From NCBI RefSeq assembly GCF_025244865.1, contig NZ_CP104272.1:2852001-2916000 (forward strand): 64,000 nt of DNA. Direction: 5' to 3'. Under the pieces are notes generated by a model. It was not told the origin of the DNA. It saw nothing but the letters and a program-made list of their open reading frames with translations, and did not search any database. Origin of the DNA: Arthrobacter sp. zg-Y1110 (lineage in GTDB: Bacteria; Actinomycetota; Actinomycetes; Actinomycetales; Micrococcaceae). The position numbers and the translations under genes are program-made. Shown here in pieces: positions 1 to 64,000 of this stretch (positions within the stretch are counted from its first letter, which is position 1; each line of letters begins with the position of its first letter).

Positions 1-82
1 GAATACGCACAGGTACAGGCGCGTTAAGCTGTGCGTGCCTTTCTCAAAGCCTGTCCCCGCCCTTCGCGGCATCCGTACCGCT

Positions 83-1162
83 ATGCCCGGAGAGGGCGTC
101 GGCGCGACCTCGGGTCCGTCCGCCGGTTCGTCCGCCGGTTCGTCTGGGGCGTCAGGTGCGCCGGACCAGTCCGCTGCTCCGTCGTCGTCCGGGCCGTCGT
201 CGTCCGGGCCTGCGGGGACGGGGCCGTCGTCGTCCGGGCCTGCGGGGACGGGACGAGAGAACCTTCCCGGCATCCTCTTCGGAATTGGTGCGTACGGGCT
301 CTGGGGTCTGCTTCCGCTCTATTTCATGGTCCTCAAGCCCGCCGGCGCGGTGGAAATCGTTGCCAACCGTGTTGTCTGGTCACTGGTGTTCTGCGCGATC
401 CTGCTCTCCGTCATGCGGGCCTGGAAGCCGATGCTTGCCGCTGGACGGAACCCCCGCACAGTAGGAACCCTGGCGGGTGCTGCCCTGCTGATCGCCGTGA
501 ACTGGCTGACGTATTCCTGGGCCGTGTTGAACGAGCACGCAGTGGAAGCAGCGTTGGGCTACTTCATTAACCCGATCGTGTCGGTGCTGCTCGGCGTGCT
601 GGTGCTCAAGGAAAAACTGCGTCCGCTCCAGTGGGCGGCCATGGCAGTGGGTTTCATTGCCGTTCTGGTCCTGGCTTTCGCGTACGGAACCGTGCCGTGG
701 GTGGCCCTGGCCCTGGCCTTCAGCTTCGGGTTCTACGGCTTGGTCAAGAAGGGCATCGGCTCGCGTGTTGACGCAGTTTCGAGCCTGACGATTGAAACGG
801 CCGTGCTCACACCTATTGCAGTCGGCGTGATGATCTGGCTTTCCATGACCGGAGCGGCCACGCTGACTACCAACGGTGCCGGGCATCTCTGGCTTCTGGT
901 CGCCTCCGGCATCATCACTGCCGTACCGCTGATCTTCTTTGGGGCGGCTGCACGCCGCCTGCCGCTGTCCACCGTGGGACTGCTGCAGTATCTGGCGCCT
1001 ACCCTGCAGTTCATCCTGGCCCTGACCGTGTTCAAGGAAGCGATGCCGCCCGAGCGCTGGGCGGGCTTCGGCCTCGTCTGGCTCGCACTGGTGATGCTGA
1101 CCGTCGATATGATCGGCGGCCCCCGCCGCAATCGGCGGCTGCGTGCTGCGGCGGCTGTCTAG
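83..1162 (+). CDS. rarD: RarD-like EamA/DMT-family permease
   Basis: This is an integral membrane transporter of the drug/metabolite superfamily, RarD branch. The core starts near residue 59 (ENLPGILFGIGAYGLWG) and continues with about ten hydrophobic segments, including the RarD-like stretch VEIVANRVVWSL and a second EamA half that ends near PPERWAGFGLVWLALVML. The first 55 residues are Ser/Gly/Pro-rich and contain two perfect copies of a 10-residue unit, which is unusual for RarD. An in-frame GTG at 35 would add 16 residues; I prefer the ATG at 83, but neither has a clear ribosome site. The substrate is unknown. RarD was named for chloramphenicol sensitivity in other bacteria, and the role here is not shown. 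Confidence 0.85.
   Translation: MPGEGVGATSGPSAGSSAGSSGASGAPDQSAAPSSSGPSSSGPAGTGPSSSGPAGTGRENLPGILFGIGAYGLWGLLPLYFMVLKPAGAVEIVANRVVWSLVFCAILLSVMRAWKPMLAAGRNPRTVGTLAGAALLIAVNWLTYSWAVLNEHAVEAALGYFINPIVSVLLGVLVLKEKLRPLQWAAMAVGFIAVLVLAFAYGTVPWVALALAFSFGFYGLVKKGIGSRVDAVSSLTIETAVLTPIAVGVMIWLSMTGAATLTTNGAGHLWLLVASGIITAVPLIFFGAAARRLPLSTVGLLQYLAPTLQFILALTVFKEAMPPERWAGFGLVWLALVMLTVDMIGGPRRNRRLRAAAAV
191..250 (+). repeat. 30-bp perfect tandem duplication in the rarD 5' coding region
   Basis: Positions 191-220 and 221-250 are identical. The unit is in frame and encodes a Ser/Gly/Pro-rich decapeptide twice (SSSGPAGTG plus one residue). A partial unit precedes it at 181-190. It lies in the disordered N-terminal extension, before the first membrane segment. 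Confidence 0.9.
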
Positions 1163-1191
1163 GGGTTACTCCGGCGACGCAGATGTTCTAA

Positions 1192-1276
1192 CGACTAGTC
1201 CTCCCCCGTCCTAACCACACCGACGATGCTAGATCCGGTCTGCGTGGTTATAGGGCGGGCGACTAGTCCTCCCCCG
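1192..1276. repeat. 17-bp direct repeats enclosing an inverted repeat
   Basis: The 17-mer cgactagtcctcccccg occurs exactly at 1192-1208 and 1260-1276, 68 bp apart. Between the copies lies a 7-bp inverted repeat, taaccac (1212-1218) and gtggtta (1244-1250). The block sits in the gap between rarD and the DUF222/HNH gene. It could be a regulatory array, a recombination scar or the edge of a mobile unit; the sequence does not decide. Confidence 0.75.
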
Positions 1277-1364
1277 CTTCACCCTGGGCAGCGCGTCTTG
1301 ATTGTTGTCCCCAATCCGGGGCCCTACCGGACCATCAGTCGCTCTGCCGCGGCAGCCTTGTTGC

Positions 1365-3107
1365 ATGACTTCGGAAACTTTGAGCGAGTTGCAGCTACCG
1401 GCGGAATTCTCCGTCGCTACAACAGGTGTGAGCCTGATGCAGCGTGCCGAATCGCTCGTCGCGGAAGCCCGTGACCTCGGTGAAGACGCGACTGAGGCCT
1501 GGGATCTTCTAGGTTTTCAGGACGCGGTGGATTTCGCTGCGGCCGTTGAAGGTATTTCACGCGTTACGGACTACCTGAAGCTGGTCGCAGCCGCGGCCAT
1601 CGATCGGCAGAGACCCGCTCAGACGTTTGGCGAGGGCGATCTGCGGGAGTTCCGGAGTACTCCGGACTTCATGCGAGCCCGCCTTCGAATCTCACGCGCC
1701 GAAGCGCGCCGCCGGCTGTCGCTCGGTTCAGCTGTCCTTCCCGCAACCACTGTCACAGGCGAGAGTCGCCCACCCGCGTATCCGCGGTTGGCTGAGGCTT
1801 GTGCTGATGCCGCCCTCGCTGCAACAGATGCTGATGTGATCGCACACGCGTTGGAAGAAGCGCTTCCGCGTATGGAACCACAGGCTCTCGACGCCATGGA
1901 AAAGCAGCTCACTGATATCGGTTCCCATCAGGACCATGATTTTCTCGTTCGTACGGCGAAGCATTGGACCGCTTTGCTGGACCAGGACCGGCCACCTAGC
2001 GAGGAAGAGCTCGTCCGGTTCCAAGGGATCTTCCCTGGACGACGCCGAAATGGATTGAACCATCTCCACATTTACTGCACCGACGAACAGCACGAAGCAC
2101 TCACCACCCTGATGAACAGCGCCTCCAATCCGCGGGTGAACGGCCAGGAAGGTACCAACCGCGGCGCCCCGGAATCAGACCGCAAGACGGAACCGGGCTG
2201 TGCGACTGAGCCGGGCTGCGCGATCCAGCGAGGCTGCGCAACCGAACCGGGCCGCGCGACCGAGCCGGACCGCGCGGCCGAACCCGGTAGCACTCAGCCC
2301 GAGCGCCACATTCCTGCGGAGGGAGCTTTTACACCCGCAGCAGCGGGACAGGATTCACCTCCGCACCCCCATATCCTTGACCGGCTGCCCAGGCCCACCC
2401 GCCCGCAACTGCTGTTGGAGGGGCTGCTCGCCGCTGTCCGCACTGCTCTGGCTTCCGGGGGGCTGCCCGCTTCCGGGGGTATGCGTCCTCAAGTTATGGT
2501 CACTATCAGTCATGACGCCCTCTTGCTGGGGCTGACGAACCCAACAGGCGGGCCGGGCGCGAGGAACCGCAGGATCCGCGGGGATCGCGCAGACGGACCA
2601 CATTCCGCCAGCGGTCCGGATAACAGGAACACCGAAACATCGCATTCTCCGTCGCCCGGCATCGCTGCCTTCTCGGGACCAATCGACACCCGGGCTGTCC
2701 GGCGCATAGCCTGCGACGCGGATTTGATTCCGGTAGTCCTGGGATCCAAGGGACAGGTGCTGGACCTGGGCCGGGCGGCACGACTTTTCCCTCCCCACCT
2801 GCGGAAGGCCCTGCACGCCCGCGACCGAGGCTGCGCTTTCCCCGGATGTACAGTTCCGGGACCTTGGACCGAAGCGCACCATGTCACCTTCTGGGAACGG
2901 GGTGGAGACACCAGCATCGGGAACGGGGTGCTGCTGTGTTCCTTCCACCACCACTTGATCCATCAGGGCAACTGGCACGTATCAATGCAGGCGGGCATTC
3001 CCTGGTTCCGGCCGCCGGCTTACGTGGATCCGGAGCGCAGACCGCTGCGGAACACCTACTTCCACCCTGGGTTCCCGGCCTCTGGCGGGACCGCAAACGG
3101 AACCTGA
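1365..3107 (+). CDS. DUF222 / HNH endonuclease-domain protein (13E12-like)
   Basis: This is a long actinobacterial protein of about 580 residues with an N-terminal DUF222 region and a C-terminal HNH nuclease fold. The HNH block is near residues 485-540: a zinc-type CAFPGC, the EAHH of the first strand, an asparagine in GNGVLLCSFHH, and a closing HLIHQG. Residues about 270-310 are low-complexity (repeats of TEPGCA/TEPGRA type) encoded by degenerate 18-21 bp tandem units. The family (13E12 repeat family in mycobacteria) is abundant and often multicopy, and its function is unsettled. No good ribosome site separates the ATG at 1365 from a TTG at 1302. It converges on gabT. Confidence 0.85.
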   Translation: MTSETLSELQLPAEFSVATTGVSLMQRAESLVAEARDLGEDATEAWDLLGFQDAVDFAAAVEGISRVTDYLKLVAAAAIDRQRPAQTFGEGDLREFRSTPDFMRARLRISRAEARRRLSLGSAVLPATTVTGESRPPAYPRLAEACADAALAATDADVIAHALEEALPRMEPQALDAMEKQLTDIGSHQDHDFLVRTAKHWTALLDQDRPPSEEELVRFQGIFPGRRRNGLNHLHIYCTDEQHEALTTLMNSASNPRVNGQEGTNRGAPESDRKTEPGCATEPGCAIQRGCATEPGRATEPDRAAEPGSTQPERHIPAEGAFTPAAAGQDSPPHPHILDRLPRPTRPQLLLEGLLAAVRTALASGGLPASGGMRPQVMVTISHDALLLGLTNPTGGPGARNRRIRGDRADGPHSASGPDNRNTETSHSPSPGIAAFSGPIDTRAVRRIACDADLIPVVLGSKGQVLDLGRAARLFPPHLRKALHARDRGCAFPGCTVPGPWTEAHHVTFWERGGDTSIGNGVLLCSFHHHLIHQGNWHVSMQAGIPWFRPPAYVDPERRPLRNTYFHPGFPASGGTANGT

Positions 3108-3138
3108 CGCCTCACCGCAAGGACCTTCCATGACGGCA

Positions 3139-4494
3139 TCAGCTCCGGGCGCGGACGGCGGTCTCCAGAACCTCCAGTGCATCAAGCAGGAGCTCATCGC
3201 CAATGGTCAGCGGCGGCAGCAGCCGAATGACGTTCCCGTAGGTTCCGCAGGTCAGCACGATGACACCTTCCTGCAGGCACGCCGCTGCGACAGCTTTGGC
3301 CGCCTCGGCGTCGGGCGTTCGAGACCCGGGGCGAACGAATTCCATGGCGAGCATGGCCCCGCGTCCACGGACATCGCCAACGACGCCGCCCTCGACCACA
3401 AGTGCCTCCAGTCTTGGCCGGACGAGCTCCTCGATGTGCCGCGCCCGCCCGGCCAGGTCCTGCGAAACCATGGTGTCCATCGCCGCCAGCGCAGCTGCGC
3501 AGGCTACGGGATTGCCGCCGTAGGTGCCTCCCAGACCTCCGGGGTGGACGGCGTCGAGCAATTCCGCCCGTCCCGTGACGGCCGAGAGCGGCAGCCCGCC
3601 GGCAATCCCCTTTGCCATGGTGATCAGGTCGGGAACTACCCCCTCGTGCTGTACCGCAAACCATTCACCCGTACGGCAGAAACCGGACTGCACCTCGTCC
3701 GCGATGAAGACCACACCGTTGGCCTGCGCCCACTCCGCGAGCCGCGGCAGGAAGCCCTCCGCAGGAACAATGAATCCCCCCTCTCCCTGAATCGGTTCAA
3801 TGAGGAGCGCGGCAAGCTGGTCCGCGCCGATCTGCTTCTCGATGGCCAGGATGGCCCGGTCCGCAGCCTCCGCGCCGGTAAGGTTCGGGTTCTCTTCACG
3901 GAACGGATAGCTCATGGGCATCCGGTAGATCTCCGGCGCGAACGGTCCGAACCCTGTCTTGTAGGGCATGGCCTTGGCCGTCAACCCCATGGTGAGGTTG
4001 GTGCGGCCGTGGTAGGCGTGGTCGAAAGCCACTACTGCGTCGCGCCCGGTAGCCGAGCGGGCAATCTTCACGGCGTTCTCCACCGCTTCGGCACCGGAGT
4101 TGAACAGCACGGTCCGTTTTTCGAAGTCCCCCGGAGTCACGGCAGCAAGACGTTCGGCGACGGCCACATACCCCTCGTAGGGCGTCACCATGAAGCACGT
4201 GTGCGTGAAGTGCTCCACCTGTTCCTGCACGGCGGCGACAACGGCTGGATCAGAGGCACCCACGCTGGTCACGGCGATGCCCGAGCCCAGGTCAGTGAAG
4301 GCATTGCCGTCCACGTCCACGATGATGCCGCCGTCGGCATCAGCGGCATACACGGGAATGCTCGAGGCAACACCCTTCGCAACAACTGCGGCACGCCGCG
4401 CCTCCAAGGCTGCAGACTTCGGGCCCGGGAAAGTGCCGGTAATCCGGCGTCGCTGTTCGATGCGGTAACTCGGGGTGGTGAGGGAGATGCTCAT
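3139..4494 (-). CDS. gabT: 4-aminobutyrate--2-oxoglutarate aminotransferase
   Basis: This PLP-dependent class III aminotransferase converts 4-aminobutyrate and 2-oxoglutarate to succinate semialdehyde and glutamate in the cytoplasm. Its 451 residues match the GabT length. The PLP lysine is in ITMAKG (K295), the cofactor-ring aspartate in IADEVQSG (D266), and the phosphate-binding NSGAEAVENA lies near residue 132. The ATG at 4494 has a gaaagg ribosome site about 8 nt upstream. It lies 51 bp downstream of an aldehyde dehydrogenase on the same strand, with a divergent PucR regulator beyond, so the three form a GABA/putrescine utilisation module. Related class III enzymes exist, but motif and context agree. 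Confidence 0.93.
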   Translation of the reverse strand: MSISLTTPSYRIEQRRRITGTFPGPKSAALEARRAAVVAKGVASSIPVYAADADGGIIVDVDGNAFTDLGSGIAVTSVGASDPAVVAAVQEQVEHFTHTCFMVTPYEGYVAVAERLAAVTPGDFEKRTVLFNSGAEAVENAVKIARSATGRDAVVAFDHAYHGRTNLTMGLTAKAMPYKTGFGPFAPEIYRMPMSYPFREENPNLTGAEAADRAILAIEKQIGADQLAALLIEPIQGEGGFIVPAEGFLPRLAEWAQANGVVFIADEVQSGFCRTGEWFAVQHEGVVPDLITMAKGIAGGLPLSAVTGRAELLDAVHPGGLGGTYGGNPVACAAALAAMDTMVSQDLAGRARHIEELVRPRLEALVVEGGVVGDVRGRGAMLAMEFVRPGSRTPDAEAAKAVAAACLQEGVIVLTCGTYGNVIRLLPPLTIGDELLLDALEVLETAVRARS

Positions 4495-4545
4495 GGGATT
4501 GCCTTTCGAAAATACTGCCTGAGGAACAGGGTTCGGATGCCGGGG

Positions 4546-5976
4546 CTAGGCGTCCAACGCGCTCATGACGTGCTTAATGCGGGTGTAGTCTTCCACGCCG
4601 TACATGGAGAGGTCCTTGCCGTAACCGGAGCTCTTGAAGCCTCCGTGCGGCATTTCGGCGGTGAGCATGATGTGCGTGTTGATCCAGACCGCTCCGAAAT
4701 CCAGGTCCCGTGACAGGCGCATGGCCCGGCCGTGGTTCGTGGTCCAGACGCTGGAGGCAAGAGCGTATTCGACGTCGTTGGCCATTTCCACGGCCTGCTC
4801 CTCGTTGTCGAACTTCTGCACGGTGATGACCGGGCCGAAGGTTTCCTTCTGCACCACGTCGTCGTCTTGGCGGGCACCGGTGATGACGGTGGGTTCGAAG
4901 AAGAAGCCCTTGGACCCTGCCCTCCGCCCGCCGGTCTCCACACGGCAATGCGCGGGCAGAGCTTCGATCACGGCATTCACAGCGTTGAAGTGGTTGATGT
5001 TGTTCAGCGGACCGAAGTAGTTTTCCTCGTCGTTGTCGCTGCCGGTCTTCAGCTCCTTGGCCGCAGCCACCAGCTTGTCCACCAGTGCGTCATGCACGGA
5101 ATCCTCCACCAGAACGCGGGTGATGGCGGTGCAGTCCTGGCCGGCATTAAAGAACGCGAATTCGGCAATGGCCGTGGCGGTCCGGTCCAGGTCTGCGTCT
5201 GCAAATACGACTGCAGGGGCCTTCCCGCCGAGTTCCAGGTGGGCCCGTTTGAGGGTCTTTGCCGCACCGGAGGCCACGGCGATGCCTGCCCGCACGGACC
5301 CGGTGATGGAAACCAGGCCGGGCACGGGGTGTTCAACCATCAGCTCACCGGTGGCACCGGTCCCCAGGACCACGTTGAACACGCCGGCAGGGAAGATATC
5401 TGCCGCAAGACGGGCCAGGACCAAGGTGGATTCGGGGGTGGTGTCGGAAGGCTTGAGTACCACCGTGTTTCCGGCGGCAAGCGCCGGACCGATTTTCCAG
5501 ACCGCCATCAGCAGCGGGTAGTTCCAGGGAGCTACTTGGGCGACGACGCCGATCGGCTCGCGGCGGATGAAGGAGGTAAAGCCTTCCATGTACTCTCCGG
5601 CGGATTTTCCCTCCAGAAGCCTGGCCGCGCCGGCAAAGAAGCGGAGCTGATCCGCCCCGACGGCCACTTCTTCTGCGGCAATCAGTGAGCGAACCTGACC
5701 CGTATTGCGGTGCTGGGCTTCCACCAATTCGTCGGAATGGGCTTCAAAGGCATCCGCCAGACGAAGCAGCATGCGCTGGCGTTCGCTGGGAGTGGTGCGC
5801 TTCCACGTACGGAACGCTGCCGCGGCTGCGTCCATGGCTGCGTCGACGTCCGCCTGCACGGATACGGGCGACACGGCAACCACTTCACCGTTGGTTGGAT
5901 TAACGACATCCAGCACATCGGTTCCCCGGGACGGGACAAACTCGCCGTTAATGAAGTTCTGCAGTGTCTCAGCCAT
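4546..5976 (-). CDS. patD: gamma-aminobutyraldehyde dehydrogenase (NAD-dependent aldehyde dehydrogenase)
   Basis: This enzyme oxidises an aldehyde to its acid with NAD. The catalytic cysteine is C282 in FFNAGQDCTAI, the general base is E248 in LELGGKAP, and the oxyanion asparagine N151 is in APWNYP. The 476-residue length is normal. FNAGQDC and the N-terminal LQNFINGEFV resemble gamma-aminobutyraldehyde dehydrogenases of the putrescine-to-GABA route, and gabT directly downstream would continue that route. Succinate-semialdehyde dehydrogenase is the main alternative. The start has a gaaagga ribosome site. It is probably the first gene of a two-gene operon. Confidence 0.85.
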   Translation of the reverse strand: MAETLQNFINGEFVPSRGTDVLDVVNPTNGEVVAVSPVSVQADVDAAMDAAAAAFRTWKRTTPSERQRMLLRLADAFEAHSDELVEAQHRNTGQVRSLIAAEEVAVGADQLRFFAGAARLLEGKSAGEYMEGFTSFIRREPIGVVAQVAPWNYPLLMAVWKIGPALAAGNTVVLKPSDTTPESTLVLARLAADIFPAGVFNVVLGTGATGELMVEHPVPGLVSITGSVRAGIAVASGAAKTLKRAHLELGGKAPAVVFADADLDRTATAIAEFAFFNAGQDCTAITRVLVEDSVHDALVDKLVAAAKELKTGSDNDEENYFGPLNNINHFNAVNAVIEALPAHCRVETGGRRAGSKGFFFEPTVITGARQDDDVVQKETFGPVITVQKFDNEEQAVEMANDVEYALASSVWTTNHGRAMRLSRDLDFGAVWINTHIMLTAEMPHGGFKSSGYGKDLSMYGVEDYTRIKHVMSALDA

Positions 5977-6085
5977 GCCGGACGTCCTTTCGGGGCGGGC
6001 GGGTGCGTATTCGATTACCCCAAACCTACTGTGAAGCGCAGGTCACACATACGGCCGCATGCACAGCCTTATGGGGAAGATGCAG

Positions 6086-6116
6086 TGCGATCGCATAAAA
6101 GTCCGCGGTCTATAGT
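6086..6116 (+). promoter_or_regulatory. pucR promoter with palindrome; probably leaderless
   Basis: A tatagt hexamer (6111-6116) lies six bases before the pucR ATG at 6123, with no ribosome site between them. Transcription would then begin at or next to the start codon. The perfect palindrome tgcgatcgca (6086-6095) overlaps where the -35 element would be and could be a regulator site in this divergent intergenic region. Confidence 0.5.
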
Positions 6117-6122
6117 GGTGCA

Positions 6123-7532
6123 ATGTCGATCACACTCTCGGACCTGCTGGCGGCGGGCGGGTTGGAACTGACGCGCCACGGGTCGGCTCCCCTTTCTCCA
6201 CGGCCTATTCAGTGGGTCGCTGTGACCGAGCTGGAGGATCCCTCTCCGTTCCTCGGCGGCGGAGAGGTGGTTCTGACTACGGGTTTGCGGCACGGCAGCA
6301 GTGCGGCCCAGCAACGCTTCGTGCAAAGCGTGGAGCGGGCCGGAGCGCTGGGGATCGGTTTCGGCACCGGCCTCAGCCACGCCTCGGTGCCGGCTCCCCT
6401 GCTCGCTGAGGCGGACCGACTCGGCATGCCCGTCTTCGAGGTCCCCTACGGCACACCGTTCATGGCTCTGGGAAAGCTGGTTGCGGATTCCCTCTCCGCC
6501 CAGCACGTCGCCCAGCTGCATCAATTGCTTTCAGGCCATCAAGTGCTGGCAGAGGCGCTGCTCAGCGGCAAGGGACTGCCACGGCTGCTGGCACAACTCT
6601 CCCGACTTGTAGAGGCCGACGTTGCCCTCTTCCAATACGGCGCACCGGTCTTTGCCACCTCCGACCCCGATCCTTCCTGGCGGCGGATCCCTGTCCCCAC
6701 CGGAATGCGGGACCGTTGCACCTTGGCCATTGCCGAACCGTCTGTACAACCGGACATCATTGCCTACGCGCAGAGCCTTATCGGCGTGGAGCTGAGCAAC
6801 CAGGCCGCCAGGCGGGCCAGCAGCAGGGCCGTCACCGGCCAGCTCCTGGGTGACGTTGTGGATGGCCGGCTCGCAGGTCAGGACGCTGCTGTGAGGCTGC
6901 AGGCAGCGGGTATTGACTCGGACCTGCGGCAAGCCGTGCTTCTCGTGGAAGTAGCGTCCGGCCAGATCCGCACCCTGCCCACTCTCCCGCTGCCGGCCGG
7001 ATTCAACGGCGCACCTACGGCACTTCATGAAAACCGGCTGGCTTTGGTGGTTCCCGCTGCCGATGCGAACGAGCTGGCCGCTGAGTTGAGCGCGTATCTC
7101 TTTGGAGCCGGGCTGACGGCAAAGGTGGGGATAGGCGGTTCATACACCGAAACAGCAGGGCTGCGCTGGAGTTATTACGAGGCACGGGAGGCACTCCGCA
7201 ACGGTGCAGCAGTGAACGAACCCGACCGTTTGAACCTCACGTCCCTGCTGATGGCCAGCCGCGATGTTCCACTATCGGATCTGGCAGCCGAAGCCCTGGA
7301 CCCTCTGGTCGCCTTCGACAACAGGCACGGCGCGCAACTGATCCCTACCCTGGACACCTACCTGCTCCTGAACGGATCCGTGGCCGCCGTCGCCGCGGAT
7401 CTTGGCCTGCACCGCAACACCGTCCGCTACCGCCTTGCACAAATTGCCGAGCTGACCGGATACGACCCGGCGGTGACCGCCGACCGGGTACACCTGTACC
7501 TTGCGCTAAACGTCCGACGCTTGGGCGGTTAA
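6123..7532 (+). CDS. PucR-family transcriptional regulator
   Basis: This is a 469-residue DNA-binding regulator of the PucR type. An N-terminal PucR ligand-sensing domain (about residues 1-120, with GEVVLTTGLR) and a central GGDEF-like region precede the C-terminal PucR helix-turn-helix near residues 418-440 (AADLGLHRNTVRYRLAQI). It is transcribed away from the aminobutyraldehyde dehydrogenase and gabT genes across 146 bp, the usual arrangement for a pathway-specific regulator. Regulation of GABA catabolism is therefore the likely role, as for GabR-type PucR proteins in other bacteria. That role is inferred from position. Confidence 0.88.
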   Translation: MSITLSDLLAAGGLELTRHGSAPLSPRPIQWVAVTELEDPSPFLGGGEVVLTTGLRHGSSAAQQRFVQSVERAGALGIGFGTGLSHASVPAPLLAEADRLGMPVFEVPYGTPFMALGKLVADSLSAQHVAQLHQLLSGHQVLAEALLSGKGLPRLLAQLSRLVEADVALFQYGAPVFATSDPDPSWRRIPVPTGMRDRCTLAIAEPSVQPDIIAYAQSLIGVELSNQAARRASSRAVTGQLLGDVVDGRLAGQDAAVRLQAAGIDSDLRQAVLLVEVASGQIRTLPTLPLPAGFNGAPTALHENRLALVVPAADANELAAELSAYLFGAGLTAKVGIGGSYTETAGLRWSYYEAREALRNGAAVNEPDRLNLTSLLMASRDVPLSDLAAEALDPLVAFDNRHGAQLIPTLDTYLLLNGSVAAVAADLGLHRNTVRYRLAQIAELTGYDPAVTADRVHLYLALNVRRLGG

Positions 7533-7541
7533 CCTGTAGGG

Positions 7542-8171
7542 ATGACTACCACCGCGCAGGCCAGGACCGTCCACTGGCAGGGACAGGACGATCCGGAGCG
7601 TACGGACACGGCAGTGGTCTCCTTTCGTGACCGGGAACTCGCCGCAGCCGGCACCTCTGTCACCGCCGGATACAGGGCGTCCTGGACACTGTCTACCATC
7701 CCGGGGTGGGTCACCCGGCGGCTGACGGTAGAGGTGACGGGGAAGGGCTGGTCCCGGAGCCTGGAGCTCGAACGCAGCACCGAGGGCAGATGGAGCGCGG
7801 AGACAACCACGTCCGGGCTCACCGACCTGCCCGCCCCCGGAATCGCCGACCCGCGCAGCCTCGACGAAGCCCAGGACTGTGACCTCGGGCTGTGCCCGCT
7901 GACCAACACCATGCCGATCCTGCGGCTGGACCTGCTGAACGATTCCGCTCCCCCGGATGAGACACAGCTGACAATGGCCTGGGTGGAAATGCCCAGTCTG
8001 CGGGTCCTGCCCAGCAAGCAGGTGTATTCACAGGTGCGGGCCTATTCCCCCGACCCGGGCCACGCCGTCGTCCTCTACAGCTCCGCCAACCGTGGGTTCA
8101 CCGCCGAACTCACCGTCGACGCCGACGGCATGGTCATCGACTATCCCGGACTGGCGACGCGTCTGCCCTAG
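7542..8171 (+). CDS. Putative glycolipid-binding family protein
   Basis: This 209-residue cytoplasmic-looking protein has no signal peptide or membrane segment. Its pattern resembles the putative glycolipid-binding family (PA1994-like, PF06475): an N-terminal VHWQG, a mid-protein CDLGLCPLTNTMPILRLDL and the C-terminal YSSANRGFTAELTVDADGMVIDYPGL. Members form a beta-rich spiral fold resembling lipoprotein-binding proteins, with no established cellular role. It starts 9 bp after pucR stops, so it may be co-transcribed with it. I am confident of the family but not of the function. Confidence 0.75.
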   Translation: MTTTAQARTVHWQGQDDPERTDTAVVSFRDRELAAAGTSVTAGYRASWTLSTIPGWVTRRLTVEVTGKGWSRSLELERSTEGRWSAETTTSGLTDLPAPGIADPRSLDEAQDCDLGLCPLTNTMPILRLDLLNDSAPPDETQLTMAWVEMPSLRVLPSKQVYSQVRAYSPDPGHAVVLYSSANRGFTAELTVDADGMVIDYPGLATRLP

Positions 8172-8288
8172 GCTCCAAGGGTCTAGGGCTCCAGACCCCA
8201 GACCCCGCAAAGGCTCCCCTCGTCCGGACCGGCTCCGTGTCCCGGCTAGGATTGGAATACACCCACTCAACGCACGCTTGGAGACCAC

Positions 8289-8717
8289 ATGAGTGAAATT
8301 TTCCTGGATCGGTTCCGCGCCTTGGTCCCCAAGTACCTTGAGGACAACTGGCGGGAAGAGGACGGCATCCCCGAACGGGAGCTCGATTCGATGCTGGCCG
8401 TCCACGATTTCAACATCCCGCTGGTACTGCGTGAGTTCTACCTCGCCCTCGGCGGATGCGAAGACCTGATGGAGGCCTTCCATTTCTTCTGGGATCCGGA
8501 CGAGCTGGAGATCGAAGACGGCTACCTGCTCTTCCTCGAAGATGAGGACGAGAAGTTTGTCTGGGGCATTCGTGCCGACCAGCTGGACGTTCCGGACCCC
8601 ATCGTGTGGCGACGCAATAACGCGCGCGGTGACTGGCAGAGCGAAGAAGGCACCCTGAGCGAGTATGTCCTGGACATGTTCGAGTGGATCTTCGAAGAGG
8701 ATGAAGACGAGGACTGA
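8289..8717 (+). CDS. SUKH/SMI1-KNR4-like acidic hypothetical protein
   Basis: This 142-residue, very acidic protein ends in a run of Glu/Asp. The segment NIPLVLREFYLALGG resembles the helix-plus-LGG signature at the start of SMI1/KNR4 (SUKH) domains, and the following WDPDEL, GYLLFLEDE and VWGIRADQL fit that fold. Many SUKH proteins are immunity partners of toxins, but others are housekeeping, and no toxin gene is adjacent. The ATG has a ggag ribosome site and a tagGAT-like -10 about 45 bp upstream. The HIT gene starts 7 bp after its stop, so the two are probably an operon. The family call is by eye. Confidence 0.6.
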   Translation: MSEIFLDRFRALVPKYLEDNWREEDGIPERELDSMLAVHDFNIPLVLREFYLALGGCEDLMEAFHFFWDPDELEIEDGYLLFLEDEDEKFVWGIRADQLDVPDPIVWRRNNARGDWQSEEGTLSEYVLDMFEWIFEEDEDED

Positions 8718-8724
8718 GCCGTCG

Positions 8725-9213
8725 ATGAAGGACGTTTTCCGCGAAGCAGCTTGGAAAAGCCACGCGCCGGACGGGTATGAGTGCCCGTTCTGCGACATGG
8801 CGACAGGCGAATTCCGGTATCCCGGAAACCTCTGCGAGCCCGGGGACCTGATCTACTCCGATGAGCTGGTGCTTGCGTTCATTGCTTCACACGGTTTTGA
8901 CCCTGAACCGGGCCACGTCCTCGTCACACCGCGTCGGCACTACGAACTGCTCTATGAGCTGCCCGACGACGTCGCGGCGCGGATCATGCTCGTGACCCGG
9001 GATATGGCAGTGGCCATCAAGAAGGCCTGGAACCCCGACGGCGTCACCACCCGGCAGCACAACGAGCCAGCAGGGAGCCAGCACGTGTGGCACTACCACC
9101 AGCATGTACTCCCTCGCTGGACGGACGACGGGCTCTACTTCACGCCCAAGCGGCCTATCGTGCCGCCCGCTGTCCGTGCCCGCAAGGCCGCCGAGCTGCG
9201 CGCGGTCCTGTAG
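8725..9213 (+). CDS. HIT-family nucleotide hydrolase/transferase
   Basis: This 162-residue member of the histidine-triad superfamily acts on nucleotide phosphoesters or phosphoramidates. The triad is H123-x-H125-x-H127 in WHYHQHVLPRW, preceded by the conserved Asn/Gly/Ser segment NEPAGSQHV. An N-terminal CPFC pair (C20, C23) suggests a structural zinc site as in Hint-like proteins. I chose the ATG at 8725 because it follows the upstream stop by 7 bp and gives a normal HIT length; a start further upstream would run into the preceding gene. The substrate is unknown. Confidence 0.85.
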   Translation: MKDVFREAAWKSHAPDGYECPFCDMATGEFRYPGNLCEPGDLIYSDELVLAFIASHGFDPEPGHVLVTPRRHYELLYELPDDVAARIMLVTRDMAVAIKKAWNPDGVTTRQHNEPAGSQHVWHYHQHVLPRWTDDGLYFTPKRPIVPPAVRARKAAELRAVL

Positions 9214-9280
9214 CCGCACTTCCAGCAGGAAACCTCAGCGGTTTGGGGAATCCCGGAAACTGCCGGCCCGGCAGCAGAAC

Positions 9281-10336
9281 CTAGACCTCGCGGTTGACCA
9301 CGGCGCGCGCAAAGGCGGCCAGGGCTTCCTTCACGACGGAGTCGGGCAGCGGTGCGAGGGCAGCTACGGCGTCTTCGGACCAGCTGCGTGCAACTTCCCA
9401 GGACTGATCCGTGACGGGGCTGCTGCGCAGGGCGGCTACGGCTTCGGCCAGCGCCTCGTCCGAGCTCAAGTCCCGTTCCACCAGTTCGAGCACGGCTGCG
9501 GCGTCGGCATCCCCGCCGGCTGCGGCACGTCGAAGCAGCAGCACGGGCAAGGTGGGAACGCCTTCGCGCAGGTCCGTGCCCGGCGTCTTCCCCGACTTCG
9601 CCTGCTTGCCGGTGACGTCAATGACGTCGTCGGCCAGTTGGAAGGCAATGCCCACCTTCTCGCCGTACTCAACCATGATGTCGATGGTTTCCTGGCCCGC
9701 ACCGGAGAACAATGCACCGAACTGGCCGGAGGCGGCAATCAGTGATCCGGTCTTGTCCGCGATCACGGACAGGTAATGTTCGAGCGGATCCTGGCCTTCG
9801 GCAGGGCCGACGGTTTCGTGCAGCTGGCCCAGGCACAGCCGCTCGAACGTGTGTGCCTGGATAGCCAGCGCCGGGCCGCCCAGGGCGGAGACCAGGCTGG
9901 AAGCCCGCGCGAAGATGAGGTCGCCGGTGAGCACGGCAACCGAGTTGCCCCACAGTTCATGCGCAGTCGGCGCTCCGCGCCGGTACGGTGCCTCGTCCAT
10001 CACGTCGTCGTGGTAGAGCGTGGCAAGGTGCGTCAGCTCGACGACCACGGCGGACTGGATAACCTTTTCCGGCGCATCCTCGGCACCGAGATGGGAAGCC
10101 AGGAGGGTCAGGAGCGGACGGATCCGCTTGCCGCCGGCCTCCACGAGGTGCCGGGAGGTGACGTCGGCGAAAGGATCGGAGTTGGCTACAGCTTCGCGCA
10201 GCCGCAGTTCCACCTGCTCCAGGGATGCGGCCATTGACGGGCCAAGCCTCGGGTCCTCAGCCAGCAGGGCGAAGCCCGGCGGCAGTGCGGAGGTGCCCGG
10301 CACGGTTTCCGGGCTGGTGTTGGTGGATTCAGTCAC
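9281..10336 (-). CDS. Polyprenyl (hepta/octa/nonaprenyl) diphosphate synthase, menaquinone side chain
   Basis: This trans-isoprenyl diphosphate synthase elongates allylic diphosphates with isopentenyl diphosphate. The first Asp-rich motif DDVMD is at 110-114 and the second, DDVID, at 236-240; GGKRIRP near residue 68 is the usual substrate-binding block. The length (351) fits long-chain synthases. It lies 49 bp after a geranylgeranyl-reductase-family gene and menG on the same strand, so it probably makes the menaquinone side chain. The chain length cannot be read from the sequence alone. The gene would be hepT, ispB or grcC in other annotations. Confidence 0.9.
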   Translation of the reverse strand: MTESTNTSPETVPGTSALPPGFALLAEDPRLGPSMAASLEQVELRLREAVANSDPFADVTSRHLVEAGGKRIRPLLTLLASHLGAEDAPEKVIQSAVVVELTHLATLYHDDVMDEAPYRRGAPTAHELWGNSVAVLTGDLIFARASSLVSALGGPALAIQAHTFERLCLGQLHETVGPAEGQDPLEHYLSVIADKTGSLIAASGQFGALFSGAGQETIDIMVEYGEKVGIAFQLADDVIDVTGKQAKSGKTPGTDLREGVPTLPVLLLRRAAAGGDADAAAVLELVERDLSSDEALAEAVAALRSSPVTDQSWEVARSWSEDAVAALAPLPDSVVKEALAAFARAVVNREV

Positions 10337-10385
10337 TGTTCAAGACTCACTATTTGTCGGAACGGGTGGACAACAGGCATAGAGG

Positions 10386-11714
10386 TCACGGGTGCTGCGC
10401 GGGCTGCCGGGGAGTTATCGGCGTTCCTTGATTGCTTGCCGGCGGAACCAGCATTTCCAGTAAGGCAATCACTCTATCCTCTATGCCCTTGGAACTGCTG
10501 TCCGTCAGGTTAGCGAGCATACGCACCACGAAACGCATAAGCACGGGAATCGGCATTCCTGTGCGCAGCGCCAGTTTCATGACTGCGGGGCGGCCGATCA
10601 TGGCGGCGAAGATGCGGCCGAGCGTGAAGTGGCTGCCCCATTCTTCCCGCACGTGGCCTGCATAGGCGCGCAGTTCGACGTCGAACGCGGCCCGCGAAGT
10701 GAGCAGGCCCGGCGCCAGAGCGGCCCCTGAGCCCTCGATGATGTGTTCGGCCGCAAACCGCGCCGATTCCATGGCGTAGGAAATGCCTTCACCGTTGAAC
10801 GGGCTGACCATGCCGCCGGCATCGCCGAGCAGCAGCAGCCCCGGCGAATAGTGCGGGGTGCGGTTGAAGCCCATGGGCAGGGCTGCCCCGCGGATCTCAC
10901 CCACTTGGTTTTCCGGGGTGAAGCCCCATTCTGCGGGCATGCCGGCGGTCCAGTCGCGCAGGACCTTGCGGTAGTCCAGCTTTCCGAATTCCTTGGAGGA
11001 GTTCAGGATGCCCAGGCCAACATTGGACGTTCCGTCTCCCACTCCGAAGACCCAGCCGTAGCCGGGCAGCGGATTGCCGGAGGCATCCGGAAGCTCCAGC
11101 CAGCCTTCCATCCAGTCGTCATTGGTGCGCGGGCTCTCGAAGTAGGTACGCACGGCTACGCCCATAGGACGGTCGTCACGTTTTTCGATGCCCACGCTCA
11201 GCGCGGTCCGGCTCGAGTTTCCGTCGGCAGCCAGGACGACGTCGGCGAAGAACTCCCGCCGTTCGCCGGTGCGCCTCCCGTTTTCATCCAGGATGTTGGC
11301 GACAGCACCTTCCACGCGTCCGTCGTCGCCGCGGATGGCAGAGACCACTGTGTGCCGCTCAAGGATCTTCGCTCCGGCAGCCTGCGCGTGGCGGGCAAGG
11401 GCCTCGTCGAAACCGAGACGGGTGCGGATCAGGCCGTAATCGGGGAAATCCGAGAGCGCAGGCCACGGCAGTTCCAGTGTCCGGCCGCCGGCAATCAGGC
11501 GTAGCCCCTTATTCCGGCGCCACCCTTCGGCTTCTTCGTGCGGCAGGCCCAGGAACTGGATTTCGCGCACGGCGCGGGGGGTCAGGCCGTCGCCGCAGAC
11601 CTTTTCCCGCGGGAAGGCGGTCTTTTCGAGAACGGTGACATCCACCCCTGCAGAGGCGAGGTAGTACGCGGCTGTGGAGCCGGCGGGCCCGGCACCGACA
11701 ATAAGGACCTTCAC
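10386..11714 (-). CDS. menJ: Geranylgeranyl-reductase-family FAD protein (MenJ-like)
   Basis: This 442-residue flavoprotein has an N-terminal FAD dinucleotide fold ([14 protein letters not shown], residues 6-20), the family signature [12 protein letters not shown] near residue 40, and the second FAD motif [18 protein letters not shown]. In mycobacteria the related MenJ partly saturates the menaquinone side chain. Its ATG overlaps the menG stop by 4 bp and the polyprenyl synthase follows, so a side-chain or menaquinone-saturating role is strongly suggested by context. Action on another prenyl lipid remains possible. Confidence 0.85.
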
Positions 11715-12421
11715 TTGGCCGGATGCCCTCCGGGCTTGACGGCGCGGTGCACAGCCACGATGCCGCCGGTCAGGTTGCGGTAGGCAACATCCTGCCAGCC
11801 GGTTTCAGCAATCCAGGCTGCCAGGCCGTCCTGGTTCGGCCATGCCCGGATGGACTCGGCGAGGTAGACGTAGGCATCGGGATTGGAGGCGACCTTGCGG
11901 GCGATCGAAGGAAGGGCACGCATCAGGTATTCGGTGTACATGGTGCGCCACACCGGAATGACCGGCGAGGAGAATTCCGCAATGACAAGGCGGCCGCCGG
12001 GCTTGGTTACCCGGAGCATTTCCGCCAGGGCCTTTTTCGGCTCGTTGACGTTGCGGAGGCCGAAGGAGATGGTGGAGGCGTCGAAGGAGTTGTCCTCGAA
12101 CGGGAGGTTGGTGGCGTCACCGGCAACGAAGTCGATGTCCGGGCGGCGGCGCTTGCCGACCTTAAGCATCCCGAGCGAGAAGTCGCAGGCGACGACGTCG
12201 ATTCCGGCATCGGCGTAGGGCTCACTTGAGGTGCCGGTGCCGGCGGCCAGGTCCAGGACCCGCTGTCCGGGCACGGCTCCGACAGCGTCCACCACAATAC
12301 GGCGCCAGCGGCGCGTCTGCCCCAGGGACAGCACGTCGTTTACGACGTCGTATTTAGGTGCCACGTCATCAAACATGGCAGCAACTTCATCCGGGCGTTT
12401 TTCCAACGATGCGCGGTTCAC
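11711..12421 (-). CDS. menG: Demethylmenaquinone methyltransferase
   Basis: This SAM-dependent methyltransferase performs the last step of menaquinone synthesis, methylating demethylmenaquinone. The SAM-binding VLDLAAGTG is at residues 55-63, and the UbiE/COQ5 signatures [18 protein letters not shown] (near 17) and ISFGLRNV (near 118) are present. The length (236) is typical. It starts at a GTG with only a weak ribosome site. It is the first gene of a leftward operon, menG-menJ-polyprenyl synthase, and is divergent from menF across 120 bp. Confidence 0.95.
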
Positions 12422-12541
12422 TCTGTCATTGTCTCAAACAATGGGAGGGCCGCCGAACCGGCCGCGGCGCTGTCGTGTTGCTCTCAGCCACGGACCCCCG
12501 ATATCCGGCAGGTACCTACGGCGGAGTAGTCTGGAACCACT

Positions 12542-13891
12542 ATGACCACCCTGCGTTCTGTGACAGTGCCCGTCGGTGAGCTTTCCGCCGCCATGGGTCT
12601 CCTGGAGTATCTGGTTCTTGACGAGCAACTGTGCTGGATCCGGCGCCAAGAGGGGCTGGTCGGCTTTGGAGAAGCGGCCCGCTTCACTTCCAGCGGCCCC
12701 GAGCGCTTTGCGCGCGCACAGGATTGGTGGCGGTCCCTCCTTGCGGAAGCCGACGTCGAGGATCCTCTTGCCGCTCCCGGCACCGGCATCGTCGCCTTTG
12801 GTTCCTTCGCTTTTTCCAAACGCTCCCCCTTTGAATCCCGTCTGGTGGTTCCGGAAATCATCGTCGGGCTGCGCGACGGCGCCGGCTGGGTGACGTACAC
12901 AACCGCGGATCCAGAAGCAGAACTAAATGCGGAGACCGCGAAGGCCGCCTTGGCCCGTTATCTGGACGATCTTCCGCTCTACCGGGAAAGCGATCCTGCC
13001 GACCGGGTCCTTCCGGGCATGCTGAGCGAATCGGAGTGGAAAAATGCCGTGGCACGGTCGGTGGCCCATGTAGCAGCCGGCGATTTGAGCAAGATTGTCC
13101 TGGCCCGCGACGTTGCAGTGGAGTTGGGCAGCCCCCTCGTGGCTTCACAGGTACTGCGCGAACTGGCCGTGCGCTACCGCGACTGCTGGACGTATTCGGT
13201 GGACGGTTTGATCGGGTCCACGCCCGAGATGCTGATAAAGGTCGAAAACGGCACCGCCGAGGCTCGCGTGCTGGCCGGAACACTGGACCGCGCTACTGCT
13301 CCCGCCGATGATCCCCACTACGCAAAGCGAGTGCTGGCGGGTTCCGCCAAGCAGCAGCACGAGCATCAAATTGCCATCGATTCCCTCACCCGGTCCCTTG
13401 AACCTTTCACCTCGTCGATGACTTCCCACACGGAGCCGTTTGTCCTCGAACTGCCGAACGTCTGGCACCTGGCCTCCGACGTCACTGCCGAGCTCGCACG
13501 GGATGCGGGCGGACTGATCCCCACACCCCTGACGCTGGTTGAAGCACTGCATCCCACTGCCGCTGTCTGCGGCTTCCCCACCAGCGTGGCCGGCGAACTT
13601 ATCAGTGAGCTTGAACACATGGACCGTGGCCCCTACTCCGGACCCGTCGGCTGGATGGACGCCGCCGGAAACGGTGAATGGGGTATCGCCCTGCGCGGCG
13701 CTGTGATCGAGAGCCCCACGGAAGTACGCCTTTATGCAGGCTGTGGAATTGTGGCCGGCTCCAATCCTGCGGCGGAACTAGAGGAAACCTGGAGCAAGTT
13801 CCGCCCCATGCTTGAGGCCCTGGGCCTGGACCGGCCCCGCGCCGTTCCGGTGCGTAACCCCGATTTCGCATCCTCTCCCGCCGGATCCTGA
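12542..13891 (+). CDS. menF: Isochorismate synthase (menaquinone pathway)
   Basis: This enzyme converts chorismate to isochorismate, the entry step of menaquinone synthesis. The chorismate-binding C-terminal domain shows KIVLARD, STPEML, AGTLDRA, KQQHEHQIAID, LHPTAAVCGFP, RGPYSGPVGW and the Mg-binding YAGCGIVAGSNPAAELEETWSKF region. The length (449) is normal. Position beside menG and near menD and menC favours menaquinone rather than siderophore synthesis. A tagtct hexamer lies 9 bp before the ATG, so the leader is very short. Confidence 0.93.
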   Translation: MTTLRSVTVPVGELSAAMGLLEYLVLDEQLCWIRRQEGLVGFGEAARFTSSGPERFARAQDWWRSLLAEADVEDPLAAPGTGIVAFGSFAFSKRSPFESRLVVPEIIVGLRDGAGWVTYTTADPEAELNAETAKAALARYLDDLPLYRESDPADRVLPGMLSESEWKNAVARSVAHVAAGDLSKIVLARDVAVELGSPLVASQVLRELAVRYRDCWTYSVDGLIGSTPEMLIKVENGTAEARVLAGTLDRATAPADDPHYAKRVLAGSAKQQHEHQIAIDSLTRSLEPFTSSMTSHTEPFVLELPNVWHLASDVTAELARDAGGLIPTPLTLVEALHPTAAVCGFPTSVAGELISELEHMDRGPYSGPVGWMDAAGNGEWGIALRGAVIESPTEVRLYAGCGIVAGSNPAAELEETWSKFRPMLEALGLDRPRAVPVRNPDFASSPAGS

Positions 13892-13940
13892 AGCCCCTTG
13901 ACGCCTCCGTCGGAGACCGGCTGCATAACCGTTTGGTTCG

Positions 13941-13966
13941 TTGCATAAATTTACAGTGGGTAGAAT
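13941..13966 (+). promoter_or_regulatory. Candidate promoter of the amino-acid ABC operon
   Basis: An AT-rich island in otherwise GC-rich DNA holds ttgcat (13941-13946) and tagaat (13961-13966). The 14-nt spacing is shorter than ideal, so only the -10-like tagaat is persuasive. The first coding base is 14079, which leaves a leader of about 105 nt. Confidence 0.35.
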
Positions 13967-14078
13967 AGAAACTCGGATCGTGCCTTTGTGGCCGTTTCCG
14001 CCCTATGCCGCTCTGGAGACGGTTTGGTTTCCGCCTGCGGCCTCTTCTGTTCCTGCCAACCTAAGGTTCTGAATCGCA

Positions 14079-14858
14079 ATGCCGCACAAAGCCCGCACCA
14101 CTCTTGCCGTCCTCCTCGCCGTCGGAGCGTTGTCCCTGACCGCCTGCGGCGGAGGAGACGACTCCGCGGAGTCCGGTCTCACGACCGTCAACGAAGGCAC
14201 CCTCACGGTGTGCTCCAACGTTCCCTTCAAGCCGTTTGAATACGTAGTGGACGGCGAGTTCACCGGCTTCGATATCGAGCTCACCCGCGAAATTGCCAAG
14301 GGCATGGGCCTCGAGCATGAAGTGCAGAACGTTGGATTCGACGGCCTGCAGAGCGGAACCGTACTGGCTGCCCGCCAGTGCGATGTGATTGCCGCAGCCA
14401 TGTCCATCACCGATGAGCGGGCCGAGAAACTGGCATTTTCGGACCCGTACTATGACTCGCCGCAGACCCTCCTGGTTCCTGCCGATTCCCCAGTTGCCTC
14501 CCTGGCAGACCTCAAGGGCAAGAAGGTAGGGGTCCAGCAGGGCACCACCGGTGAGAGCTATGCGCGGGAAAATGCCGCCGACGCAGAAATCATGTCCTTC
14601 CAGACCGATGCGGAGCTGTTCCAGGGACTGCAGGCAGGAAACATTGATGCGGTTCTCCAGGACCACGCGGTAAACCAGGACCACACCGAGGACGGCAAGT
14701 TCCGGATTTCAGCGAGCTTCGAGACGGGTGAGTCCTATGGCTTCGCCATGAAGAAGGAAGGCAGCGAGGAACTGGTTTCGAAGGTGAATGAACAGCTTGC
14801 TGAGCTGCGGGAGAATGGGAAGTACCAGGAGCTCCATGACCGGTTCTTCACGAAGTAG
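14079..14858 (+). CDS. Amino-acid ABC transporter substrate-binding lipoprotein (copy 1)
   Basis: This is a periplasmic-binding-protein-type lipoprotein (SBP_bac_3) that would capture a polar amino acid outside the membrane. A short signal peptide ends in the lipobox LTAC (C23), followed by the family signature GEFTGFDIELTREIA near residue 63 and SDPYYDSPQTLLVP near residue 121. The length (259) is usual. The next gene is a clear paralogue in tandem, with the same first residues (MPHKART) and the same lipobox position. The permease and ATPase follow. The ligand is not evident. Confidence 0.9.
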   Translation: MPHKARTTLAVLLAVGALSLTACGGGDDSAESGLTTVNEGTLTVCSNVPFKPFEYVVDGEFTGFDIELTREIAKGMGLEHEVQNVGFDGLQSGTVLAARQCDVIAAAMSITDERAEKLAFSDPYYDSPQTLLVPADSPVASLADLKGKKVGVQQGTTGESYARENAADAEIMSFQTDAELFQGLQAGNIDAVLQDHAVNQDHTEDGKFRISASFETGESYGFAMKKEGSEELVSKVNEQLAELRENGKYQELHDRFFTK

Positions 14859-15028
14859 CCGCACTGGGAACCGGGTGCCGCAGTAAGGCACGCCACGTGG
14901 GCTTCTGTTTTACTGCCGGTAGTGGCGGACACGTTACCGAAATATGGACTACGTACGCTCTAGACTGCATCCCAATACCCAGCTACGGGTGAGACTGCTC
15001 ACACCGTCCGACGTAAGGTTGTAAACCA

Positions 15029-15817
15029 ATGCCGCATAAAGCCCGCACCGCCGCCTTCACCTTTTTGGCCATCGGTGCCCTCTCGCTGACCGCCTGCGGC
15101 GGCGACGACGCCGGAGCCTCCGACGACGCTGCCAACGGATACAACCTGGTATCCGAAGGCACGCTGACGGTCTGCTCGGACATCCCGTACGTTCCGTTCG
15201 AGTATGAAGAGAACGGCGAATACACCGGTTTCGACATGGACCTGGTCAAGGAGATCGCGGCCGGGCTTGACCTTGAGCTCGCAGTCCAGGACGCCGGGTT
15301 CGAGGGAATTGCCAGCGGCACCGTGCTCGCGGCGGGACAGTGCGACCTAGAGGCCAGCGCAATCACCATCACCGCGGAACGCGAAGAGGCCATGGGCTTC
15401 GCCGATCCGTACTATGACTCGCTGCAGTCGCTGCTGGTCCCCGTCGACTCGGACATCAAGAGCATCGAGGACCTGGAGGGCAAGAAGCTCGGCGTCCAGG
15501 GAAACACCACCGGTGAGTCCTACGCCCGCGAGAATGCTCCCGGAGCGGAAATCGTGGCCTTCCCGAGCGATGCCGAACTTTTCCCGGCCATCCAGTCCGG
15601 TAACGTCGATGCTGTGCTCCAGGACCTTCCGGTGAACATTGGACACACGGAGGATGGCGAATTCACCATCGCCGAAGAGTATGAGACGGATGAGTCCTAC
15701 GGCTTCGCCATGAAGAAGGACAACACCGAACTCATCTCCGCCGTCAATGAGCAGCTCGCTGAGCTGCGGGACAACGGCAAATACCAGGAGATCTACGACA
15801 AGTACTTCACCGAATAA
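15029..15817 (+). CDS. Amino-acid ABC transporter substrate-binding lipoprotein (copy 2)
   Basis: This 262-residue lipoprotein is a tandem paralogue of the preceding gene, with lipobox LTAC at C23, GEYTGFDMDLVKEIA and ADPYYDSLQSLLVP. More than half the aligned residues match copy 1, including TTGESYAREN, NVDAVLQD and the C-terminal VNEQLAELRDNGKYQE. Differences fall partly in the ligand-facing parts, so the two may bind different amino acids for one shared permease. The taaggtt sequence before the ATG is also shared with copy 1, so the duplication included the translation start region. Confidence 0.9.
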   Translation: MPHKARTAAFTFLAIGALSLTACGGDDAGASDDAANGYNLVSEGTLTVCSDIPYVPFEYEENGEYTGFDMDLVKEIAAGLDLELAVQDAGFEGIASGTVLAAGQCDLEASAITITAEREEAMGFADPYYDSLQSLLVPVDSDIKSIEDLEGKKLGVQGNTTGESYARENAPGAEIVAFPSDAELFPAIQSGNVDAVLQDLPVNIGHTEDGEFTIAEEYETDESYGFAMKKDNTELISAVNEQLAELRDNGKYQEIYDKYFTE

Positions 15818-15832
15818 CGCCTAGACCACTGC

Positions 15833-15871
15833 GTCGTCCCGGGCCGGATGCCCGGGACGACCCCTTTTCTT
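15833..15871 (+). terminator. Intercistronic hairpin between binding protein and permease
   Basis: A perfect 12-bp stem, gtcgtcccgggc (15833-15844) and gcccgggacgac (15850-15861), with a 5-nt loop is followed by cccttttctt. It lies between the second binding-protein gene and the permease, and would act as a partial terminator or a 3' mRNA stabiliser that raises binding-protein yield over the membrane parts. Confidence 0.75.
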
Positions 15872-15890
15872 CCTTGGAAGGCTCCCCACT

Positions 15891-16676
15891 TTGAAACCCT
15901 CCACCCGCAGACGCCTGTTCCGGGGCGTCCTGTACGCCGTTTTCGTCATCGCGCTGGTAGCCGTAGTGCTGGCTGCCGATTGGGAAGCCATCGGCGAGAA
16001 CTTCTTCGACGCCGAGGTGGCCCGTGAGGCCTTCCCGACCATCATCACGGTGGCGGTTAAGAACACGATTATCTATACCGTCATTGCTTTCGCGGGCGGG
16101 CTCCTCCTGGGCCTGCTGCTGGCCCTGATGAAGCTTTCCCCCGTAGCCCCGTACCGCTGGGCCGCCACGGCATACATCGAACTCTTCCGCGGACTCCCCG
16201 CACTGCTGGTGATCTTCGGGTTCGCCTTCGCCGTGCCGATCGCCTTCGACTGGCGTCCGCCGGGAGGCAGCGCAGGCGCAGGGCTCCTGGCCCTGATCAT
16301 CGTTTCCGGCGCCTACATCGCCGAGACCATCCGTGCCGGAATCCAGGCAGTGCCCTCCGGTCAGGCCGAGGCTGCCCGTTCGCTGGGCATGGGTCCGACC
16401 TGGACCATGATTTCCGTGACCCTGCCCCAGGCCTTCCGGATCATCACGCCGCCGCTGACCAACGAACTGGTCATCCTGATCAAGGACACCTCGCTGCTTT
16501 TCATTGCCGGTATGGCGCTGCAGGACCGCGAGCTGACCACCTTTGCGCGTGACTCCGTGTCCCAGACCGCAAACGCCACACCCCTGGTGCTCGCTGCCCT
16601 GATGTACCTGATCATTACGCTGCCGCTGACCCAGCTGGTGGCAAAGCTTGAACGACACAACCAGAGAGGCAGGTAG
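15891..16676 (+). CDS. Amino-acid ABC transporter permease
   Basis: This 261-residue inner-membrane permease is of the HisM/GlnP type. It has an N-terminal membrane segment, then the binding-protein-dependent transport domain with the EAA loop ([23 protein letters not shown]) that docks on the ATPase. [13 protein letters not shown] near residue 103 is typical of the polar amino-acid family. It lies 5 bp before the ATPase gene and after two binding-protein genes. It is a single permease, so it should act as a homodimer. Confidence 0.92.
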
Positions 16677-16681
16677 CAGCC

Positions 16682-17431
16682 ATGAGCGTCCCGAACACCA
16701 ACGCCCCTGCCATCGAGGTCCGCAACCTTCACAAGTCCTTCGGAAGCAACGAGGTGCTGAAAGGCATCGACTTCCATGTAGACCAGGGCGAAGTGGTCTG
16801 CGTGATCGGTCCGTCCGGTTCCGGCAAGTCGACCCTGCTGCGCTGCGTCAACCGCCTGGAGGAGCCCACCAGCGGCACCGTCCTGGTGGAGGGCGTTGAC
16901 ATTACCCATCCCGACACGGACCTGGACAAGATACGCACCCGGATCGGCATGGTCTTCCAGCAGTTCAACCTCTTCCCGCACCTGAACGTGCTGCGCAACC
17001 TGACCTTGGCGCAGCGCCGGGCGAAGAAGCGCGGCCAGGAGGAAGCCTCCAAGGTAGCCCTGAAGAACCTCGCCAAGGTGGGTCTGGAGGACCGTGCCAC
17101 GGCCTTCCCCGCACAGCTGTCCGGCGGCCAGCAGCAGCGTGTGGCCATTGCCCGCGCACTGTCCATGGATCCGGACATGATGCTGTTCGACGAGCCCACC
17201 AGCGCCTTGGACCCGGAACTCGTTGGTGATGTTCTCGCCGTGATGCGTCAGCTTGCCGAGGAAGGCATGACCATGATGGTGGTGACCCATGAGATGGGCT
17301 TCGCCCGTGAAGTGGGCGACCGCGTTGTCTTCATGGACGGCGGCGTGGTGGTGGAGCAGGGACGTCCCGAAGATGTCCTGGGCAACCCGCAGCACGAGCG
17401 CACCCGGGCGTTCCTTTCCAAGGTTCTTTAA
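16682..17431 (+). CDS. Amino-acid ABC transporter ATP-binding protein
   Basis: This 249-residue ATPase powers the polar amino-acid importer. It shows Walker [10 protein letters not shown] (residues 43-51), the Q-loop [11 protein letters not shown], the signature LSGGQQQR near residue 146, Walker B MMLFDEP near residue 165, and the switch histidine in [11 protein letters not shown]. The GlnQ/HisP type is clear from length and motifs. It is the last gene of the operon, and a strong hairpin follows 70 bp downstream. Confidence 0.95.
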
Positions 17432-17499
17432 CCCGGTTCCCCGTGCCGCCGGCCTATCGCAGGCCCGGGGGCCAAGACGGAAGCAACGCACCCGCCACC

Positions 17500-17537
17500 G
17501 CGGCCTGCACCTCCAAGGTGCAGGCCGCGCTGTGTTT
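17500..17537 (+). terminator. Rho-independent-type terminator of the amino-acid ABC operon
   Basis: A perfect 12-bp stem, gcggcctgcacc (17500-17511) and ggtgcaggccgc (17517-17528), has a 5-nt loop and is followed by a weak T-run (gctgtgttt). It ends the ABC operon before the convergent HhH gene. Confidence 0.75.
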
Positions 17538-17613
17538 CCCGGTGTTGGTTAGCCGGGCTTGGTTGCCTGATTGGTTGCCCGGATTGGTTATTCCGGCCAG
17601 CTAGGCGCAAGAC

Positions 17614-17808
17614 TCAGCCCAGTGCGAGTCCGTATTCGTCCAGGGCCTGCGCTATGAGCCGCAGCGCCTTAGGACCCATGCCGTGCAGCGAGGCGAGTTC
17701 CGCGTGCGGGACCCCGGCCAGCTGGCGAAGTGAGTCGTAGCCCGCCTCGGCGAGGGCACGGGTAGCCGGCGCACCGATCTTCGGTAGGCCATCGAGCGGC
17801 GTAACCAT
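17614..17808 (-). CDS. Small helix-hairpin-helix protein
   Basis: This 64-residue protein contains two helix-hairpin-helix-like turns: LPKIGAPATRALAEAGYDSL near residue 8 and LASLHGMGPKALRLIAQAL near residue 38. The pattern resembles the small non-specific DNA-binding HhH domain at the end of RNA polymerase alpha or in DNA repair proteins. It is probably a cytoplasmic nucleic-acid-binding protein; no partner is evident. It is 66 bp downstream of menD on the same strand. Confidence 0.75.
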   Translation of the reverse strand: MVTPLDGLPKIGAPATRALAEAGYDSLRQLAGVPHAELASLHGMGPKALRLIAQALDEYGLALG

Positions 17809-17874
17809 GCGGCGACGCTACGCTTCGCCGACGCGGGCGTAAAGCCCTACCCGCGCAGCACTAACCCCGCAGCA

Positions 17875-19647
17875 CTAGCTCCGCACCGCTGCCCCCACAG
17901 CCGACTGCACCTGCTGATGCAGGCCGCGCAGCGTCTCCCGTGCGGTGCGTACCTCCAGCACCGACCGTCCGTGAACCGGTTCGGCCAATGCGGCTTCGAG
18001 TTCGTCGGCCGAACGGATCACTTGGTGCCGGACACCGTAGCCGCGGCACAGTGCGGCCAGATCGGCACGGTGCGGAGTCCCGAAGAAGCGTTCCACCAAG
18101 GCCGTGTACCGCGGGTCCTCCCCCAGTGCACCATGTTCGAGGACAGTGAAAATGCCGCCGCCGGAGTCGTTCAACACGATCATCTGCAGGTCCGGCTCGT
18201 CCTCTCCCTCTCCAAGGAGCAGAGCTCCGGCGTCGTGCAGGAACGTGAGGTCGCCCAGCAGCAGCCGGGTGGGAATGCCGTTGGCGAGCGCAATGCCCGT
18301 GGCCGTGGAAATGGTCCCGTCGATCCCGGCCAGGCCGCGGTTGGCGTACACGTCCAGCGGATGCCAGCCCGGAGAGGCAACCAGGTCCATGTCCCGGATG
18401 ACGTTGGAGGAACCGAGTACCAGATTGGCGTCTGCAGCGTCCCACACCAGGTCCGCGACCTGCAGACCCGTGAGCCCGGCCTGCTGTTCCAGCAGATTGT
18501 TCAGCGTGTTCATGGCCGCTTCCGAGGCCGTCCGCCACTGCTCAAGCCAGCCGGGCGCACCGGTTCCCGCGAACTCGAAGAGTCCGGGGATGTCGCTGAT
18601 GATGGTTTCCGGACGTCGTCCCTCGGTAAACCAGTTCACCGGCCGGGGCAGATAAAGGGCTTTTTCGATGTCGGTACGGGCCAGTAGTCCGGCTACCGGA
18701 CGGGAGAGCGTTGGGCGGCCGAACACCACGACCCGTTCAATCATCGGGCCGAGTTCCGGCAGCAACAGGCGGTACGCGCCCACGGCGTTGGGACCGAAGC
18801 GGGCGTTGGAGGACGGTTCCGCCAGCAGCGGCAGCCCGGCACGCAGGGCAAAGAGCGCAGCGAGCTCCCCGGCCCCGTCGCCCGCCACCACCACGGTGCG
18901 GTGAACACCGGGGATCGGCGGATCGGCGGCAGGGACCCGGTCCTCCGCCGGAACCGGAGCGGAGGCAGGCAAAGCCTCCGGAACGGAATCGGATTCGAGG
19001 AACAAGGGGTCGGTTTCGCCGGGGGTCAGCGGCTCCCGGAACTGGAGGTTCACGTGCACCGGTCCCACCGGGATCCCGTTGCCAAGGCTGGCCAGAGCTG
19101 CGGAAATGGCTTCCGCAGGATCGGTGCCGGCCTCCACATCCGCAGCCGTCGCAGGGAAGTGGGCAAAGAGGCCGGGCTGCACCGTGGTTTGGTTGGCACC
19201 GGTGCCGTGCAGCTCGGCCGGTCTATCCGCCGAGAGGACCACCAGCGGAACACAGGCATGGTGGGCTTCCATCACGGCAGGCATCAGTTCACCCACGGCA
19301 GTGCCCGACGTCGTCACGACGGCTGCGGGACGGCGCCCGCCGCGCGCCAGGCCGAGGGCAGTAAAGCCGGCAACCCGTTCATCAATCCGTACGTGCACCC
19401 GAATCCGGTCCTGTAGTTCCGCTTCCGCCAGCGCGTAGGCAAGCGGTGCGCTGCGCGATCCCGGGGACAGGACGACGTCGCGCACTCCTGCGGATGCCAG
19501 GGCGGCGACGGCGGACCGGGCTGCCTGCAGGGAGCTCAATCCGGTCCGCGCCGCATCCGACAGGTCAGGGGTGCCGGCCGCAGAGGAGCCGGAAGCAGGC
19601 GCCCCGGAGGCGGAGGACGGGTTGGGAGACTTCGAGGTTCCGTTCAC
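17875..19647 (-). CDS. menD: SEPHCHC synthase
   Basis: This ThDP-dependent enzyme condenses isochorismate with 2-oxoglutarate in menaquinone synthesis. MenD hallmarks are LSPGSRSAPLAYAL near residue 60, TTSGTAVGELMPAVMEA near 110, ANRGLAGIDGTISTATGIA near 420, the LTFLHDAGAL block and the ThDP/Mg motif LNDSGGGIF. The length (590) is typical. The first 30 residues are Ser/Ala-rich and probably disordered. Translation appears to start at a GTG. The gene stands apart from the other men genes in the window. Confidence 0.95.
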   Translation of the reverse strand: MNGTSKSPNPSSASGAPASGSSAAGTPDLSDAARTGLSSLQAARSAVAALASAGVRDVVLSPGSRSAPLAYALAEAELQDRIRVHVRIDERVAGFTALGLARGGRRPAAVVTTSGTAVGELMPAVMEAHHACVPLVVLSADRPAELHGTGANQTTVQPGLFAHFPATAADVEAGTDPAEAISAALASLGNGIPVGPVHVNLQFREPLTPGETDPLFLESDSVPEALPASAPVPAEDRVPAADPPIPGVHRTVVVAGDGAGELAALFALRAGLPLLAEPSSNARFGPNAVGAYRLLLPELGPMIERVVVFGRPTLSRPVAGLLARTDIEKALYLPRPVNWFTEGRRPETIISDIPGLFEFAGTGAPGWLEQWRTASEAAMNTLNNLLEQQAGLTGLQVADLVWDAADANLVLGSSNVIRDMDLVASPGWHPLDVYANRGLAGIDGTISTATGIALANGIPTRLLLGDLTFLHDAGALLLGEGEDEPDLQMIVLNDSGGGIFTVLEHGALGEDPRYTALVERFFGTPHRADLAALCRGYGVRHQVIRSADELEAALAEPVHGRSVLEVRTARETLRGLHQQVQSAVGAAVRS

Positions 19648-19875
19648 TCTTCCATCCTAGGGTTCGGTGCATCCGGACCGTAGCGGCCGCATTGCAGGGT
19701 CGCTGGGCAGGTGCTCCTGATCCAGGCTGCACACCGAGCCGAATCCCTACTTTCAGAACCGGACATAATGCTTTGCCCGGAAGGTCTAACCGTAGCTTCG
19801 CGCCGTCCCTACACTGTTGGAACCAGCACCTTGAGACTCGCGCGGCGCAGGTGCGCCGCGACCGGAAGGTCCGCT

Positions 19876-20964
19876 ATGACGCAGACCCACAGAATCGCCA
19901 CCATCGCCGGAGACGGGATCGGGCAGGAAGTGGTGCCCGAAGGGATGAGGGCGTTGGCTGCCGCAGCTGAGGCCTTTGACTTCACCCTGAAGAGCACAGA
20001 CTTCGACTTTGCCAACGGCGACTACTACCTCAAGCACGGCAGGATGCTGCCCGACAACTGGGTTGAGCAGCTTGAGGGTTTCGACGCCATCTTCTTCGGT
20101 GCTGTCGGCTCCCCTGAAACGGTTCCGGACCATATCTCCCTGTGGGGAAGCCTCCTCCAGTTTCGCCGCCACTTCGACCAGTACGTCAACCTCCGACCGG
20201 TGAAGCTGCTGAACGGAGTCCGGAGTCCGCTGGCCGACCGCCGGCCCGGGGAAATCGACTTTTACGTTGTCCGTGAGAACACCGAGGGCGAGTACTCCAG
20301 CATTGGCGGGCGGATATTCGAGGGCACCGACAGGGAAACGGTGATCCAGGAAACGGTCATGACCAGGACCGGTGTGGACCGCATCCTCAAGTACGCGTTC
20401 GACCTCGCCGGCAGCCGTCCCAAGAAGCACCTGACCTCCGCCACCAAAAGCAACGGAATTTCGGTGACCATGCCGTATTGGGACGAGCGCGTAGCTCGAA
20501 TGTCCGGCAATTACGCAGATGTGAGGATCGACAGCTACCACATCGACATCCTTACGGCGCACTTCGTGCTGCATCCCGAAAGATTCGACGTAGTCGTGGC
20601 CAGCAACCTCTTCGGCGACATCCTCTCGGACCTGGGTCCGGCATGCACGGGCACCATCGGCATCGCACCCAGCGGCAACATAAATCCTGAACGCCGTTTC
20701 CCGAGCCTTTTCGAACCTGTCCACGGATCCGCTCCGGACATTGCCGGTCAGGGTATCGCGAACCCCATCGGCCAGATCTGGAGCGCCTCCATGATGCTGC
20801 AGCACCTGGGCGAGCATGCAGCAGCAGCAGCCGTGGTTCAGGCTTTCGAGAACGTGCTGGCCCGGGGAGATGTTTCCCTCACGCCCGATCTCGGCGGCAG
20901 CGGGACCACCGAACAGCTGGGAAAAGCCATAGCCAATGAAATCAGTGCCGTAGCCGCCGGATGA
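19876..20964 (+). CDS. Tartrate/D-malate dehydrogenase (isopropylmalate-dehydrogenase family)
   Basis: This NAD-dependent oxidative decarboxylase of the beta-decarboxylating dehydrogenase family has 362 residues. The N-terminal IAGDGIGQEVVPEG and the substrate region DHISLWGSLLQFRRHFDQYVNLRP match the TtuC/DmlA (tartrate/D-malate) branch better than LeuB. RENTEGEYSSIGG near residue 133 and the metal-binding NLFGDILSDLGP follow. The ATG at 19876 has a ggaagg site and is followed by the usual family N-terminus. A dicarboxylate-type transporter gene lies downstream on the same strand, supporting import and oxidation of D-malate or tartrate. LeuB activity cannot be fully excluded. Confidence 0.85.
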   Translation: MTQTHRIATIAGDGIGQEVVPEGMRALAAAAEAFDFTLKSTDFDFANGDYYLKHGRMLPDNWVEQLEGFDAIFFGAVGSPETVPDHISLWGSLLQFRRHFDQYVNLRPVKLLNGVRSPLADRRPGEIDFYVVRENTEGEYSSIGGRIFEGTDRETVIQETVMTRTGVDRILKYAFDLAGSRPKKHLTSATKSNGISVTMPYWDERVARMSGNYADVRIDSYHIDILTAHFVLHPERFDVVVASNLFGDILSDLGPACTGTIGIAPSGNINPERRFPSLFEPVHGSAPDIAGQGIANPIGQIWSASMMLQHLGEHAAAAAVVQAFENVLARGDVSLTPDLGGSGTTEQLGKAIANEISAVAAG

Positions 20965-21076
20965 CCTGTAGGGGATTTCGGCGGTCGTATGTTGTGCCGA
21001 TTTAGTTCCACAGCGGCACACCACGGGCCGCGGCCCGTCGAACCGAGAAAATGCACCCAAAATCGGGAGGACGAAG

Positions 21077-22705
21077 ATGTCCCAGAATGTGCCGCTGTCC
21101 ATGCCGGCCCCGAAGACGCCGGGGTTCACCGATGTCAAAGCCGCCCTGCTGGGCGGGAAAACGTTCCGGAGCCTAAGCGAACAATCCCTCTCTCCCCGTG
21201 AGGAGAAGTTTGAGCGGGCACGCCAGACGCTGGGGTTGTTCCTCGCACCGGCCGTTGCAATCGTCTTCGCCCTCCTGCCCACGGCCATGGACCCGACCCA
21301 GCAGCTGCTCGCTGCGGTCCTGCTCGGCGTGATCATCCTGTGGATCTGCGAACCGGTGCCCATCCCCGTGGGTGGCCTTATGGGGGTTGCCGCCGTAGTG
21401 ATCCTCGGCATCGCACCGGCAGCGGAGGTCCTGCAGCCCTTTGGCTCCACCACCATCTTCACGTTTATCGGAGCCTTCATACTGGCCCAGGCCATGCTCA
21501 AGCACGGCATCGCGCAGCGGCTGGCCTTCGCCGTCCTGTCCGTTCCCGGAGTGGCAAAGTCGACGTACCGTATTATCACCGCCTTCGGAGTGATCACCTG
21601 CCTGCTCTCTGCCTTCGTGTCGAACACCGCAACGGTGGCCATGCTTCTGCCTACGGCTCTGGGCATCCTCACAGTCATCGGCGAACTTCTGCAGAACCGT
21701 GGCGTAGTCAAGTCCGACTTCGACCCGTTGCGCCTGCGTGTCGGTGCCGCGCTGATGCTGATGCTGGCCTACGGCGCCAGCGTGGGCGGACTGCTCACGC
21801 CTGTGGGTTCCCCGCCGAACCTCATCGGCCGCGGCCTGATCGAGGAAGCGACGGGCGTGCGCATCTCGTTTGCCCAGTGGGCCGCCACTGCTGCACCGCT
21901 CTGCCTCGCCATGTTCATCGTGCTCGCCCTCGTTATGTTCCTGCTCAATAAGCCCGAGATCCGCAGGATTGAAGGTGTTGACGGGTTCATCAGCGAGAAA
22001 AAAGCCGAGCAGGGCAAAATGAAGCGGGCAGAGGTCAACACCCTGATCGCCTTCGGTTTCACCGTGACCCTGTGGCTGCTCCCGGCATTCGCGAGCCTTA
22101 TCTTCGGCACGGACTCCGGCCAGTACATTTTCCTGGACGACAGGCTGGACGAAGGCATCGTGGCAGTTCTCGGGGCCTCGCTGCTGTTCATCCTGCCCAC
22201 CGATTGGAAGAAGCGCGAAGCCACCCTCACCTGGTCCGATGCAGCCAAGATCGACTGGGGAACCATCGTCCTCTTCGGCACGGGCATCATCTTCGGTTCC
22301 CTGCTGTCGGCCACGGGCCTGGCGGAAACCATCGGAACCACCGCCTCCGACACTCTGGGCGTCACCAGCGTTATCACCATCACCGCCTTCTCAGTGATCC
22401 TGGCTATCCTCATCTCGGAAACCACCAGCAACACCGCCTCTGCGGCCGTCGTCGTGCCCATCGTGATTCCCCTGTGCGTAGCGATGGACGTGGATCCGTT
22501 CATCCCTGCCCTGGCAGCGACTTTCGCGGCATCCTTCGGCTTTATGCTCCCGGTATCGACGCCGCAGAACGCCATTGTCTACGGCTCCGGGACCATACCG
22601 ATCACCAGGATGATCCGCACCGGGCTCGTCTTCGACATCCTCGGGGCAGCGCTCATCATCGGCATTGTCCCCATCATGGTTGGCGTCACCGGTATCGGAG
22701 GCTGA
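21077..22705 (+). CDS. DASS (SLC13) family dicarboxylate/sodium symporter
   Basis: This 542-residue integral membrane carrier belongs to the divalent anion:sodium symporter family. Both SNT substrate/sodium motifs are visible: SNTATVAMLLP near residue 190 and TTSNTASAAVVVP near residue 450. SPPNLIGRGLI near 247 is also typical. About 50 N-terminal residues form a cytoplasmic extension. The ATG has a ggagg ribosome site, and the gene follows the tartrate/D-malate dehydrogenase by 112 bp, so malate, tartrate or another C4 acid is the likely cargo. Confidence 0.9.
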   Translation: MSQNVPLSMPAPKTPGFTDVKAALLGGKTFRSLSEQSLSPREEKFERARQTLGLFLAPAVAIVFALLPTAMDPTQQLLAAVLLGVIILWICEPVPIPVGGLMGVAAVVILGIAPAAEVLQPFGSTTIFTFIGAFILAQAMLKHGIAQRLAFAVLSVPGVAKSTYRIITAFGVITCLLSAFVSNTATVAMLLPTALGILTVIGELLQNRGVVKSDFDPLRLRVGAALMLMLAYGASVGGLLTPVGSPPNLIGRGLIEEATGVRISFAQWAATAAPLCLAMFIVLALVMFLLNKPEIRRIEGVDGFISEKKAEQGKMKRAEVNTLIAFGFTVTLWLLPAFASLIFGTDSGQYIFLDDRLDEGIVAVLGASLLFILPTDWKKREATLTWSDAAKIDWGTIVLFGTGIIFGSLLSATGLAETIGTTASDTLGVTSVITITAFSVILAILISETTSNTASAAVVVPIVIPLCVAMDVDPFIPALAATFAASFGFMLPVSTPQNAIVYGSGTIPITRMIRTGLVFDILGAALIIGIVPIMVGVTGIGG

Positions 22706-22738
22706 CGCCGGCCTAAGACACACATGCGGATCGAAAGC

Positions 22739-23740
22739 CTAGCGCTGCTGGGCCGTCACCAACTGCGCATGCACCCGCTCCAGCCGGTCCAGCCACCACT
22801 GACGGCGCTCCGGCGGTGCGGCAAACCGCTCCAACAGCTCCTCGGACACGGGCACGTCCCGCACGGCCAGGGCACCACCGTCGGGCACCAGCGATTCTTC
22901 CGTCACGTCTCCGGCCATGAGCGACAAGGTGCCCAGCCCGCAGGCATAGGGCAGCTCCGGCAGCGCAGCGGCCAGGGCGACGCCGGTACGGATCCCCACG
23001 GAAGTGTCGATGGCGGAGCTCACCACAGCGGGCAGCCCGGCCTGCGCCACAATCTCGACGGCCCGGCGCACCCCGCCCAACGGGGCCGCCTTGATGACGA
23101 TCAGGTCCGCAGCGTCTTCCCGGGCGACCTTCAGCGGGTCGCTTTCCTTCCGCACGCTTTCATCGGCGGCGATCAGCACGGGAACCCCGCGCCGGCGCAG
23201 CTCGGTCCGGACGGCACGCAGGCCGTCAATGCCCGCTACGGGTTGTTCGGCGTATTCCAGCCCGGCCTCAGCCAGCAGGGTCAGCGTTTCGACGGCGGTG
23301 GGCACGTCCCAGCCAGCATTGGCGTCCACCCGGATACCGGCGTCGGGCAGCAACCGGCGGACCTCGGCCACCCGGGCCAGGTCCTGAAGCGGAGTCTGGC
23401 CAGTTTCAGCCACTTTGACCTTCACGGCAGGGACATGTCCGAACCGGGCCAGCACGGCCTCCACCTGGTGCACCGGCACGGCGGGCACCGTGCCGTTCAC
23501 CGGGATGGACTTCCGCACCGCTTCCGGATAGCCCTGCCAGGCCGCTTCTAAGGCGGAGGCAAGCCAGGGTGAGGCCTCTGCGTCGGAGTATTCCGGGAAC
23601 GGGGCAAACTCGCCCCAGCCCTCCGGCCCCTCGATCAGCAGGGCCTCGCGGTGCAGGATGCCGCGGAACTTCACCCGCATGGGAATGGAGACCACGCGGG
23701 CTCCGGCTAGGAGGGCAGACAGGTCAGGGTTGTTCGGCAC
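22739..23740 (-). CDS. menC: o-Succinylbenzoate synthase
   Basis: This enolase-superfamily dehydratase acts on SHCHC in menaquinone synthesis. The catalytic K-x-K pair is K107/K109 in VKVKV, the metal ligands are D139 (VDANAG), E166 (AEQP) and D194 (AADES), and the opposing lysine is K218 (VIKAAPLGG). The length (333) matches actinobacterial MenC. It is convergent with the DASS transporter and stands alone on its strand, about 3 kb from menD. Confidence 0.93.
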   Translation of the reverse strand: MPNNPDLSALLAGARVVSIPMRVKFRGILHREALLIEGPEGWGEFAPFPEYSDAEASPWLASALEAAWQGYPEAVRKSIPVNGTVPAVPVHQVEAVLARFGHVPAVKVKVAETGQTPLQDLARVAEVRRLLPDAGIRVDANAGWDVPTAVETLTLLAEAGLEYAEQPVAGIDGLRAVRTELRRRGVPVLIAADESVRKESDPLKVAREDAADLIVIKAAPLGGVRRAVEIVAQAGLPAVVSSAIDTSVGIRTGVALAAALPELPYACGLGTLSLMAGDVTEESLVPDGGALAVRDVPVSEELLERFAAPPERRQWWLDRLERVHAQLVTAQQR

Positions 23741-23826
23741 CCTGCCAGCCTACGCTTTGACGCTCACCGGCTGCCCGCTTCGGGTCGAACAGGTAAGGAC
23801 CACGATGATGTGGCAATCTGGATGCA

Positions 23827-24762
23827 ATGGATACTCGCAACTTGCTGGCACAGCGCGCCCGTGCCGAACGACCGGCTGCGCATAATCCGGCGCTCTTTCT
23901 GTTCGCGGCCCTCCTCTGCGCTGCCGGCGTTGCCGCAACGTATTGGTTCTTCGTCCGCACCACCACCGGCCAGCTCGCCGATGAGTCCGCTTTCCAGGAA
24001 GCGGAGCTGATTGCACCTGCCACCGAACGGCCGGTGATCGCCTTCCTGGACGAGCTGCCGCTGATCTCCGTCTTCATCGCCGTGATTGTGGTGGTGTTTG
24101 TATCCATCCTGCGGCACCGGATTTCGCCGGCGGTGATTGCCCTCGGCACTTTCGGAGCAGCAAATGTCAGCAGCCAGCTGCTGAAACGGACCGTGCTGGA
24201 CCGGCCGGACCGCGGGGTGGTGACCCTGGATTTCAACTCCCTGCCGTCCGGCCACACCACGCTGGCAGCCTCCGCAGCTGCGGCGGTCTTCCTGCTCGCC
24301 TCCCCGCGCTGGCGGCCCCTGGTTGCACTCTTCGGCGGCAGCTACGCCGTGCTCGCGGGCGCAGCCACCTTCCTCAACCTCTGGCACCGGCCGGCCGACG
24401 TCGTCGCCTCGCTGCTGGTGGTGGCCGCCTGGACCCTTGTCGGCGGCCTCGTGATGATGCGGACCAACCCGGACTGGAACCGCTGGCCGGCCAACGGTGC
24501 GGCACAGGGAACGGCGAAAGTGATTGCCGGAATCTGCGCCGTGCCCGGAGTGCTGGCTACGGCTGCCAGCCTGGGACTTTACTTCTATGCCCGCTGGGAC
24601 CCGACGGCGGTGAGCACTTCCGCACCGCTGTACTTCTGGGCGGGCCTGACACTGATAGTGGGTGTCGGCTTCCTCGTCAGCGCCCTCGCCTGCTGGCTGT
24701 TCAACCAGCAGGCCGGAGACCCCGCACGGGCAGCGGGCGGTTCCCGGGGCAATCGCCGCTAG
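23827..24762 (+). CDS. PAP2-superfamily membrane phosphatase
   Basis: This 311-residue membrane protein has about six hydrophobic segments. The acid-phosphatase signature is complete: KRTVLDRPD near residue 122, PSGHTT near residue 139 (catalytic histidine), and the final HRPADVV block near 188. Such enzymes dephosphorylate lipid phosphates such as undecaprenyl diphosphate or phosphatidate on the outer face. The substrate is not evident. Its last 4 bp overlap the end of the convergent MFS gene. Confidence 0.88.
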   Translation: MDTRNLLAQRARAERPAAHNPALFLFAALLCAAGVAATYWFFVRTTTGQLADESAFQEAELIAPATERPVIAFLDELPLISVFIAVIVVVFVSILRHRISPAVIALGTFGAANVSSQLLKRTVLDRPDRGVVTLDFNSLPSGHTTLAASAAAAVFLLASPRWRPLVALFGGSYAVLAGAATFLNLWHRPADVVASLLVVAAWTLVGGLVMMRTNPDWNRWPANGAAQGTAKVIAGICAVPGVLATAASLGLYFYARWDPTAVSTSAPLYFWAGLTLIVGVGFLVSALACWLFNQQAGDPARAAGGSRGNRR

Positions 24763-25991
24763 CGAGCCTCGCCGGCGGTAAGCGGATTGCCAGCGGCCTT
24801 CCGTCCGGGAACCCAGATCCAGAGCACGACGGCGCCCAGCAGTCCCAGGACAGCGGTGGCCCCGATCCCTGCCGAGAGCGACACGAGGGCAGTCACTCCG
24901 GAGAGGATGCCTGGGCCGCCCATGGTCCCGAGGTCGGCCAGCAGCCGCCAGATGCCCAGGAACTGCGGGCGTCCGGGCGAAGGCGAGAAGTCCGCCCCGA
25001 GGGTCATAACGATCCCGGATCCGATGCCGTTGCCGAACCCGATCAGCAGCGCAGCCAGCAGCAGTCCGGTTGCTTCGGAAGCCAGCGGCAGCAGCCCGAG
25101 GCCCAGCCCCATGATCAGCATGCAGGGCACCGCCACCGAACGCCGCCCCCAGGTGTCCATGGCTTTGCCCGCGGGATAGAAGATCAGCATGTCGATGGCT
25201 CCGGAGAGCCCGTAGATCAGCGCCGTGGTGGTGGGGTCCAGGCCGATGTGCTGGCCCCAGAGCGGAATCACTGCCTGCCGCGTCGCACGGACGGCAGCGA
25301 TCAGCAGCACCCCGATGCCGATGGTCCGGAAGATCCGTGCATGGCTTCGCAGGATGGACCGCACGGTGGGCGCGGGGACGGCGTCGCCCTTGGACACCAA
25401 CCCCGATCCGTCCCTACCGGAACGGACAGCAAGATCCGGCACCTGGAGGCTGAGGATCCCGGCGCCGACGGCGGCCGCGGCACCCACCCAGTACGCCCCG
25501 GTGGTGCCGAAGAAATGGATTGCACCGGCGGCTGCGAAGGGACCGATGAAGACGCCGATCCGGTTCACCCCGCCGAGCGTGGACAGGGCCCGCGCACGGA
25601 AGTTCACCGGTACGGCTTCCGTCAAATAGCTCTGCCGGGCCAGCCCGAAGACCGACCCCGCCATGCCGATCATAAAGACGGCCAGCGCGAAAACCGCCAG
25701 CACCGGGACCGCAGCGGCAAGGACCATCGCCAGCGCGCACCAGGCCGAAGCAGCCACAAGCGCCCATTTCTCCCCGAAACGCGTGGTCACAATCGTGGCA
25801 GGCACGTTCGTCAGGAGTGAACCGACTCCGGTAAGGGTGATGACCAGCGCCGCCAGGGCAACGGTGGCGCCCAGGTCGCGGGCGCTGAGCGCGATGACCG
25901 GCAGGATGGCTCCGGTCGCCAACCCGTAAAGCAGGGTAGGCCCGTAGGCCGGGATAGCTATTTTCCGAAGGCTGAAATCGTCCGCTGGCAC
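24759..25991 (-). CDS. MFS transporter
   Basis: This 410-residue protein has about twelve hydrophobic segments and belongs to the major facilitator superfamily. A conserved intracellular loop between segments 2 and 3 (TTRFGEKWALV) and a central cytoplasmic loop rich in charge (residues about 190-215) are visible. The start is a GTG. No substrate can be inferred. It overlaps the PAP2 gene tail to tail by 4 bp. Confidence 0.82.
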   Translation of the reverse strand: MPADDFSLRKIAIPAYGPTLLYGLATGAILPVIALSARDLGATVALAALVITLTGVGSLLTNVPATIVTTRFGEKWALVAASAWCALAMVLAAAVPVLAVFALAVFMIGMAGSVFGLARQSYLTEAVPVNFRARALSTLGGVNRIGVFIGPFAAAGAIHFFGTTGAYWVGAAAAVGAGILSLQVPDLAVRSGRDGSGLVSKGDAVPAPTVRSILRSHARIFRTIGIGVLLIAAVRATRQAVIPLWGQHIGLDPTTTALIYGLSGAIDMLIFYPAGKAMDTWGRRSVAVPCMLIMGLGLGLLPLASEATGLLLAALLIGFGNGIGSGIVMTLGADFSPSPGRPQFLGIWRLLADLGTMGGPGILSGVTALVSLSAGIGATAVLGLLGAVVLWIWVPGRKAAGNPLTAGEAR

Positions 25992-26034
25992 GGCCCTAGA
26001 CTATCCGCAACCGGTTCCGGTTCCGGGGAGGTGA

Positions 26035-26895
26035 TTACTGCTTGAGCCACTTCCACCGGGCAAGGGTCCGCAGGCGGGTGAGCAATGCCCTGGACTGGTC
26101 CGGCCCGTACGGCAGGATGGGAATTGCCTTCGTCATGTCCACCGAGGCCTGGTCCATGGCGCTGCGGGTGACGGCGACGGCGGTGCGCATCTTGTGCATT
26201 TGCGTGGTCACGAAATCCACCGTGACGGGTTTGCCGTGTCCGGGAACGAAAATCGTGTAGAGGTCCTCGAGCGCCGAGATTTTCCCCAGCGTGCGGATCC
26301 AGTCCTTGGGAAAGGAGTCCTCGAAAGCCGGATCAGCGCCCTGTTCGACGAGATCGCCGGTGAAGAGCACGTCCCCGGCTCCCACCAGCAGGTCGTGGTC
26401 CGTGTGGCCGCGTCCGAGGTGGAAGAGGGTCACGGAGATGCCGCCCAGGTCCAGGTCCACCGGTGCGTCCTCCACCAGTTTCGTGGGTTCGGCGATTGCC
26501 GTGTTTTCGCCCGTGGCCGCCGCCATCTCGGGTTCGACGTCGGCGGCCTGCGGGCGGTGGCTGTTTCCGTTTTCACGGATACTCGCGGCGCATCCGGCGG
26601 TACCCCAGATATCCTCCACACCGTTGGCGAGCATCAGGGCGTTGCCGAAGTAATGGTCAAAGTGGGCATGCGTGTTGACGGCCGTGAGCGGCAGGTCGGT
26701 CAGCATCCGGGCGGAATCGTAAATCTCCTGCGCCATGCCGGGGCCTGCTCCGGTATCGATCAGCAGTGCCCGATCGTCCCCGATCACCAGCCCGGTGTTG
26801 ACGGCAAAGGCAGCATTGGCGCGCACCCAGACCCGGGGTGCAACCTCCTGCCAGCTGCGCTGGGTGGGGATGTGCTGCTGCGGTGTTTCTGTCAT
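26035..26895 (-). CDS. MBL-fold metallo-hydrolase
   Basis: This 286-residue cytoplasmic hydrolase carries the zinc-binding H76-x-H78-x-D80-H81 motif in NTHAHFDHYFGN, further ligands in RGHTDHDLL, and the C-terminal VPGHGKPVT histidine. A gaaaagga ribosome site lies before the ATG. The family includes glyoxalase II, beta-lactamase and quinoprotein-relay hydrolases; the overall pattern is closest to generic MBL proteins without a settled substrate. It lies downstream of the bkd operon on the same strand. Confidence 0.85.
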   Translation of the reverse strand: MTETPQQHIPTQRSWQEVAPRVWVRANAAFAVNTGLVIGDDRALLIDTGAGPGMAQEIYDSARMLTDLPLTAVNTHAHFDHYFGNALMLANGVEDIWGTAGCAASIRENGNSHRPQAADVEPEMAAATGENTAIAEPTKLVEDAPVDLDLGGISVTLFHLGRGHTDHDLLVGAGDVLFTGDLVEQGADPAFEDSFPKDWIRTLGKISALEDLYTIFVPGHGKPVTVDFVTTQMHKMRTAVAVTRSAMDQASVDMTKAIPILPYGPDQSRALLTRLRTLARWKWLKQ

Positions 26896-26957
26896 GTCAG
26901 CTTTCCTTTTCGCCGGCCGGTTTCCAACCTATCGCGGGTGGCTCTCTGCGGCACGTA

Positions 26958-28577
26958 TTACAGGTCCGCCAGCACGCGGCCCGGGTTTTCGACGGCGTCG
27001 GCGACGTAGCGCAGGAAGCCGCCGGCGGTCGCGCCGTCGCAGACGCGGTGATCGAACACCAGGGTCAGCTGGGTGACCTTCCGGACCGCGAGCTGGCCGG
27101 AAACCACCCACGGTTTTTCGATGATGCGTCCCACGCCGAGGATGGCCGACTCGGGGTAATTAATGATGGCAGCGCTGCCGTCCACCCCGTAGACGCCGTA
27201 GTTGTTGAGCGTGAACGTGCCCGAGGAAAGTTCGGCGGGAGTTGCCCGGCCCGCCTGGGCGGCAGAGGTGAGACGGCGGATCTCCGCGTTTAGTTCCCGA
27301 GTGGACAGGGTGTCTGCCCGCCGAACCGAGGGGACCATCAACCCGCGCTCAGCCTGCACGGCGATGCCCAGGTTCACGCCGTCGAAGGCCTCAATCACGG
27401 CCTGTTGTTCGTCCTGGTCCTCGCCCGCGTTATCCCGGGGGTCCTCCCCCGGGCCCGCACCGACTCTTTCCTCCGCAGGCACAAACCGGGTGTTGAGTTC
27501 CGGGAACCGGGTGAGTCCGGCCAGCGTGAAACGGGCCAGGAAAGCCAGCAGCGACGGTGCGTCCTCCCGCTGGCGGGAAAGGTCCGCGCGCAGGTCCATC
27601 AGGGCCGTGGCATCCACGTCCACCCACACGGTCGCCTCGGGGATCAGGCTGCGGCTGCGGCTCAGGTTTGCGGCGACGGTGCGCCGCAGGCCGCGCACCG
27701 GAGTGCGCGAGGTGACGGCGAGCCCCGTCCGCGCATCCGTTGCGGTCCCGGAATCGCCGGCTGTGGCTCCGGCATTCCGGACAGAATGGACTTCCCGGCC
27801 GGCCCCGGCCCCGGTTCCGCCGGCACTACCTCGGGCCGCCCCTTCGCCGGCAGTGTCTTCCGCCCGAGCGGGCGCCACGGCGGCTTCGACATCGCGGCGC
27901 AGGATCAGCCCGTCGGGACCGCTGCCGGCCACATCCTCCAGCTTCAATCCGGCGTCACGGGCCAGGCGGCGGACCAGAGGGGATACACAACGCGGAGCTT
28001 CCGTTCGAGCGGTGGGGCCGGCAACCTGGCCTGCAGCTTGGGCAGCAGCCGGGACGGCAACCTGGCCACCAGCCGCGCCGATCCGCAGCCGGGGTGCACG
28101 GGTGCGCCGCGGGGACTGCCCGTTGGCCGGGGTTCCGTAGCCGATGAGGACGTTCCCGGACCCTGCCTTCTCTTCCTCCCGGTAGGCATCCCCCGCCGCA
28201 GTCTCACCGGCCGATTCCGCAGCCGCTACTGCTTCGGCCGCTTCGGCCGGTCCCACGGCTGCCGCAGGTGCCATCGTCTCCCCGGTTCCCGTGGCTGTCA
28301 TTCCGGCGGCCAGGCCGGCCCCCGCTGTTGCCGCAGCCGCGGTGTCCACCGAGATCAGCGGACGCCCGACGTCGACGCTCTCGCCGGCCTGGCCGTGCAG
28401 CTGCGCCACGCGGCCCGCAAAGGGGGACGGAACTTCCACCAGGGACTTTGCCGTTTCCACTTCGGCCACCGGCTGGTCCACCACAACCGTGTCCCCCACA
28501 GCCACGAGCCAGTTGACGAGTTCCGCCTCGGTCAGGCCCTCGCCCAGGTCCGGCAGCAGGAAGGTACGCACACTCAT
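26958..28577 (-). CDS. bkdC: Branched-chain 2-oxoacid dehydrogenase E2 (dihydrolipoyl acyltransferase)
   Basis: This 539-residue core subunit has one lipoyl domain (lipoylated lysine K44 in ETAKS), a long Ala/Gly-rich flexible linker (about 75-195), a peripheral subunit-binding domain (about 197-234) and a catalytic acyltransferase domain with H510 in the DHRVCDG motif. I chose the ATG at 28577 because it overlaps the E1-beta stop as ATGA and begins directly at the lipoyl domain; an upstream in-frame ATG would add unrelated residues. Co-location with E1-alpha/beta and an AsnC regulator favours branched-chain substrates over pyruvate. No E3 gene is in the window. Confidence 0.92.
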   Translation of the reverse strand: MSVRTFLLPDLGEGLTEAELVNWLVAVGDTVVVDQPVAEVETAKSLVEVPSPFAGRVAQLHGQAGESVDVGRPLISVDTAAAATAGAGLAAGMTATGTGETMAPAAAVGPAEAAEAVAAAESAGETAAGDAYREEEKAGSGNVLIGYGTPANGQSPRRTRAPRLRIGAAGGQVAVPAAAQAAGQVAGPTARTEAPRCVSPLVRRLARDAGLKLEDVAGSGPDGLILRRDVEAAVAPARAEDTAGEGAARGSAGGTGAGAGREVHSVRNAGATAGDSGTATDARTGLAVTSRTPVRGLRRTVAANLSRSRSLIPEATVWVDVDATALMDLRADLSRQREDAPSLLAFLARFTLAGLTRFPELNTRFVPAEERVGAGPGEDPRDNAGEDQDEQQAVIEAFDGVNLGIAVQAERGLMVPSVRRADTLSTRELNAEIRRLTSAAQAGRATPAELSSGTFTLNNYGVYGVDGSAAIINYPESAILGVGRIIEKPWVVSGQLAVRKVTQLTLVFDHRVCDGATAGGFLRYVADAVENPGRVLADL

Positions 28578-29719
28578 CGGGGATCCTTCGAAGCAGAGAT
28601 TCGGACGCCCGTGCCGGAACCGGGAGCCTCCGGCTCTTCCCACTGCAGTTCGTCCACGGCGTCCAGGATGCGGTCCACGCCGGGCAGGAACCAGTGTTCC
28701 AGCTTCGGCGCCGGATACGGCACATCGAAGCCGGTCACCCGCAGCACCGGTGCGGCGAGGGAATGGAAGCAGCGTTCGGAGATGCGGGCCGCGATTTCCG
28801 AAGCGACAGAAGCAAACCCCGGTGCTTCGGCAATGACCACTGCCCGACCGGTGCGCCGGACGGACGCGTCCACGGTGGCGTCGTCGTACGGAACAATCGA
28901 GCGCAGGTCGATGACTTCCAGGGACCGGCCCTCTGCTTCGGCGGCTGCCGCTGCAGCCAGGGCCGTCGACACTGACGGCCCGTAAGCCACCAACGTTGCA
29001 TCCGTTCCGGTGCGTGCCACGGCTGCGGTGCCGATACCGCCCGAAACCGAACGGCCCGTGTGCAGCGCTTCATCGGCGGCTCGGCGCAGGACGGCCAGAT
29101 CCACTGATTCCTTGCTCCAGTAGAGCTTCTTCGGTTCCAGGAAAACCACGGGATCATTCAGCCGGATCGCGTCGCGCAGCAGCGTGTAGGCGTCCGCTAC
29201 GGTGGCCGGCGCGACGACGGTCAGGCCGGGCGTGTGCGCGTAGTAGGCCTCGGAGGAATCGCAGTGGTGTTCCACCCCGCCGATCCCGCCCGCATACGGA
29301 ATGCGGATCACCAGCGGAAGCTTCACCTTCCCCCTGGTGCGGTTGGACATCTTCGCCACGTGGCTGACCACCTGCTCGAACGCGGGGTAGGCGAAGGCGT
29401 CGAACTGCATTTCCACCACCGGACGCAGACCATTCATCGCCATGCCCACGGCCATGCCCATGATCCCGGATTCGGCCAGCGGAGTGTCGAAGCAGCGGCC
29501 GGTTCCGAACCGCGCGGTCAGCCCGTCGGTGATCCGGAAGACCCCGCCGAGCGGACCCACGTCCTCTCCGAAAACCACCACCGTGGGATCGGCCGCCATT
29601 TCGTCGGCGAGCGCGGCGTTGAGCGCCTTGGCGAAGGTCAGGATTTCCGGTCCGGACTCTGTCCCGGCTTCGGTCATCTCCCCCGCCTGGGGCGGAGTGA
29701 CCGTTGGAGTTGCTGCCAT
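28574..29719 (-). CDS. bkdB: 2-Oxoacid dehydrogenase E1 component, beta subunit
   Basis: This 381-residue subunit of the ThDP-dependent E1 has the transketolase pyrimidine-binding domain at the N-terminus (GEDVGPLGGVFRITDGL near residue 52) and the transketolase C-terminal domain with EAPGFASVASEIA. It pairs with the E1-alpha gene 26 bp upstream. The ATG at 29719 has an aaagg site; a GTG 30 bp earlier overlaps the E1-alpha stop but has no ribosome site. It sits in the bkd operon, E1a-E1b-E2. Confidence 0.92.
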   Translation of the reverse strand: MAATPTVTPPQAGEMTEAGTESGPEILTFAKALNAALADEMAADPTVVVFGEDVGPLGGVFRITDGLTARFGTGRCFDTPLAESGIMGMAVGMAMNGLRPVVEMQFDAFAYPAFEQVVSHVAKMSNRTRGKVKLPLVIRIPYAGGIGGVEHHCDSSEAYYAHTPGLTVVAPATVADAYTLLRDAIRLNDPVVFLEPKKLYWSKESVDLAVLRRAADEALHTGRSVSGGIGTAAVARTGTDATLVAYGPSVSTALAAAAAAEAEGRSLEVIDLRSIVPYDDATVDASVRRTGRAVVIAEAPGFASVASEIAARISERCFHSLAAPVLRVTGFDVPYPAPKLEHWFLPGVDRILDAVDELQWEEPEAPGSGTGVRISASKDPR

Positions 29720-29745
29720 GGTGCTGCCTTTCGGATCAGGAGGTG

Positions 29746-30963
29746 TCACCGCGAAGCGCCGGGATCTGCGGGGTTCCCGGCGCCGGCCGGGCCTGCGTCG
29801 GCGTTGCGGACAAGCGCATCGCTTTCGAACCCGTCCCGCTGCAGCTCGCCGCGCAGCAACTCGGACTGCTCCGTCAACTGCGGCGTGCGCCGGGTATAGA
29901 CGTGTTCAAACAGCGCCAGCGGGTCCGGTTCGACGTCGGCATTCAGGCCCTCACGCATGGCTGCCGCAAGCGCTTCGGCCGCCGCGGCCAGTTCATCCTC
30001 GCGTGCATCATCGAGCAGCCCGCGGCCGCGCAGGTAGGTGCGGGTCCGGGCCAGCGGGTCCCGGGGCAACCAGTCCTGCACTTCTTCCGCCGAACGGTAC
30101 CGGGTGGCATCATCCGCGTTGGTGTGGGCCTGCATGCGGTAGGTATGTGCTTCCACCAGTGCCGGTCCGCCGCCTTCGCGCGCCCGCAGCACTGCCGCGC
30201 CCAGGACGGAGAGGAGGGCGGCGACGTCGTTCCCGTCAACCCGCTCCCCCGGCATGCCGTATCCGACGGCTTTGTGGGCCAGCGACGGCGCCGCGGACTG
30301 GTTTTTCAGCGGCACCGAGATGGCGTATTCGTTGTTCTGGATGAAGAACACCACGGGCACGTGGAACACCGCGGCAAAGTTCAGGGCTTCGTGGAAGTCG
30401 CCCTCGCTGGTGGCGCCGTCGCCGCAAAGTGCAAGCACCACAGTGTCCTCCCCCTTGAGTTTCCCGGCGTGTGCGACGCCGACGGCGTGCAGCAGCTGGG
30501 TGGCCAGGGGCGTGGCCTGCGGCGCCACCCGGTGTTCGTACGGGTCATATCCGCTGTGCCAGTCACCGCGCAGCAGCGTGAGCACCTGCAGCGGGTCCAC
30601 ACCGCGGGACATAACGGCAACACTGTCCCGGTACGTGGGGAACAGCCAGTCCTGCGTTTGGAGCACCGCAGCGGCGGCTACCTGGCAGGCCTCCTGCCCG
30701 TGGGAGGAAGGGTAGACGGCCAGCCGTCCCTGCCGCACCAGGGCGTTGGCCTGGTCATTGATCCGCCGGCCCGCCACCAGACGGGCATAGGCATCCAGCA
30801 GCATTTCATCTGCGGGCATCGTGTACCGGGAATCCCGGCGGGCTGCGCCGCCGGCATCTATCAGCTGGACGGGGACGTCCGACGGCAACAGGGCATCGAC
30901 GCTCCCGGAACCGCTTTCGGTGCCAAAGGCAGCCTGGCGGGTCCTGTCGGTAGAGATGGTCAT
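29746..30963 (-). CDS. bkdA: 2-Oxoacid dehydrogenase E1 component, alpha subunit
   Basis: This 405-residue ThDP-binding subunit decarboxylates branched-chain 2-oxoacids and passes the acyl group to lipoyl-E2. The ThDP signature runs from GDGATSEGDFHEALNFA to FFIQNNEYAIS near residues 210-240, and the substrate side is marked by YPSSHGQEACQ near 95. A ggagg site six bases before the ATG at 30963 fixes the start. It is the first gene of the operon and is divergent from the AsnC/Lrp gene across 184 bp. Confidence 0.93.
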   Translation of the reverse strand: MTISTDRTRQAAFGTESGSGSVDALLPSDVPVQLIDAGGAARRDSRYTMPADEMLLDAYARLVAGRRINDQANALVRQGRLAVYPSSHGQEACQVAAAAVLQTQDWLFPTYRDSVAVMSRGVDPLQVLTLLRGDWHSGYDPYEHRVAPQATPLATQLLHAVGVAHAGKLKGEDTVVLALCGDGATSEGDFHEALNFAAVFHVPVVFFIQNNEYAISVPLKNQSAAPSLAHKAVGYGMPGERVDGNDVAALLSVLGAAVLRAREGGGPALVEAHTYRMQAHTNADDATRYRSAEEVQDWLPRDPLARTRTYLRGRGLLDDAREDELAAAAEALAAAMREGLNADVEPDPLALFEHVYTRRTPQLTEQSELLRGELQRDGFESDALVRNADAGPAGAGNPADPGASR

Positions 30964-31088
30964 CGCGAGCCTCCGTCCGCAGTGCCGCGGCATCTTTGCA
31001 CACGGAACTTCTGTCTTGCCAGTATGCTTTCGGGCGCCGAATCGTTACCAGCATTCCCCGAAATCTTGGACGCCAGCGGCCTGCGAGG

Positions 31089-31127
31089 GTAATCTGATGG
31101 ACACCTTGCAAATGTGACGCAGATTAC
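31089..31127. promoter_or_regulatory. Inverted repeat upstream of the AsnC/Lrp gene
   Basis: The arms gtaatctg (31089-31096) and cagattac (31120-31127) form a perfect 8-bp inverted repeat with centres 31 bp apart, about three helical turns. It lies just before the AsnC/Lrp start in the divergent bkd promoter region, a plausible operator for that regulator. Confidence 0.5.
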
Positions 31128-31147
31128 TTGGGGAGAGCGTGGACATT

Positions 31148-31600
31148 ATGACTACAACGCAGGTGCAGGCACTGGATGACATTGACCGGAAGATCCTGGC
31201 CGTCCTGCGGGCCGACGGCAGGGCTTCGTTTACGGCCGTCGCACAGGCGGTCCATATCTCCCGGGCGCACGCGTACTCGCGGATTGCCCGGCTCACCGAG
31301 TCCGGAGTCCTCAGCCGGTTCACCGCGCTGGTGGATCCGGAGAAAGCAGGCCTGGGCTCGTCGGCGTATGTGACACTGAAGGTCCGCCAGCACGCCTGGC
31401 GGGAATTGAAGGACCGGCTCAGCGAGGTGCCGGAGATCCACCACATTGCCCTGGTGGGCGGCTCGTTCGACGTTATCGTGCTGGTCCGGGCCGAGGACAA
31501 CATCCACCTGCGCAGGGTCATTTTCGACCAGCTGCAGTCCATGCCGGGCGTCCTGGACACCCAGACGTTCCTGGTCTTCGAGGAACGCGATACCCGCTGA
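31148..31600 (+). CDS. AsnC/Lrp-family transcriptional regulator
   Basis: This 150-residue DNA-binding regulator has an N-terminal winged helix-turn-helix (LDDIDRKILAVLRADGRASFTAVAQAVHISRAHAYSRI, split here by position 8-46) and a C-terminal RAM effector domain with the GSFDVIVLVRA block. It is divergent from the branched-chain 2-oxoacid dehydrogenase operon, as BkdR-type regulators are in pseudomonads, so it probably senses a branched-chain amino acid or oxoacid. I prefer the ATG at 31148, about 10 nt after gggag, to the GTG at 31139. A strong terminator follows. Confidence 0.88.
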   Translation: MTTTQVQALDDIDRKILAVLRADGRASFTAVAQAVHISRAHAYSRIARLTESGVLSRFTALVDPEKAGLGSSAYVTLKVRQHAWRELKDRLSEVPEIHHIALVGGSFDVIVLVRAEDNIHLRRVIFDQLQSMPGVLDTQTFLVFEERDTR

Positions 31601-31622
31601 AGGCGCAGCAGTAAGAGGTAGC

Positions 31623-31660
31623 AAAAAAGCAGGGCCTGCAGCTGCAGGCCCTGCTTTTTA
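31623..31660. terminator. Strong bidirectional intrinsic terminator
   Basis: A 14-bp perfect palindromic stem (31628-31641 with 31642-31655, gcagggcctgc/gcaggccctgc core) is flanked by six A on the left and five T on the right. It would stop transcription from the AsnC gene rightwards and from the small gene at 31729 leftwards. Confidence 0.9.
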
Positions 31661-31728
31661 TGTCAGCCCGGGCGGTTCATCCAGTCCGGGTGCTTCCTTG
31701 GCCCAAGCGGTTCATCCAGTCCGGCAGG

Positions 31729-31977
31729 TCAGTTTTCGTCGTGGCCCTGGTCGGTGCTCATCTGGTCCTCGGCCGGAGGGGTCTCTCCCGGAGGAACGCC
31801 GCCGCCGGGCTCGAGGCCGGTAATGTTGCCGTCCATCGGGTCAGGATTGGTGCTCCCGGCCTTGGCCTCGCTATGGGCGTGGTTACCGGTGCCCTCCTGC
31901 GTATCGGAGCCCTTTTGCGCATCCTTCGGCTTATCCGGGTTCGCCGGGTCATTGTTCGGGTTGTAGCTGTCGGCCAT
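31729..31977 (-). CDS. Small disordered protein with DUF6480-like motif
   Basis: This 82-residue protein is almost entirely Gly/Pro/Asp/Asn/Glu, with no hydrophobic core, and is probably disordered. The segment [17 protein letters not shown] near residue 54 matches my recollection of the DUF6480 family in actinobacteria, whose function is unknown. The start at 31977 is set by a very strong gaggaggt ribosome site; a longer start is unlikely. It is monocistronic and ends at the strong bidirectional terminator, which suggests high expression. Confidence 0.65.
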
Positions 31978-32116
31978 GTTCTTACCTCCTCGGTGTCTCA
32001 AGGTTCTCTAGCGTCGGCAAGCACCTGTTATAAGCATGCTTACGAGTTACCTCCAAGGTAGTCCGGTGTCCACCGCATCACAAGCCGACCGGCGGCCGGT
32101 GAGCGCAGCCGACAGG

Positions 32117-32884
32117 TCAGCCCTGGAAAACGGGCTTGCGTTTGGCCAGGAAGGCTTTGAACCCCTCCGCATAGTCGGGCGTTCCGCTGAGCTTTTCCTG
32201 CACGGTGTTCTCCGCATCGAGAGCTTCCCAGAAACCCAGCCTCCGGTCGCGGATCTGGGCCACGAGTTCCCGGGACGCGGTAAAGGCCTGCGTGGGACCG
32301 GAGGCGACGCGCAAGGCCGTGGCACGGGTGCGGTCCAGCAGTTCGGCGGGGTCCATGGCGCGGCTGAACAGCCCGGCAGCCACCGCTTCCGCACCGCTCA
32401 TCAGATCCGCCGTGTAGATCAGGTCCAGCGTGCGGTGCGGCCCCAGCCGCTCCGTGAAGAGCCAGTGCCCGCCCGAATCCAGCGCCGCACCCAGATTCGC
32501 GAACGGCGAGCCGATCTTCGCGTCGGCAGCCACGTAGACGACGTCGGTGGCCACCAACAATCCGAGCCCTACTCCCAGGCACGCACCCTGGGCAGCAGCG
32601 AACGTCGGCGCAGGAAAGGCGGACATTTTCTGCAGCAGCGGCAACAGGTCATCCACGAGGTAGCCGCGGGCATCGTCGTGGTCCGGCGAGACAGTGGAAA
32701 GGTCCCGCCCTGCACAGAAGCTCCTGCCCTCGCCCCGCAGCAAAAGCGCGCGTACGCCCGAGGCAGCGGCGTCGTCGTACGCCTGCCCCAGGTCCGCCAG
32801 CGCGGGGCCGTCCAAGGCGTTGAGTTTCTGCGGGGCGTTCAGGACCACTTCGGCCACGCCGTCGTGGATGTCGAGTTCAATCAA
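32117..32884 (-). CDS. paaG: Enoyl-CoA hydratase/isomerase-family protein, PaaG-like
   Basis: This 255-residue crotonase-fold enzyme is the last gene of the paa operon. The oxyanion-hole segments SFCAGRDL and GACLGVGLGL are present. In place of the usual Glu of hydratases (QPE) it has FANLG, and an Asp occurs in ALDSGG at the position of the proposed catalytic Asp of E. coli PaaG (PDAGG/PDCGG). This supports 1,2-epoxyphenylacetyl-CoA isomerase, which forms oxepin-CoA, rather than PaaF hydratase. The assignment between PaaG and PaaF is an inference. It lies 9 bp after paaE. Confidence 0.8.
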   Translation of the reverse strand: MIELDIHDGVAEVVLNAPQKLNALDGPALADLGQAYDDAAASGVRALLLRGEGRSFCAGRDLSTVSPDHDDARGYLVDDLLPLLQKMSAFPAPTFAAAQGACLGVGLGLLVATDVVYVAADAKIGSPFANLGAALDSGGHWLFTERLGPHRTLDLIYTADLMSGAEAVAAGLFSRAMDPAELLDRTRATALRVASGPTQAFTASRELVAQIRDRRLGFWEALDAENTVQEKLSGTPDYAEGFKAFLAKRKPVFQG

Positions 32885-32893
32885 CGGGTGCTC

Positions 32894-34027
32894 CTAGAAG
32901 TCGTAATCAACGCTCACCTCCGGGCTGGTGGGCCGGCTCTGGCAGGTCAGCACGTAGCCGCGTTCCAGTTCCTCCGGTTCCAGCGCGTAGTTCTCCTCCA
33001 TGTCCACGGTGCCGGCGACCAGCTTGGCCCGGCAGGTTCCGCAGACGCCGCCGGCGCAGGCGAAGGGCACGTCCGGGCGGACGCGGAGGGCTGCGTTGAG
33101 AATGGATTCGCGGGCGTGCACCGGGCTGGCCACCTTGCCCTGCAGTCCGTCCAGCCGGAAGGTGATGTCGAAGTTCTCGCCCGAGCTGTCGGGCAGGACC
33201 GGACGGCCGGCCGAACCTTCCGGACGGTCGGGACGCCCGGTGGTGAAGAGTTCAAAACGTACCCGCGCCGGATCGACGCCGCGTTCGGCGAGCGCATCAC
33301 GGCACAACTGCACCAGGTCGAACGGGCCGCAGAGGAACCATTCATCCACGGCTGCTGCCGGGAGCACCGTGTCGATCAGGGTGGTGAGTTTCCCGGCATC
33401 GAGCCGTCCGCTGAGCAGCGGCGAAATCCGCTGTTCGCGGGAGAGGACGTGGTGCAGGGCAAACCGCGACGGGTAGCGGTCCTTCAGGTCCGCCAGCTCC
33501 TCGAGGAACATCACATCCATGGCCGCCTTGTTGGCGTAGACCAGGTCAAAGCGCGTGCTGTCGGAGGACGCCAGCACGGTGCGGGCAATTGCGATCACGG
33601 GGGTGATGCCGGACCCTGCGGCTACGGCGGCAAACACCTGCCCGTGCACTGCTTCCAGTCCGGGTTGGCCCGGGGCGTGCCGGGAGATGAAGCTGCCGGC
33701 CGGGCTCATCACATCCAGCACGTCACCGGCCCTCAAATGCTCGTTTACCCAGGAGGAAAACAATCCGCCCAGGTCCCGTTTGACGGCCACCCGCAGTTCG
33801 CCGGGCTTCGGTTCGGCGCAGATGGAGTAGCTGCGCCGCAGTTCCGTGCCGTCCAGCACCGTGCGCAGGGCAACGTACTGTCCCGGCAGATAGGAGTAGG
33901 CGTCCACGAGTCCGGACGGCACCGCGAAGGTGACCTCGACGGCGTCTTCGGTCAACCGGCGAACGGCGGCAACGGTCAGTGGATGGAAGGCGCCGCGGCG
34001 GGTCGGCGCTTCGGGAAGGGCGGTCAT
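32894..34027 (-). CDS. paaE: Phenylacetyl-CoA epoxidase reductase subunit
   Basis: This 377-residue electron-transfer protein passes electrons from NADPH to the PaaAC oxygenase. It has an N-terminal FAD domain (RRSYSIC near residue 64), an NAD(P)-binding domain (GSGITPVIAI), and a C-terminal plant-type 2Fe-2S ferredoxin with C324, C329, C332 and C362 (CAGGVCGTC). The length matches PaaE. It starts 4 bp after paaD. The order paaA-B-C-D-E is the standard one. Confidence 0.95.
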   Translation of the reverse strand: MTALPEAPTRRGAFHPLTVAAVRRLTEDAVEVTFAVPSGLVDAYSYLPGQYVALRTVLDGTELRRSYSICAEPKPGELRVAVKRDLGGLFSSWVNEHLRAGDVLDVMSPAGSFISRHAPGQPGLEAVHGQVFAAVAAGSGITPVIAIARTVLASSDSTRFDLVYANKAAMDVMFLEELADLKDRYPSRFALHHVLSREQRISPLLSGRLDAGKLTTLIDTVLPAAAVDEWFLCGPFDLVQLCRDALAERGVDPARVRFELFTTGRPDRPEGSAGRPVLPDSSGENFDITFRLDGLQGKVASPVHARESILNAALRVRPDVPFACAGGVCGTCRAKLVAGTVDMEENYALEPEELERGYVLTCQSRPTSPEVSVDYDF

Positions 34028-34031
34028 GGCT

Positions 34032-34535
34032 TCAGAGCACCTTGAAGTAGTCGAACGGTTCCCGGCAGTCGCCGCACACCCACAGCGCCTTGCAGGACGT
34101 GGATCCGAAGCGGGTCAGCTCGCGGGTATTCAGGGACGAGCACTGGGGGCATTTCACGCTCAGGCCCACCCGCACCGGCCCCGCAGCGGCCCGGCCCGAC
34201 GGCGGCGCGATGCCGTAGGCGTCCAACTTCGCTTTGCCTGCACTGCTCATCCAATCGGTGGTCCACGCCGGAGCCAGCTCCAGGGAAACGTGGACGCTGG
34301 GATAACCGGCAGCGTCGAGGGCGGCTGTGACGTCCTGCCGGATGGCGTCCATGGCCGGGCAGCCGGAATAGGTGGGGGTAACGGCCACGTTCACCCGCGC
34401 GCCGATGACCTCCACCCGCCGAAGCACACCCAGGTCCTCGATGGTCAGTACGGGGATTTCGGGGTCGCAGACCGTGGCGGCGATATCCCAGGCCGCTGCC
34501 GCGGCAGGGTCCGCCGGACGCAGGGAGGATTCCAT
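34032..34535 (-). CDS. paaD: Phenylacetyl-CoA epoxidase assembly protein PaaD
   Basis: This 167-residue protein has a DUF59/MIP18-type Fe-S assembly domain (CDPEIPVLTIEDLGVLR near residue 23, PTYSGCPAMD near 54) and a C-terminal zinc-type cluster of cysteines (C129, C132, C148, C154, C157). It is needed for maturation of the epoxidase rather than for catalysis. I use the ATG at 34535; a GTG at 34544 overlaps the paaC stop as GTGA and would add three residues. It is inside the paa operon. Confidence 0.93.
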   Translation of the reverse strand: MESSLRPADPAAAAAWDIAATVCDPEIPVLTIEDLGVLRRVEVIGARVNVAVTPTYSGCPAMDAIRQDVTAALDAAGYPSVHVSLELAPAWTTDWMSSAGKAKLDAYGIAPPSGRAAAGPVRVGLSVKCPQCSSLNTRELTRFGSTSCKALWVCGDCREPFDYFKVL

Positions 34536-34540
34536 CAGGC

Positions 34541-35359
34541 TCACCACGATGCGCCGGGATGTTCGCGGGCCAGCACCTGCATCTCGGCCAGCAGATACCC
34601 CAGATGTTCGCTGTGCTGTCCGCGCCGGCCGCCGCCGGGAGCAGGCGGCACCGCGGGCAGGTCCAGTTCCGCTTCGCGCAGCACGGCGGCAATATTGCTG
34701 TCGAAGGCCGGCTTCAGGGACGAGGGCAGAACCGCCCGGTCGCCGAGCGAGACCAAAAGCTCGTCGTCGCCGAACAGCTCGGCCACGTACGGCCAGGTCA
34801 GTTCGAGCGCACGGATCATCCGGCGTCGGGATTCGTCCGTGCCCAGGCCAAGCCGGAGCACCCACTGTGCGCTGTGGTCCCGGTGGTAGTCCACTTCCTT
34901 GACTGCCTTCGCCGCGATCGCGGAAAGGGTGGGATCAGTGGAATGCTGCAGTGCGCCGTACAGCTCGAACTGGTAGAAGGACACCACCAGCTGCCGGGCA
35001 ATTGTCCGGGCAAAATCGCCGTTGGGCTGTTCCACCAGATGCACGGAGCGGAATTCGGTGTCCTTCCGCCAGTACGCGAGATCGTCCTCGGTACGGCCGT
35101 CGGCGCTGCCGGCATAACTGAGGAAGGAACGGGCATGCCCGATCAGGTCCAGGGCAATGTTCCCCAGTGCCACATCCTCTTCCAGTTCGGGTGCCCGGGA
35201 GATCCACCAGCCGAGCCGCTGTGCCAGTACCAGTGCGTCGTCGCCCAGGCGCAGGGCGTAAGCCGCGGCGTCGGGATCCGCTCGCGTTCCAGCGGCGGCA
35301 ATGTCCTCCGGCCGCAGGGCGTTGCCGGGTGTAATCCGGGTGGCGCTGTCTGAACTCAC
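34541..35359 (-). CDS. paaC: Phenylacetyl-CoA epoxidase structural subunit PaaC
   Basis: This 272-residue ferritin-like subunit forms a heterodimer with PaaA but lacks a full di-iron site. Family marks are ALRLGDDALVLAQRLGWW near residue 35, NIALDLIGHARSFL near residue 68 and DYHRDHSAQWVLRLG near residue 155. The start is the GTG at 35359, which overlaps the paaB stop as GTGA and begins directly at the family N-terminus; longer in-frame readings run antisense to the rest of the operon and are not expected. Confidence 0.93.
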   Translation of the reverse strand: MSSDSATRITPGNALRPEDIAAAGTRADPDAAAYALRLGDDALVLAQRLGWWISRAPELEEDVALGNIALDLIGHARSFLSYAGSADGRTEDDLAYWRKDTEFRSVHLVEQPNGDFARTIARQLVVSFYQFELYGALQHSTDPTLSAIAAKAVKEVDYHRDHSAQWVLRLGLGTDESRRRMIRALELTWPYVAELFGDDELLVSLGDRAVLPSSLKPAFDSNIAAVLREAELDLPAVPPAPGGGRRGQHSEHLGYLLAEMQVLAREHPGASW

Positions 35360-35790
35360 AGGTGCTTCACCCCTTCCGACTTGGTGTAGTAGGTGGCGTG
35401 GCGGTAATCCTTGCCCTGCGGGGATTCGAAGAACTGTCCCTTGGCATCGGGATCGCTGGCGATGATGGCCGACGCCGGCACCACCCAGAGCGAAACACCC
35501 TCGTTTCGCCGGGTGTAGAGATCCCTGGCATTGCGTACCGCCATATCCGCGTCGGGTGCATGAAGCGAACCGGCATGCACATGGGACAGGCCCCGGGAGG
35601 AGCGGACAAACACTTCCCACAGCGGCCAGGCCGCAGTGGAGGTCTGTGCGGCCGTTGGCGTGCCCGCAGGCTGCAGGCCCCCATCGCGTACGGTACCCGG
35701 CGTCGCGCCGCCGTCGTTCGCTGCGGCCGTACTTGTGCCCGAGACAGCCGGCTTCGAACCGTCGTCGCCCGTAGTTGATCCGCCCGTCAT
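35356..35790 (-). CDS. paaB: Phenylacetyl-CoA epoxidase subunit PaaB with long N-terminal extension
   Basis: PaaB is a small structural subunit that bridges PaaAC dimers. Its conserved core begins at WPLWEVFVRSSRGLSHVHAGSL near residue 55 and continues through RNARDLYTRRNEGVSLWVV to residue 144. The first 50 residues are Gly/Ser/Thr/Ala-rich, low-complexity and absent from most PaaB proteins, which are about 95 residues. No good internal start with a ribosome site is seen, so the extension is probably real. It starts 2 bp after paaA stops. Confidence 0.92.
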   Translation of the reverse strand: MTGGSTTGDDGSKPAVSGTSTAAANDGGATPGTVRDGGLQPAGTPTAAQTSTAAWPLWEVFVRSSRGLSHVHAGSLHAPDADMAVRNARDLYTRRNEGVSLWVVPASAIIASDPDAKGQFFESPQGKDYRHATYYTKSEGVKHL

Positions 35791-35792
35791 GG

Positions 35793-36752
35793 CTACGCTG
35801 CCCCCGCTTCGCTGGAGAGAACCCCGGCGCCGGCGCGGCCGGTCTGGCGGGCGGCATAGGCAGCCGCTGCTTCACGCACCCAGGCTCCGTCTTCGTGGGC
35901 CTCCCGCCGTCGGGCCAGCCGCTGCGAGTTGCACTGGCCGCGCCCGGCGAGGATTTCGGAGAACTCGTCCCAGTCCAGCGGCCCGTGTTCCCAGCGCCCT
36001 GTCTCCTCGTTGTACCGGATATCCGCATCGGGAAGGGTCAGCCCAAGGACCTTCACTTGCTCGACGATCATGCCGACAAAACGGGAACGCAGCTCGTCGT
36101 TGGAGAAGCGTTTGATGTTCCACGCCATGGACTGCCGGGAGTTCGGTGAATCCTCGTCCGGCGGCCCGAACATCATCAGCGACGGGGCGTACCAACGGTT
36201 GATTGCATCCTGGGCCAGCTCCCGCTGCGCAGGGGTGCCGTTGGCCAGTTCCAGCAGGATTTCGAAGCCCTGCCGCTGGTGGAAGGACTCCTCTTTGCAG
36301 ATCCGCACCATGGCCCGCCCGTAGGGACCGTAGGAGGCACGGCAGAGCGGGACCTGGTTGCAGATGGCGGCGCCGTCCACCAGCCAGCCGATGGCACCCA
36401 TATCCGCCCACGTCAGCGTGGGGTAGTTGAAGATGCTCGAGTAGCGCGCCTTGCCGGCAATGAGGTCGGCAGTCATTTGATCCCGCGGAGTGCCCAGGGT
36501 TTCAGCGGCGGAGTAGAGGTAAAGTCCGTGGCCTGCTTCGTCCTGCACCTTCGCCATCAGGATCGCTTTGCGTTTCAGGGACGGCGCACGGGTGATCCAG
36601 TTTGCTTCCGGCTGCATGCCGATGATTTCCGAGTGTGCGTGCTGGGAGATCTGCCGGACCAGCGTCTTTCGGTACCCGTCGGGCATCCAGTCCCGCGGCT
36701 CCACCCGGGCATCCGCTGCAATGAGTGCGTCAAAATACTCTTGCCCGCTCAT
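35793..36752 (-). CDS. paaA: Phenylacetyl-CoA epoxidase catalytic subunit PaaA
   Basis: This 319-residue di-iron oxygenase subunit epoxidises phenylacetyl-CoA. The di-iron helices are visible as [20 protein letters not shown] (E-x-x-H near residue 72) and [19 protein letters not shown] (E-x-x-H near residue 152). [11 protein letters not shown] and the C-terminal [14 protein letters not shown] are also PaaA-type. It is the first gene of the operon, behind a promoter with a TetR-type palindrome. Confidence 0.96.
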
Positions 36753-36816
36753 GGTTTCTCCGCTTCCAATTGCGCCGAACAGCAGTCATTTCGACCAGTA
36801 GCCGCCCGCTGAATAA

Positions 36817-36862
36817 TTACCGACCGTTCGTTCAGGATATGGAGGCGGAATGGGCGCGTCAA
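36817..36862 (-). promoter_or_regulatory. paaA promoter with TetR-type operator
   Basis: On the minus strand ttgacg (36862-36857), a 17-bp spacer and tatcct (36839-36834) form a good sigma-70-type promoter. The palindrome-like ACCGACCGTTCGTTCAGG (plus strand 36819-36836) overlaps the -10, so a bound repressor would block the polymerase. Similar boxes occur before paaI and paaZ; the one before paaZ lies at the same 65-bp distance from its ATG. Confidence 0.75.
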
Positions 36863-36916
36863 GAGGCAGGCTATGTAAAACTGGTGAGTAGATGTTGCGG
36901 TGCGGAAAGGACAGTT

Positions 36917-37666
36917 ATGGGTGTTCCAGAGCCCGACGCCGGCCGTCGGGCCATCCGCGCGGGCGCAGCTTCGGGCAGCAGCGGATCCTCTGCGGAGCAG
37001 GCGGGCCTTGAGGAGGTCGGCGCAGGTCCGGCAGGCGCCGGGCTGGCAGGAACCAGACCGGCAGGTGCCGAGCTGGCGGGCTCCGAGCAAGTAGGCGCCG
37101 AGCCGGCAGGCGCCGAAGAGGCGCGCTCCGAGCAAGCAGGTGCCGAGCAGGCGGAGACCGGACCGGCAGAGCGGACATCCGCCGCCGTCGTCATCGTCCC
37201 TACGCTTTTGGGACTGCTGGGTTTCTTCGCCGTGTCGGCAGCTGTGACTGCTGAAGAAGCGACCGTCAGCGTCACCGTTCCGGGGTTGCTGCTGGCCCTT
37301 ACCGCCATGGTGGTGGCCGGAGTCAGCCCGCTCTACGCAGTGAATCCCACCTGGGGATCCCTGCGGCGGCCTGCCTTCTTACTGGCTGCCTGTCTCCTGA
37401 TGGAGACCGTATTGTTCCTGTTCGCGCCGGAGGTGATCCTGTTCTCGCTGCCGGCGCTGCCGCTGGCTCTGTGCGGAGGAGGCGTCCTGCTGTCCACGAG
37501 CCTGTGGGGCCAGTTCCGCAAGGGTCCGGCACCCGAGCCGGTGCTGCTTCCCCGGCACCAAGCCGCCGCACGCTCCTTCACCTCCACTTTGCTGGTGGTG
37601 GCAGTGAACTGGGCACTCTTCCTCGCCGCCGGTGCACTCTGCGCCTGGCTGCTGCTCGGGGACTAG
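36917..37666 (+). CDS. Membrane protein with N-terminal pentapeptide-like GAxxA repeat
   Basis: This 249-residue protein of unknown function has about five hydrophobic segments from residue 88 on. Residues 35-84 are ten degenerate five-residue units of the form GAxxA (GAGPA, GAGLA, GTRPA, GAELA and so on) rich in Ala, Gly and Glu, placed before the first membrane segment and thus probably cytoplasmic. A gaaagga site precedes the ATG at 36917. It is divergent from paaA. The repeat is not the canonical A(D/N)Lxx pentapeptide repeat. Confidence 0.75.
   Translation: MGVPEPDAGRRAIRAGAASGSSGSSAEQAGLEEVGAGPAGAGLAGTRPAGAELAGSEQVGAEPAGAEEARSEQAGAEQAETGPAERTSAAVVIVPTLLGLLGFFAVSAAVTAEEATVSVTVPGLLLALTAMVVAGVSPLYAVNPTWGSLRRPAFLLAACLLMETVLFLFAPEVILFSLPALPLALCGGGVLLSTSLWGQFRKGPAPEPVLLPRHQAAARSFTSTLLVVAVNWALFLAAGALCAWLLLGD
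37019..37168 (+). repeat. Ten degenerate 15-bp units encoding GAxxA pentapeptides
   Basis: The repeat is in frame within the gene at 36917 and follows a strict five-residue period, with Gly-Ala at the start of most units and Ala at the end. Units differ at the DNA level, so this is an older or selected array rather than a fresh duplication. Confidence 0.8.
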
Positions 37667-37782
37667 CCTGCCCGGGGATTAACCTGCCCGGGGATTGGCC
37701 CACGGCCAACCCGGCGGCTGCCGCGGGGCTAAGCCGCGAGCATAACGGCAGCGCGGTCCTTCGACGCCGCCGCCGGGATGGA

Positions 37783-37788
37783 TATATT
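37783..37788 (+). promoter_or_regulatory. Leaderless -10 element of the S9 peptidase gene
   Basis: tatatt (37783-37788) lies six bases before the ATG at 37795, with no ribosome site between. A weak ttcgac (37760-37765) sits 17 bp upstream as a possible -35. The mRNA would start at or beside the start codon. Confidence 0.6.
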
Positions 37789-37794
37789 CGAAGC

Positions 37795-39972
37795 ATGACT
37801 ACTCCCCTTCCTCCGGTTGCCAAGAAAGTCCCCACCGGACGTACCCGCCACGGTGACACGTTCATTGACAACTATGAGTGGCTCCGGGAGAAGGAAAACC
37901 CGGAGGTGGTGGAACACCTCAAGGCAGAGAACGCCTACTCCGCCGCGATGACGGCAGATCAGGAAGAGCTGCGCGGGCAGATCTTCAACGAAATCAAGAA
38001 CCGCACCGAGGAAACGGACCTGTCCGTTCCGGCACGCAAAAAGGGCTGGTGGTATTACACCCGCACCGAGGAAGGCAAGCAGTACGCCATCCACTGCCGC
38101 ACGGCCGCGCAGGACACCGGGAACCTCGACGCCGATTGGACGCCGCCCGCCGTCGTCCCCGGTGTTCCGGTTCCGGGCGAGCAGATCCTCGTGGACGGCA
38201 ACGCCGAGGCCGAAGGCAAGCCGTTCTTCTCGCTCGGCGGCCTGGCGGTCACCGAAGACGGCAACCTGCTGGCCTACTCCGAGGACAACGCCGGAGATGA
38301 GCGGTTCACGCTGCGGATCAAGGATCTGCGCACCGGCGACCTGCTGCCGGACGTCATTTCCAACGTCTTCTACTCGTTGGCCTTTTCCCCCGACGGCCGC
38401 CGCGTCTTCTACACCGTGGTGGATGATTCCTGGCGTCCGTACCAGGTCAAGGCCCACACGCTCGGCACCCCGGTGGAGGACGACGTCGTCATCTACCAGG
38501 AAGACGACATCGCCATGTGGACCGGCTTCGATCTCTCGGCGGACCGCCGGCAGCTGCTGATCGGCATCAGCAGTTCCGAGTACAGCGAATACCGGGTCCT
38601 GGACTTCGACGACCCCTCCGACACCGTCCGCACGCTGATCCCGCGCAGCGAGCGCATCCTTTACGAAGCCGAGCCGCTGACCCTGGACGGCGCACGCAAA
38701 TACCTGGTGACGCACAACCGGAACGCCCTGAACTCGATGCTCTCGCTCGTTGCCGAAGAGGAATTCGCCAAGCCGCTGGCGGACCAGCACTGGGACACTG
38801 TCATTGCCCACGATGACACCGTGCGCGTCAACGGTGCCGCCGTAACCCGCACCCATGTGCTCGTGTCGGTCCGCAAGGACACCACCGAGCGGGTGCAGAT
38901 CCTCCCTGTGGAAGGTCTGGGCACCCCGGCGCAGAGCGCGCCCGTGGAACCTGCCTTCGACGAAGAGCTTTACACGGCCAACCTGGCCAACGCCGAGTTT
39001 GATTCCCCGATCGCCCGCCTCAGCTACACCTCCTACCTCACGCCTCCGCGCGTCTACGACTACGTGCTGGCCACCGGAGAGCTGGAGCTGCGGAAGGAAA
39101 CCCCTGTGAAGGGCGGTTACCGTTCCGAGGAGTACGTGGCCGAGCGGGAATGGGCGACGGCGGCGGACGGCACCCGCATTCCGCTCTCCGTCATCCGCCG
39201 GGCGGACCTGCAGCAGGACGGCAGCAACCCGGCACTGGTCTACGCGTACGGCAGCTACGAGCTGAGCATGGATCCGGCGTTCAACATCGCCCGGCTGTCG
39301 CTGCTGGACCGCGGCGTCGTCTACGTGGTGGCGCACATCCGCGGCGGCGGCGAGATGGGCCGCGCCTGGTATGACAACGGCAAGAAGCTGAACAAGAAGA
39401 ACACCTTCACCGACTTCGTGGATGCCACGGACTGGGTTGCCGCCTCGGGCTGGGCGGATCCGGACCGGATCGCCGCAATGGGCGGTTCCGCCGGCGGGCT
39501 GCTGATGGGCGCCGTCGCAAACCTGGCCCCGGAAAAGTACCGTGCCATCGTGGCACAGGTGCCTTTCGTGGATGCACTGACCACCATCCTGGATCCCGAG
39601 CTGCCGTTGTCGGCCCTGGAATGGGAGGAATGGGGAAACCCCATCACCGATCCGGAGGTCTACCGGTACATGAAGGAGTACAGCCCGTACGAGAACATCC
39701 GGGCCGTGGACTACCCGCAGATCGCGGCGGTCACCAGCTTCAACGACACCCGCGTGCTGTACGTCGAACCGGCCAAGTGGGTGGCGCAGCTGCGCGAGAC
39801 CACTACCGGCAGCGAACCGATCGTCCTGAAGATCGAAATGGACGGCGGCCACGGCGGAGCATCGGGCCGGTACGAGGCGTGGAAGGACCGGGCGTGGGAC
39901 TACGCGTTTATCCTGTCCGCGCTCGGCGCCCGGGAACTGCTCCCCGCCGACCGCCGGGAAAACGCAGCCTAG
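37795..39972 (+). CDS. ptrB: Prolyl-oligopeptidase-family serine peptidase (S9, oligopeptidase B-like)
   Basis: This 725-residue cytoplasmic peptidase has an N-terminal beta-propeller and a C-terminal alpha/beta-hydrolase domain. The triad is S565 in GGSAGG, D651 in SFNDTRV and H686 in DGGHGGASG. The N-terminal YEWLREKENPEVVEHLKAEN is typical of S9A enzymes; AYGSYELSMDPAFNIARLSLLDRG resembles oligopeptidase B, which cleaves after basic residues. I cannot separate oligopeptidase B from prolyl oligopeptidase with certainty. The ATG at 37795 is set by the -10 element immediately before it. Confidence 0.9.
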   Translation: MTTPLPPVAKKVPTGRTRHGDTFIDNYEWLREKENPEVVEHLKAENAYSAAMTADQEELRGQIFNEIKNRTEETDLSVPARKKGWWYYTRTEEGKQYAIHCRTAAQDTGNLDADWTPPAVVPGVPVPGEQILVDGNAEAEGKPFFSLGGLAVTEDGNLLAYSEDNAGDERFTLRIKDLRTGDLLPDVISNVFYSLAFSPDGRRVFYTVVDDSWRPYQVKAHTLGTPVEDDVVIYQEDDIAMWTGFDLSADRRQLLIGISSSEYSEYRVLDFDDPSDTVRTLIPRSERILYEAEPLTLDGARKYLVTHNRNALNSMLSLVAEEEFAKPLADQHWDTVIAHDDTVRVNGAAVTRTHVLVSVRKDTTERVQILPVEGLGTPAQSAPVEPAFDEELYTANLANAEFDSPIARLSYTSYLTPPRVYDYVLATGELELRKETPVKGGYRSEEYVAEREWATAADGTRIPLSVIRRADLQQDGSNPALVYAYGSYELSMDPAFNIARLSLLDRGVVYVVAHIRGGGEMGRAWYDNGKKLNKKNTFTDFVDATDWVAASGWADPDRIAAMGGSAGGLLMGAVANLAPEKYRAIVAQVPFVDALTTILDPELPLSALEWEEWGNPITDPEVYRYMKEYSPYENIRAVDYPQIAAVTSFNDTRVLYVEPAKWVAQLRETTTGSEPIVLKIEMDGGHGGASGRYEAWKDRAWDYAFILSALGARELLPADRRENAA

Positions 39973-40054
39973 GCGGACGGGGCATTCTGCGTAGCCCGCA
40001 TCGCCGAGCGAGGAACGAGCGAGGTGTCGAAGGGCGGCAGGATGTCCCGGTAGC

Positions 40055-41107
40055 CTAGGCGGACTCCCGGACCACCAGTTCCGGCGGGTAGACGACAGGC
40101 TCCAGATGTGAACCCGGCTCTTCGATTTCGCGCAGCAGCATCTCTGCGGCCCGCCGGGCCATCTCGACCATCGGGTTGACCACCGTGGTGAGGCCCGGCG
40201 TGCTGGAGGATGCGAGCCGGTGGTTGTCGTATCCCACCAGCGCCACGTCGCCGGGCACGGACAGTCCGCGCCCGCGCAGCACCTCCAGTACGCCCAGCGC
40301 CATCGGGTCGGAGGCGGCAAAGATGGCGTCTATGCCCGGGTCGGCGTCGAGCAAGCGGGCCGCGGCAGCTGCACCGCCCTCGGTGGTGAAGTGTCCGGAT
40401 TCGACGCCGGCCGGTTCCAGGCCGGCCTCGGCCAGTCCCAGCCGCCATCCTTCGGTCCGGTCCTGGGCGGCCGTCATGTCCGCCGGCCCGGTGACCGTGG
40501 CGATCCGCCGGTAGCCGCGGCCCGTAAGGTGCCGGGCAGCGAGCAGTCCGCCGGTTCGGTTATCCGTATCCACGAAAGCCAGCCCGGCGCGGTCCTGCCA
40601 CGGCCGGCCGATGAACACGGCGGGCAGCGTTGCGTCCGCCAGTTCGGTTTCCAGGGCATCGGCTTTGTGGTGGGAAACGATGATGGCTCCGTCCACGTGT
40701 CCGCTGCGCAGGTATCGGATGAACTGCCCTTCCTTCTCCCCCTGCCGGGCAATCAGCAGTACCAGCTGCACCTCGGTATCCTTCAACGCCTCCGTGATTC
40801 CGTTCAACGTCATGGCGAAGAAGGGATCCACCAGGACCCGGCCATCCGGCTCCGGGATCACCAGGGCAATGGAATCGGCGCGGCTGGTGGCCAGGGAACG
40901 GGCCGCACGGTTGGGCGTGAAACCCAACTCCCCAATCGCCGCGTCGATGGCGGCCTGCGTCTGGGCGCTGACCCGGGCACCGCCGTTGATGGCTCGGGAG
41001 ACGGTCGAGCGGGAAACACCGGACAGCGCCGCCACGTCTTCCAGCGTGGGGCTGCTGCGTCGGGGTTTCACCGCCCCGTTCCGGGGCCCGGGCTTAAGGC
41101 TGCTCAT
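40055..41107 (-). CDS. cebR: LacI-family repressor, CebR-like
   Basis: This 350-residue repressor has an N-terminal LacI helix-turn-helix (TLEDVAALSGVSRSTVSRAI near residue 20) and a periplasmic-binding-like sensor domain with the VDTDNRTGG and ASDPMALGVLEVL marks. Its ATG overlaps the bglC stop as ATGA. It is the last gene of cebE-F-G-bglC-cebR, and the operon promoter carries two copies of the 14-bp CebR box known from Streptomyces. Release by cellobiose is expected from that family but not shown here. Confidence 0.9.
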   Translation of the reverse strand: MSSLKPGPRNGAVKPRRSSPTLEDVAALSGVSRSTVSRAINGGARVSAQTQAAIDAAIGELGFTPNRAARSLATSRADSIALVIPEPDGRVLVDPFFAMTLNGITEALKDTEVQLVLLIARQGEKEGQFIRYLRSGHVDGAIIVSHHKADALETELADATLPAVFIGRPWQDRAGLAFVDTDNRTGGLLAARHLTGRGYRRIATVTGPADMTAAQDRTEGWRLGLAEAGLEPAGVESGHFTTEGGAAAAARLLDADPGIDAIFAASDPMALGVLEVLRGRGLSVPGDVALVGYDNHRLASSSTPGLTTVVNPMVEMARRAAEMLLREIEEPGSHLEPVVYPPELVVRESA

Positions 41108-42573
41108 CGTTTCGACGATACGACATACGCAGGTGTAGCGGTGCCCGGCACCGGCAGGGCCGGGGGCAGGGCATTGGCGGCCGCCGCTTCCGCGTACCAG
41201 AGCCCGCTCGCCTTGGGCGTGCGCTGCAGTGTTTCGTAATCGACGTGCACAATGCCGAACCGCTTGGCGTACCCCCAGGCCCACTCAAAGTTGTCCATCA
41301 GCGACCAGGCAAAGTAGCCGCGGACATCGACGCCGTCCGCCGCCGCCTCCTGCACCGCCGCCAGATGCGAACGGATGAAGTCGAGTCGATCCAGGTCCTG
41401 CACGGTCCCGTCGGCCACTACGTCATCATCGAAGGCTGCACCGTTCTCGGTGATGTACAGCGGCACGCCCGCCGGACCGGTGTAGTCGCGCTGCAGCCGG
41501 TTCAGCAGCCGCCGGAGTCCCTCGGGCTGGATCTCCCACCCCATGTTCGTTCGCGGTAGTCCGCGCGGCACGGCATGGATCCCGTCCGCGGCAGGATACG
41601 GGCTGGCCGTGGGACGGGCCGACGGCGCCGCCGTCGTCAGGGGTGCCGTCGGCGGGGTCTTGGTGAGGGCATCACCGTGGTAGTAATTCACCCCCAGGAA
41701 ATCGATGGGCGAACTGATGATGGCCAGGTCTCCGTCCCGGACGTGGGACTCGAAACCATAGGGAGCGAGGTCCGCCACCACATCCTCGGGGTACTTCCCG
41801 TGGAAGACGGGGTCCGCGAACATCCGGTTGAACTGCCCGTCGATCCGGCGGGCTGCGTCGACGTCGTCGGGGTTCCGCGGATCGGCGGGATCGGCGACCG
41901 TGAAGTTCAGGGTCAGGCCGGTGTCCAGGCCAGGATCACGGCCCTTGAGCGCCTGGACGGCAAGTCCGTGCGCCAACAAAAGGTGATGGTTGGCGGCAAC
42001 CGCGAGTTTTCGGTCCTGCAGCCCGGGTGCGTGCTCGCCGCTGGCGTAGCCCACATAGGCGGAGCACCAGGGCTCGTTCAGGGTGGTCCAGGCCCGCACC
42101 CGGTCGCCCAGCACGTCGTGGACGCTGAGGGCGTAATCGGCAAACCGATAGGCAGTGTCCCGGTTCGCCCAGCCGCCCTGGTCCTGCAGGGCCTGCGGCA
42201 GGTCCCAGTGGTACAGGGTCAGCCACGGCTGGATCCCGGCGTCGAGCAGCGAATCCGTCAGCCGGCTGTAGAAGTCGAGCCCCGCAGCGTTGACCGGGCC
42301 GCCGTCTGGCCGGATCCGCGCCCAGGAGGTGGAGAACCGGTAGGAGTCCAGGTTCAGTGACTTCATGAGGGCCACATCATCATCCATCCGGTGATAGTGG
42401 TCGCAGGCGACGTCTCCGGTGTCACCGTTCACCACTGCCCCGGGAATACGGCTGAAAGTGTCCCAGATGGAATCCTTCCGGCCGTCTTCCGAAGCAGCGC
42501 CCTCCACCTGGTAGGCGGCGGTCGCCGCACCCCACACGAACCCGGACGGGAATGATGCGTTGTCCGTGGTCAT
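41104..42573 (-). CDS. bglC: GH1 beta-glucosidase (intracellular)
   Basis: This 489-residue family-1 glycosidase hydrolyses cellobiose and cello-oligosaccharides in the cytoplasm, since it has no signal peptide. The acid/base is E167 in TLNEPW and the nucleophile is E376 in YITENG. The N-terminal FPSGFVWGAATAAYQVEG is typical. I chose the ATG at 42573 because it overlaps the preceding permease stop as ATGA. It lies inside the ceb operon. Confidence 0.94.
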   Translation of the reverse strand: MTTDNASFPSGFVWGAATAAYQVEGAASEDGRKDSIWDTFSRIPGAVVNGDTGDVACDHYHRMDDDVALMKSLNLDSYRFSTSWARIRPDGGPVNAAGLDFYSRLTDSLLDAGIQPWLTLYHWDLPQALQDQGGWANRDTAYRFADYALSVHDVLGDRVRAWTTLNEPWCSAYVGYASGEHAPGLQDRKLAVAANHHLLLAHGLAVQALKGRDPGLDTGLTLNFTVADPADPRNPDDVDAARRIDGQFNRMFADPVFHGKYPEDVVADLAPYGFESHVRDGDLAIISSPIDFLGVNYYHGDALTKTPPTAPLTTAAPSARPTASPYPAADGIHAVPRGLPRTNMGWEIQPEGLRRLLNRLQRDYTGPAGVPLYITENGAAFDDDVVADGTVQDLDRLDFIRSHLAAVQEAAADGVDVRGYFAWSLMDNFEWAWGYAKRFGIVHVDYETLQRTPKASGLWYAEAAAANALPPALPVPGTATPAYVVSSKR

Positions 42574-43511
42574 CCCTTCACCGCTCCCTGCATGATTCCT
42601 GCAACCAGATGCCGTCCTGCGAGGGCAAAAACGATGAGCAGCGGAATGGTGGAGAGCACCACGCCGGCCAGGACCACCGAGTAGTCCACAAAGCGCGCTG
42701 ACTGCAGTTGCTGCAGTGCCACCGGCAGGGTGGGGTTCTGCGCATTGAGGACAATGAACGGCCAGAAGAAGTTGGTCCAGGTGGCAACGAAGGTGAACAG
42801 TGCCAGCATCGCGGCGGCCGGCCGCGCTGCGGGCAGGGCCACGTGCCAGAAGGCCTGCCACATGTTGGCGCCGTCCATCCGTACGGCTTCGATCAGTTCG
42901 TCCGGCAGCGCGTCCTGCAGGTACTGGGTCATCCAGAAGACACCGAAGGCGGTGACCAGCCCCGGAATGATGACGGCTCCCATGGTCCCGGTCCAGCCGA
43001 GCTTGGACATCACGATAAACAGCGGAATGACACCGAGCTGGGTGGGTACGGCCATCGTGGCCACTACGAAGACCAGCAGTGCCTTGCTGCCCCGGAAGCG
43101 CAGCTTCGCGAAGGCGAAACCGGCCAGGGAGGAGAAGATCACCACGGAAGCGGCCGTCACGGTGGAAACCAGGATGCTGTTGCCCAGGGCTTTCCAGAAC
43201 GGGATGGTATCCAGCACGGTGGCCGCGTTTGCGAAGAAGTTGCCGCCGGGAATCAGCGGGACTCCCTTGACGATCGCCGTGCTGTCATGGCTGGCCACCA
43301 GGACGGACCAGAGGATGGGGAGGGCAGAGCCGAGAATCACGGCCCCCAGCAGCCCGTAGGTAACGAAGCCCGGTCGCCGGTTGTATCCGCCGGTTTTCCG
43401 CCCGCCCCGTGCCGGGTGCGGCGGCTGCGCACCGCCGCGGTTCCGACGGCGCCGGGCGGTTTCGGCGGCGCGTTTGCCTGCCGTTTGTTCGACCATGGGT
43501 ACGGAGGTCAT
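42570..43511 (-). CDS. cebG: Cello-oligosaccharide ABC transporter permease CebG
   Basis: This 313-residue MalG-type inner-membrane permease has about six membrane segments and the EAA loop DELIEAVRMDGANMWQAFWHVALPAARPA. About 45 basic N-terminal residues precede the first segment. The ATG at 43511 overlaps the cebF stop as ATGA; a longer in-frame reading would be antisense-like and lacks support. It pairs with CebF. No ATPase gene is in the operon, so a shared MsiK-type ATPase elsewhere is expected. Confidence 0.92.
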   Translation of the reverse strand: MTSVPMVEQTAGKRAAETARRRRNRGGAQPPHPARGGRKTGGYNRRPGFVTYGLLGAVILGSALPILWSVLVASHDSTAIVKGVPLIPGGNFFANAATVLDTIPFWKALGNSILVSTVTAASVVIFSSLAGFAFAKLRFRGSKALLVFVVATMAVPTQLGVIPLFIVMSKLGWTGTMGAVIIPGLVTAFGVFWMTQYLQDALPDELIEAVRMDGANMWQAFWHVALPAARPAAAMLALFTFVATWTNFFWPFIVLNAQNPTLPVALQQLQSARFVDYSVVLAGVVLSTIPLLIVFALAGRHLVAGIMQGAVKG

Positions 43512-44467
43512 TTCCGTCCTCCCTGCGAGGCAATGCGGCGGGTGATGAGGAAATTGAGGGCCGCGATGAGCACGATGATGACGAACAGCAGCCAGGCGAC
43601 GGCGGACGCGCGGCCAAGGTTGCGCTGTCCCCAGCCCAGTTCCCAGATGTACATGGTGAGGGTCTGCCATTGCCGGTCGGCCCCGCCCAGGCCGTAGGCG
43701 TCAAAGACGCGCGGCTCGTCGAAAATCTGCAGGCCGCCGATGGTGGCGGTAATGACGACAAAGATGATGGTGGGCCGCAGCATGGGAACGGTTACCGAGA
43801 TGAACTGCCGCCAGCGGCTGGCGCCGTCGAGAATCGCCGCTTCATACATGTCCCGCGGCACGGCCTGCATGGCAGCCAGGAAGATCAGGGCGTTGTAACC
43901 TGTCCAGCGGAAATCGACCATGGTGGCGATGGCGATGTGGCTTGCCAGGGTGTTGGAGTGCCACGGAACGGGATCCAGGCCGATGGACGTCAACAGCCCG
44001 TTGATGGCGCCGGACTGGTCAGCGAAGACATTGCCGAAGATCAGGCCCACTGCCACGGGGGCAACCACGTAGGGAACCAGCACGCCCATACGCCAGAACG
44101 TCTTGGCACGCAGGTTCGCATCCAGGACGGCGGCAATGCCGATTGCCAGGATGATCTGCGGAACCGCCGAGATCAGGAAGATGCTGAAGGTGTTGCCTAC
44201 CGCATTCCAGAAGTAAGGCTGCGAGAGGACGAACGTGAAGTTCTCCGCGCCGCTGAATCCAAGGTTGCCGCCGATCAGGTTCCAGTTATGCAGCGAGACC
44301 CATCCGGTGTAGATCAGCGGGAACAGCCCGACAATCGCAAACAGGATGAAAAACGGTGAAATGTAGAGGTACGGGGAGACTTTTACGTCCCAACGGGCCA
44401 GCCGGCTGCTGAACCCTACCCGGCGTACCGGTGTCCGCGCTGCCGGCGGTTTAACGGTGACAGCCAT
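43508..44467 (-). CDS. cebF: Cello-oligosaccharide ABC transporter permease CebF
   Basis: This 319-residue MalF-type permease has about six membrane segments and the EAA loop RDMYEAAILDGASRWRQFISVTVPMLRP. The ATG at 44467 has aggaag six bases upstream; an ATG 21 bp earlier has none. It follows cebE across a 93-bp gap that contains a long hairpin. Confidence 0.92.
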   Translation of the reverse strand: MAVTVKPPAARTPVRRVGFSSRLARWDVKVSPYLYISPFFILFAIVGLFPLIYTGWVSLHNWNLIGGNLGFSGAENFTFVLSQPYFWNAVGNTFSIFLISAVPQIILAIGIAAVLDANLRAKTFWRMGVLVPYVVAPVAVGLIFGNVFADQSGAINGLLTSIGLDPVPWHSNTLASHIAIATMVDFRWTGYNALIFLAAMQAVPRDMYEAAILDGASRWRQFISVTVPMLRPTIIFVVITATIGGLQIFDEPRVFDAYGLGGADRQWQTLTMYIWELGWGQRNLGRASAVAWLLFVIIVLIAALNFLITRRIASQGGRK

Positions 44468-44507
44468 GGCTATCTTCCTAACGTCCAAGGGGTGTCGAAG
44501 TGTGGTT

Positions 44508-44547
44508 CCGGTGCCTGCGGCCGCTCTTACGCGGCCGCAGGCACCGG
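44508..44547 (-). terminator. 17-bp perfect hairpin between cebE and cebF
   Basis: The arms ccggtgcctgcggccgc (44508-44524) and gcggccgcaggcaccgg (44531-44547) enclose a 6-nt loop. There is no T-run, so it is more likely an mRNA stabiliser or partial terminator than a full stop. It would favour cebE over the membrane genes. Confidence 0.8.
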
Positions 44548-44560
44548 ACGCCTGTGGATG

Positions 44561-45862
44561 CTACTGGAGCGCTTCGACTCCGGTGACGAACTTCTTCCAC
44601 GAAGACTCGGGGTCATCGGATTTGAGGACGTCTACCCGGTCCAGCGCCTGCTGCATCGAGTCATTGATGGCGAAGTAGTTCTGTCCCTTGAACGGGGTAA
44701 CAGTCACGGCTTCAGCGCGGTCGGCAAGGATCTCGCCCACCGGAGCGTCATTGAAGAACGCGTTGGTTGAGCCCGTCAGCTCTTCCATCTCGTAGGCCTC
44801 GACCTGGCTGGGGAAGGTGCCCTTGGAGGCAAAAGCCTTGATCTGCTGCTCCGGAGCGGTGAGCCACTGTGCCAGCTTGATGGCCTCTTCCTGGTTCTTT
44901 CCCTGCGTGGGAACGGTCAGGTAGGAGCCGCCCCAGTTTCCGCCGCCGCCCGGGAAGACGTTGGCGATGTCCCAGCCTTCGACACCGGCAGCGTTGCCCT
45001 CGATGCTGCCCAGCATCCAGCCCGGGCAGAAGGTGGTGGCGAAGGCACCGCTCTGGAAGCCTGCCTCATAATCGTCGGACCACAGCTGCAGGTGAGCGGA
45101 GAGATCCTTGTCCACGGAGTTCTCGAGCACCTGGTTGTAGATGTCCTTCACTTCGGGGTTCTCGGTGGCGATGACCGTTCCGTCGTTTTCCTCGTAGGCG
45201 TTCTCGACCTGGTTGATCATGCCCTGGTAGGCGGACATTGCGGAGTCGTACCAGGCGGCGTCGGACTTCGCCGTGAACTGTTCGCCGATTTCGAAGTAGT
45301 GGTCCCAGTCGCCTTCGAGCAGCTCCGCAACTTCCTCGCGGTCCGTCGGCAGGCCCGCTGCTGCGAACAGGTCCGAGCGGTAGCAGATAGCCTGCGGGCC
45401 GACGTCGGTGCCGTAGCCGATCAGCTTTCCATCCTCCGTGGTCGCGCCCTCGACCTTCCAGTCCAGCCAGCGGCCTTCCACCTCGGGGCTGGCCAGGTCC
45501 GCGAACTGGTCCGGGTACTGCTTGAGTTCCGGCAGCCAGTCCACTTCGATGCCCTCGATGTCCGAGAGGCCCGAACCGGCAGCGAGCTTGGTGTTCAGGT
45601 TGTCCCGGGCATTGTTGGAGGTGGCCTTCTTGTCATGCACGATCTTGATGTCGGGGTTCGCCTCCTGGTACTCCTCGAGCAGCTCCTCGTAGCCCCACTC
45701 GTTGAAGGTGCTGATGCTGAGCGTGACCTGGCCGTCCCCTCCTTCGGAAGCTCCGTCGTCTCCCCCGCCGCATGCGGTCAGGAGAAGGGCTGCGGCTGCA
45801 ACGGATGCGGCAAGCGCAGGTCCGCGGCGTGCACGGCCGGCGGAAGTGGGTTTGGTACTCAT
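44561..45862 (-). CDS. cebE: Cello-oligosaccharide ABC transporter binding lipoprotein CebE
   Basis: This 433-residue extracellular solute-binding lipoprotein has a signal peptide (residues 1-31) ending in the lipobox LTAC, followed by a GGGDDGASEGG spacer. The mature part fits family-1 sugar-binding proteins (ISTFNEWGYEELLEEYQEANPDIKI; GWDIANVFPGGGGNWGGSYLTVP). An aaaggag site sets the ATG at 45862; longer readings are not supported. It is the first gene of the ceb operon. Confidence 0.93.
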   Translation of the reverse strand: MSTKPTSAGRARRGPALAASVAAAALLLTACGGGDDGASEGGDGQVTLSISTFNEWGYEELLEEYQEANPDIKIVHDKKATSNNARDNLNTKLAAGSGLSDIEGIEVDWLPELKQYPDQFADLASPEVEGRWLDWKVEGATTEDGKLIGYGTDVGPQAICYRSDLFAAAGLPTDREEVAELLEGDWDHYFEIGEQFTAKSDAAWYDSAMSAYQGMINQVENAYEENDGTVIATENPEVKDIYNQVLENSVDKDLSAHLQLWSDDYEAGFQSGAFATTFCPGWMLGSIEGNAAGVEGWDIANVFPGGGGNWGGSYLTVPTQGKNQEEAIKLAQWLTAPEQQIKAFASKGTFPSQVEAYEMEELTGSTNAFFNDAPVGEILADRAEAVTVTPFKGQNYFAINDSMQQALDRVDVLKSDDPESSWKKFVTGVEALQ

Positions 45863-45980
45863 TGCTGACTCCTTTGTCATAATCCGGGTGTCGAAGCACG
45901 AGTGTCCGCGGTACCTCCGCGTTCCGTGCCGCTGCCTTACGGATGCGCCCTGCTGCCGAACCGGCCGCCAAGAAAAATGG

Positions 45981-45994
45981 TGGGAGCGCTCCCA
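45981..45994. promoter_or_regulatory. CebR box, proximal
   Basis: tgggagcgctccca is a perfect 14-bp palindrome identical to the CebR box described in Streptomyces. It lies downstream of the inferred cebE core promoter, about 118 bp before the cebE ATG. Confidence 0.92.
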
Positions 45995-46008
45995 CAAGCG
46001 ATGAGCCA

Positions 46009-46037
46009 ATCGTGATGTGTGCTGAATCACATGTCAA
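46009..46037 (-). promoter_or_regulatory. cebE core promoter
   Basis: On the minus strand a perfect ttgaca (46037-46032) is followed, after 17 bp, by cacgat (46014-46009). The -10 is weak. The element is bracketed by the two CebR boxes, so repression should be tight. Confidence 0.6.
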
Positions 46038-46038
46038 G

Positions 46039-46052
46039 TGGGAGCGCTCCCA
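46039..46052. promoter_or_regulatory. CebR box, distal
   Basis: The second copy of tgggagcgctccca abuts the -35 element on its upstream side. The two boxes are 58 bp apart, centre to centre. The rest of the 45863-46234 gap, from the box to the dedA terminator, shows no gene. Confidence 0.92.
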
Positions 46053-46167
46053 CACTTTTCGTAGAAGTGATCCCAGCTGCGTATCCGCAGGTCAAACCGC
46101 AGATGGCGGCCCGGCGGTTACAAAATCGTTACCGAGGGATGCCTCCGCGCACGGCTCCTGCGGGCGC

Positions 46168-46196
46168 AAAAAGGCCCGGACCAATCGGTCCGGGCC
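46168..46196 (-). terminator. Intrinsic terminator of dedA
   Basis: On the minus strand the stem ggcccggacc / ggtccgggcc (46196-46187 and 46182-46173, 4-nt loop) is followed by five T (46172-46168). It lies about 40 bp after the dedA stop. Confidence 0.85.
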
Positions 46197-46234
46197 TGCT
46201 TGCGCTGAACATTCTCCAGCCGGGGCTTCGACGG

Positions 46235-47146
46235 CTACTCGACCGCGCCTGCACCTTCCACGTTCGGCTTCGGTGCGGTGACGCGGCGGCCCTCCGCGGG
46301 ACCGGTGTGGCGGCCGGAGTGTTCGACGACGTCGGATGCACGTGCGGTCTCGGCGTTGCGCTCCGGTACGGCGCCGGCTTCGGTTGCTGAAGCAGTGGCT
46401 TCGGTGCTGCTGTCCTTGCCGTCGTCCTCCTCGTCATCATCCTTGGTTGCGGCCTTGTGGGACTGGCGCAGAACCTCAATGACAATCGGAATCACGGAGA
46501 GCACCACCACGGCCACGAAGATCAGGTCGAGGTTTTCCCGGACAAAGGGCACACGGTCACCGAGGACGTAGCCCAGGAGGGTCACGCCGACGCCCCAGAC
46601 GAACGCGCCCACCGCGTTGAACGAGACGAACGCCTTGTAGTTCATCTCGGCAACACCGGCCACCACCGGGGTGAAGGTCCGAACCACAGGTACGAACCGG
46701 GCCAGGATCACGGCTTTGCCGCCGTGGTGGTCAAAGAACACCTGGGCGCGTCTTACGTTCTCCCGTTTGAAGAGCCTGCTGTCCGGCCGGTTGAAGACGG
46801 CGGGGCCGGCCTTCCTGCCAATGTAATAGCCCGTCTGGTCCCCTACGAAGGCGCTGATGAAGACCAGGACAGCAAGCAGCCACACGTTAATGTCGATGGT
46901 GCCCGTAGCCACCAGGAGCCCGGCGGTAAACAGGAGGGAATCCCCCGGCAGGAAGAAGCCGATAAGCAGCCCGGTTTCTGCAAACACGATGCCGCAGACC
47001 ATCAGGACCACCCACGGTGCGAGGGCCGGGTCGGCAAGGAATACCTGGGGGTCCAGCCACTCAGGCAAAAGGGAAGACGTTGGAGGGCGGACAGGACCGG
47101 AGACGGCTGTGGCCGCAGAGAGAGTCACCTCACTAGGGTACGCCAC
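46235..47146 (-). CDS. DedA-family membrane protein
   Basis: This 303-residue membrane protein has the DedA/SNARE-associated domain: AETGLLIGFFLPGDSLLFTAGLL near residue 55, GDQTGYYIGRKAGP near residue 103, and FARFVPVVRTFTPVVAG-type block (ILARFVPVVRTFTP) near residue 147. Bacterial DedA proteins are implicated in undecaprenyl phosphate or phospholipid flipping across the membrane. The last 70 residues are a charged, disordered tail rich in Asp/Glu and Ala, longer than usual. It stands alone and ends at a strong terminator. Confidence 0.9.
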   Translation of the reverse strand: MAYPSEVTLSAATAVSGPVRPPTSSLLPEWLDPQVFLADPALAPWVVLMVCGIVFAETGLLIGFFLPGDSLLFTAGLLVATGTIDINVWLLAVLVFISAFVGDQTGYYIGRKAGPAVFNRPDSRLFKRENVRRAQVFFDHHGGKAVILARFVPVVRTFTPVVAGVAEMNYKAFVSFNAVGAFVWGVGVTLLGYVLGDRVPFVRENLDLIFVAVVVLSVIPIVIEVLRQSHKAATKDDDEEDDGKDSSTEATASATEAGAVPERNAETARASDVVEHSGRHTGPAEGRRVTAPKPNVEGAGAVE

Positions 47147-47220
47147 GGCCTCCGGCCGATCCCCGACTGTCTGTAAGTTCGGTCCGCAGGGCGGTCTGCC
47201 TACCGGGACCGCCGGAATCC

Positions 47221-47266
47221 TTGACAGCCGAACGCATGGCGGGATTACCTAATGAACATTCGGTAA
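47221..47266 (+). promoter_or_regulatory. paaI promoter with TetR-type operator
   Basis: A perfect ttgaca (47221-47226) is followed after 18 bp by ttacct (47245-47250). A 22-bp palindrome (47245-47266; core ACCTAATGAACATTCGGT, 9 of 11 base pairs matched) overlaps the -10 and ends 14 bp before the paaI ATG. It resembles the boxes before paaA and paaZ. Confidence 0.75.
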
Positions 47267-47280
47267 AGAAAAGAGGTCCC

Positions 47281-47775
47281 ATGGCTGACACCGAGGTTCC
47301 CCGGGTCACATCCCCTGCCCATCCTCTCCTGGTCGACGACGCCGCCTCGGCTTGGATGGGCATCGATGTGGTGGAAACCGGCTCCGGCACGGCACGTATT
47401 TCGATGCTTCTCCGCCCGCAGATGGTCAACGGTTTCGGCATCGGGCACGGCGGGATGGTCTTCGCGTTTGCCGACACGGCCTTCGCCCTGGCCTGCAATC
47501 CGGAAGACGGCGGGCCGGCACGGGAACGGGAACACATCACGGTGGCTGCCGGTGCCGACGTCACCTTCCTGGCTCCGGCCAGGGCGGGTGACCGGCTGAC
47601 TGCTTCCGCCGAGCACCGTGCCGGCAACGGCCGCAGCGGCGTCTACGACGTTGAGGTGCGGTCCGAACGTCCCGACGGGACCGCCGCCGTCGTCGCCCTC
47701 TTCCGCGGACGCTCGCGCACCATCCCCAACCCCGCCCGGACACCGTCCGGCGCCTCGACCGAAGGCCGCCCATGA
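47281..47775 (+). CDS. paaI: Hydroxyphenylacetyl-CoA thioesterase
   Basis: This 164-residue hotdog-fold thioesterase releases CoA from stalled phenylacetate intermediates. PaaI marks are LVDDAASAWMGIDVVETGSGTA and NGFGIGHGGMVFAFADTAFALACN, the latter with the active-site Asp on the central helix. An aagagg site precedes the ATG at 47281. It is the first gene of paaI-paaK-paaR, and its stop overlaps the paaK ATG. Confidence 0.9.
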   Translation: MADTEVPRVTSPAHPLLVDDAASAWMGIDVVETGSGTARISMLLRPQMVNGFGIGHGGMVFAFADTAFALACNPEDGGPAREREHITVAAGADVTFLAPARAGDRLTASAEHRAGNGRSGVYDVEVRSERPDGTAAVVALFRGRSRTIPNPARTPSGASTEGRP

Positions 47776-49124
47776 GAGCCCCCTCCGCTCCGATCAAGTC
47801 CGCCGCAGCCGATCCTTCGACGCTGGACCCGGAGGAACGCATGAGCCGGGACGAACTGGAGGCCCTCCAGTTGAAGCGTCTGAAGCAGACCGTCGCCTAC
47901 GCGTACGAACGGGTTCCGCTGTACCGGCGCAAGTTCGACGACGCCGGCGTGCACCCCTCCGACCTGGGCGAACTGAGCGACCTCGCTCGGTTCCCGTACA
48001 CCACGAAGGAGGACCTGCGCTCTACCTATCCGTTTGGCATGTTCGCCGTCCCGCAGCAGCAGGTGGCCCGCATCCACGCATCCTCCGGAACCACGGGGCG
48101 GCCCACCGTCGTCGGCTACACGGCCGGGGACCTGGACCGCTGGAGCTCCCTGGTGGCCCGTTCGCTGCGTGCCTCCGGAGTGCGTCAGGGATACAAGGTG
48201 CACAATGCCTACGGTTACGGTCTCTTCACCGGCGGGTTGGGGGCCCACTTCGGCGCGGAGAGACTCGGCTGCACGGTGATCCCCGTTTCCGGCGGGCAGA
48301 CGGAGCGGCAGGCCCAGCTCATCGTGGACTTCGAACCGGACACCATCCTCTGCACGCCCACCTACCTGCTGGCCATTGCCGATGCGATTGCAGCGGCCGG
48401 CATCGATCCGCGCTCGACTTCGCTGAAGAACGCGGTTCTCGGGGCGGAGCCGTGGACCGAGGAAATGCGGCACGAACTCGAAACGCTGATGGACCTGGAC
48501 GCGTGCGACATTTACGGACTCTCGGAAGTCATGGGGCCGGGCGTGGCCGGCGAGTGCGTGGAGAGCAAGGACGGGGCCCATATCTGGGAGGATCACTTCC
48601 GGCCGGAGATCATCGACCCGTTTGACGAGACCCGGGTCCTGGGCGACGGCGAACCGGGCGAGCTGGTTTTTACCTCCCTGACCAAGGAGGCGCTGCCGAT
48701 CATCCGCTACCGGACCCATGACCTCACCCGCCTGCTGCCCGGCACTGCCCGGCCATCCATGCGCAGGATGGGACGCATCACCGGCCGCAGCGACGACATG
48801 ATCATCCTGCGCGGCGTCAACCTCTTCCCCACCCAGATCGAGGAAATCGCCCTGCGCATCCCGGCCCTGAGCCCGCACTTCCAGCTCGAAATCACCCGCC
48901 CGGGACGCATGGATGAGCTCACGGTCCGGATCGAGCGCCGTGAGGATGCCACGACGCCGGACTCCGCGGCGGCGGCATCGGAGCTCGCCGCGCAGGTCAA
49001 GATCCACGTCGGTTCCTCCTGCCTCGTTGAGGTGGTCGACCCCGGGACGCTGGCACGCTCCAGCGGCAAGCTCCGCCGGATCTACGACCTGCGCCGCGGC
49101 ACCGATACCGCCTCAGCGCAGTGA
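47772..49124 (+). CDS. paaK: Phenylacetate-CoA ligase
   Basis: This 450-residue adenylating enzyme activates phenylacetate to phenylacetyl-CoA, the first pathway step. The ATP-binding loop is HASSGTTGRPTVVGYT near residue 98, the adenine block YGLSEVMGPGVA near residue 244 and the hinge/C-domain GRSDDMIILRGVNLFPTQIEE near residue 336. The ATG overlaps the paaI stop as ATGA. A TetR gene follows within 30 bp. Confidence 0.95.
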   Translation: MRAPSAPIKSAAADPSTLDPEERMSRDELEALQLKRLKQTVAYAYERVPLYRRKFDDAGVHPSDLGELSDLARFPYTTKEDLRSTYPFGMFAVPQQQVARIHASSGTTGRPTVVGYTAGDLDRWSSLVARSLRASGVRQGYKVHNAYGYGLFTGGLGAHFGAERLGCTVIPVSGGQTERQAQLIVDFEPDTILCTPTYLLAIADAIAAAGIDPRSTSLKNAVLGAEPWTEEMRHELETLMDLDACDIYGLSEVMGPGVAGECVESKDGAHIWEDHFRPEIIDPFDETRVLGDGEPGELVFTSLTKEALPIIRYRTHDLTRLLPGTARPSMRRMGRITGRSDDMIILRGVNLFPTQIEEIALRIPALSPHFQLEITRPGRMDELTVRIERREDATTPDSAAAASELAAQVKIHVGSSCLVEVVDPGTLARSSGKLRRIYDLRRGTDTASAQ

Positions 49125-49153
49125 ACCGCCCGTTGACGTGGGAAAATAGCGCC

Positions 49154-49852
49154 ATGCCTGCCGCCGCCGGAGCTTCCTCCGAACCTGCTCCCGTTCCCGC
49201 TGCCGATGCTGGATCCGCCGCGTCCGCCGCCGCCGTCGGCCCTGCCTCCGACCCGGCGTCCGGGCCGCGCCGGGGCCGGCCGGGATACGACCAGCAGACA
49301 GTACTGAACGTGGCCGTGGACGTCTTCAACCGGCACGGCTATGAAGCCACGTCCATGGGAATCCTGGCCGAAAACCTGGGCATCACGAAGTCGGCGATCT
49401 ACCACCATGTGCCGTCCAAGGGTGATCTGCTGCGCCTGGCGCTGGACTATGCGCTGGACGGGCTCGAGGCGGTGCTGGATGATCCGCGGGCTTCGGCCGG
49501 TGCCGCGGATGCCCGGCTGGAATTCGTGCTGCGCGGCACCATCGAGGTGCTGACGGAGCGACTGCCGTTCGTCACGCTGCTACTGCGGCTCCGGGGCAAC
49601 ACCGACGTTGAACGCAGTGCGTTGGCCCGGCGCCGGGAGTTCGACCACCGGGTGGCGGGACTCGTGGACGCGGCCCGGCGCGAGGGTTCGGTGCGGAGCG
49701 ACATTGATCCGCGCACCACCACGCGCCTGCTGTTCGGCACCATCAACTCGATCGTGGAATGGTACAAACCCGGCGGTCCGCTGCCCGCGCAGAAGCTCGC
49801 GGACAACATCATCACCATGGTCTTTGACGGGTTGCACACCCGCCGCTCTTGA
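49154..49852 (+). CDS. paaR: TetR-family regulator, PaaR-like
   Basis: This 232-residue repressor has an Ala-rich disordered N-terminus (about 40 residues) and a TetR helix-turn-helix (VLNVAVDVFNRHGYEATSM...LGITKSAIYHHVPSKGDLL, residues about 50-95). The C-terminal ligand domain is variable as usual. It follows paaI and paaK as a probable third gene of that operon. TetR-type PaaR proteins that respond to phenylacetyl-CoA are known in other bacteria. A GTG at 49121 overlapping the paaK stop would add 11 residues; I use the ATG with a gggaaa site. Confidence 0.85.
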   Translation: MPAAAGASSEPAPVPAADAGSAASAAAVGPASDPASGPRRGRPGYDQQTVLNVAVDVFNRHGYEATSMGILAENLGITKSAIYHHVPSKGDLLRLALDYALDGLEAVLDDPRASAGAADARLEFVLRGTIEVLTERLPFVTLLLRLRGNTDVERSALARRREFDHRVAGLVDAARREGSVRSDIDPRTTTRLLFGTINSIVEWYKPGGPLPAQKLADNIITMVFDGLHTRRS

Positions 49853-49968
49853 GGGCAGTGCTTTCCACTAAAAGACAGGTAGCCTCCCTGTCCCTGCCTT
49901 GAATCCGAAGCGCTTAGCCTGCTCTTACCGAAGCATCGTGCCGCGGCACGCGTATGTGAGGAGTATTC

Positions 49969-50136
49969 ATGAAACTGCCTGCCCGGATCGCCGTTGCCTT
50001 TTTATGTTTTCTCGCCGTTGCGGCCTTTCTGGCCTTCGCATCGGACAACAAGGCATTGATCGGACTTCCTGGTGCCCTTTTCGTGGGCTACGTGTCCGCA
50101 CAGACCTACCAGCACCGGCAGAGCCCCAACAAGTGA
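49969..50136 (+). CDS. 55-residue membrane protein
   Basis: This small open frame begins MKLPARIAVAFLCFLAVAAF and has two hydrophobic stretches (about residues 6-24 and 30-45) and a polar C-terminus ending QHRQSPNK. A gaggag site lies seven bases before the ATG. It fills the gap between paaR and the next gene. Its function is unknown. The good ribosome site, two-segment pattern and clean stop support a real gene. Confidence 0.65.
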   Translation: MKLPARIAVAFLCFLAVAAFLAFASDNKALIGLPGALFVGYVSAQTYQHRQSPNK

Positions 50137-50213
50137 GCCGGAAGAGGAGGGTGGCGTTGTGGGCGACCCGGCGCGGCAGCTGCTGAGCCGGTCCGGCGTG
50201 CAAGGATGGGCGC

Positions 50214-51260
50214 ATGATGTCGCCGGCAGAACAGCTCGTTGAGGGACCGCGCGGACGGCGCCTGTGCCTTGAACTTGCGGCCGAGCTGGATCCGGATATC
50301 CGCTCGGCGGTGTTCTGGCTGGGCTACGAACTCGACCCCGGGAAAGGAACTTCAACGGTATTGTTCGGCTCCGCCGGCCCCGGTGACCTGCCCTCGCCCG
50401 ATCACCTCGCAGCCGGGATTCTGTCCCTGGATCTCCGCCGCCTGGATGGCGAACAGATCCAGGCGGCCCTCCAACGGTCCGTCGACACGGCACGGTACTG
50501 GCAGGAACCCGACGGTGAGGATGCGCTGGCCGCACTCCCGGTCATCCGCAACGCCCTTCACCACGTGGCTGAAGGGGCGCTGGGCGCACCGGCGGCACAG
50601 TGGTGGGGCCGACCCGGCCCGCCGGAACAGTGGGCCATCGACTGGCGGCCGGCGGAGGACCCGGCACCCCTGCCCCGGGATCCCCAAGGCACCCTGCAGA
50701 AGTGGGGCACAGCTGTCCGCACCGAGGAAGCGCTGGCCGCCAAGGACCGGCCGCAGGATCCGCGGGCACCTTTCAGCGGAAGCTGGTGGTCCATCCCGCT
50801 CGGGCTGGTCCGCACCGTCGGGCAGATTCCCGCCGGATTGAGCCTCGTCGAGGACTCGAGTGATGTGGAAGAAGCGACCGCAATTCCGGTTAGCGGCATC
50901 GGCAGGATCCTCCACATCCGCTCCCCCGAGGACTGGACTGCCCTGTGCCGTGCCTATCCGCTGGAGGTCACTGCCTCCCGCCGACATGACTGGTTTCGCA
51001 CCACGGGACGCGCCGGCCGCTGGGTGATCCCGGACTGGGAACGCGCAGCAGGACAATGGGACGCCGTGCACCTGACTGTCCTGGGCTACCTCGGCAGTGC
51101 AGGGCATGCCCTCCCCGTCGACGCCGGCACCTCCTCAGTGATCGCAGGGTGGGACCCGGACAGCACCTTGTGGCTGACTGACCGCGTCCGAGAGAACGGC
51201 GGGCCTCGGCAGGTTTGGCGGCGGGAACAAATGGGTGACGTCTGGTTCCGTGTCAGCTGA
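50214..51260 (+). CDS. Hypothetical protein, 348 residues, unrecognised family
   Basis: I do not recognise this protein. It has no signal peptide or membrane segment, is rich in Trp (for example APAAQWWGRPGPPEQWAIDW near residue 125 and SWWSIPLG near 187), and ends with WRREQMGDVWFRVS. The segment HIRSPEDWTALCRAYPLEVTASRRHDWFRTTGRAGRWVIPDWERAA (about 235-280) looks like a compact domain that accepts a bound ligand, as in ADP-ribosyltransferase-like or DUF proteins, but no catalytic motif is clear. It overlaps the convergent MFS gene by 8 bp. Confidence 0.7.
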   Translation: MMSPAEQLVEGPRGRRLCLELAAELDPDIRSAVFWLGYELDPGKGTSTVLFGSAGPGDLPSPDHLAAGILSLDLRRLDGEQIQAALQRSVDTARYWQEPDGEDALAALPVIRNALHHVAEGALGAPAAQWWGRPGPPEQWAIDWRPAEDPAPLPRDPQGTLQKWGTAVRTEEALAAKDRPQDPRAPFSGSWWSIPLGLVRTVGQIPAGLSLVEDSSDVEEATAIPVSGIGRILHIRSPEDWTALCRAYPLEVTASRRHDWFRTTGRAGRWVIPDWERAAGQWDAVHLTVLGYLGSAGHALPVDAGTSSVIAGWDPDSTLWLTDRVRENGGPRQVWRREQMGDVWFRVS

Positions 51261-52593
51261 CCCTGTCCCCGGCCCCTGCAGGCCGGGACGTTAAGCGGCG
51301 GCCGGGACTAGGGATGGTACGGAGCCGCAGGAACGCGGGGGTGAGCATCGGAACCGCGGAGAGCACCAGCCCGACGGCGCCGACCAGGACGCCGGCGCGG
51401 ACCCCCAGCGTTTCGCCGACGACGCCGGCCAGCAGGGCGCCCAGCGGAATCGAGCCGTACATCACCTGGGTATAGGCACCGGCGGAGCGGGTGAGTTCAT
51501 CCCGCGGAATGAGCTGCTGGCGCATCGTCAGCGAGTAGACATTGGCGTTGCCCTCGCCGATACCACGCAGCAACATGACTGCAGCAATGACCCCCGCCAT
51601 TGTCCATCCGGTTAACGGCCAGACCGGCAGCAACAGCGGAACCGCGCAGGAGAGCACCAGCGAAACGGCGAATGCCGGGCCAAGGCCTGCTTTGTCGGCC
51701 AGGCGGAGCGCAACCAGGGTGCCGAGCAGACCGCCGACACCGGCTCCGGCCAGCGCCAGGCCGTACGCACCAACACCGACGTCCTGCTGCTGCACCGCCC
51801 AGAGAATCAGGTTCAGCATCAGGATCTGTTCCGCCGCGTTATAGGTGGCCGCATGGACGGTCAAGGCGCGCAGATGGCGGTCACCGAACAGGATCCGCAG
51901 TCCGGTGAGGAGGGTGGGCCGCTTCTCCGGAACCGGGCTCCGGCTCTCCTCCCCCGCAGGCATCGAGGCCCTCGACGCCGGAGCCGCCGCAACGGCACGT
52001 TGTTCCCGGGGGCGGCTCGAGGCCACTCCCGCAGCGGAAGCCAGATGTCCAAGCATGGTGGCGATCAAGGCGCCGGGAGCACCCACCGCCGAGACCAGCA
52101 GACCGGCCAGCCCCGGGCCGCCGATTTCCGTAACGGTCCGAGTGGCTTGGACGGCACGGTTGGCCGGCGCGAGGTCCTGATCCGTAACGAGGGCGGGGAC
52201 AAAGGCGAAGGCCGATAACCCGAAGATCAGGGCGCAGCAGCCGCTGAGGAAGGTGACTGCTGCCAGCAGGGGGACGCTGAGCCATCCCCCGGCCCAGGCC
52301 AGGGGAATCTGTGCCAGTAGCACGCATTGGGCAAGATCGGCCGCCACCATGGAGCGCCGCTGGTCCCGACCCTGCAGGAGATGGCCGGCCACCAGCGAGA
52401 ACAACAGGTACGGCAGCGTGCCGGCCGCAGCGACAAGGCTGACCGCCGCCGGCCCGGCATCGAGGGCGATGGCTGTAACCAGCGGAACGGCGATGCCCGT
52501 GATCTGGGCGCCGGCACTGGCAGCGCCCTGCCCCAGCCAGTAGCGGCGGAAACTGCGGTCGGTGCGCAGCAGCACCCAGCTTGGGTCCTTCAT
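51253..52593 (-). CDS. MFS transporter (EntS/MFS_3-like exporter)
   Basis: This 446-residue protein has about twelve hydrophobic segments. The N-terminal RTDRSFRRYWLGQGAASAGAQITGIAVPL and VPALVTDQDLAPANRAVQATRTVTEIGGPGLAGLL match the enterobactin-exporter-like MFS_3 group, often multidrug or siderophore exporters. A charged central loop occupies residues about 190-220. The cargo is unknown. It is divergent from a CGNR-type protein across 206 bp, a pattern often seen for exporters and their regulators. Confidence 0.82.
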   Translation of the reverse strand: MKDPSWVLLRTDRSFRRYWLGQGAASAGAQITGIAVPLVTAIALDAGPAAVSLVAAAGTLPYLLFSLVAGHLLQGRDQRRSMVAADLAQCVLLAQIPLAWAGGWLSVPLLAAVTFLSGCCALIFGLSAFAFVPALVTDQDLAPANRAVQATRTVTEIGGPGLAGLLVSAVGAPGALIATMLGHLASAAGVASSRPREQRAVAAAPASRASMPAGEESRSPVPEKRPTLLTGLRILFGDRHLRALTVHAATYNAAEQILMLNLILWAVQQQDVGVGAYGLALAGAGVGGLLGTLVALRLADKAGLGPAFAVSLVLSCAVPLLLPVWPLTGWTMAGVIAAVMLLRGIGEGNANVYSLTMRQQLIPRDELTRSAGAYTQVMYGSIPLGALLAGVVGETLGVRAGVLVGAVGLVLSAVPMLTPAFLRLRTIPSPGRRLTSRPAGAGDRVS

Positions 52594-52799
52594 ACCGAGA
52601 CCCTCCGCTGCACTGCGTTTGCGGAGGTGACGGGCAATAATGAAGGCATGTGCCGGATATGGAGACCCACTGCGACGAAGAATCGAGTCATGCGGTCGGG
52701 ACGACGAGCCATCCTTGATCGCGCTGATGCGTGCATACCTGGGTCCCCTGCCGGCTTGTCCTTGTCCGTTGCTCCGGCATACGTTACCGGCAATCGACT

Positions 52800-53450
52800 A
52801 TGAGCGGTAACACTTTGGAACAAAATGTTCCTGCGGACAGCGGATACCCGGAGCCGGGCGGGCGCGCACCGGCCCCTGCTCCCCTGCGGCTCCTCCAGGT
52901 GTTCGCCAATACTGCGGACCGGGAAGCCGGGAAGGACGCACTGGACAACCCCGGCGGACTGGCGGACTGGCTGGCCGGCTACGGGCTGGTCGGGGCAGGC
53001 ACGCAGGCTACTGAGGAGGATCTTGCCCTGGCGCTCGACCTACGGGAGGGGCTGCGCTCCCTCTTCCTCACGCACCACGACGGCGGGGACCGCGCGGCTG
53101 CGCACGACGACGGCGGGCACCTGCACGGCACGCCGGCACCCGACGTCGCCACCGGCCTGCAGCGCCTTGACCGTGCCCTGGAGCAGCTTCCGGTTCGGGT
53201 CATGGTCGCCGGAGGAGAGCCGCGCGTCGAGCCGGTGCCCCAGCCTCCGGTGCGCGAAGCACTCGCCCGCATCGGTGCCGTCCTGGTCCATGCCGACCCG
53301 GCCCAGCTTCAGCGCCTGAAAGCGTGTCGCCGGGACGTCTGCCGCTGGGTCTTCTTCGACACTTCACGCAACCGGGGCGGAACCTGGTGCGCCATGGAGA
53401 TCTGCGGCGCCCGCACGAAGATGCAGGCCTACCGCAAACGGAATGCCTAG
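52800..53450 (+). CDS. CGNR zinc-finger / ABATE-domain protein
   Basis: This 216-residue protein has an N-terminal ABATE-like domain (about residues 30-165) and a C-terminal CGNR zinc finger: CRRDVCRWVFFDTSRNRGGTWCAMEICGARTKM, where four cysteines bind zinc and the N of CGNR is A here. The family is thought to bind nucleic acid and regulate stress or antibiotic genes. It is divergent from an MFS exporter. A His/Asp-rich insert lies near residue 105. Confidence 0.8.
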   Translation: MSGNTLEQNVPADSGYPEPGGRAPAPAPLRLLQVFANTADREAGKDALDNPGGLADWLAGYGLVGAGTQATEEDLALALDLREGLRSLFLTHHDGGDRAAAHDDGGHLHGTPAPDVATGLQRLDRALEQLPVRVMVAGGEPRVEPVPQPPVREALARIGAVLVHADPAQLQRLKACRRDVCRWVFFDTSRNRGGTWCAMEICGARTKMQAYRKRNA

Positions 53451-53482
53451 CCCGAACTCCTGGCCCGCCCCCTTCCGGGGAC

Positions 53483-55558
53483 TTACTTCTCCACCAGGGT
53501 CAGCACGTCGTAGGTAGCCACCAGTTCGTCGTTCTGGTTGGTCAGCACCGCGTCCCAGGCCACCTCGCCGTACCCGTCCGTTTCACGCGGCGTGATCTTC
53601 TTGGCGGTCAGCGTCACACGGATGGAGTCCCCCGCGGCCACCGGCGTCAGGAACCGCAGGTTTTCCAGTCCGTAGTTGGCCAGCACCGGCCCCGGCGCAG
53701 GATCCACGAACAGGCCCGCACCCCAGGACAGCAGCAGGTAGCCGTGCGCCACGATGCCCGGGAAAAACGGATTCGCCTCCGCGGCTGCGGCGTCCGTGTG
53801 GGCGTAGAACGTGTCCCCGGTGGTCTCCGCAAAAGCGGCGATGTCCTCAAGGGTCACTTCCCGCAGATCCGACCGCACGGCGTCGCCCACCCGCAGCTCA
53901 CTGAGGTGCTTGCGGAACGGATGTCCGGCGTCGAACCGGCGGTCCGCCCCCGGATGCCAGATACCGGTGAGGGCGGTGAGCATATTGGGTGAGCCCTGCA
54001 CCGCGGTGCGCTGCATGTAATGCCGCACCGCACGGATGCCACCCAGCTCCTCGCCGCCGCCGGCACGGCCCGGACCGCCGTGCACCAGGTGGGGCACGGG
54101 CGAACCGTGCCCGGTGGAGGAACGGGCGTCTTCGCGGTTCAGGAACAATACCCGACCGTGGTGTCCGGCGATGCCGGTAAGCACTTCCCGGGCCACGTCC
54201 GGGTCATTGGTGCATACCGTAGCGACCAGCGATCCTCCGCCCCGCGCGGCCAGCCGGACGGCGTCGGCGACGTCGGTGTAGCCCACCATCGAGGCCACGG
54301 GGCCGAACGCTTCGATATTGTGCAGGGCATCCGCGTCGTTGTCCGGCCAGGTCAGCAGCAGCGGCTCCATGAAGGCGCCGTCCGGCGAGGTTCCCTCGCT
54401 TCCGTCGGCACGGACGACGTCGGGGGCGTCCAACGACCCCAGCGCCAGCTGCGCGCCGGCCGCCAGCATCCGCTGCACCGCTTCCCGGACGCCGTCGAGC
54501 TGCTCCCGGGAGGCCAGGGCACCCATGGTCACGTTTTCGGCACGCGGATCGCCCAGGACCACGCGCCCGCGGATGCGCTCCCCGGCCGCGGCAACCACAT
54601 CATCGACCAGCCCGGCAGGGACGATGGCCCGGCGGATTGCGGTGCATTTCTGGCCGGCCTTGGCCGTGATCTCGGTGACCAGGGAGCGGATGAAGGCGTC
54701 AAACTCGGGGGTACCGGGAACGGCGTCCGGACCCAGGATCGCCGCGTTCAACGAATCCGTTTCCGCCGTGAAACGGACACCTCCTACGGCGATCTGCGGA
54801 TGGGCACGCAGGCGTTCGGCGGTGGAGGCCGAGCCGGTGAAGGAGACCATGTCCCGGTAATCGAGGTGGTCCGGGAGGTCCCGCGCGGAACCGGAAATCA
54901 GCTGCAGGGATCCGGCGGGAAGGATGCCCGAGTCCACGATCATCCGCACGGCCGCTGCGGTGATGTACCCGGTGGGGCTGGCGGGCTTGACGATGCTCGG
55001 CACCCCGGCGAGGAATGCCGGGGCCAGTTTTTCCAGCATGCCCCAGACCGGAAAGTTGAAGGCGTTGATCTGCACTGCGACGCCCGGGATCCGGGTGTAG
55101 ATGTGCTCACCGAGGAACGAGCCGTCCTTGGCGAGCTGTTCCACGGCGCCGTCAATGATCGCGGTGGAGTTCGGCAGTTCGCGGCGGCCCTTGGAACCGT
55201 AGGCAAACAGGACGCCGATCCCGCCGTCAATGTCCACCAGGGAATCGGTCCGGGTGGCGCCGCTGCGGGCGGACACGGCGTACAGCTCATCGCGTTGCGC
55301 ATTGAGGTGCACTGCGAGTTCCTTGAGCAGCAGGGCCCGCTGGTGGAAGGTGGACTTCCCCAGTTCGGCCTGCCCTACGGTTCGGGCATAGTGGACGACG
55401 GCGGCGGTGTCCAGACCCTCACTGCTGACCAGCGCCAGCAGCTCGCCGGTGCTGGCATCGTGCACTTCGGTTCCGCGGACTCCTGCGGGATCCGGTGTCC
55501 ACCAGGACCCCCGAACGTAGCTGGGAACGGTTTCGACGTCGATGGCGGTGGCCGTCAT
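53483..55558 (-). CDS. paaZ: Bifunctional oxepin-CoA hydrolase / semialdehyde dehydrogenase
   Basis: This 691-residue fusion opens the oxepin-CoA ring and oxidises the resulting semialdehyde. The N-terminal aldehyde dehydrogenase (about 1-530) has the catalytic Cys in AKAGQKCTAIRR, and the C-terminal MaoC hotdog hydratase (about 545-690) has GDTFYAHTDAAAAEANPFF and IVAHGYLLLS. I set the start at 55558, with an aaagg site, where the family N-terminus begins. It stands alone, about 4 kb beyond paaR, with its own operator. Confidence 0.94.
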   Translation of the reverse strand: MTATAIDVETVPSYVRGSWWTPDPAGVRGTEVHDASTGELLALVSSEGLDTAAVVHYARTVGQAELGKSTFHQRALLLKELAVHLNAQRDELYAVSARSGATRTDSLVDIDGGIGVLFAYGSKGRRELPNSTAIIDGAVEQLAKDGSFLGEHIYTRIPGVAVQINAFNFPVWGMLEKLAPAFLAGVPSIVKPASPTGYITAAAVRMIVDSGILPAGSLQLISGSARDLPDHLDYRDMVSFTGSASTAERLRAHPQIAVGGVRFTAETDSLNAAILGPDAVPGTPEFDAFIRSLVTEITAKAGQKCTAIRRAIVPAGLVDDVVAAAGERIRGRVVLGDPRAENVTMGALASREQLDGVREAVQRMLAAGAQLALGSLDAPDVVRADGSEGTSPDGAFMEPLLLTWPDNDADALHNIEAFGPVASMVGYTDVADAVRLAARGGGSLVATVCTNDPDVAREVLTGIAGHHGRVLFLNREDARSSTGHGSPVPHLVHGGPGRAGGGEELGGIRAVRHYMQRTAVQGSPNMLTALTGIWHPGADRRFDAGHPFRKHLSELRVGDAVRSDLREVTLEDIAAFAETTGDTFYAHTDAAAAEANPFFPGIVAHGYLLLSWGAGLFVDPAPGPVLANYGLENLRFLTPVAAGDSIRVTLTAKKITPRETDGYGEVAWDAVLTNQNDELVATYDVLTLVEK

Positions 55559-55622
55559 TTCGCTGCCTTTCGAAACGGGAAGAAACCGCAGCCGTCCTCC
55601 TGCAGGCGTCACTGCCGCGGGA

Positions 55623-55656
55623 TTACTGACCATGCGGTCGGTATATCGACACCCTA
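55623..55656 (-). promoter_or_regulatory. paaZ promoter region with TetR-type operator
   Basis: ACTGACCATGCGGTCGGT (plus strand 55625-55642) is a near-palindrome. Its left edge (55623) is 65 bp from the paaZ ATG, exactly as at paaA. On the minus strand tatacc (55645-55640) or tagggt (55656-55651) could be the -10. No convincing -35 is seen. Confidence 0.65.
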
Positions 55657-55800
55657 GCCGAAAGCGGCCCTTCCCACACCCGTTGGACTTTAAATACTGC
55701 TGCCGTGCCGACATGGTGTACCTCTGGTTGCCGCGGGTCCCTCCCCTGCGCCAGACTCGTGCCCTCGAACGTTTGCAGCACCCCCGCTAAGGAGCACGAG

Positions 55801-56826
55801 ATGAGCCCCAAACCGCTGCTGTCCCGACGTCTGGCTGTCCTGGCAGTGACTACCACTGCCCTCCTGGCCGGAGGTGCTGCCCCGGCCAGCGCCGGCGGTG
55901 CCCACGGGCCCGATTCCCGCGGCGGGCATACGGTTGAGCACCGCGGCGGGCACGGGTACGGCGGCGGACACGGGCATGGGGGTGGGCACGGCGGCGGGCA
56001 CGGGTACGGCGGCGGACACGGGCATGGGGGTGGGCACGGCGGCGGGCACGGTCGGGGGCACGGCAGTGTCGACTACGTGGCGTTCGGTGACTCCTATGCC
56101 TCCGGCTTCGGCGGCGGCCCCGTACTGGACACCTGCGGCCGGACGGCACAGGGCTACCCCGTGCTTCTGGACGCCCTGGACCGGGTAGAGCTGGACGGTA
56201 ATGTCACCTGTTCGGGCGCCACTGCTCTCACAACCCCGCCCGACGCTCCGGTGGACCTTCCCGAGCAGATCGACGACGCCGCTGCCCGGGGCCTGCTGAA
56301 TCGAAAGACGGACACCGTCACCGTGACCATCGGCGGCGATGACGTCCGGTTCGCTTCGGTGGTAGCCGCCTGCGCCGGGGCACAGCTGCCGGCCACCTGC
56401 GCCCCTGCCATCGATCAAGCTGCCGCTTACGCACAGACCGTCCTGGCACCACAGCTGGCAGCGGAGTTTGCCCGGATCGCTGAACTGGCTCCAAGGGCAA
56501 CCCTGGTGGTGACGGGGTATCCGTACCTGTTTGAGCCCGGAACCCCCGGACCGCTCAGTACCGAGGCGCAGGCCCTCTTTACACGGGGTACCGATGCCTT
56601 GAACACGGTCATCGCGGAACAGGTTCCGGACAACGGGGTGTTCGTGGACGTGGTGGATGAGTTCGCCGGGCACGGCGTAGGGTCCACGGATTCCTGGATC
56701 ATCTTCGATCTCCTAAGCCCGTACAACCTGCATCCCACGGAGACGGGATACCGGGAGGGCTACACCGCGGCCATCCTCGAGGACGCGGGCAGCGAGTTCG
56801 GGGTCGGCTGCCGCGGACGGCGCTAG
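55801..56826 (+). CDS. Secreted SGNH/GDSL hydrolase with Gly-His repeat
   Basis: This 341-residue esterase-like protein carries a Sec-type signal peptide (about 1-31), then a Gly/His repeat (about 41-88) and a single SGNH domain. The nucleophile is S98 in GDSYASGFG; the histidine is H311 in NLHPTETGY. Block III reads GGDD (D180-D181) where GGND is usual, and the Asp that normally precedes the His by three is Tyr, as in the dyad enzymes of the SEST type. It acts outside the cell on an unknown ester, and the Gly-His tract could bind metal. A gga-type site precedes the ATG. Confidence 0.85.
   Translation: MSPKPLLSRRLAVLAVTTTALLAGGAAPASAGGAHGPDSRGGHTVEHRGGHGYGGGHGHGGGHGGGHGYGGGHGHGGGHGGGHGRGHGSVDYVAFGDSYASGFGGGPVLDTCGRTAQGYPVLLDALDRVELDGNVTCSGATALTTPPDAPVDLPEQIDDAAARGLLNRKTDTVTVTIGGDDVRFASVVAACAGAQLPATCAPAIDQAAAYAQTVLAPQLAAEFARIAELAPRATLVVTGYPYLFEPGTPGPLSTEAQALFTRGTDALNTVIAEQVPDNGVFVDVVDEFAGHGVGSTDSWIIFDLLSPYNLHPTETGYREGYTAAILEDAGSEFGVGCRGRR
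55945..56064 (+). repeat. 48-bp perfect tandem duplication in a Gly-His tract
   Basis: Positions 55945-55992 and 55993-56040 are identical and encode GGHGYGGGHGHGGGHG twice; a partial third copy ends near 56064. Identity at every base, including silent ones, indicates a recent duplication. Confidence 0.92.
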
Positions 56827-56882
56827 ACGCGGATGCCGCCGGGCGGCACCTCCCGGCCCAGAACCTCCCGTCCGGGCCGCCG

Positions 56883-58265
56883 TCAGGAGACCGGCAGCGG
56901 AACCGCGTGGCCGAACCGGAAGAGGTTCTGCGGATCGTAGGCGGCCTTGGCCGCCTGCAGCCGCCCGAAAACCTCCGGATCCCACGCAGGCCGGGCGCCT
57001 GCCTCCGTGCGTGCCGGTCCGCTGAGGTTGACCAGCGCGCCGGCAGCGTAGGGGCCGACGACGACGTCGAGCCGATCGAGGGCGGCTGCTGTGGCGTCCG
57101 CAGCCGGCGGGACGTTGAGTCCCACGGAGTAGAGGTTGAAGGCTGCCTCCCGGCCTGACACCGCATCCTCGAACGGAGGATCCAGAGCCAGTGATCCGCC
57201 CATCAACCGGATTTCCGTCATCATCAGCGGAGTATACGAACCCGGCCCCACCTGGCCCAGCACTCCGGCCGCCAGTTCATCGGGCAGCTCGGCCAGCAGG
57301 GTCCCGCGGTCCAGGGCGGGCACCGGTTCGTCCGGATCCATGTGGATGCTGCCCACTGCCCCGTAGTCCATCGGTCCGGCCGTATCCATGAAGGGCGCGG
57401 AGACATGCCGCATGGGTTCCAGCAGCGTGTCGCCCTCTTCCCGGCTGCCGAACACCGCGAACCGCAGGTGCACCGGCGCGGTACCGCGCAGTTCCTCGGG
57501 CAGGAAAGGGGCATCCGGCAGGTGCAGGAAGGCCAGGGACGCTGAAACATTTGTCGGCAGCTGGGGTGTCCAGGCACGGAAGGCGGCCAGGGCCTCCGGG
57601 CCGGCATCTTCCGGGTACATGATGCCGCCGCCGTAAAATTCCCGGAACGGGGTCAACCCGAGCGTCATGGCCGTGATGACGCCGAAGTTGCCCTTGCCGC
57701 CGCGCAGTGCCGCGAACAACCCGGCGTCCTCGGCGCTGCCTGCTTCGAGGTGCCTCAGGCTGCCGTCGGGGGTCACAACATCTATGGCCTGCACGTGGTC
57801 GCTGGCGAATCCCAGCGCCCGGCCCATCAGCGGCAGCCCCCCGCCGGACGCGTAGCCCACCACTCCCACCGTTCCGGAGGAGCCGTGCGGGCCCGTAAGC
57901 CCGAGCAGCACGGTCTTCTCCAGCACCGAGCGCCAGCTGACGCCGGCACCCACGGTGACCGTGCCTGCGTCGGAGTCCACCGCCAGGTCCTGCAGCCGGG
58001 ACGTGTTGATCAGCAGGCCCTCGTCCATGGCGGCGGCAGCACCGTGGCCGGTTGCCTGCATCCCGACGGGGATGCCCCGCTCAGCGGCCCAGCGGACGGC
58101 GTTCTGTACATCCTCGACGTCGGCTGCACCGAGCACGGCATCGGGATGCTGGATCAACGAGGGGTTGAAGCCGGCGGTGTCTACGGCGTACCCGGGCTCC
58201 CCTGGACTGTTCAGCGGACCATGGACAACGCTGCGCAGGGTTTCGAGGTCGGCTGCCTGGATCAT
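56883..58265 (-). CDS. FAD-binding oxidoreductase, berberine-bridge-enzyme type
   Basis: This 460-residue flavoenzyme has a PCMH-type FAD domain in the N-terminal half (VGMQATGHGAA near residue 76, with the His that usually links FAD, and GGKGNFGVITAMTLGL) and the C-terminal BBE block (AAKAAYDPQNLFRFGHAVPL). Members oxidise sugars, alkaloids or other alcohols with oxygen. The substrate is unknown, and no signal peptide is seen, so it is probably cytoplasmic. It is convergent with the SGNH gene. Confidence 0.87.
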   Translation of the reverse strand: MIQAADLETLRSVVHGPLNSPGEPGYAVDTAGFNPSLIQHPDAVLGAADVEDVQNAVRWAAERGIPVGMQATGHGAAAAMDEGLLINTSRLQDLAVDSDAGTVTVGAGVSWRSVLEKTVLLGLTGPHGSSGTVGVVGYASGGGLPLMGRALGFASDHVQAIDVVTPDGSLRHLEAGSAEDAGLFAALRGGKGNFGVITAMTLGLTPFREFYGGGIMYPEDAGPEALAAFRAWTPQLPTNVSASLAFLHLPDAPFLPEELRGTAPVHLRFAVFGSREEGDTLLEPMRHVSAPFMDTAGPMDYGAVGSIHMDPDEPVPALDRGTLLAELPDELAAGVLGQVGPGSYTPLMMTEIRLMGGSLALDPPFEDAVSGREAAFNLYSVGLNVPPAADATAAALDRLDVVVGPYAAGALVNLSGPARTEAGARPAWDPEVFGRLQAAKAAYDPQNLFRFGHAVPLPVS

Positions 58266-58380
58266 CTTCGGCTCCTTGTGGGCGGGTGTCCGCGGCCGCC
58301 GGTCCAGCGGACCGGAGATGCTGACAAAAAATGCTAGGCATCGATGTGCTTCCCTGCCTAGCCCCGCCGGACAGTTTCCG

Positions 58381-59448
58381 CTAGCTCCCGAGCACCTCCG
58401 CCAGATCGAACTTCACCGGCTCCTCCAGCTGCTCATAGGTGCAGGATTCGGGCGTCCGGTCCTGCCGCCAGCGGGAAAACTGGGCCACATGGCGGAACCG
58501 CTCCCCCTCCATGTGGTCGTAGCGCACCTCCACTACCCGTTCCGGGCGCAGCGGTACGAAAGAGAAGTCCTTTTTCCCGCTCCAGCGGCTGCCCTCGGAG
58601 TTGCGCGGGGTGCGCGTGCCCTTCTCCTGCTCCCCCTCGGCCCAGGGGTGTCCGTCCTCGACGGCGACCAGCGGCTGGAGTTCCTCGAACAGTTCCCGGC
58701 GGCGGTCCATCGGGAAGGAACTTGCTGCGCCCACGTTCACCAACACGCCGTCGTCGTTGTAGAGCCCCAGCAGCAGGGAGCCGATCAGATCGGGGCCGGA
58801 TTTGTGCACCCGGTAGCCGGCGAGCACACAGTCCGCAGTGCGTTCGTGCTTGAGCTTGGCCATCGTGCGCTTGTTCGGCGCGTACGGGCCGTCCAGCGGT
58901 TTGGCCACCACGCCGTCCAGGCCGGCACCTTCAAAACGGCCGAACCAGTCCTGCGCCTGGTCGGCGTCGTCGGTGGCGGCGGTGACGGACACCGGTGCCT
59001 GTGCCGTTTTCAGCGCCTGGACCAGGGCCTCCCGGCGTTCGGAGAACGGCCGGTCCCGGTAGTCGACGTCGCCCAGGGCCAGCAGGTCGAAGGCCACAAA
59101 TCGGGCGGGGGTTTCCTCCGCGAGCAGTTTCACCCGGCTGGCGGCGGGATGAATCCGCTGCTGCAGCAGTTCGAAGTCCAGCCGTTTGCCGTCCGGAGCC
59201 ACCATGACGATCTCGCCGTCCAGCACGCACCTCTCGGGCAGGTTCGCTTTGAGGGCTTCGACGATTTCAGGGAAGTACCGCGTCATTGGCTTCTCGTTCC
59301 GGGAGCCGATCTCGACGTCGTCGCCGTCCCGGAAAATGATGGACCGGAATCCGTCCCATTTGGGTTCGTACAAGTAGTCCCCGCGGGGCAGGGCGCTGAC
59401 GGATTTGGCCAGCATCGGGGCAACCGGGGGCATCACTGGAAGGTCCAT
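58381..59448 (-). CDS. ligC: ATP-dependent DNA ligase, LigC type
   Basis: This 355-residue ligase seals nicks with ATP. The adenylated lysine is K30 in EPKWDGFR, with motif III in FVAFDLLAL, motif IV in GLDGVVAKPLDGPY and motif V in AKLKHERTADCVLAGYR. The C-terminal OB domain follows. Length and lack of polymerase or nuclease domains fit the stand-alone LigC of actinobacteria, used in repair. No Ku gene is in the window. The ATG at 59448 lies 10 bp after a small hydrolase gene on the same strand. Confidence 0.92.
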   Translation of the reverse strand: MDLPVMPPVAPMLAKSVSALPRGDYLYEPKWDGFRSIIFRDGDDVEIGSRNEKPMTRYFPEIVEALKANLPERCVLDGEIVMVAPDGKRLDFELLQQRIHPAASRVKLLAEETPARFVAFDLLALGDVDYRDRPFSERREALVQALKTAQAPVSVTAATDDADQAQDWFGRFEGAGLDGVVAKPLDGPYAPNKRTMAKLKHERTADCVLAGYRVHKSGPDLIGSLLLGLYNDDGVLVNVGAASSFPMDRRRELFEELQPLVAVEDGHPWAEGEQEKGTRTPRNSEGSRWSGKKDFSFVPLRPERVVEVRYDHMEGERFRHVAQFSRWRQDRTPESCTYEQLEEPVKFDLAEVLGS

Positions 59449-59458
59449 GTGCCCATTC

Positions 59459-60010
59459 TTATCCGATTGCGGCCGGTTCCCCCAGCCCTGCTGTGAAGGC
59501 CGTGAGCAGGTCGCGGCCCTGCTCCCAGTAGCCCACCCCGCTCTTTTCGTTGATGTGGGCCAGCTCGCCGGCATCAATAACGGGCACCTTCCAGGCCGCG
59601 GCGATGCTTTGCGCGGCCGGCAGCGCACAGTACGGATCGCTCTCGCTGGCAATCAGCAGGCCGGGCACGGGCAGTTCCTGCATCCGCGGAGACCGGAACG
59701 TTCCTGCGGCCTGCGGAAACGAAGCGGCAACGGGATCGGGCGGGCTGACCAGGAACACCCCGTGGGCGCCGTCGGGGTTGCGCAGCAGCCATTCCACCGC
59801 CGCCAGGCAGCCCAGGCTGTGTGCCACCAGGACCGTCTGACCGTTCTGCGCGCCGGCGGCCCGGTCCAGCGCCGCCATCCAGTCCTCCAGCTCGGGTTCA
59901 TCCCACGACGACGGCGCGATGCGGGTGACGTCCGGCAGCTCCGCCTCCCAGCGGCTCTGCCACTGCTCCGGTGGTGAGCCCTGATAGCCCGGGACCATGG
60001 TGATGTGCAC
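59459..60010 (-). CDS. RBBP9/YdeN-family serine hydrolase
   Basis: This 183-residue alpha/beta-hydrolase has a full triad by eye: S65 in HSLGC, D125 in SESDPYC and H152 in GELAHINEKSG. The N-terminal MHITMVPGYQGSPPEQWQSRWE is the RBBP9/YdeN signature. The small esterase acts in the cytoplasm on an unknown ester. It is followed 10 bp later by ligC, so the two are probably co-transcribed. Confidence 0.88.
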   Translation of the reverse strand: MHITMVPGYQGSPPEQWQSRWEAELPDVTRIAPSSWDEPELEDWMAALDRAAGAQNGQTVLVAHSLGCLAAVEWLLRNPDGAHGVFLVSPPDPVAASFPQAAGTFRSPRMQELPVPGLLIASESDPYCALPAAQSIAAAWKVPVIDAGELAHINEKSGVGYWEQGRDLLTAFTAGLGEPAAIG

Positions 60011-60084
60011 TGGGGCTGTTTCCTTTCACTGGTTCGGCGCAGGTGACCGGGAATACTGCCGGCGTTTCCGGCGCTGGAGCTTGT

Positions 60085-61104
60085 ATGAAGAAAATAGGAT
60101 TCCTGTCCTTCGGACATTACCGGAATGCCGTGGGATCGATGACTCCCAGTGCGCAGGACGCAATACTGCAGCAGATTGAACTGACGGTCGCCGCCGAGGA
60201 AATCGGCGTCGACGGCGCGTACATGCGGGTGCACCACTTCGCCCCGCAGTTCTCCGCCCCCTTCCCCATGCTCTCCGCCATGGCGGCACGGACCAGCCGG
60301 ATCGAGCTGGGCACGGGCGTGATCGACATGCGCTACATGAATCCGCTGGCGATGGCAGAAGACGCCGCAGTGGCGGACCTGATCAGCGGCGGCAGGCTGC
60401 AGCTCGGCATCAGCCGGGGATCCCCCGAGCCTGCCCTGCGCGGTTATGAGTCCTTCGGCTACGTTCCCGGCCCGGATTCCTCCGACGCGGAAATGGCCCG
60501 GCAGCACACCGAAGTGTTCCGTGCCGCCATTGCCGGCGCCGGGGTGGCGCAGGCTGATCCGGCCATGACCGGCAGCACCGGAGCCATGGCCATTGACCCG
60601 CTGTCCCCCGGACTGCCGGAGCGGATCTGGTGGGGGTCCGGGACCCGGGCCACCGCCAAGTGGACCGGCGAGCAGGGCATGAACCTGATGAGCTCCACGC
60701 TCCTGACCGAGGACACCGGGGTGCCGTTCGACCAGCTGCAGGCCGAGCAGATCGCGGTGTACCGGAAGGCCTGGGCCGACGCCGGACACCAGGGCACCCC
60801 GCGGGTGTCCGTCAGCCGCAGCATCATTCCGCTGGTGACCGGGCAGGACCGGCACTACTTCGGGCTGCGGGCGCAGGCCGAAGGCCGGGACCAGGTGGGC
60901 CACCTCGACGGCGGCTTGGCCCGGTTCGGGAAGAGCTACATCGGGGAACCGGACGTCATTGCCGCAGAGCTGGCCGCGGACGCCGCGGTGCAGGAGGCCG
61001 ATACCGTCCTGGTGACCGTGCCGAACCAGCTGGGCGTGGAGTACAATGCACATCTGCTGGAGAGCATCGTCAAGCTTGTGGCCCCGGGGGCCGGCTGGCG
61101 GTAA
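60085..61104 (+). CDS. LLM-class flavin-dependent oxidoreductase
   Basis: This 339-residue bacterial-luciferase-like oxidoreductase has the FMN/F420-type TIM barrel: RTSRIELGTGVIDMRYMNPLAMAEDAAVADLISGGRLQLGIS near residue 75-115 (given by parts) and the C-terminal ADTVLVTVPNQLGVEYNAHLLESIVKLVAP. Substrate and flavin type are not evident. It is divergent from the RBBP9 hydrolase across 74 bp. The ATG at 60085 gives the usual N-terminus (MKKIGFLSFGHY). Confidence 0.88.
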   Translation: MKKIGFLSFGHYRNAVGSMTPSAQDAILQQIELTVAAEEIGVDGAYMRVHHFAPQFSAPFPMLSAMAARTSRIELGTGVIDMRYMNPLAMAEDAAVADLISGGRLQLGISRGSPEPALRGYESFGYVPGPDSSDAEMARQHTEVFRAAIAGAGVAQADPAMTGSTGAMAIDPLSPGLPERIWWGSGTRATAKWTGEQGMNLMSSTLLTEDTGVPFDQLQAEQIAVYRKAWADAGHQGTPRVSVSRSIIPLVTGQDRHYFGLRAQAEGRDQVGHLDGGLARFGKSYIGEPDVIAAELAADAAVQEADTVLVTVPNQLGVEYNAHLLESIVKLVAPGAGWR

Positions 61105-61130
61105 GTCTCGTCCCTGGGGCCGGACCCGCC

Positions 61131-61250
61131 CCCCTGCGGGCGGTCCCCCTAGAGTTCGCCCGCCCCCTGCGGGCGGTCCCCCTAGAGTTCGTCCCCTGCG
61201 GGCGGTCCCCCTAGAGTTCGTCCCCTGCGTCCGCCCCCTGCGGGGCTGGA
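61131..61250. repeat. 29-bp tandem repeat, three copies plus remnant
   Basis: A 28-bp unit, cccctgcgggcggtccccct followed by agagttcg, occurs exactly at 61131-61158, 61164-61191 and 61193-61220 (offsets 33 and 29 bp), then decays to about 61250. Spacers are only 1-5 bp, so this is a tandem array, not a CRISPR. It opens the long gap after the LLM gene. Confidence 0.9.
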
Positions 61251-61584
61251 ACGGCGGCAACGAAATTCCCCGCTCGCAGAGCTCGCGGGAAATATTAAAG
61301 CCGCCTTCCTCCAGCCCCTCCGGCGGCGGCGTGTGGTGTCACCTTCCGGCGGCGCATGGACCCCAGCTCCCCAGTGTCTCCGGTGGCGGGATGTGGCCCC
61401 AGTGTCTCCGGTGGCGGGTTCTGACCCCAGCTCCTGCGGCGGCGAGCGTGAGGATGTTCGTCCAGCGGTCTCCCGGGGTTGATGGCAGGTGAGGTGCGAA
61501 ACGTAGGCGCCGGACGGGCCGGGTTAGGCGGCTTTAATAATCCTTGCGAGCTCTGCGAGCAGGGATTTTCGTTGCCGCCGTTCC
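61248..61584. repeat. Pair of 58-bp inverted elements (REP/BIME- or MITE-like)
   Basis: The left arm 61248-61305 and right arm 61527-61584 are inverted copies with 52 of 58 bases matching. Each arm itself begins ggcggc and ends gccgcc (or the reverse) and contains aatcc/ggatt, so each can fold alone. Between them lie GC-rich direct repeats. No transposase frame fits in 337 bp. Confidence 0.85.
61369..61418. repeat. 22-bp direct repeat, 28-bp period
   Basis: The 22-bp unit (ccccagtgtctccggtggcg plus gg) occurs at 61369-61390 and 61397-61418. Related ccggcggcg or ccggtggcg cores recur at about 61320, 61346 and 61436, so a degenerate array fills the space between the inverted arms. Confidence 0.8.
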
Positions 61585-61587
61585 GGT

Positions 61588-61648
61588 CCGCCCGGCGCAC
61601 CCACCGGAACGTACCCCCATCGCACCGCCCGGCGCACCCACCGGAACG
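61588..61648. repeat. 24-bp direct repeat, 37-bp period
   Basis: A 24-bp unit beginning ccgcccggcgcaccc is identical at 61588-61611 and 61625-61648, just outside the right inverted arm. It lies in the non-coding gap. Confidence 0.85.
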
Positions 61649-61803
61649 CGCACAACCGCACCCCCGGAAACGGTCCTCTGTCGAAATGTCAGTGGCCTCA
61701 GCTACAGTAGTTTTCAGCTTCACGAGATGTGGCCTTCGCCCGGTTTACCGGGCACAAAAGCTCCGACTGGCCCCACACCAACCCCACTGTTCGGCGGGTG
61801 GTT

Positions 61804-61831
61804 CGGATGACGAAGCGGCTTGCGTCATCCG
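61804..61831 (+). other. Leader hairpin before a small unknown gene
   Basis: cggatgacg (61804-61812) pairs with cgtcatccg (61823-61831), and inner aag/ctt can extend the stem. It lies 34 bp before the GTG start at 61866, in the probable leader, and could affect translation or stability. Confidence 0.55.
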
Positions 61832-61865
61832 TCGCAGGCAAGGACAACCTGCAAAGGAACCCACT

Positions 61866-62270
61866 GTGAGCATTTCCAGTGTCAGCAAATCCGGTCTCAG
61901 CAACTGCAGCGGCTTCGCCCCCGGGCACAACATCCATTGGATCCATCGCCGCCGCCTCGAGGGCTGGGAGCAGTGGTCGGACGTCGAAGTCACGGCCGAT
62001 CCGCAGCTGGACCTCATCTATCTGGTGTCCGACGGAACCCAGCACCTGATGTGGTTCCACAACGTTCCGGCCGTCGCCACTGCGCTCGCGGCCGCCGTCG
62101 ACACCCCGCAGTGGTGCCAGCGCTATTCCACACTGATGGTGCCCGGCGGATTCGATTCGGATGCCCGGAGTTCTTTTTTCTACTTGGCCCGGCCGGAGCG
62201 GGTGGTTCCATGCAACGGCTCCCTGGTTCGGGCCCCGGAAACTGAGCGGGTCGAAAAGGCCGGGTCCTAG
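61866..62270 (+). CDS. Hypothetical protein, 134 residues
   Basis: I do not recognise this protein. It has no signal peptide or membrane segment; visible blocks are HNIHWIHRRRLEGWEQWSDV near residue 21, DLIYLVSDGTQHLMWFHN near residue 48 and SSFFYLARPERVVPC near residue 103. The GTG start is set by an aaaggaac site eight bases upstream; longer readings pass through the repeats and are unlikely. It follows a 761-bp gap of repeats and precedes a hairpin terminator. Confidence 0.65.
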   Translation: MSISSVSKSGLSNCSGFAPGHNIHWIHRRRLEGWEQWSDVEVTADPQLDLIYLVSDGTQHLMWFHNVPAVATALAAAVDTPQWCQRYSTLMVPGGFDSDARSSFFYLARPERVVPCNGSLVRAPETERVEKAGS

Positions 62271-62277
62271 CCGTTCG

Positions 62278-62315
62278 GCTCTGCCCCGGGATCCCAACGG
62301 ATAACGGGGCAGAGC
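62278..62315. terminator. Hairpin between convergent genes
   Basis: gctctgccccg (62278-62288) pairs with cggggcagagc (62305-62315), an 11-bp stem with a 16-nt loop and no T-run. It lies between the unknown gene and the convergent CPBP gene and may stop either transcript. Confidence 0.5.
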
Positions 62316-62421
62316 AAGCTACACGGAGGAAACCGGTCGCAGTGGAACGGCGGGGTGCGTGCCCTCCGCTACGAGGCCAGCCACGGACCCCGGCGTTAGC
62401 TGTCCAGAAGGCAGACGGCAG

Positions 62422-63186
62422 CTACTGCTGCAGCAGCTCCGGCGGCACGCTGTAGATGAGGATGACGCCCAGCAGGTTTTTGGCGGCGTGCACACCGTAG
62501 GAAAGCATGAAGTTGTTTCCGGCCCAGACGTAGATGCCCACAAGGGTGGCACCCATCGCCAGGTAGGGCATCAGCACCGGGAGGGACAGGGATTCCTTGC
62601 CCACAATGTGGATCGAGGCGAACAACAGGACCGACAGGATGCAGCAGCCCCAGAGATTCCAGTAGCGGCTGAGCTTGCCGATCAGCAGGTGCCGGAAAAT
62701 GTACTCCTCGACAAAGGGCGCCAGCACCACCAGCAGCGGCACCACCAGCCACGGCGAAACGGACCCCACAAATCCCTCTACGGCTTCCTGGTTTACCGCC
62801 GTTTCGACCTGCCCGCTCAGCAACGCCCCGATCATGGTGACAATAAGCATGGCGATGACGCCGCCAGGAATCAGGGACAGGGACAGCACCGGCCGAGTGG
62901 CCAGGATCTTGGCTTCGCGCACCACGTAGGGCCGGGCCGCGAGGAAAGCCAAGAGGCCGGCAACCCCGTAAAACGCCAGGTTCAGGACGTAGGCAGCTGC
63001 AACCGGATCCGGAACCAGCATCACCAGGACAGGCATAACGAGTCCGGGCGCAAAGCTCAGGACCAGCAGGAACAACACGTAGAAACCTGCTGCCACGGCG
63101 TCACGGCGGGTGAAACGGTAGGAAAGCCACGGAATTTGGGCCGCAGGTCGCCCCGGAGGGCCGGTCCGGTATTCGTTCGCTGTCAT
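62422..63186 (-). CDS. CPBP-family membrane metalloprotease-like protein
   Basis: This 254-residue membrane protein has about six or seven hydrophobic segments and the CPBP/Abi signature: E160-E161-x3-R165 in VEEYIFR, H193 in FASIHIVG and H233/N237 in YGVHAAKN. Members are related to CAAX prenyl proteases or bacteriocin-immunity proteins. The substrate is unknown. The ATG at 63186 gives the family start. It is 41 bp downstream of the NAD(P)HX dehydratase on the same strand. Confidence 0.88.
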   Translation of the reverse strand: MTANEYRTGPPGRPAAQIPWLSYRFTRRDAVAAGFYVLFLLVLSFAPGLVMPVLVMLVPDPVAAAYVLNLAFYGVAGLLAFLAARPYVVREAKILATRPVLSLSLIPGGVIAMLIVTMIGALLSGQVETAVNQEAVEGFVGSVSPWLVVPLLVVLAPFVEEYIFRHLLIGKLSRYWNLWGCCILSVLLFASIHIVGKESLSLPVLMPYLAMGATLVGIYVWAGNNFMLSYGVHAAKNLLGVILIYSVPPELLQQ

Positions 63187-63227
63187 TACCTCAGGATATG
63201 GGCCGTTCCGCCGGGATACAGCCCTCG

Positions 63228-64000
63228 CTAGCTCAACTCCGCGATCACCGGCGGCATGGCCTCGAGCAGTTCCCGTGCCAGGAAGCTGAGCGGTCCCCGC
63301 GAGGCGGAGAGCCGGTCCCCGCTCACCGCGTGCAGATAGGTGCCCCAGCACGCTGCCTGTTCCGGCGTCGCACCGCGGGCCAGGAACCCTCCCACCGCAC
63401 CGGCAAGGACATCCCCGGACCCGGAAGTACCCAGGCCCGAGTTCCCGGCCGGCACTTCCCAGCTCCTTCCGTCAGGCGCGGTAATGACGTTGTGCGCGCT
63501 GACCACCGCGGAGTATTTCCGTGCCACCTCCAGCGAGGCTTTCGGCAGGTCCAGAGAGTCTTCGTCGGCATCCTCGTCCTCGAGGAGACGCAGGATTTCT
63601 GCACCGTTCGGGGTCAGGACCAGCCTGCCGGCCAGGGTGTCGTAAAGTTCCGGCAGCCCGGGCAGCACTCCCAGGGCAAAGGCGTCCAGTACCACCTGCG
63701 TCTTTTTCCCGAGCAGAGGAACCACTGACTGCAGGAGCGCTGCGGCCTGCTCGGCGTCGTCCAGGCCGGGACCGATTACCACTGCCGACGCCGTCGAAAG
63801 ATCGGATTCGAGCACCTTGCCTGCCGCAGCGCCGTCAATCCCGCCGTCTTCCTCCGGCAGTCCCACCACCCCGGATTCGGGGATGGCCACGGCGACGGCG
63901 ATCGCTGCCGATTCCGCCAACCCCATGGTCAGGCGGCCTGCGCCGACCCGCAGCCCGGCAAGCCCGGTCAGCATCACCGCTCCCGGAGTGCTCCGGGCTC
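63228..64000 (-). CDS. nnrD: ADP/ATP-dependent NAD(P)H-hydrate dehydratase (partial, 5' end outside the window)
   Basis: This ribokinase-like enzyme repairs hydrated NAD(P)H. The visible part holds VVIGPGLDDAE, LDAFAL, LTPNGAEILRLL and the catalytic Asp in LGTSGSGDVLAG near the C-terminus. The frame stays open to base 64000 (ARSTPGAVMLTGLAG at the edge), so the real start lies beyond the window; the GTG at 63977 is internal. Loss of the N-terminal epimerase domain cannot be judged. It is probably in one operon with the CPBP gene. Confidence 0.9.
   Translation of the reverse strand, partial: ARSTPGAVMLTGLAGLRVGAGRLTMGLAESAAIAVAVAIPESGVVGLPEEDGGIDGAAAGKVLESDLSTASAVVIGPGLDDAEQAAALLQSVVPLLGKKTQVVLDAFALGVLPGLPELYDTLAGRLVLTPNGAEILRLLEDEDADEDSLDLPKASLEVARKYSAVVSAHNVITAPDGRSWEVPAGNSGLGTSGSGDVLAGAVGGFLARGATPEQAACWGTYLHAVSGDRLSASRGPLSFLARELLEAMPPVIAELS

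Follow-up and report, generated by a model that had tools for sequence, protein, structure and literature searches.

The phenylacetate genes in a 64,000-nucleotide stretch of the Arthrobacter sp. zg-Y1110 genome (hereafter the window) form three separated units, paaA, paaI-paaK-paaR and paaZ, that span about 23 kb and are each preceded by a copy of a related near-palindromic box. The three boxes are very probably operators of the TetR-family regulator PaaR, which would repress all three units, autoregulate its own unit and be released by phenylacetyl-CoA. That one TetR-type operator serves three separated paa units had been proposed in the original prediction, and is supported by conservation and by independent motif discovery.

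Phenylacetate units and their promoter boxes

The genes and regulatory elements are listed in Table 1. paaK shares 4 bases with paaI and 4 with paaR, and the start codons of paaA and paaZ are the ATGs at 36752 and 55558, respectively. The ceb operon, described earlier as interrupting the paa genes, is found only in some relatives. As predicted, the paaI-paaK unit includes a TetR gene, which lies directly after paaK and encodes a TetR_N domain. A search of NCBIfam with its product yielded no PaaR-specific match, solely other TetR families, all below cut-off, and the best relative of solved structure is SCO3833 (2iai). A paaR ortholog with at least 76% identity is present in 28 of the 29 genus genomes, absent only where paaA and full-length paaZ are absent, and the KSAIYHH sequence of the recognition-helix region is identical in all 25 orthologs selected for alignment.

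Table 1. Genes, putative operators and promoter elements of the three paa units in the window
Feature	Position	Strand	Basis
paaABCDE, phenylacetyl-CoA epoxidase operon	32894..36752	-	NCBIfam TIGR02156-TIGR02160, each above cut-off
paaI thioesterase, first gene of paaIKR	47281..47775	+	NCBIfam TIGR02286, 115.1 bits vs cut-off 118.9 (below)
paaK, phenylacetate-CoA ligase	47772..49124	+	NCBIfam TIGR02155 above cut-off
paaR, TetR-family repressor (predicted)	49121..49852	+	Pfam TetR_N + TetR_C_24
paaZ, bifunctional ring-opening enzyme	53483..55558	-	NCBIfam TIGR02278 above cut-off
paaA operator (putative), 20-mer	36818..36837	-	minus strand TCCTGAACGAACGGTCGGTA; 17/20 columns invariant in genus
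paaI operator (putative), 20-mer	47246..47265	+	TACCTAATGAACATTCGGTA; identical in 25/27 genus paaI upstreams
paaZ operator (putative), 20-mer	55624..55643	-	minus strand TACCGACCGCATGGTCAGTA; 13/20 columns invariant in genus
paaA -10 TATCCT, overlaps operator	36834..36839	-	sequence + conserved TTGAC spacing
paaA -35 TTGACG, 17-bp spacer to -10	36857..36862	-	sequence + conserved spacing
paaI -35 TTGACA	47221..47226	+	sequence + conserved spacing
paaI probable -10 TTACCT, 18-bp spacer, overlaps operator	47245..47250	+	inferred from sequence + conserved spacing; weak hexamer
paaZ probable -10 TAGGGT, just upstream of operator	55651..55656	-	TANNNT spacing in relatives

The near-palindromic 18-mers reported before paaA, paaI and paaZ are all found at the positions originally given, together with the common left edge TTAC, TT preceding each of the three; they are best taken as 20-mers. 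They had also been described as overlapping or abutting the -10, which is borne out at paaA (TTGACG-17-TATCCT) and plausibly at paaI (TTGACA-18-TTACCT), but not at paaZ, where the box lies downstream of the -10. As TAGGGT ends 7 bp before it, the paaZ box would be located at about +1. Throughout the genus, TTGAC is found 25-26 bp ahead of the box start at paaA (28/28 genomes) and 24-25 bp ahead at paaI (27/27), and it is absent ahead of the paaZ box in all 28 genomes searched; TANNNT precedes the paaZ box by 13-15 bp in all ten genomes listed, of the 28. The paaA and paaZ boxes are indeed equidistant from their ATG, the intervening stretch being 66 bases long instead of the 65 claimed. This equality looks coincidental, since the distances vary widely in relatives: the start of the box lies 40 to 204 bp ahead of the extrapolated paaA start, and at paaZ the distance is 81 to 157 bp.

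Conservation within the genus and in other genera

The boxes owe their significance to cross-species conservation and not to the symmetry of the 18-mers, which have 5/9 (paaA), 7/9 (paaI) and 6/9 (paaZ) symmetric pairs; with 1096 of the 63,983 18-mers in the window showing at least six such pairs, they are not significant alone. A loose 18-mer pattern, ACYNACCGNNCGNNCGGT, derived from a C. glutamicum operator consensus, was discarded as evidence because it gave no excess above control, either in the genome at up to two mismatches (341 matches vs 463) or in the window at up to three (70 vs a shuffled mean of 74.84). Matches to a 20-mer pattern with at most one mismatch are confined to these three places in the 3.9 Mb genome, a circular result as the pattern was composed from the three boxes themselves; at up to two mismatches it has no advantage over its control in this genome (21 vs 23 strand matches).

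A search for boxes before orthologous paa genes, proposed with the original prediction as its check, was run and found them both in the genus and in a wider set of PaaK loci. Across the 29 genus genomes, the 20-mer pattern yields 101 forward matches at up to one mismatch compared to 10 for the control, and all 37 places matched without mismatch are at paaI or paaZ. A box with at most one mismatch is present in every genus upstream region of paaA (28/28), paaI (27/27) and paaZ (28/28); the two paaI upstreams not identical to the window differ by a single base. Mean column conservation amounts to 0.980, 0.996 and 0.909 in the paaA, paaI and paaZ boxes, against 0.49-0.60 in the flanks. Furthermore, 28 genomes combine paaA, full-length paaZ and a close PaaR with one or more boxes, and all four are absent from the 29th (G019), which also lacks paaI and has no box at up to one mismatch.

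Among 80 PaaK loci, of which L059-L062 are genus members counted again, the box is present at up to two mismatches in 34/34 paaA, 73/73 paaI and 51/57 paaZ upstreams, the remaining six paaZ upstreams having none at this threshold. Each promoter retains its own operator spelling, with exact TACCTAATGAACATTCGGTA in 46 of the 73 paaI upstreams. In six loci with paaK and without paaR, the box is absent within 500 bp upstream of paaK, but these form a weak control because the other paa genes are missing there too. A de novo motif learned exclusively from other genera (34 upstreams from 15 loci) reached a log-likelihood ratio of 447 compared to 32-43 for five shuffled sets, and its strict version ranks the paaA, paaZ and paaI boxes first, second and third among 63,981 window positions (19.3 for paaZ and 16.3 for paaI).

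The layout of the regulon differs among relatives: one box may be common to divergent units, two boxes may lie in one intergenic region, separate boxes may serve separated units, and additional transporter or thiolase targets occur. Sister genomes also contain additional sites with at most one mismatch distant from paa genes.

Alternative readings and other candidate sites

That the three promoter sequences are alike by chance can practically be dismissed: the loose 18-mer pattern does not exceed its controls and the paaA box is symmetric in only five of nine pairs, but cross-species conservation and the independently discovered motif refute this explanation. It is also very improbable that the boxes are bound by a paralogous TetR regulator in place of the neighbouring paaR product. 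PaaR as a query gives eight matches in the window's genome, itself included, and other genes also carry near-cognate palindromes; against this stand the joint presence and absence of paaA, paaZ, PaaR and box across the genus and the position of paaR within a regulated unit.

The paaI box deviates from the consensus within the palindrome. Its left half, TACCTAATGA, is unlike the TACYGAMCG arm found elsewhere, is nearly fixed and overlaps the probable -10, as would be expected if the box were mainly a promoter or other element, with PaaR control limited to paaA and paaZ and paaR not autoregulated. We consider this unlikely given the third rank of the paaI box by a motif from other genera and the right half, whose variation among distant loci follows a PaaR-like pattern (ATTCGGTA, GTTCGGTA, ATTCAGTA). 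In addition, loci of Agromyces, Leifsonia and Cryobacterium have a single paaA/paaI box of ordinary form. Binding of PaaR to all three boxes is the preferred reading.

A possible leader peptide within the paaI box (ATG-AAC-ATT-CGG-TAA) was rejected, as L063, L064 and L076 no longer have its stop codon and its codons are altered in other loci. A site before an acyl-CoA dehydrogenase gene outside the window (G000:C1, about 1,688,246) reaches a strict-motif score of 20.5, which exceeds those of paaI and paaZ. Over the 21 genus orthologs covered, the scores range from 3.9 to 28.7, with 27.8-28.7 in G007, G023 and G024; in the other eight genomes, matches had no more than 43-44% identity. The site was not accepted as a fourth PaaR site on account of its ACTAA/TTAGT arms, a related palindrome in G019 despite the lack of a close PaaR there, and a TetR-like gene about 0.1-2.4 kb downstream in at least six genomes (none for G000 among the matches listed). 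To judge from these sequence features, we think that it belongs to a TetR other than PaaR. Likewise, a palindrome that precedes a TetR paralog (C1:3082263) is probably that paralog's own operator.

Proposed mechanism and known PaaR systems

Without phenylacetate, one PaaR dimer would bind each 20-bp operator, covering the -10 and predicted start of paaA and paaI and the region just downstream of the -10 at paaZ, and would thereby block RNA polymerase. PaaK would convert phenylacetate to phenylacetyl-CoA, which would free the operators of PaaR, so that the epoxidase, the ring-opening enzyme and paaIKR would be switched on together. As the third gene in its own regulated unit, paaR would be subject to negative autoregulation.

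The arrangement is conserved and of a known regulon type. In Corynebacterium glutamicum, Chen et al. in 2012 reportedly described a TetR-type PaaR with an imperfect palindrome, ACTNACCGNNCGNNCGGTNAGT, and phenylacetyl-CoA as effector. GlxR is said to be a second regulator of the paa genes there, which reportedly form a continuous cluster, in contrast to the three units over about 23 kb here; the same work is said to have reconstructed PaaR regulons in many actinobacteria. The consensus of the present boxes, ACYGAMCGNNCGKTCRGT, matches the first 18 of the 22 positions of the palindrome reportedly found in that species.

PaaR of Burkholderia represses separated paa units via a common inverted repeat (PMC2770484), and phenylacetyl-CoA is the PaaR effector in Burkholderia and Thermus (PMC9493321). 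The Burkholderia cenocepacia system is alike in several respects: its PaaR is of the TetR type, the core promoters of separated units, paaA and paaZ among them, have one inverted repeat in common, and the repressor gene is co-transcribed with another gene, with autoregulation left open in that species (PMC2770484). The operator arm ACCGACC is common to both systems, but arm spacing differs (PMC2770484, PMC9493321). The Burkholderia cenocepacia repeat is 15 bp long, has closer arms and lies between -35 and -10, whereas the 18-20 bp palindrome here covers the -10 or start; paaH is the third target there, paaI-paaK-paaR here (PMC2770484). Thermus thermophilus TTHA0973 is likewise a TetR repressor over two paa operons, one with paaI and a ligase gene (PMC6651687), and has the effector proposed here (PMC9493321). 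Its 14-bp consensus, CNAACGNNCGTTNG or AACNAACGTTNGTT, is unlike the 18-20 bp box, and paaR heads the paaA operon instead of being third in paaI-paaK-paaR (PMC6651687, PMC9493321).

The three-unit local regulon originally described is found in the window, but comprises more units in sister species. In 16 sister species, paaA and paaI have a CRP/GlxR-like site next to the operator, and in 13 of the 16 a box and a CRP-like site are also present at a transporter gene. The transporter ortholog of the window's genome (L304) has no PaaR box (best strict score 0.2), and for CRP-like sites the best matches at paaA and paaI in the clade of the window reach 5-7/10 and are scattered in position. Rather tentatively, promoter-specific spellings under selection across Arthrobacter-type genera might set a different affinity for each of paaA, paaI-paaK-paaR and paaZ; the paaI operator, as the autoregulatory one, would be the most constrained because its left half doubles as -10. 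In the sister clade, a CRP/GlxR-type protein might act beside PaaR at paaA, at paaI and at the transporter gene, whose product is a candidate phenylacetate permease; this would bring in catabolite control and enlarge the regulon. The window's clade would do without the CRP-like sites and the transporter operator.

Taken together, the boxes provide an operator map and a consensus, both well supported, for the control of phenylacetate genes in Arthrobacter-type bacteria, which are used in aromatic degradation, and make several layouts of one regulon visible among relatives. The fixed promoter-specific spellings and the adjoining CRP-like sites open the way to simple tests of affinity and catabolite control.

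Predicted operators of the three paa units

The 3.9 Mb genome holding the window carries its paa genes in three separated units (table), and its closest PaaK relatives among the named loci in the matches listed are those of Arthrobacter sp. zg-Y844 (97%), zg-Y238 (95%) and A. zhaoxinii (91%). PaaI scores just below its NCBIfam cut-off (115.1 against 118.9 bits). PaaR contains TetR_N and TetR_C_24 domains, and the NCBIfam search gave no PaaR-specific match for it. The motif KSAIYHH in its helix-turn-helix stretch is identical in 25/25 aligned orthologs, hand-picked from the genus out to other families, which would fit recognition of the common motif by a single protein family.

Features of the paa loci and related sites (plain coordinates count along the window; L and G numbers denote extracted loci and genomes)
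Feature	Location	Strand	Sequence or remarks
paaABCDE	32894-36752	minus	NCBIfam, every enzyme above cut-off
paaI-paaK-paaR	47281-49852	plus	adjacent genes overlap by 4 bases; PaaK above NCBIfam cut-off
paaZ	53483-55558	minus	above NCBIfam cut-off
ceb (cellobiose-type) operon	40058-45877		between paa units
paaA box, 20-mer		plus-strand spelling	TACCGACCGTTCGTTCAGGA; 18-mer plus one base per side
paaI box, 20-mer		plus-strand spelling	TACCTAATGAACATTCGGTA; 18-mer plus one base per side
paaZ box, 20-mer		plus-strand spelling	TACTGACCATGCGGTCGGTA; 18-mer plus one base per side
paaA promoter			TTGACG-17-TATCCT; -10 overlaps operator
paaI promoter			TTGACA-18-TTACCT; probable -10 overlaps operator
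CRP/GlxR-like site	L150-L165 (paaI), L042 and L044-L058 (paaA)		20-22 bp before PaaR box, between -35 and operator
Acyl-CoA dehydrogenase palindrome	L235:1497-1520 = G000:C1 about 1,688,246		arms ACTAA/TTAGT, TetR-type

The three 18-mers of the original prediction lie where it placed them before paaA, paaI and paaZ. The distance from start codon to box is indeed equal in the two minus-strand units, but amounts to 66 rather than 65 bases. The boxes are symmetric in 5/9 (paaA), 7/9 (paaI) and 6/9 (paaZ) pairs, and 1096 of the 63,983 18-mers in the window have at least six symmetric pairs. The pattern ACYNACCGNNCGNNCGGT gave 341 genome matches at up to two mismatches compared to 463 for the reversed control, and 70 window matches at up to three mismatches compared to a mean of 74.84 in shuffles. 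Due to this weak symmetry and to counts not exceeding the controls, the boxes could not be established from the window sequence alone; by themselves, without relatives, they are not significant.

Conservation of the box and specificity of the motif

Among 29 genus genomes, paaA is present in 28, paaI in 27, and full-length paaZ (identity at least 77%) and a PaaR ortholog (at least 76%) in 28 each. The conserved boxes predicted before orthologous paa genes were found, at up to one mismatch to TACYKAMYRNNYRKTYRGTA, upstream of 28/28 paaA, 27/27 paaI and 28/28 paaZ genes. The commonest base has an average frequency of 0.980, 0.996 and 0.909 within the paaA, paaI and paaZ boxes, respectively, against 0.49-0.60 in the flanks, and the paaI spelling is exact in 25/27 genomes. 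The genome without the pathway (G019) lacks a close PaaR (best E 1e-14) and, scanned as a whole, shows not a single box match at up to one mismatch. G026 is a second natural case: it keeps paaR, the paaA and paaZ boxes and the ceb operon (L241), while in an 18-kb stretch tblastn detected neither paaI nor paaK in the interval from the DedA gene to paaR, and the best motif matches there do not include a paaI box.

De novo learning on 34 upstream regions in 15 loci (L124-L138) of Kocuria, Agromyces, Microbacterium, Yaniella, Enteractinococcus, Leifsonia, Arsenicicoccus and Cryobacterium yielded a strict motif, a palindromic 20-mer, with a score of 447 compared to 32-43 for five shuffled sets. Over 63,981 window positions it ranks paaA first (23.2 bits), paaZ second (19.3) and paaI third (16.3); the best remaining position reaches 9.0 bits. 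The top three were unchanged with two broader training sets, which contain Arthrobacter-named loci and, in one set, the genus member L062. A degenerate 20-mer at up to one mismatch matches only the three paa promoters in the window's genome (3+3 strand matches; control 1+1), although it was derived from the boxes themselves, so that these matches prove nothing; at two mismatches it falls to control level (21 vs 23). Across the 29 genomes its exact matches comprise 37 places, all of them at paaI (25) or paaZ (12); the control has no exact match. At up to one mismatch there are 101 forward matches compared to 10 for the control, with more than three in 11/29 genomes, showing that further sites exist in sister genomes; their places were listed as far as part of G022.

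In a wider sample, the best 80 PaaK loci of at least 578 confirmed relatives (re-including by position four genus members, L059-L062 = G020, G009, G027 and G023), a box at up to two mismatches precedes 34/34 paaA, 73/73 paaI and 51/57 paaZ genes, and is absent before the other six paaZ. The paaI spelling is exact in 46/73. In six loci that have paaK but neither paaR nor the other paa genes, the 500 bp before paaK contain no box (best 4-6 mismatches).

One of the additional two-mismatch matches in the window's genome, before an acyl-CoA dehydrogenase gene, scores 20.5 with the strict motif, above paaZ and paaI; among 21 genus orthologs the scores reach 28.7 in sister genomes. Because of its ACTAA/TTAGT arms, and because a related palindrome persists in G019, this putative operator is assigned to another TetR; among the matches listed, six sister genomes carry a TetR-like gene 0.1-2.4 kb downstream. 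The number of PaaR sites in the window's genome may still exceed three. A further palindrome, TACCGAGCGGTCGCTCGGTA (L236:1501-1520 = G000:C1:3082263-3082282), is located some 70 bp ahead of the gene for a TetR paralog; it probably serves as operator for that paralog and is a near-cognate of the PaaR box.

Promoter geometry, CRP-like sites and additional candidate targets

A TTGAC element begins 25-26 bp ahead of the paaA box in 28/28 genus genomes and 24-25 bp ahead of the paaI box in 27/27, and is absent before paaZ in 28/28. The proposal that every box overlaps or abuts the -10 holds for paaA and plausibly for paaI, but at paaZ the window's probable -10, TAGGGT, stops 7 bp short of the box; TANNNT starts 13-15 bp before it in the 10/10 upstreams listed of 28 genomes. 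PaaR bound to the box would sterically block polymerase at all three promoters.

In work by Chen et al. (2012), GlxR is reportedly a second regulator of the Corynebacterium glutamicum PaaR regulon. The best TGTGA-N6-TCACA-like element stands at -20 from the paaI box in 16 genus genomes (9/10 in 15, 8/10 in one), and these same genomes have one at -22 from the paaA box (8/10 in 14, 7/10 in two), with variable middle bases; 8/10 is reached by 0.9-1.6% of shuffled segments. The best matches at paaA and paaI in the other genus genomes, including the window's clade, score 5-7/10 at scattered places. At paaZ the element is weaker (8/10 in 3, 7/10 in 15 of 28) and its place varies, and exact GTGA-N6-TCAC occurs in 0/73 paaI upstreams of the best 80 PaaK loci.

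A PaaR box, spelled TACCGACCGTTCTTTCAGTA in five listed genomes, also stands before a gene for an MHS-type transporter (396.7 bits to the NCBIfam metabolite/H+ symporter family, below the cut-off of 443.45). A close ortholog occurs in 26 genus genomes (L280-L305), of which 13 (L280-L292) combine this box (strict score 18.9-23.7, up to two mismatches, 46-73 bp before the gene) with a CRP-like site (8-9/10) whose start lies about 42 bp ahead of the box. In G022 the CRP-like site accompanies a decayed box (6.7), and 12, the window's genome (L304) included, have neither the box nor a positioned CRP-like site, G028 among them showing an 8/10 match at another place. The 13 genomes and G022 are all among the 16 in which paaA and paaI have CRP-like sites. 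The transporter may take up phenylacetate.

About 10 kb beyond paaZ, a PaaR-like box with one mismatch precedes a thiolase-enoyl-CoA hydratase gene pair in G007 (L277:2940) and G008 (L278:2903); the G007 pair best matches the 3-oxoadipyl-CoA thiolase family (below cut-off) and enoyl-CoA hydratase families. Other one-mismatch boxes occur at L131:18450 and L079:18659, near thiolase-like genes, and at L126:18363, near an MHS-type transporter-like gene followed by a thiolase, these names resting on N-termini only.

Known regulation and arrangement of the units

PaaR control of separated paa units through a shared inverted repeat is known, not new, from earlier papers (PMC2770484; PMC9493321; PMC6651687). 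Catabolite repression is reported for Burkholderia paa genes (PMC2770484), and Actinomycetes, Arthrobacter included, are said to have PaaR as their dominant paa regulator (PMC13186573). Promoter-specific operator spellings and a CRP-like neighbour were not found in the accessible portions of the PaaR literature searched, and may still be published.

Among the best 80 PaaK loci, divergent neighbours paaA and paaI (paaK in L138) occur in 17/34 loci having paaA. Eight of these have two boxes (L069, L085, L117, L124, L127, L128, L132, L133) and L131 has one. Eight others, named Agromyces, Leifsonia and Cryobacterium (L125, L129, L130, L134-L138), have a single box between the genes, readable in two overlapping registers, which appears to serve both units. 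The ceb operon interrupts the paa units in the window as described, but only some relatives have it there: it adjoins paaI in L059, L060, L064, L065 and G026, and is not beside paaI in L061-L063, L066, L068 and L071. Most simply, the split layout of the window would have arisen as genes entered between the units, with each unit keeping its operator.
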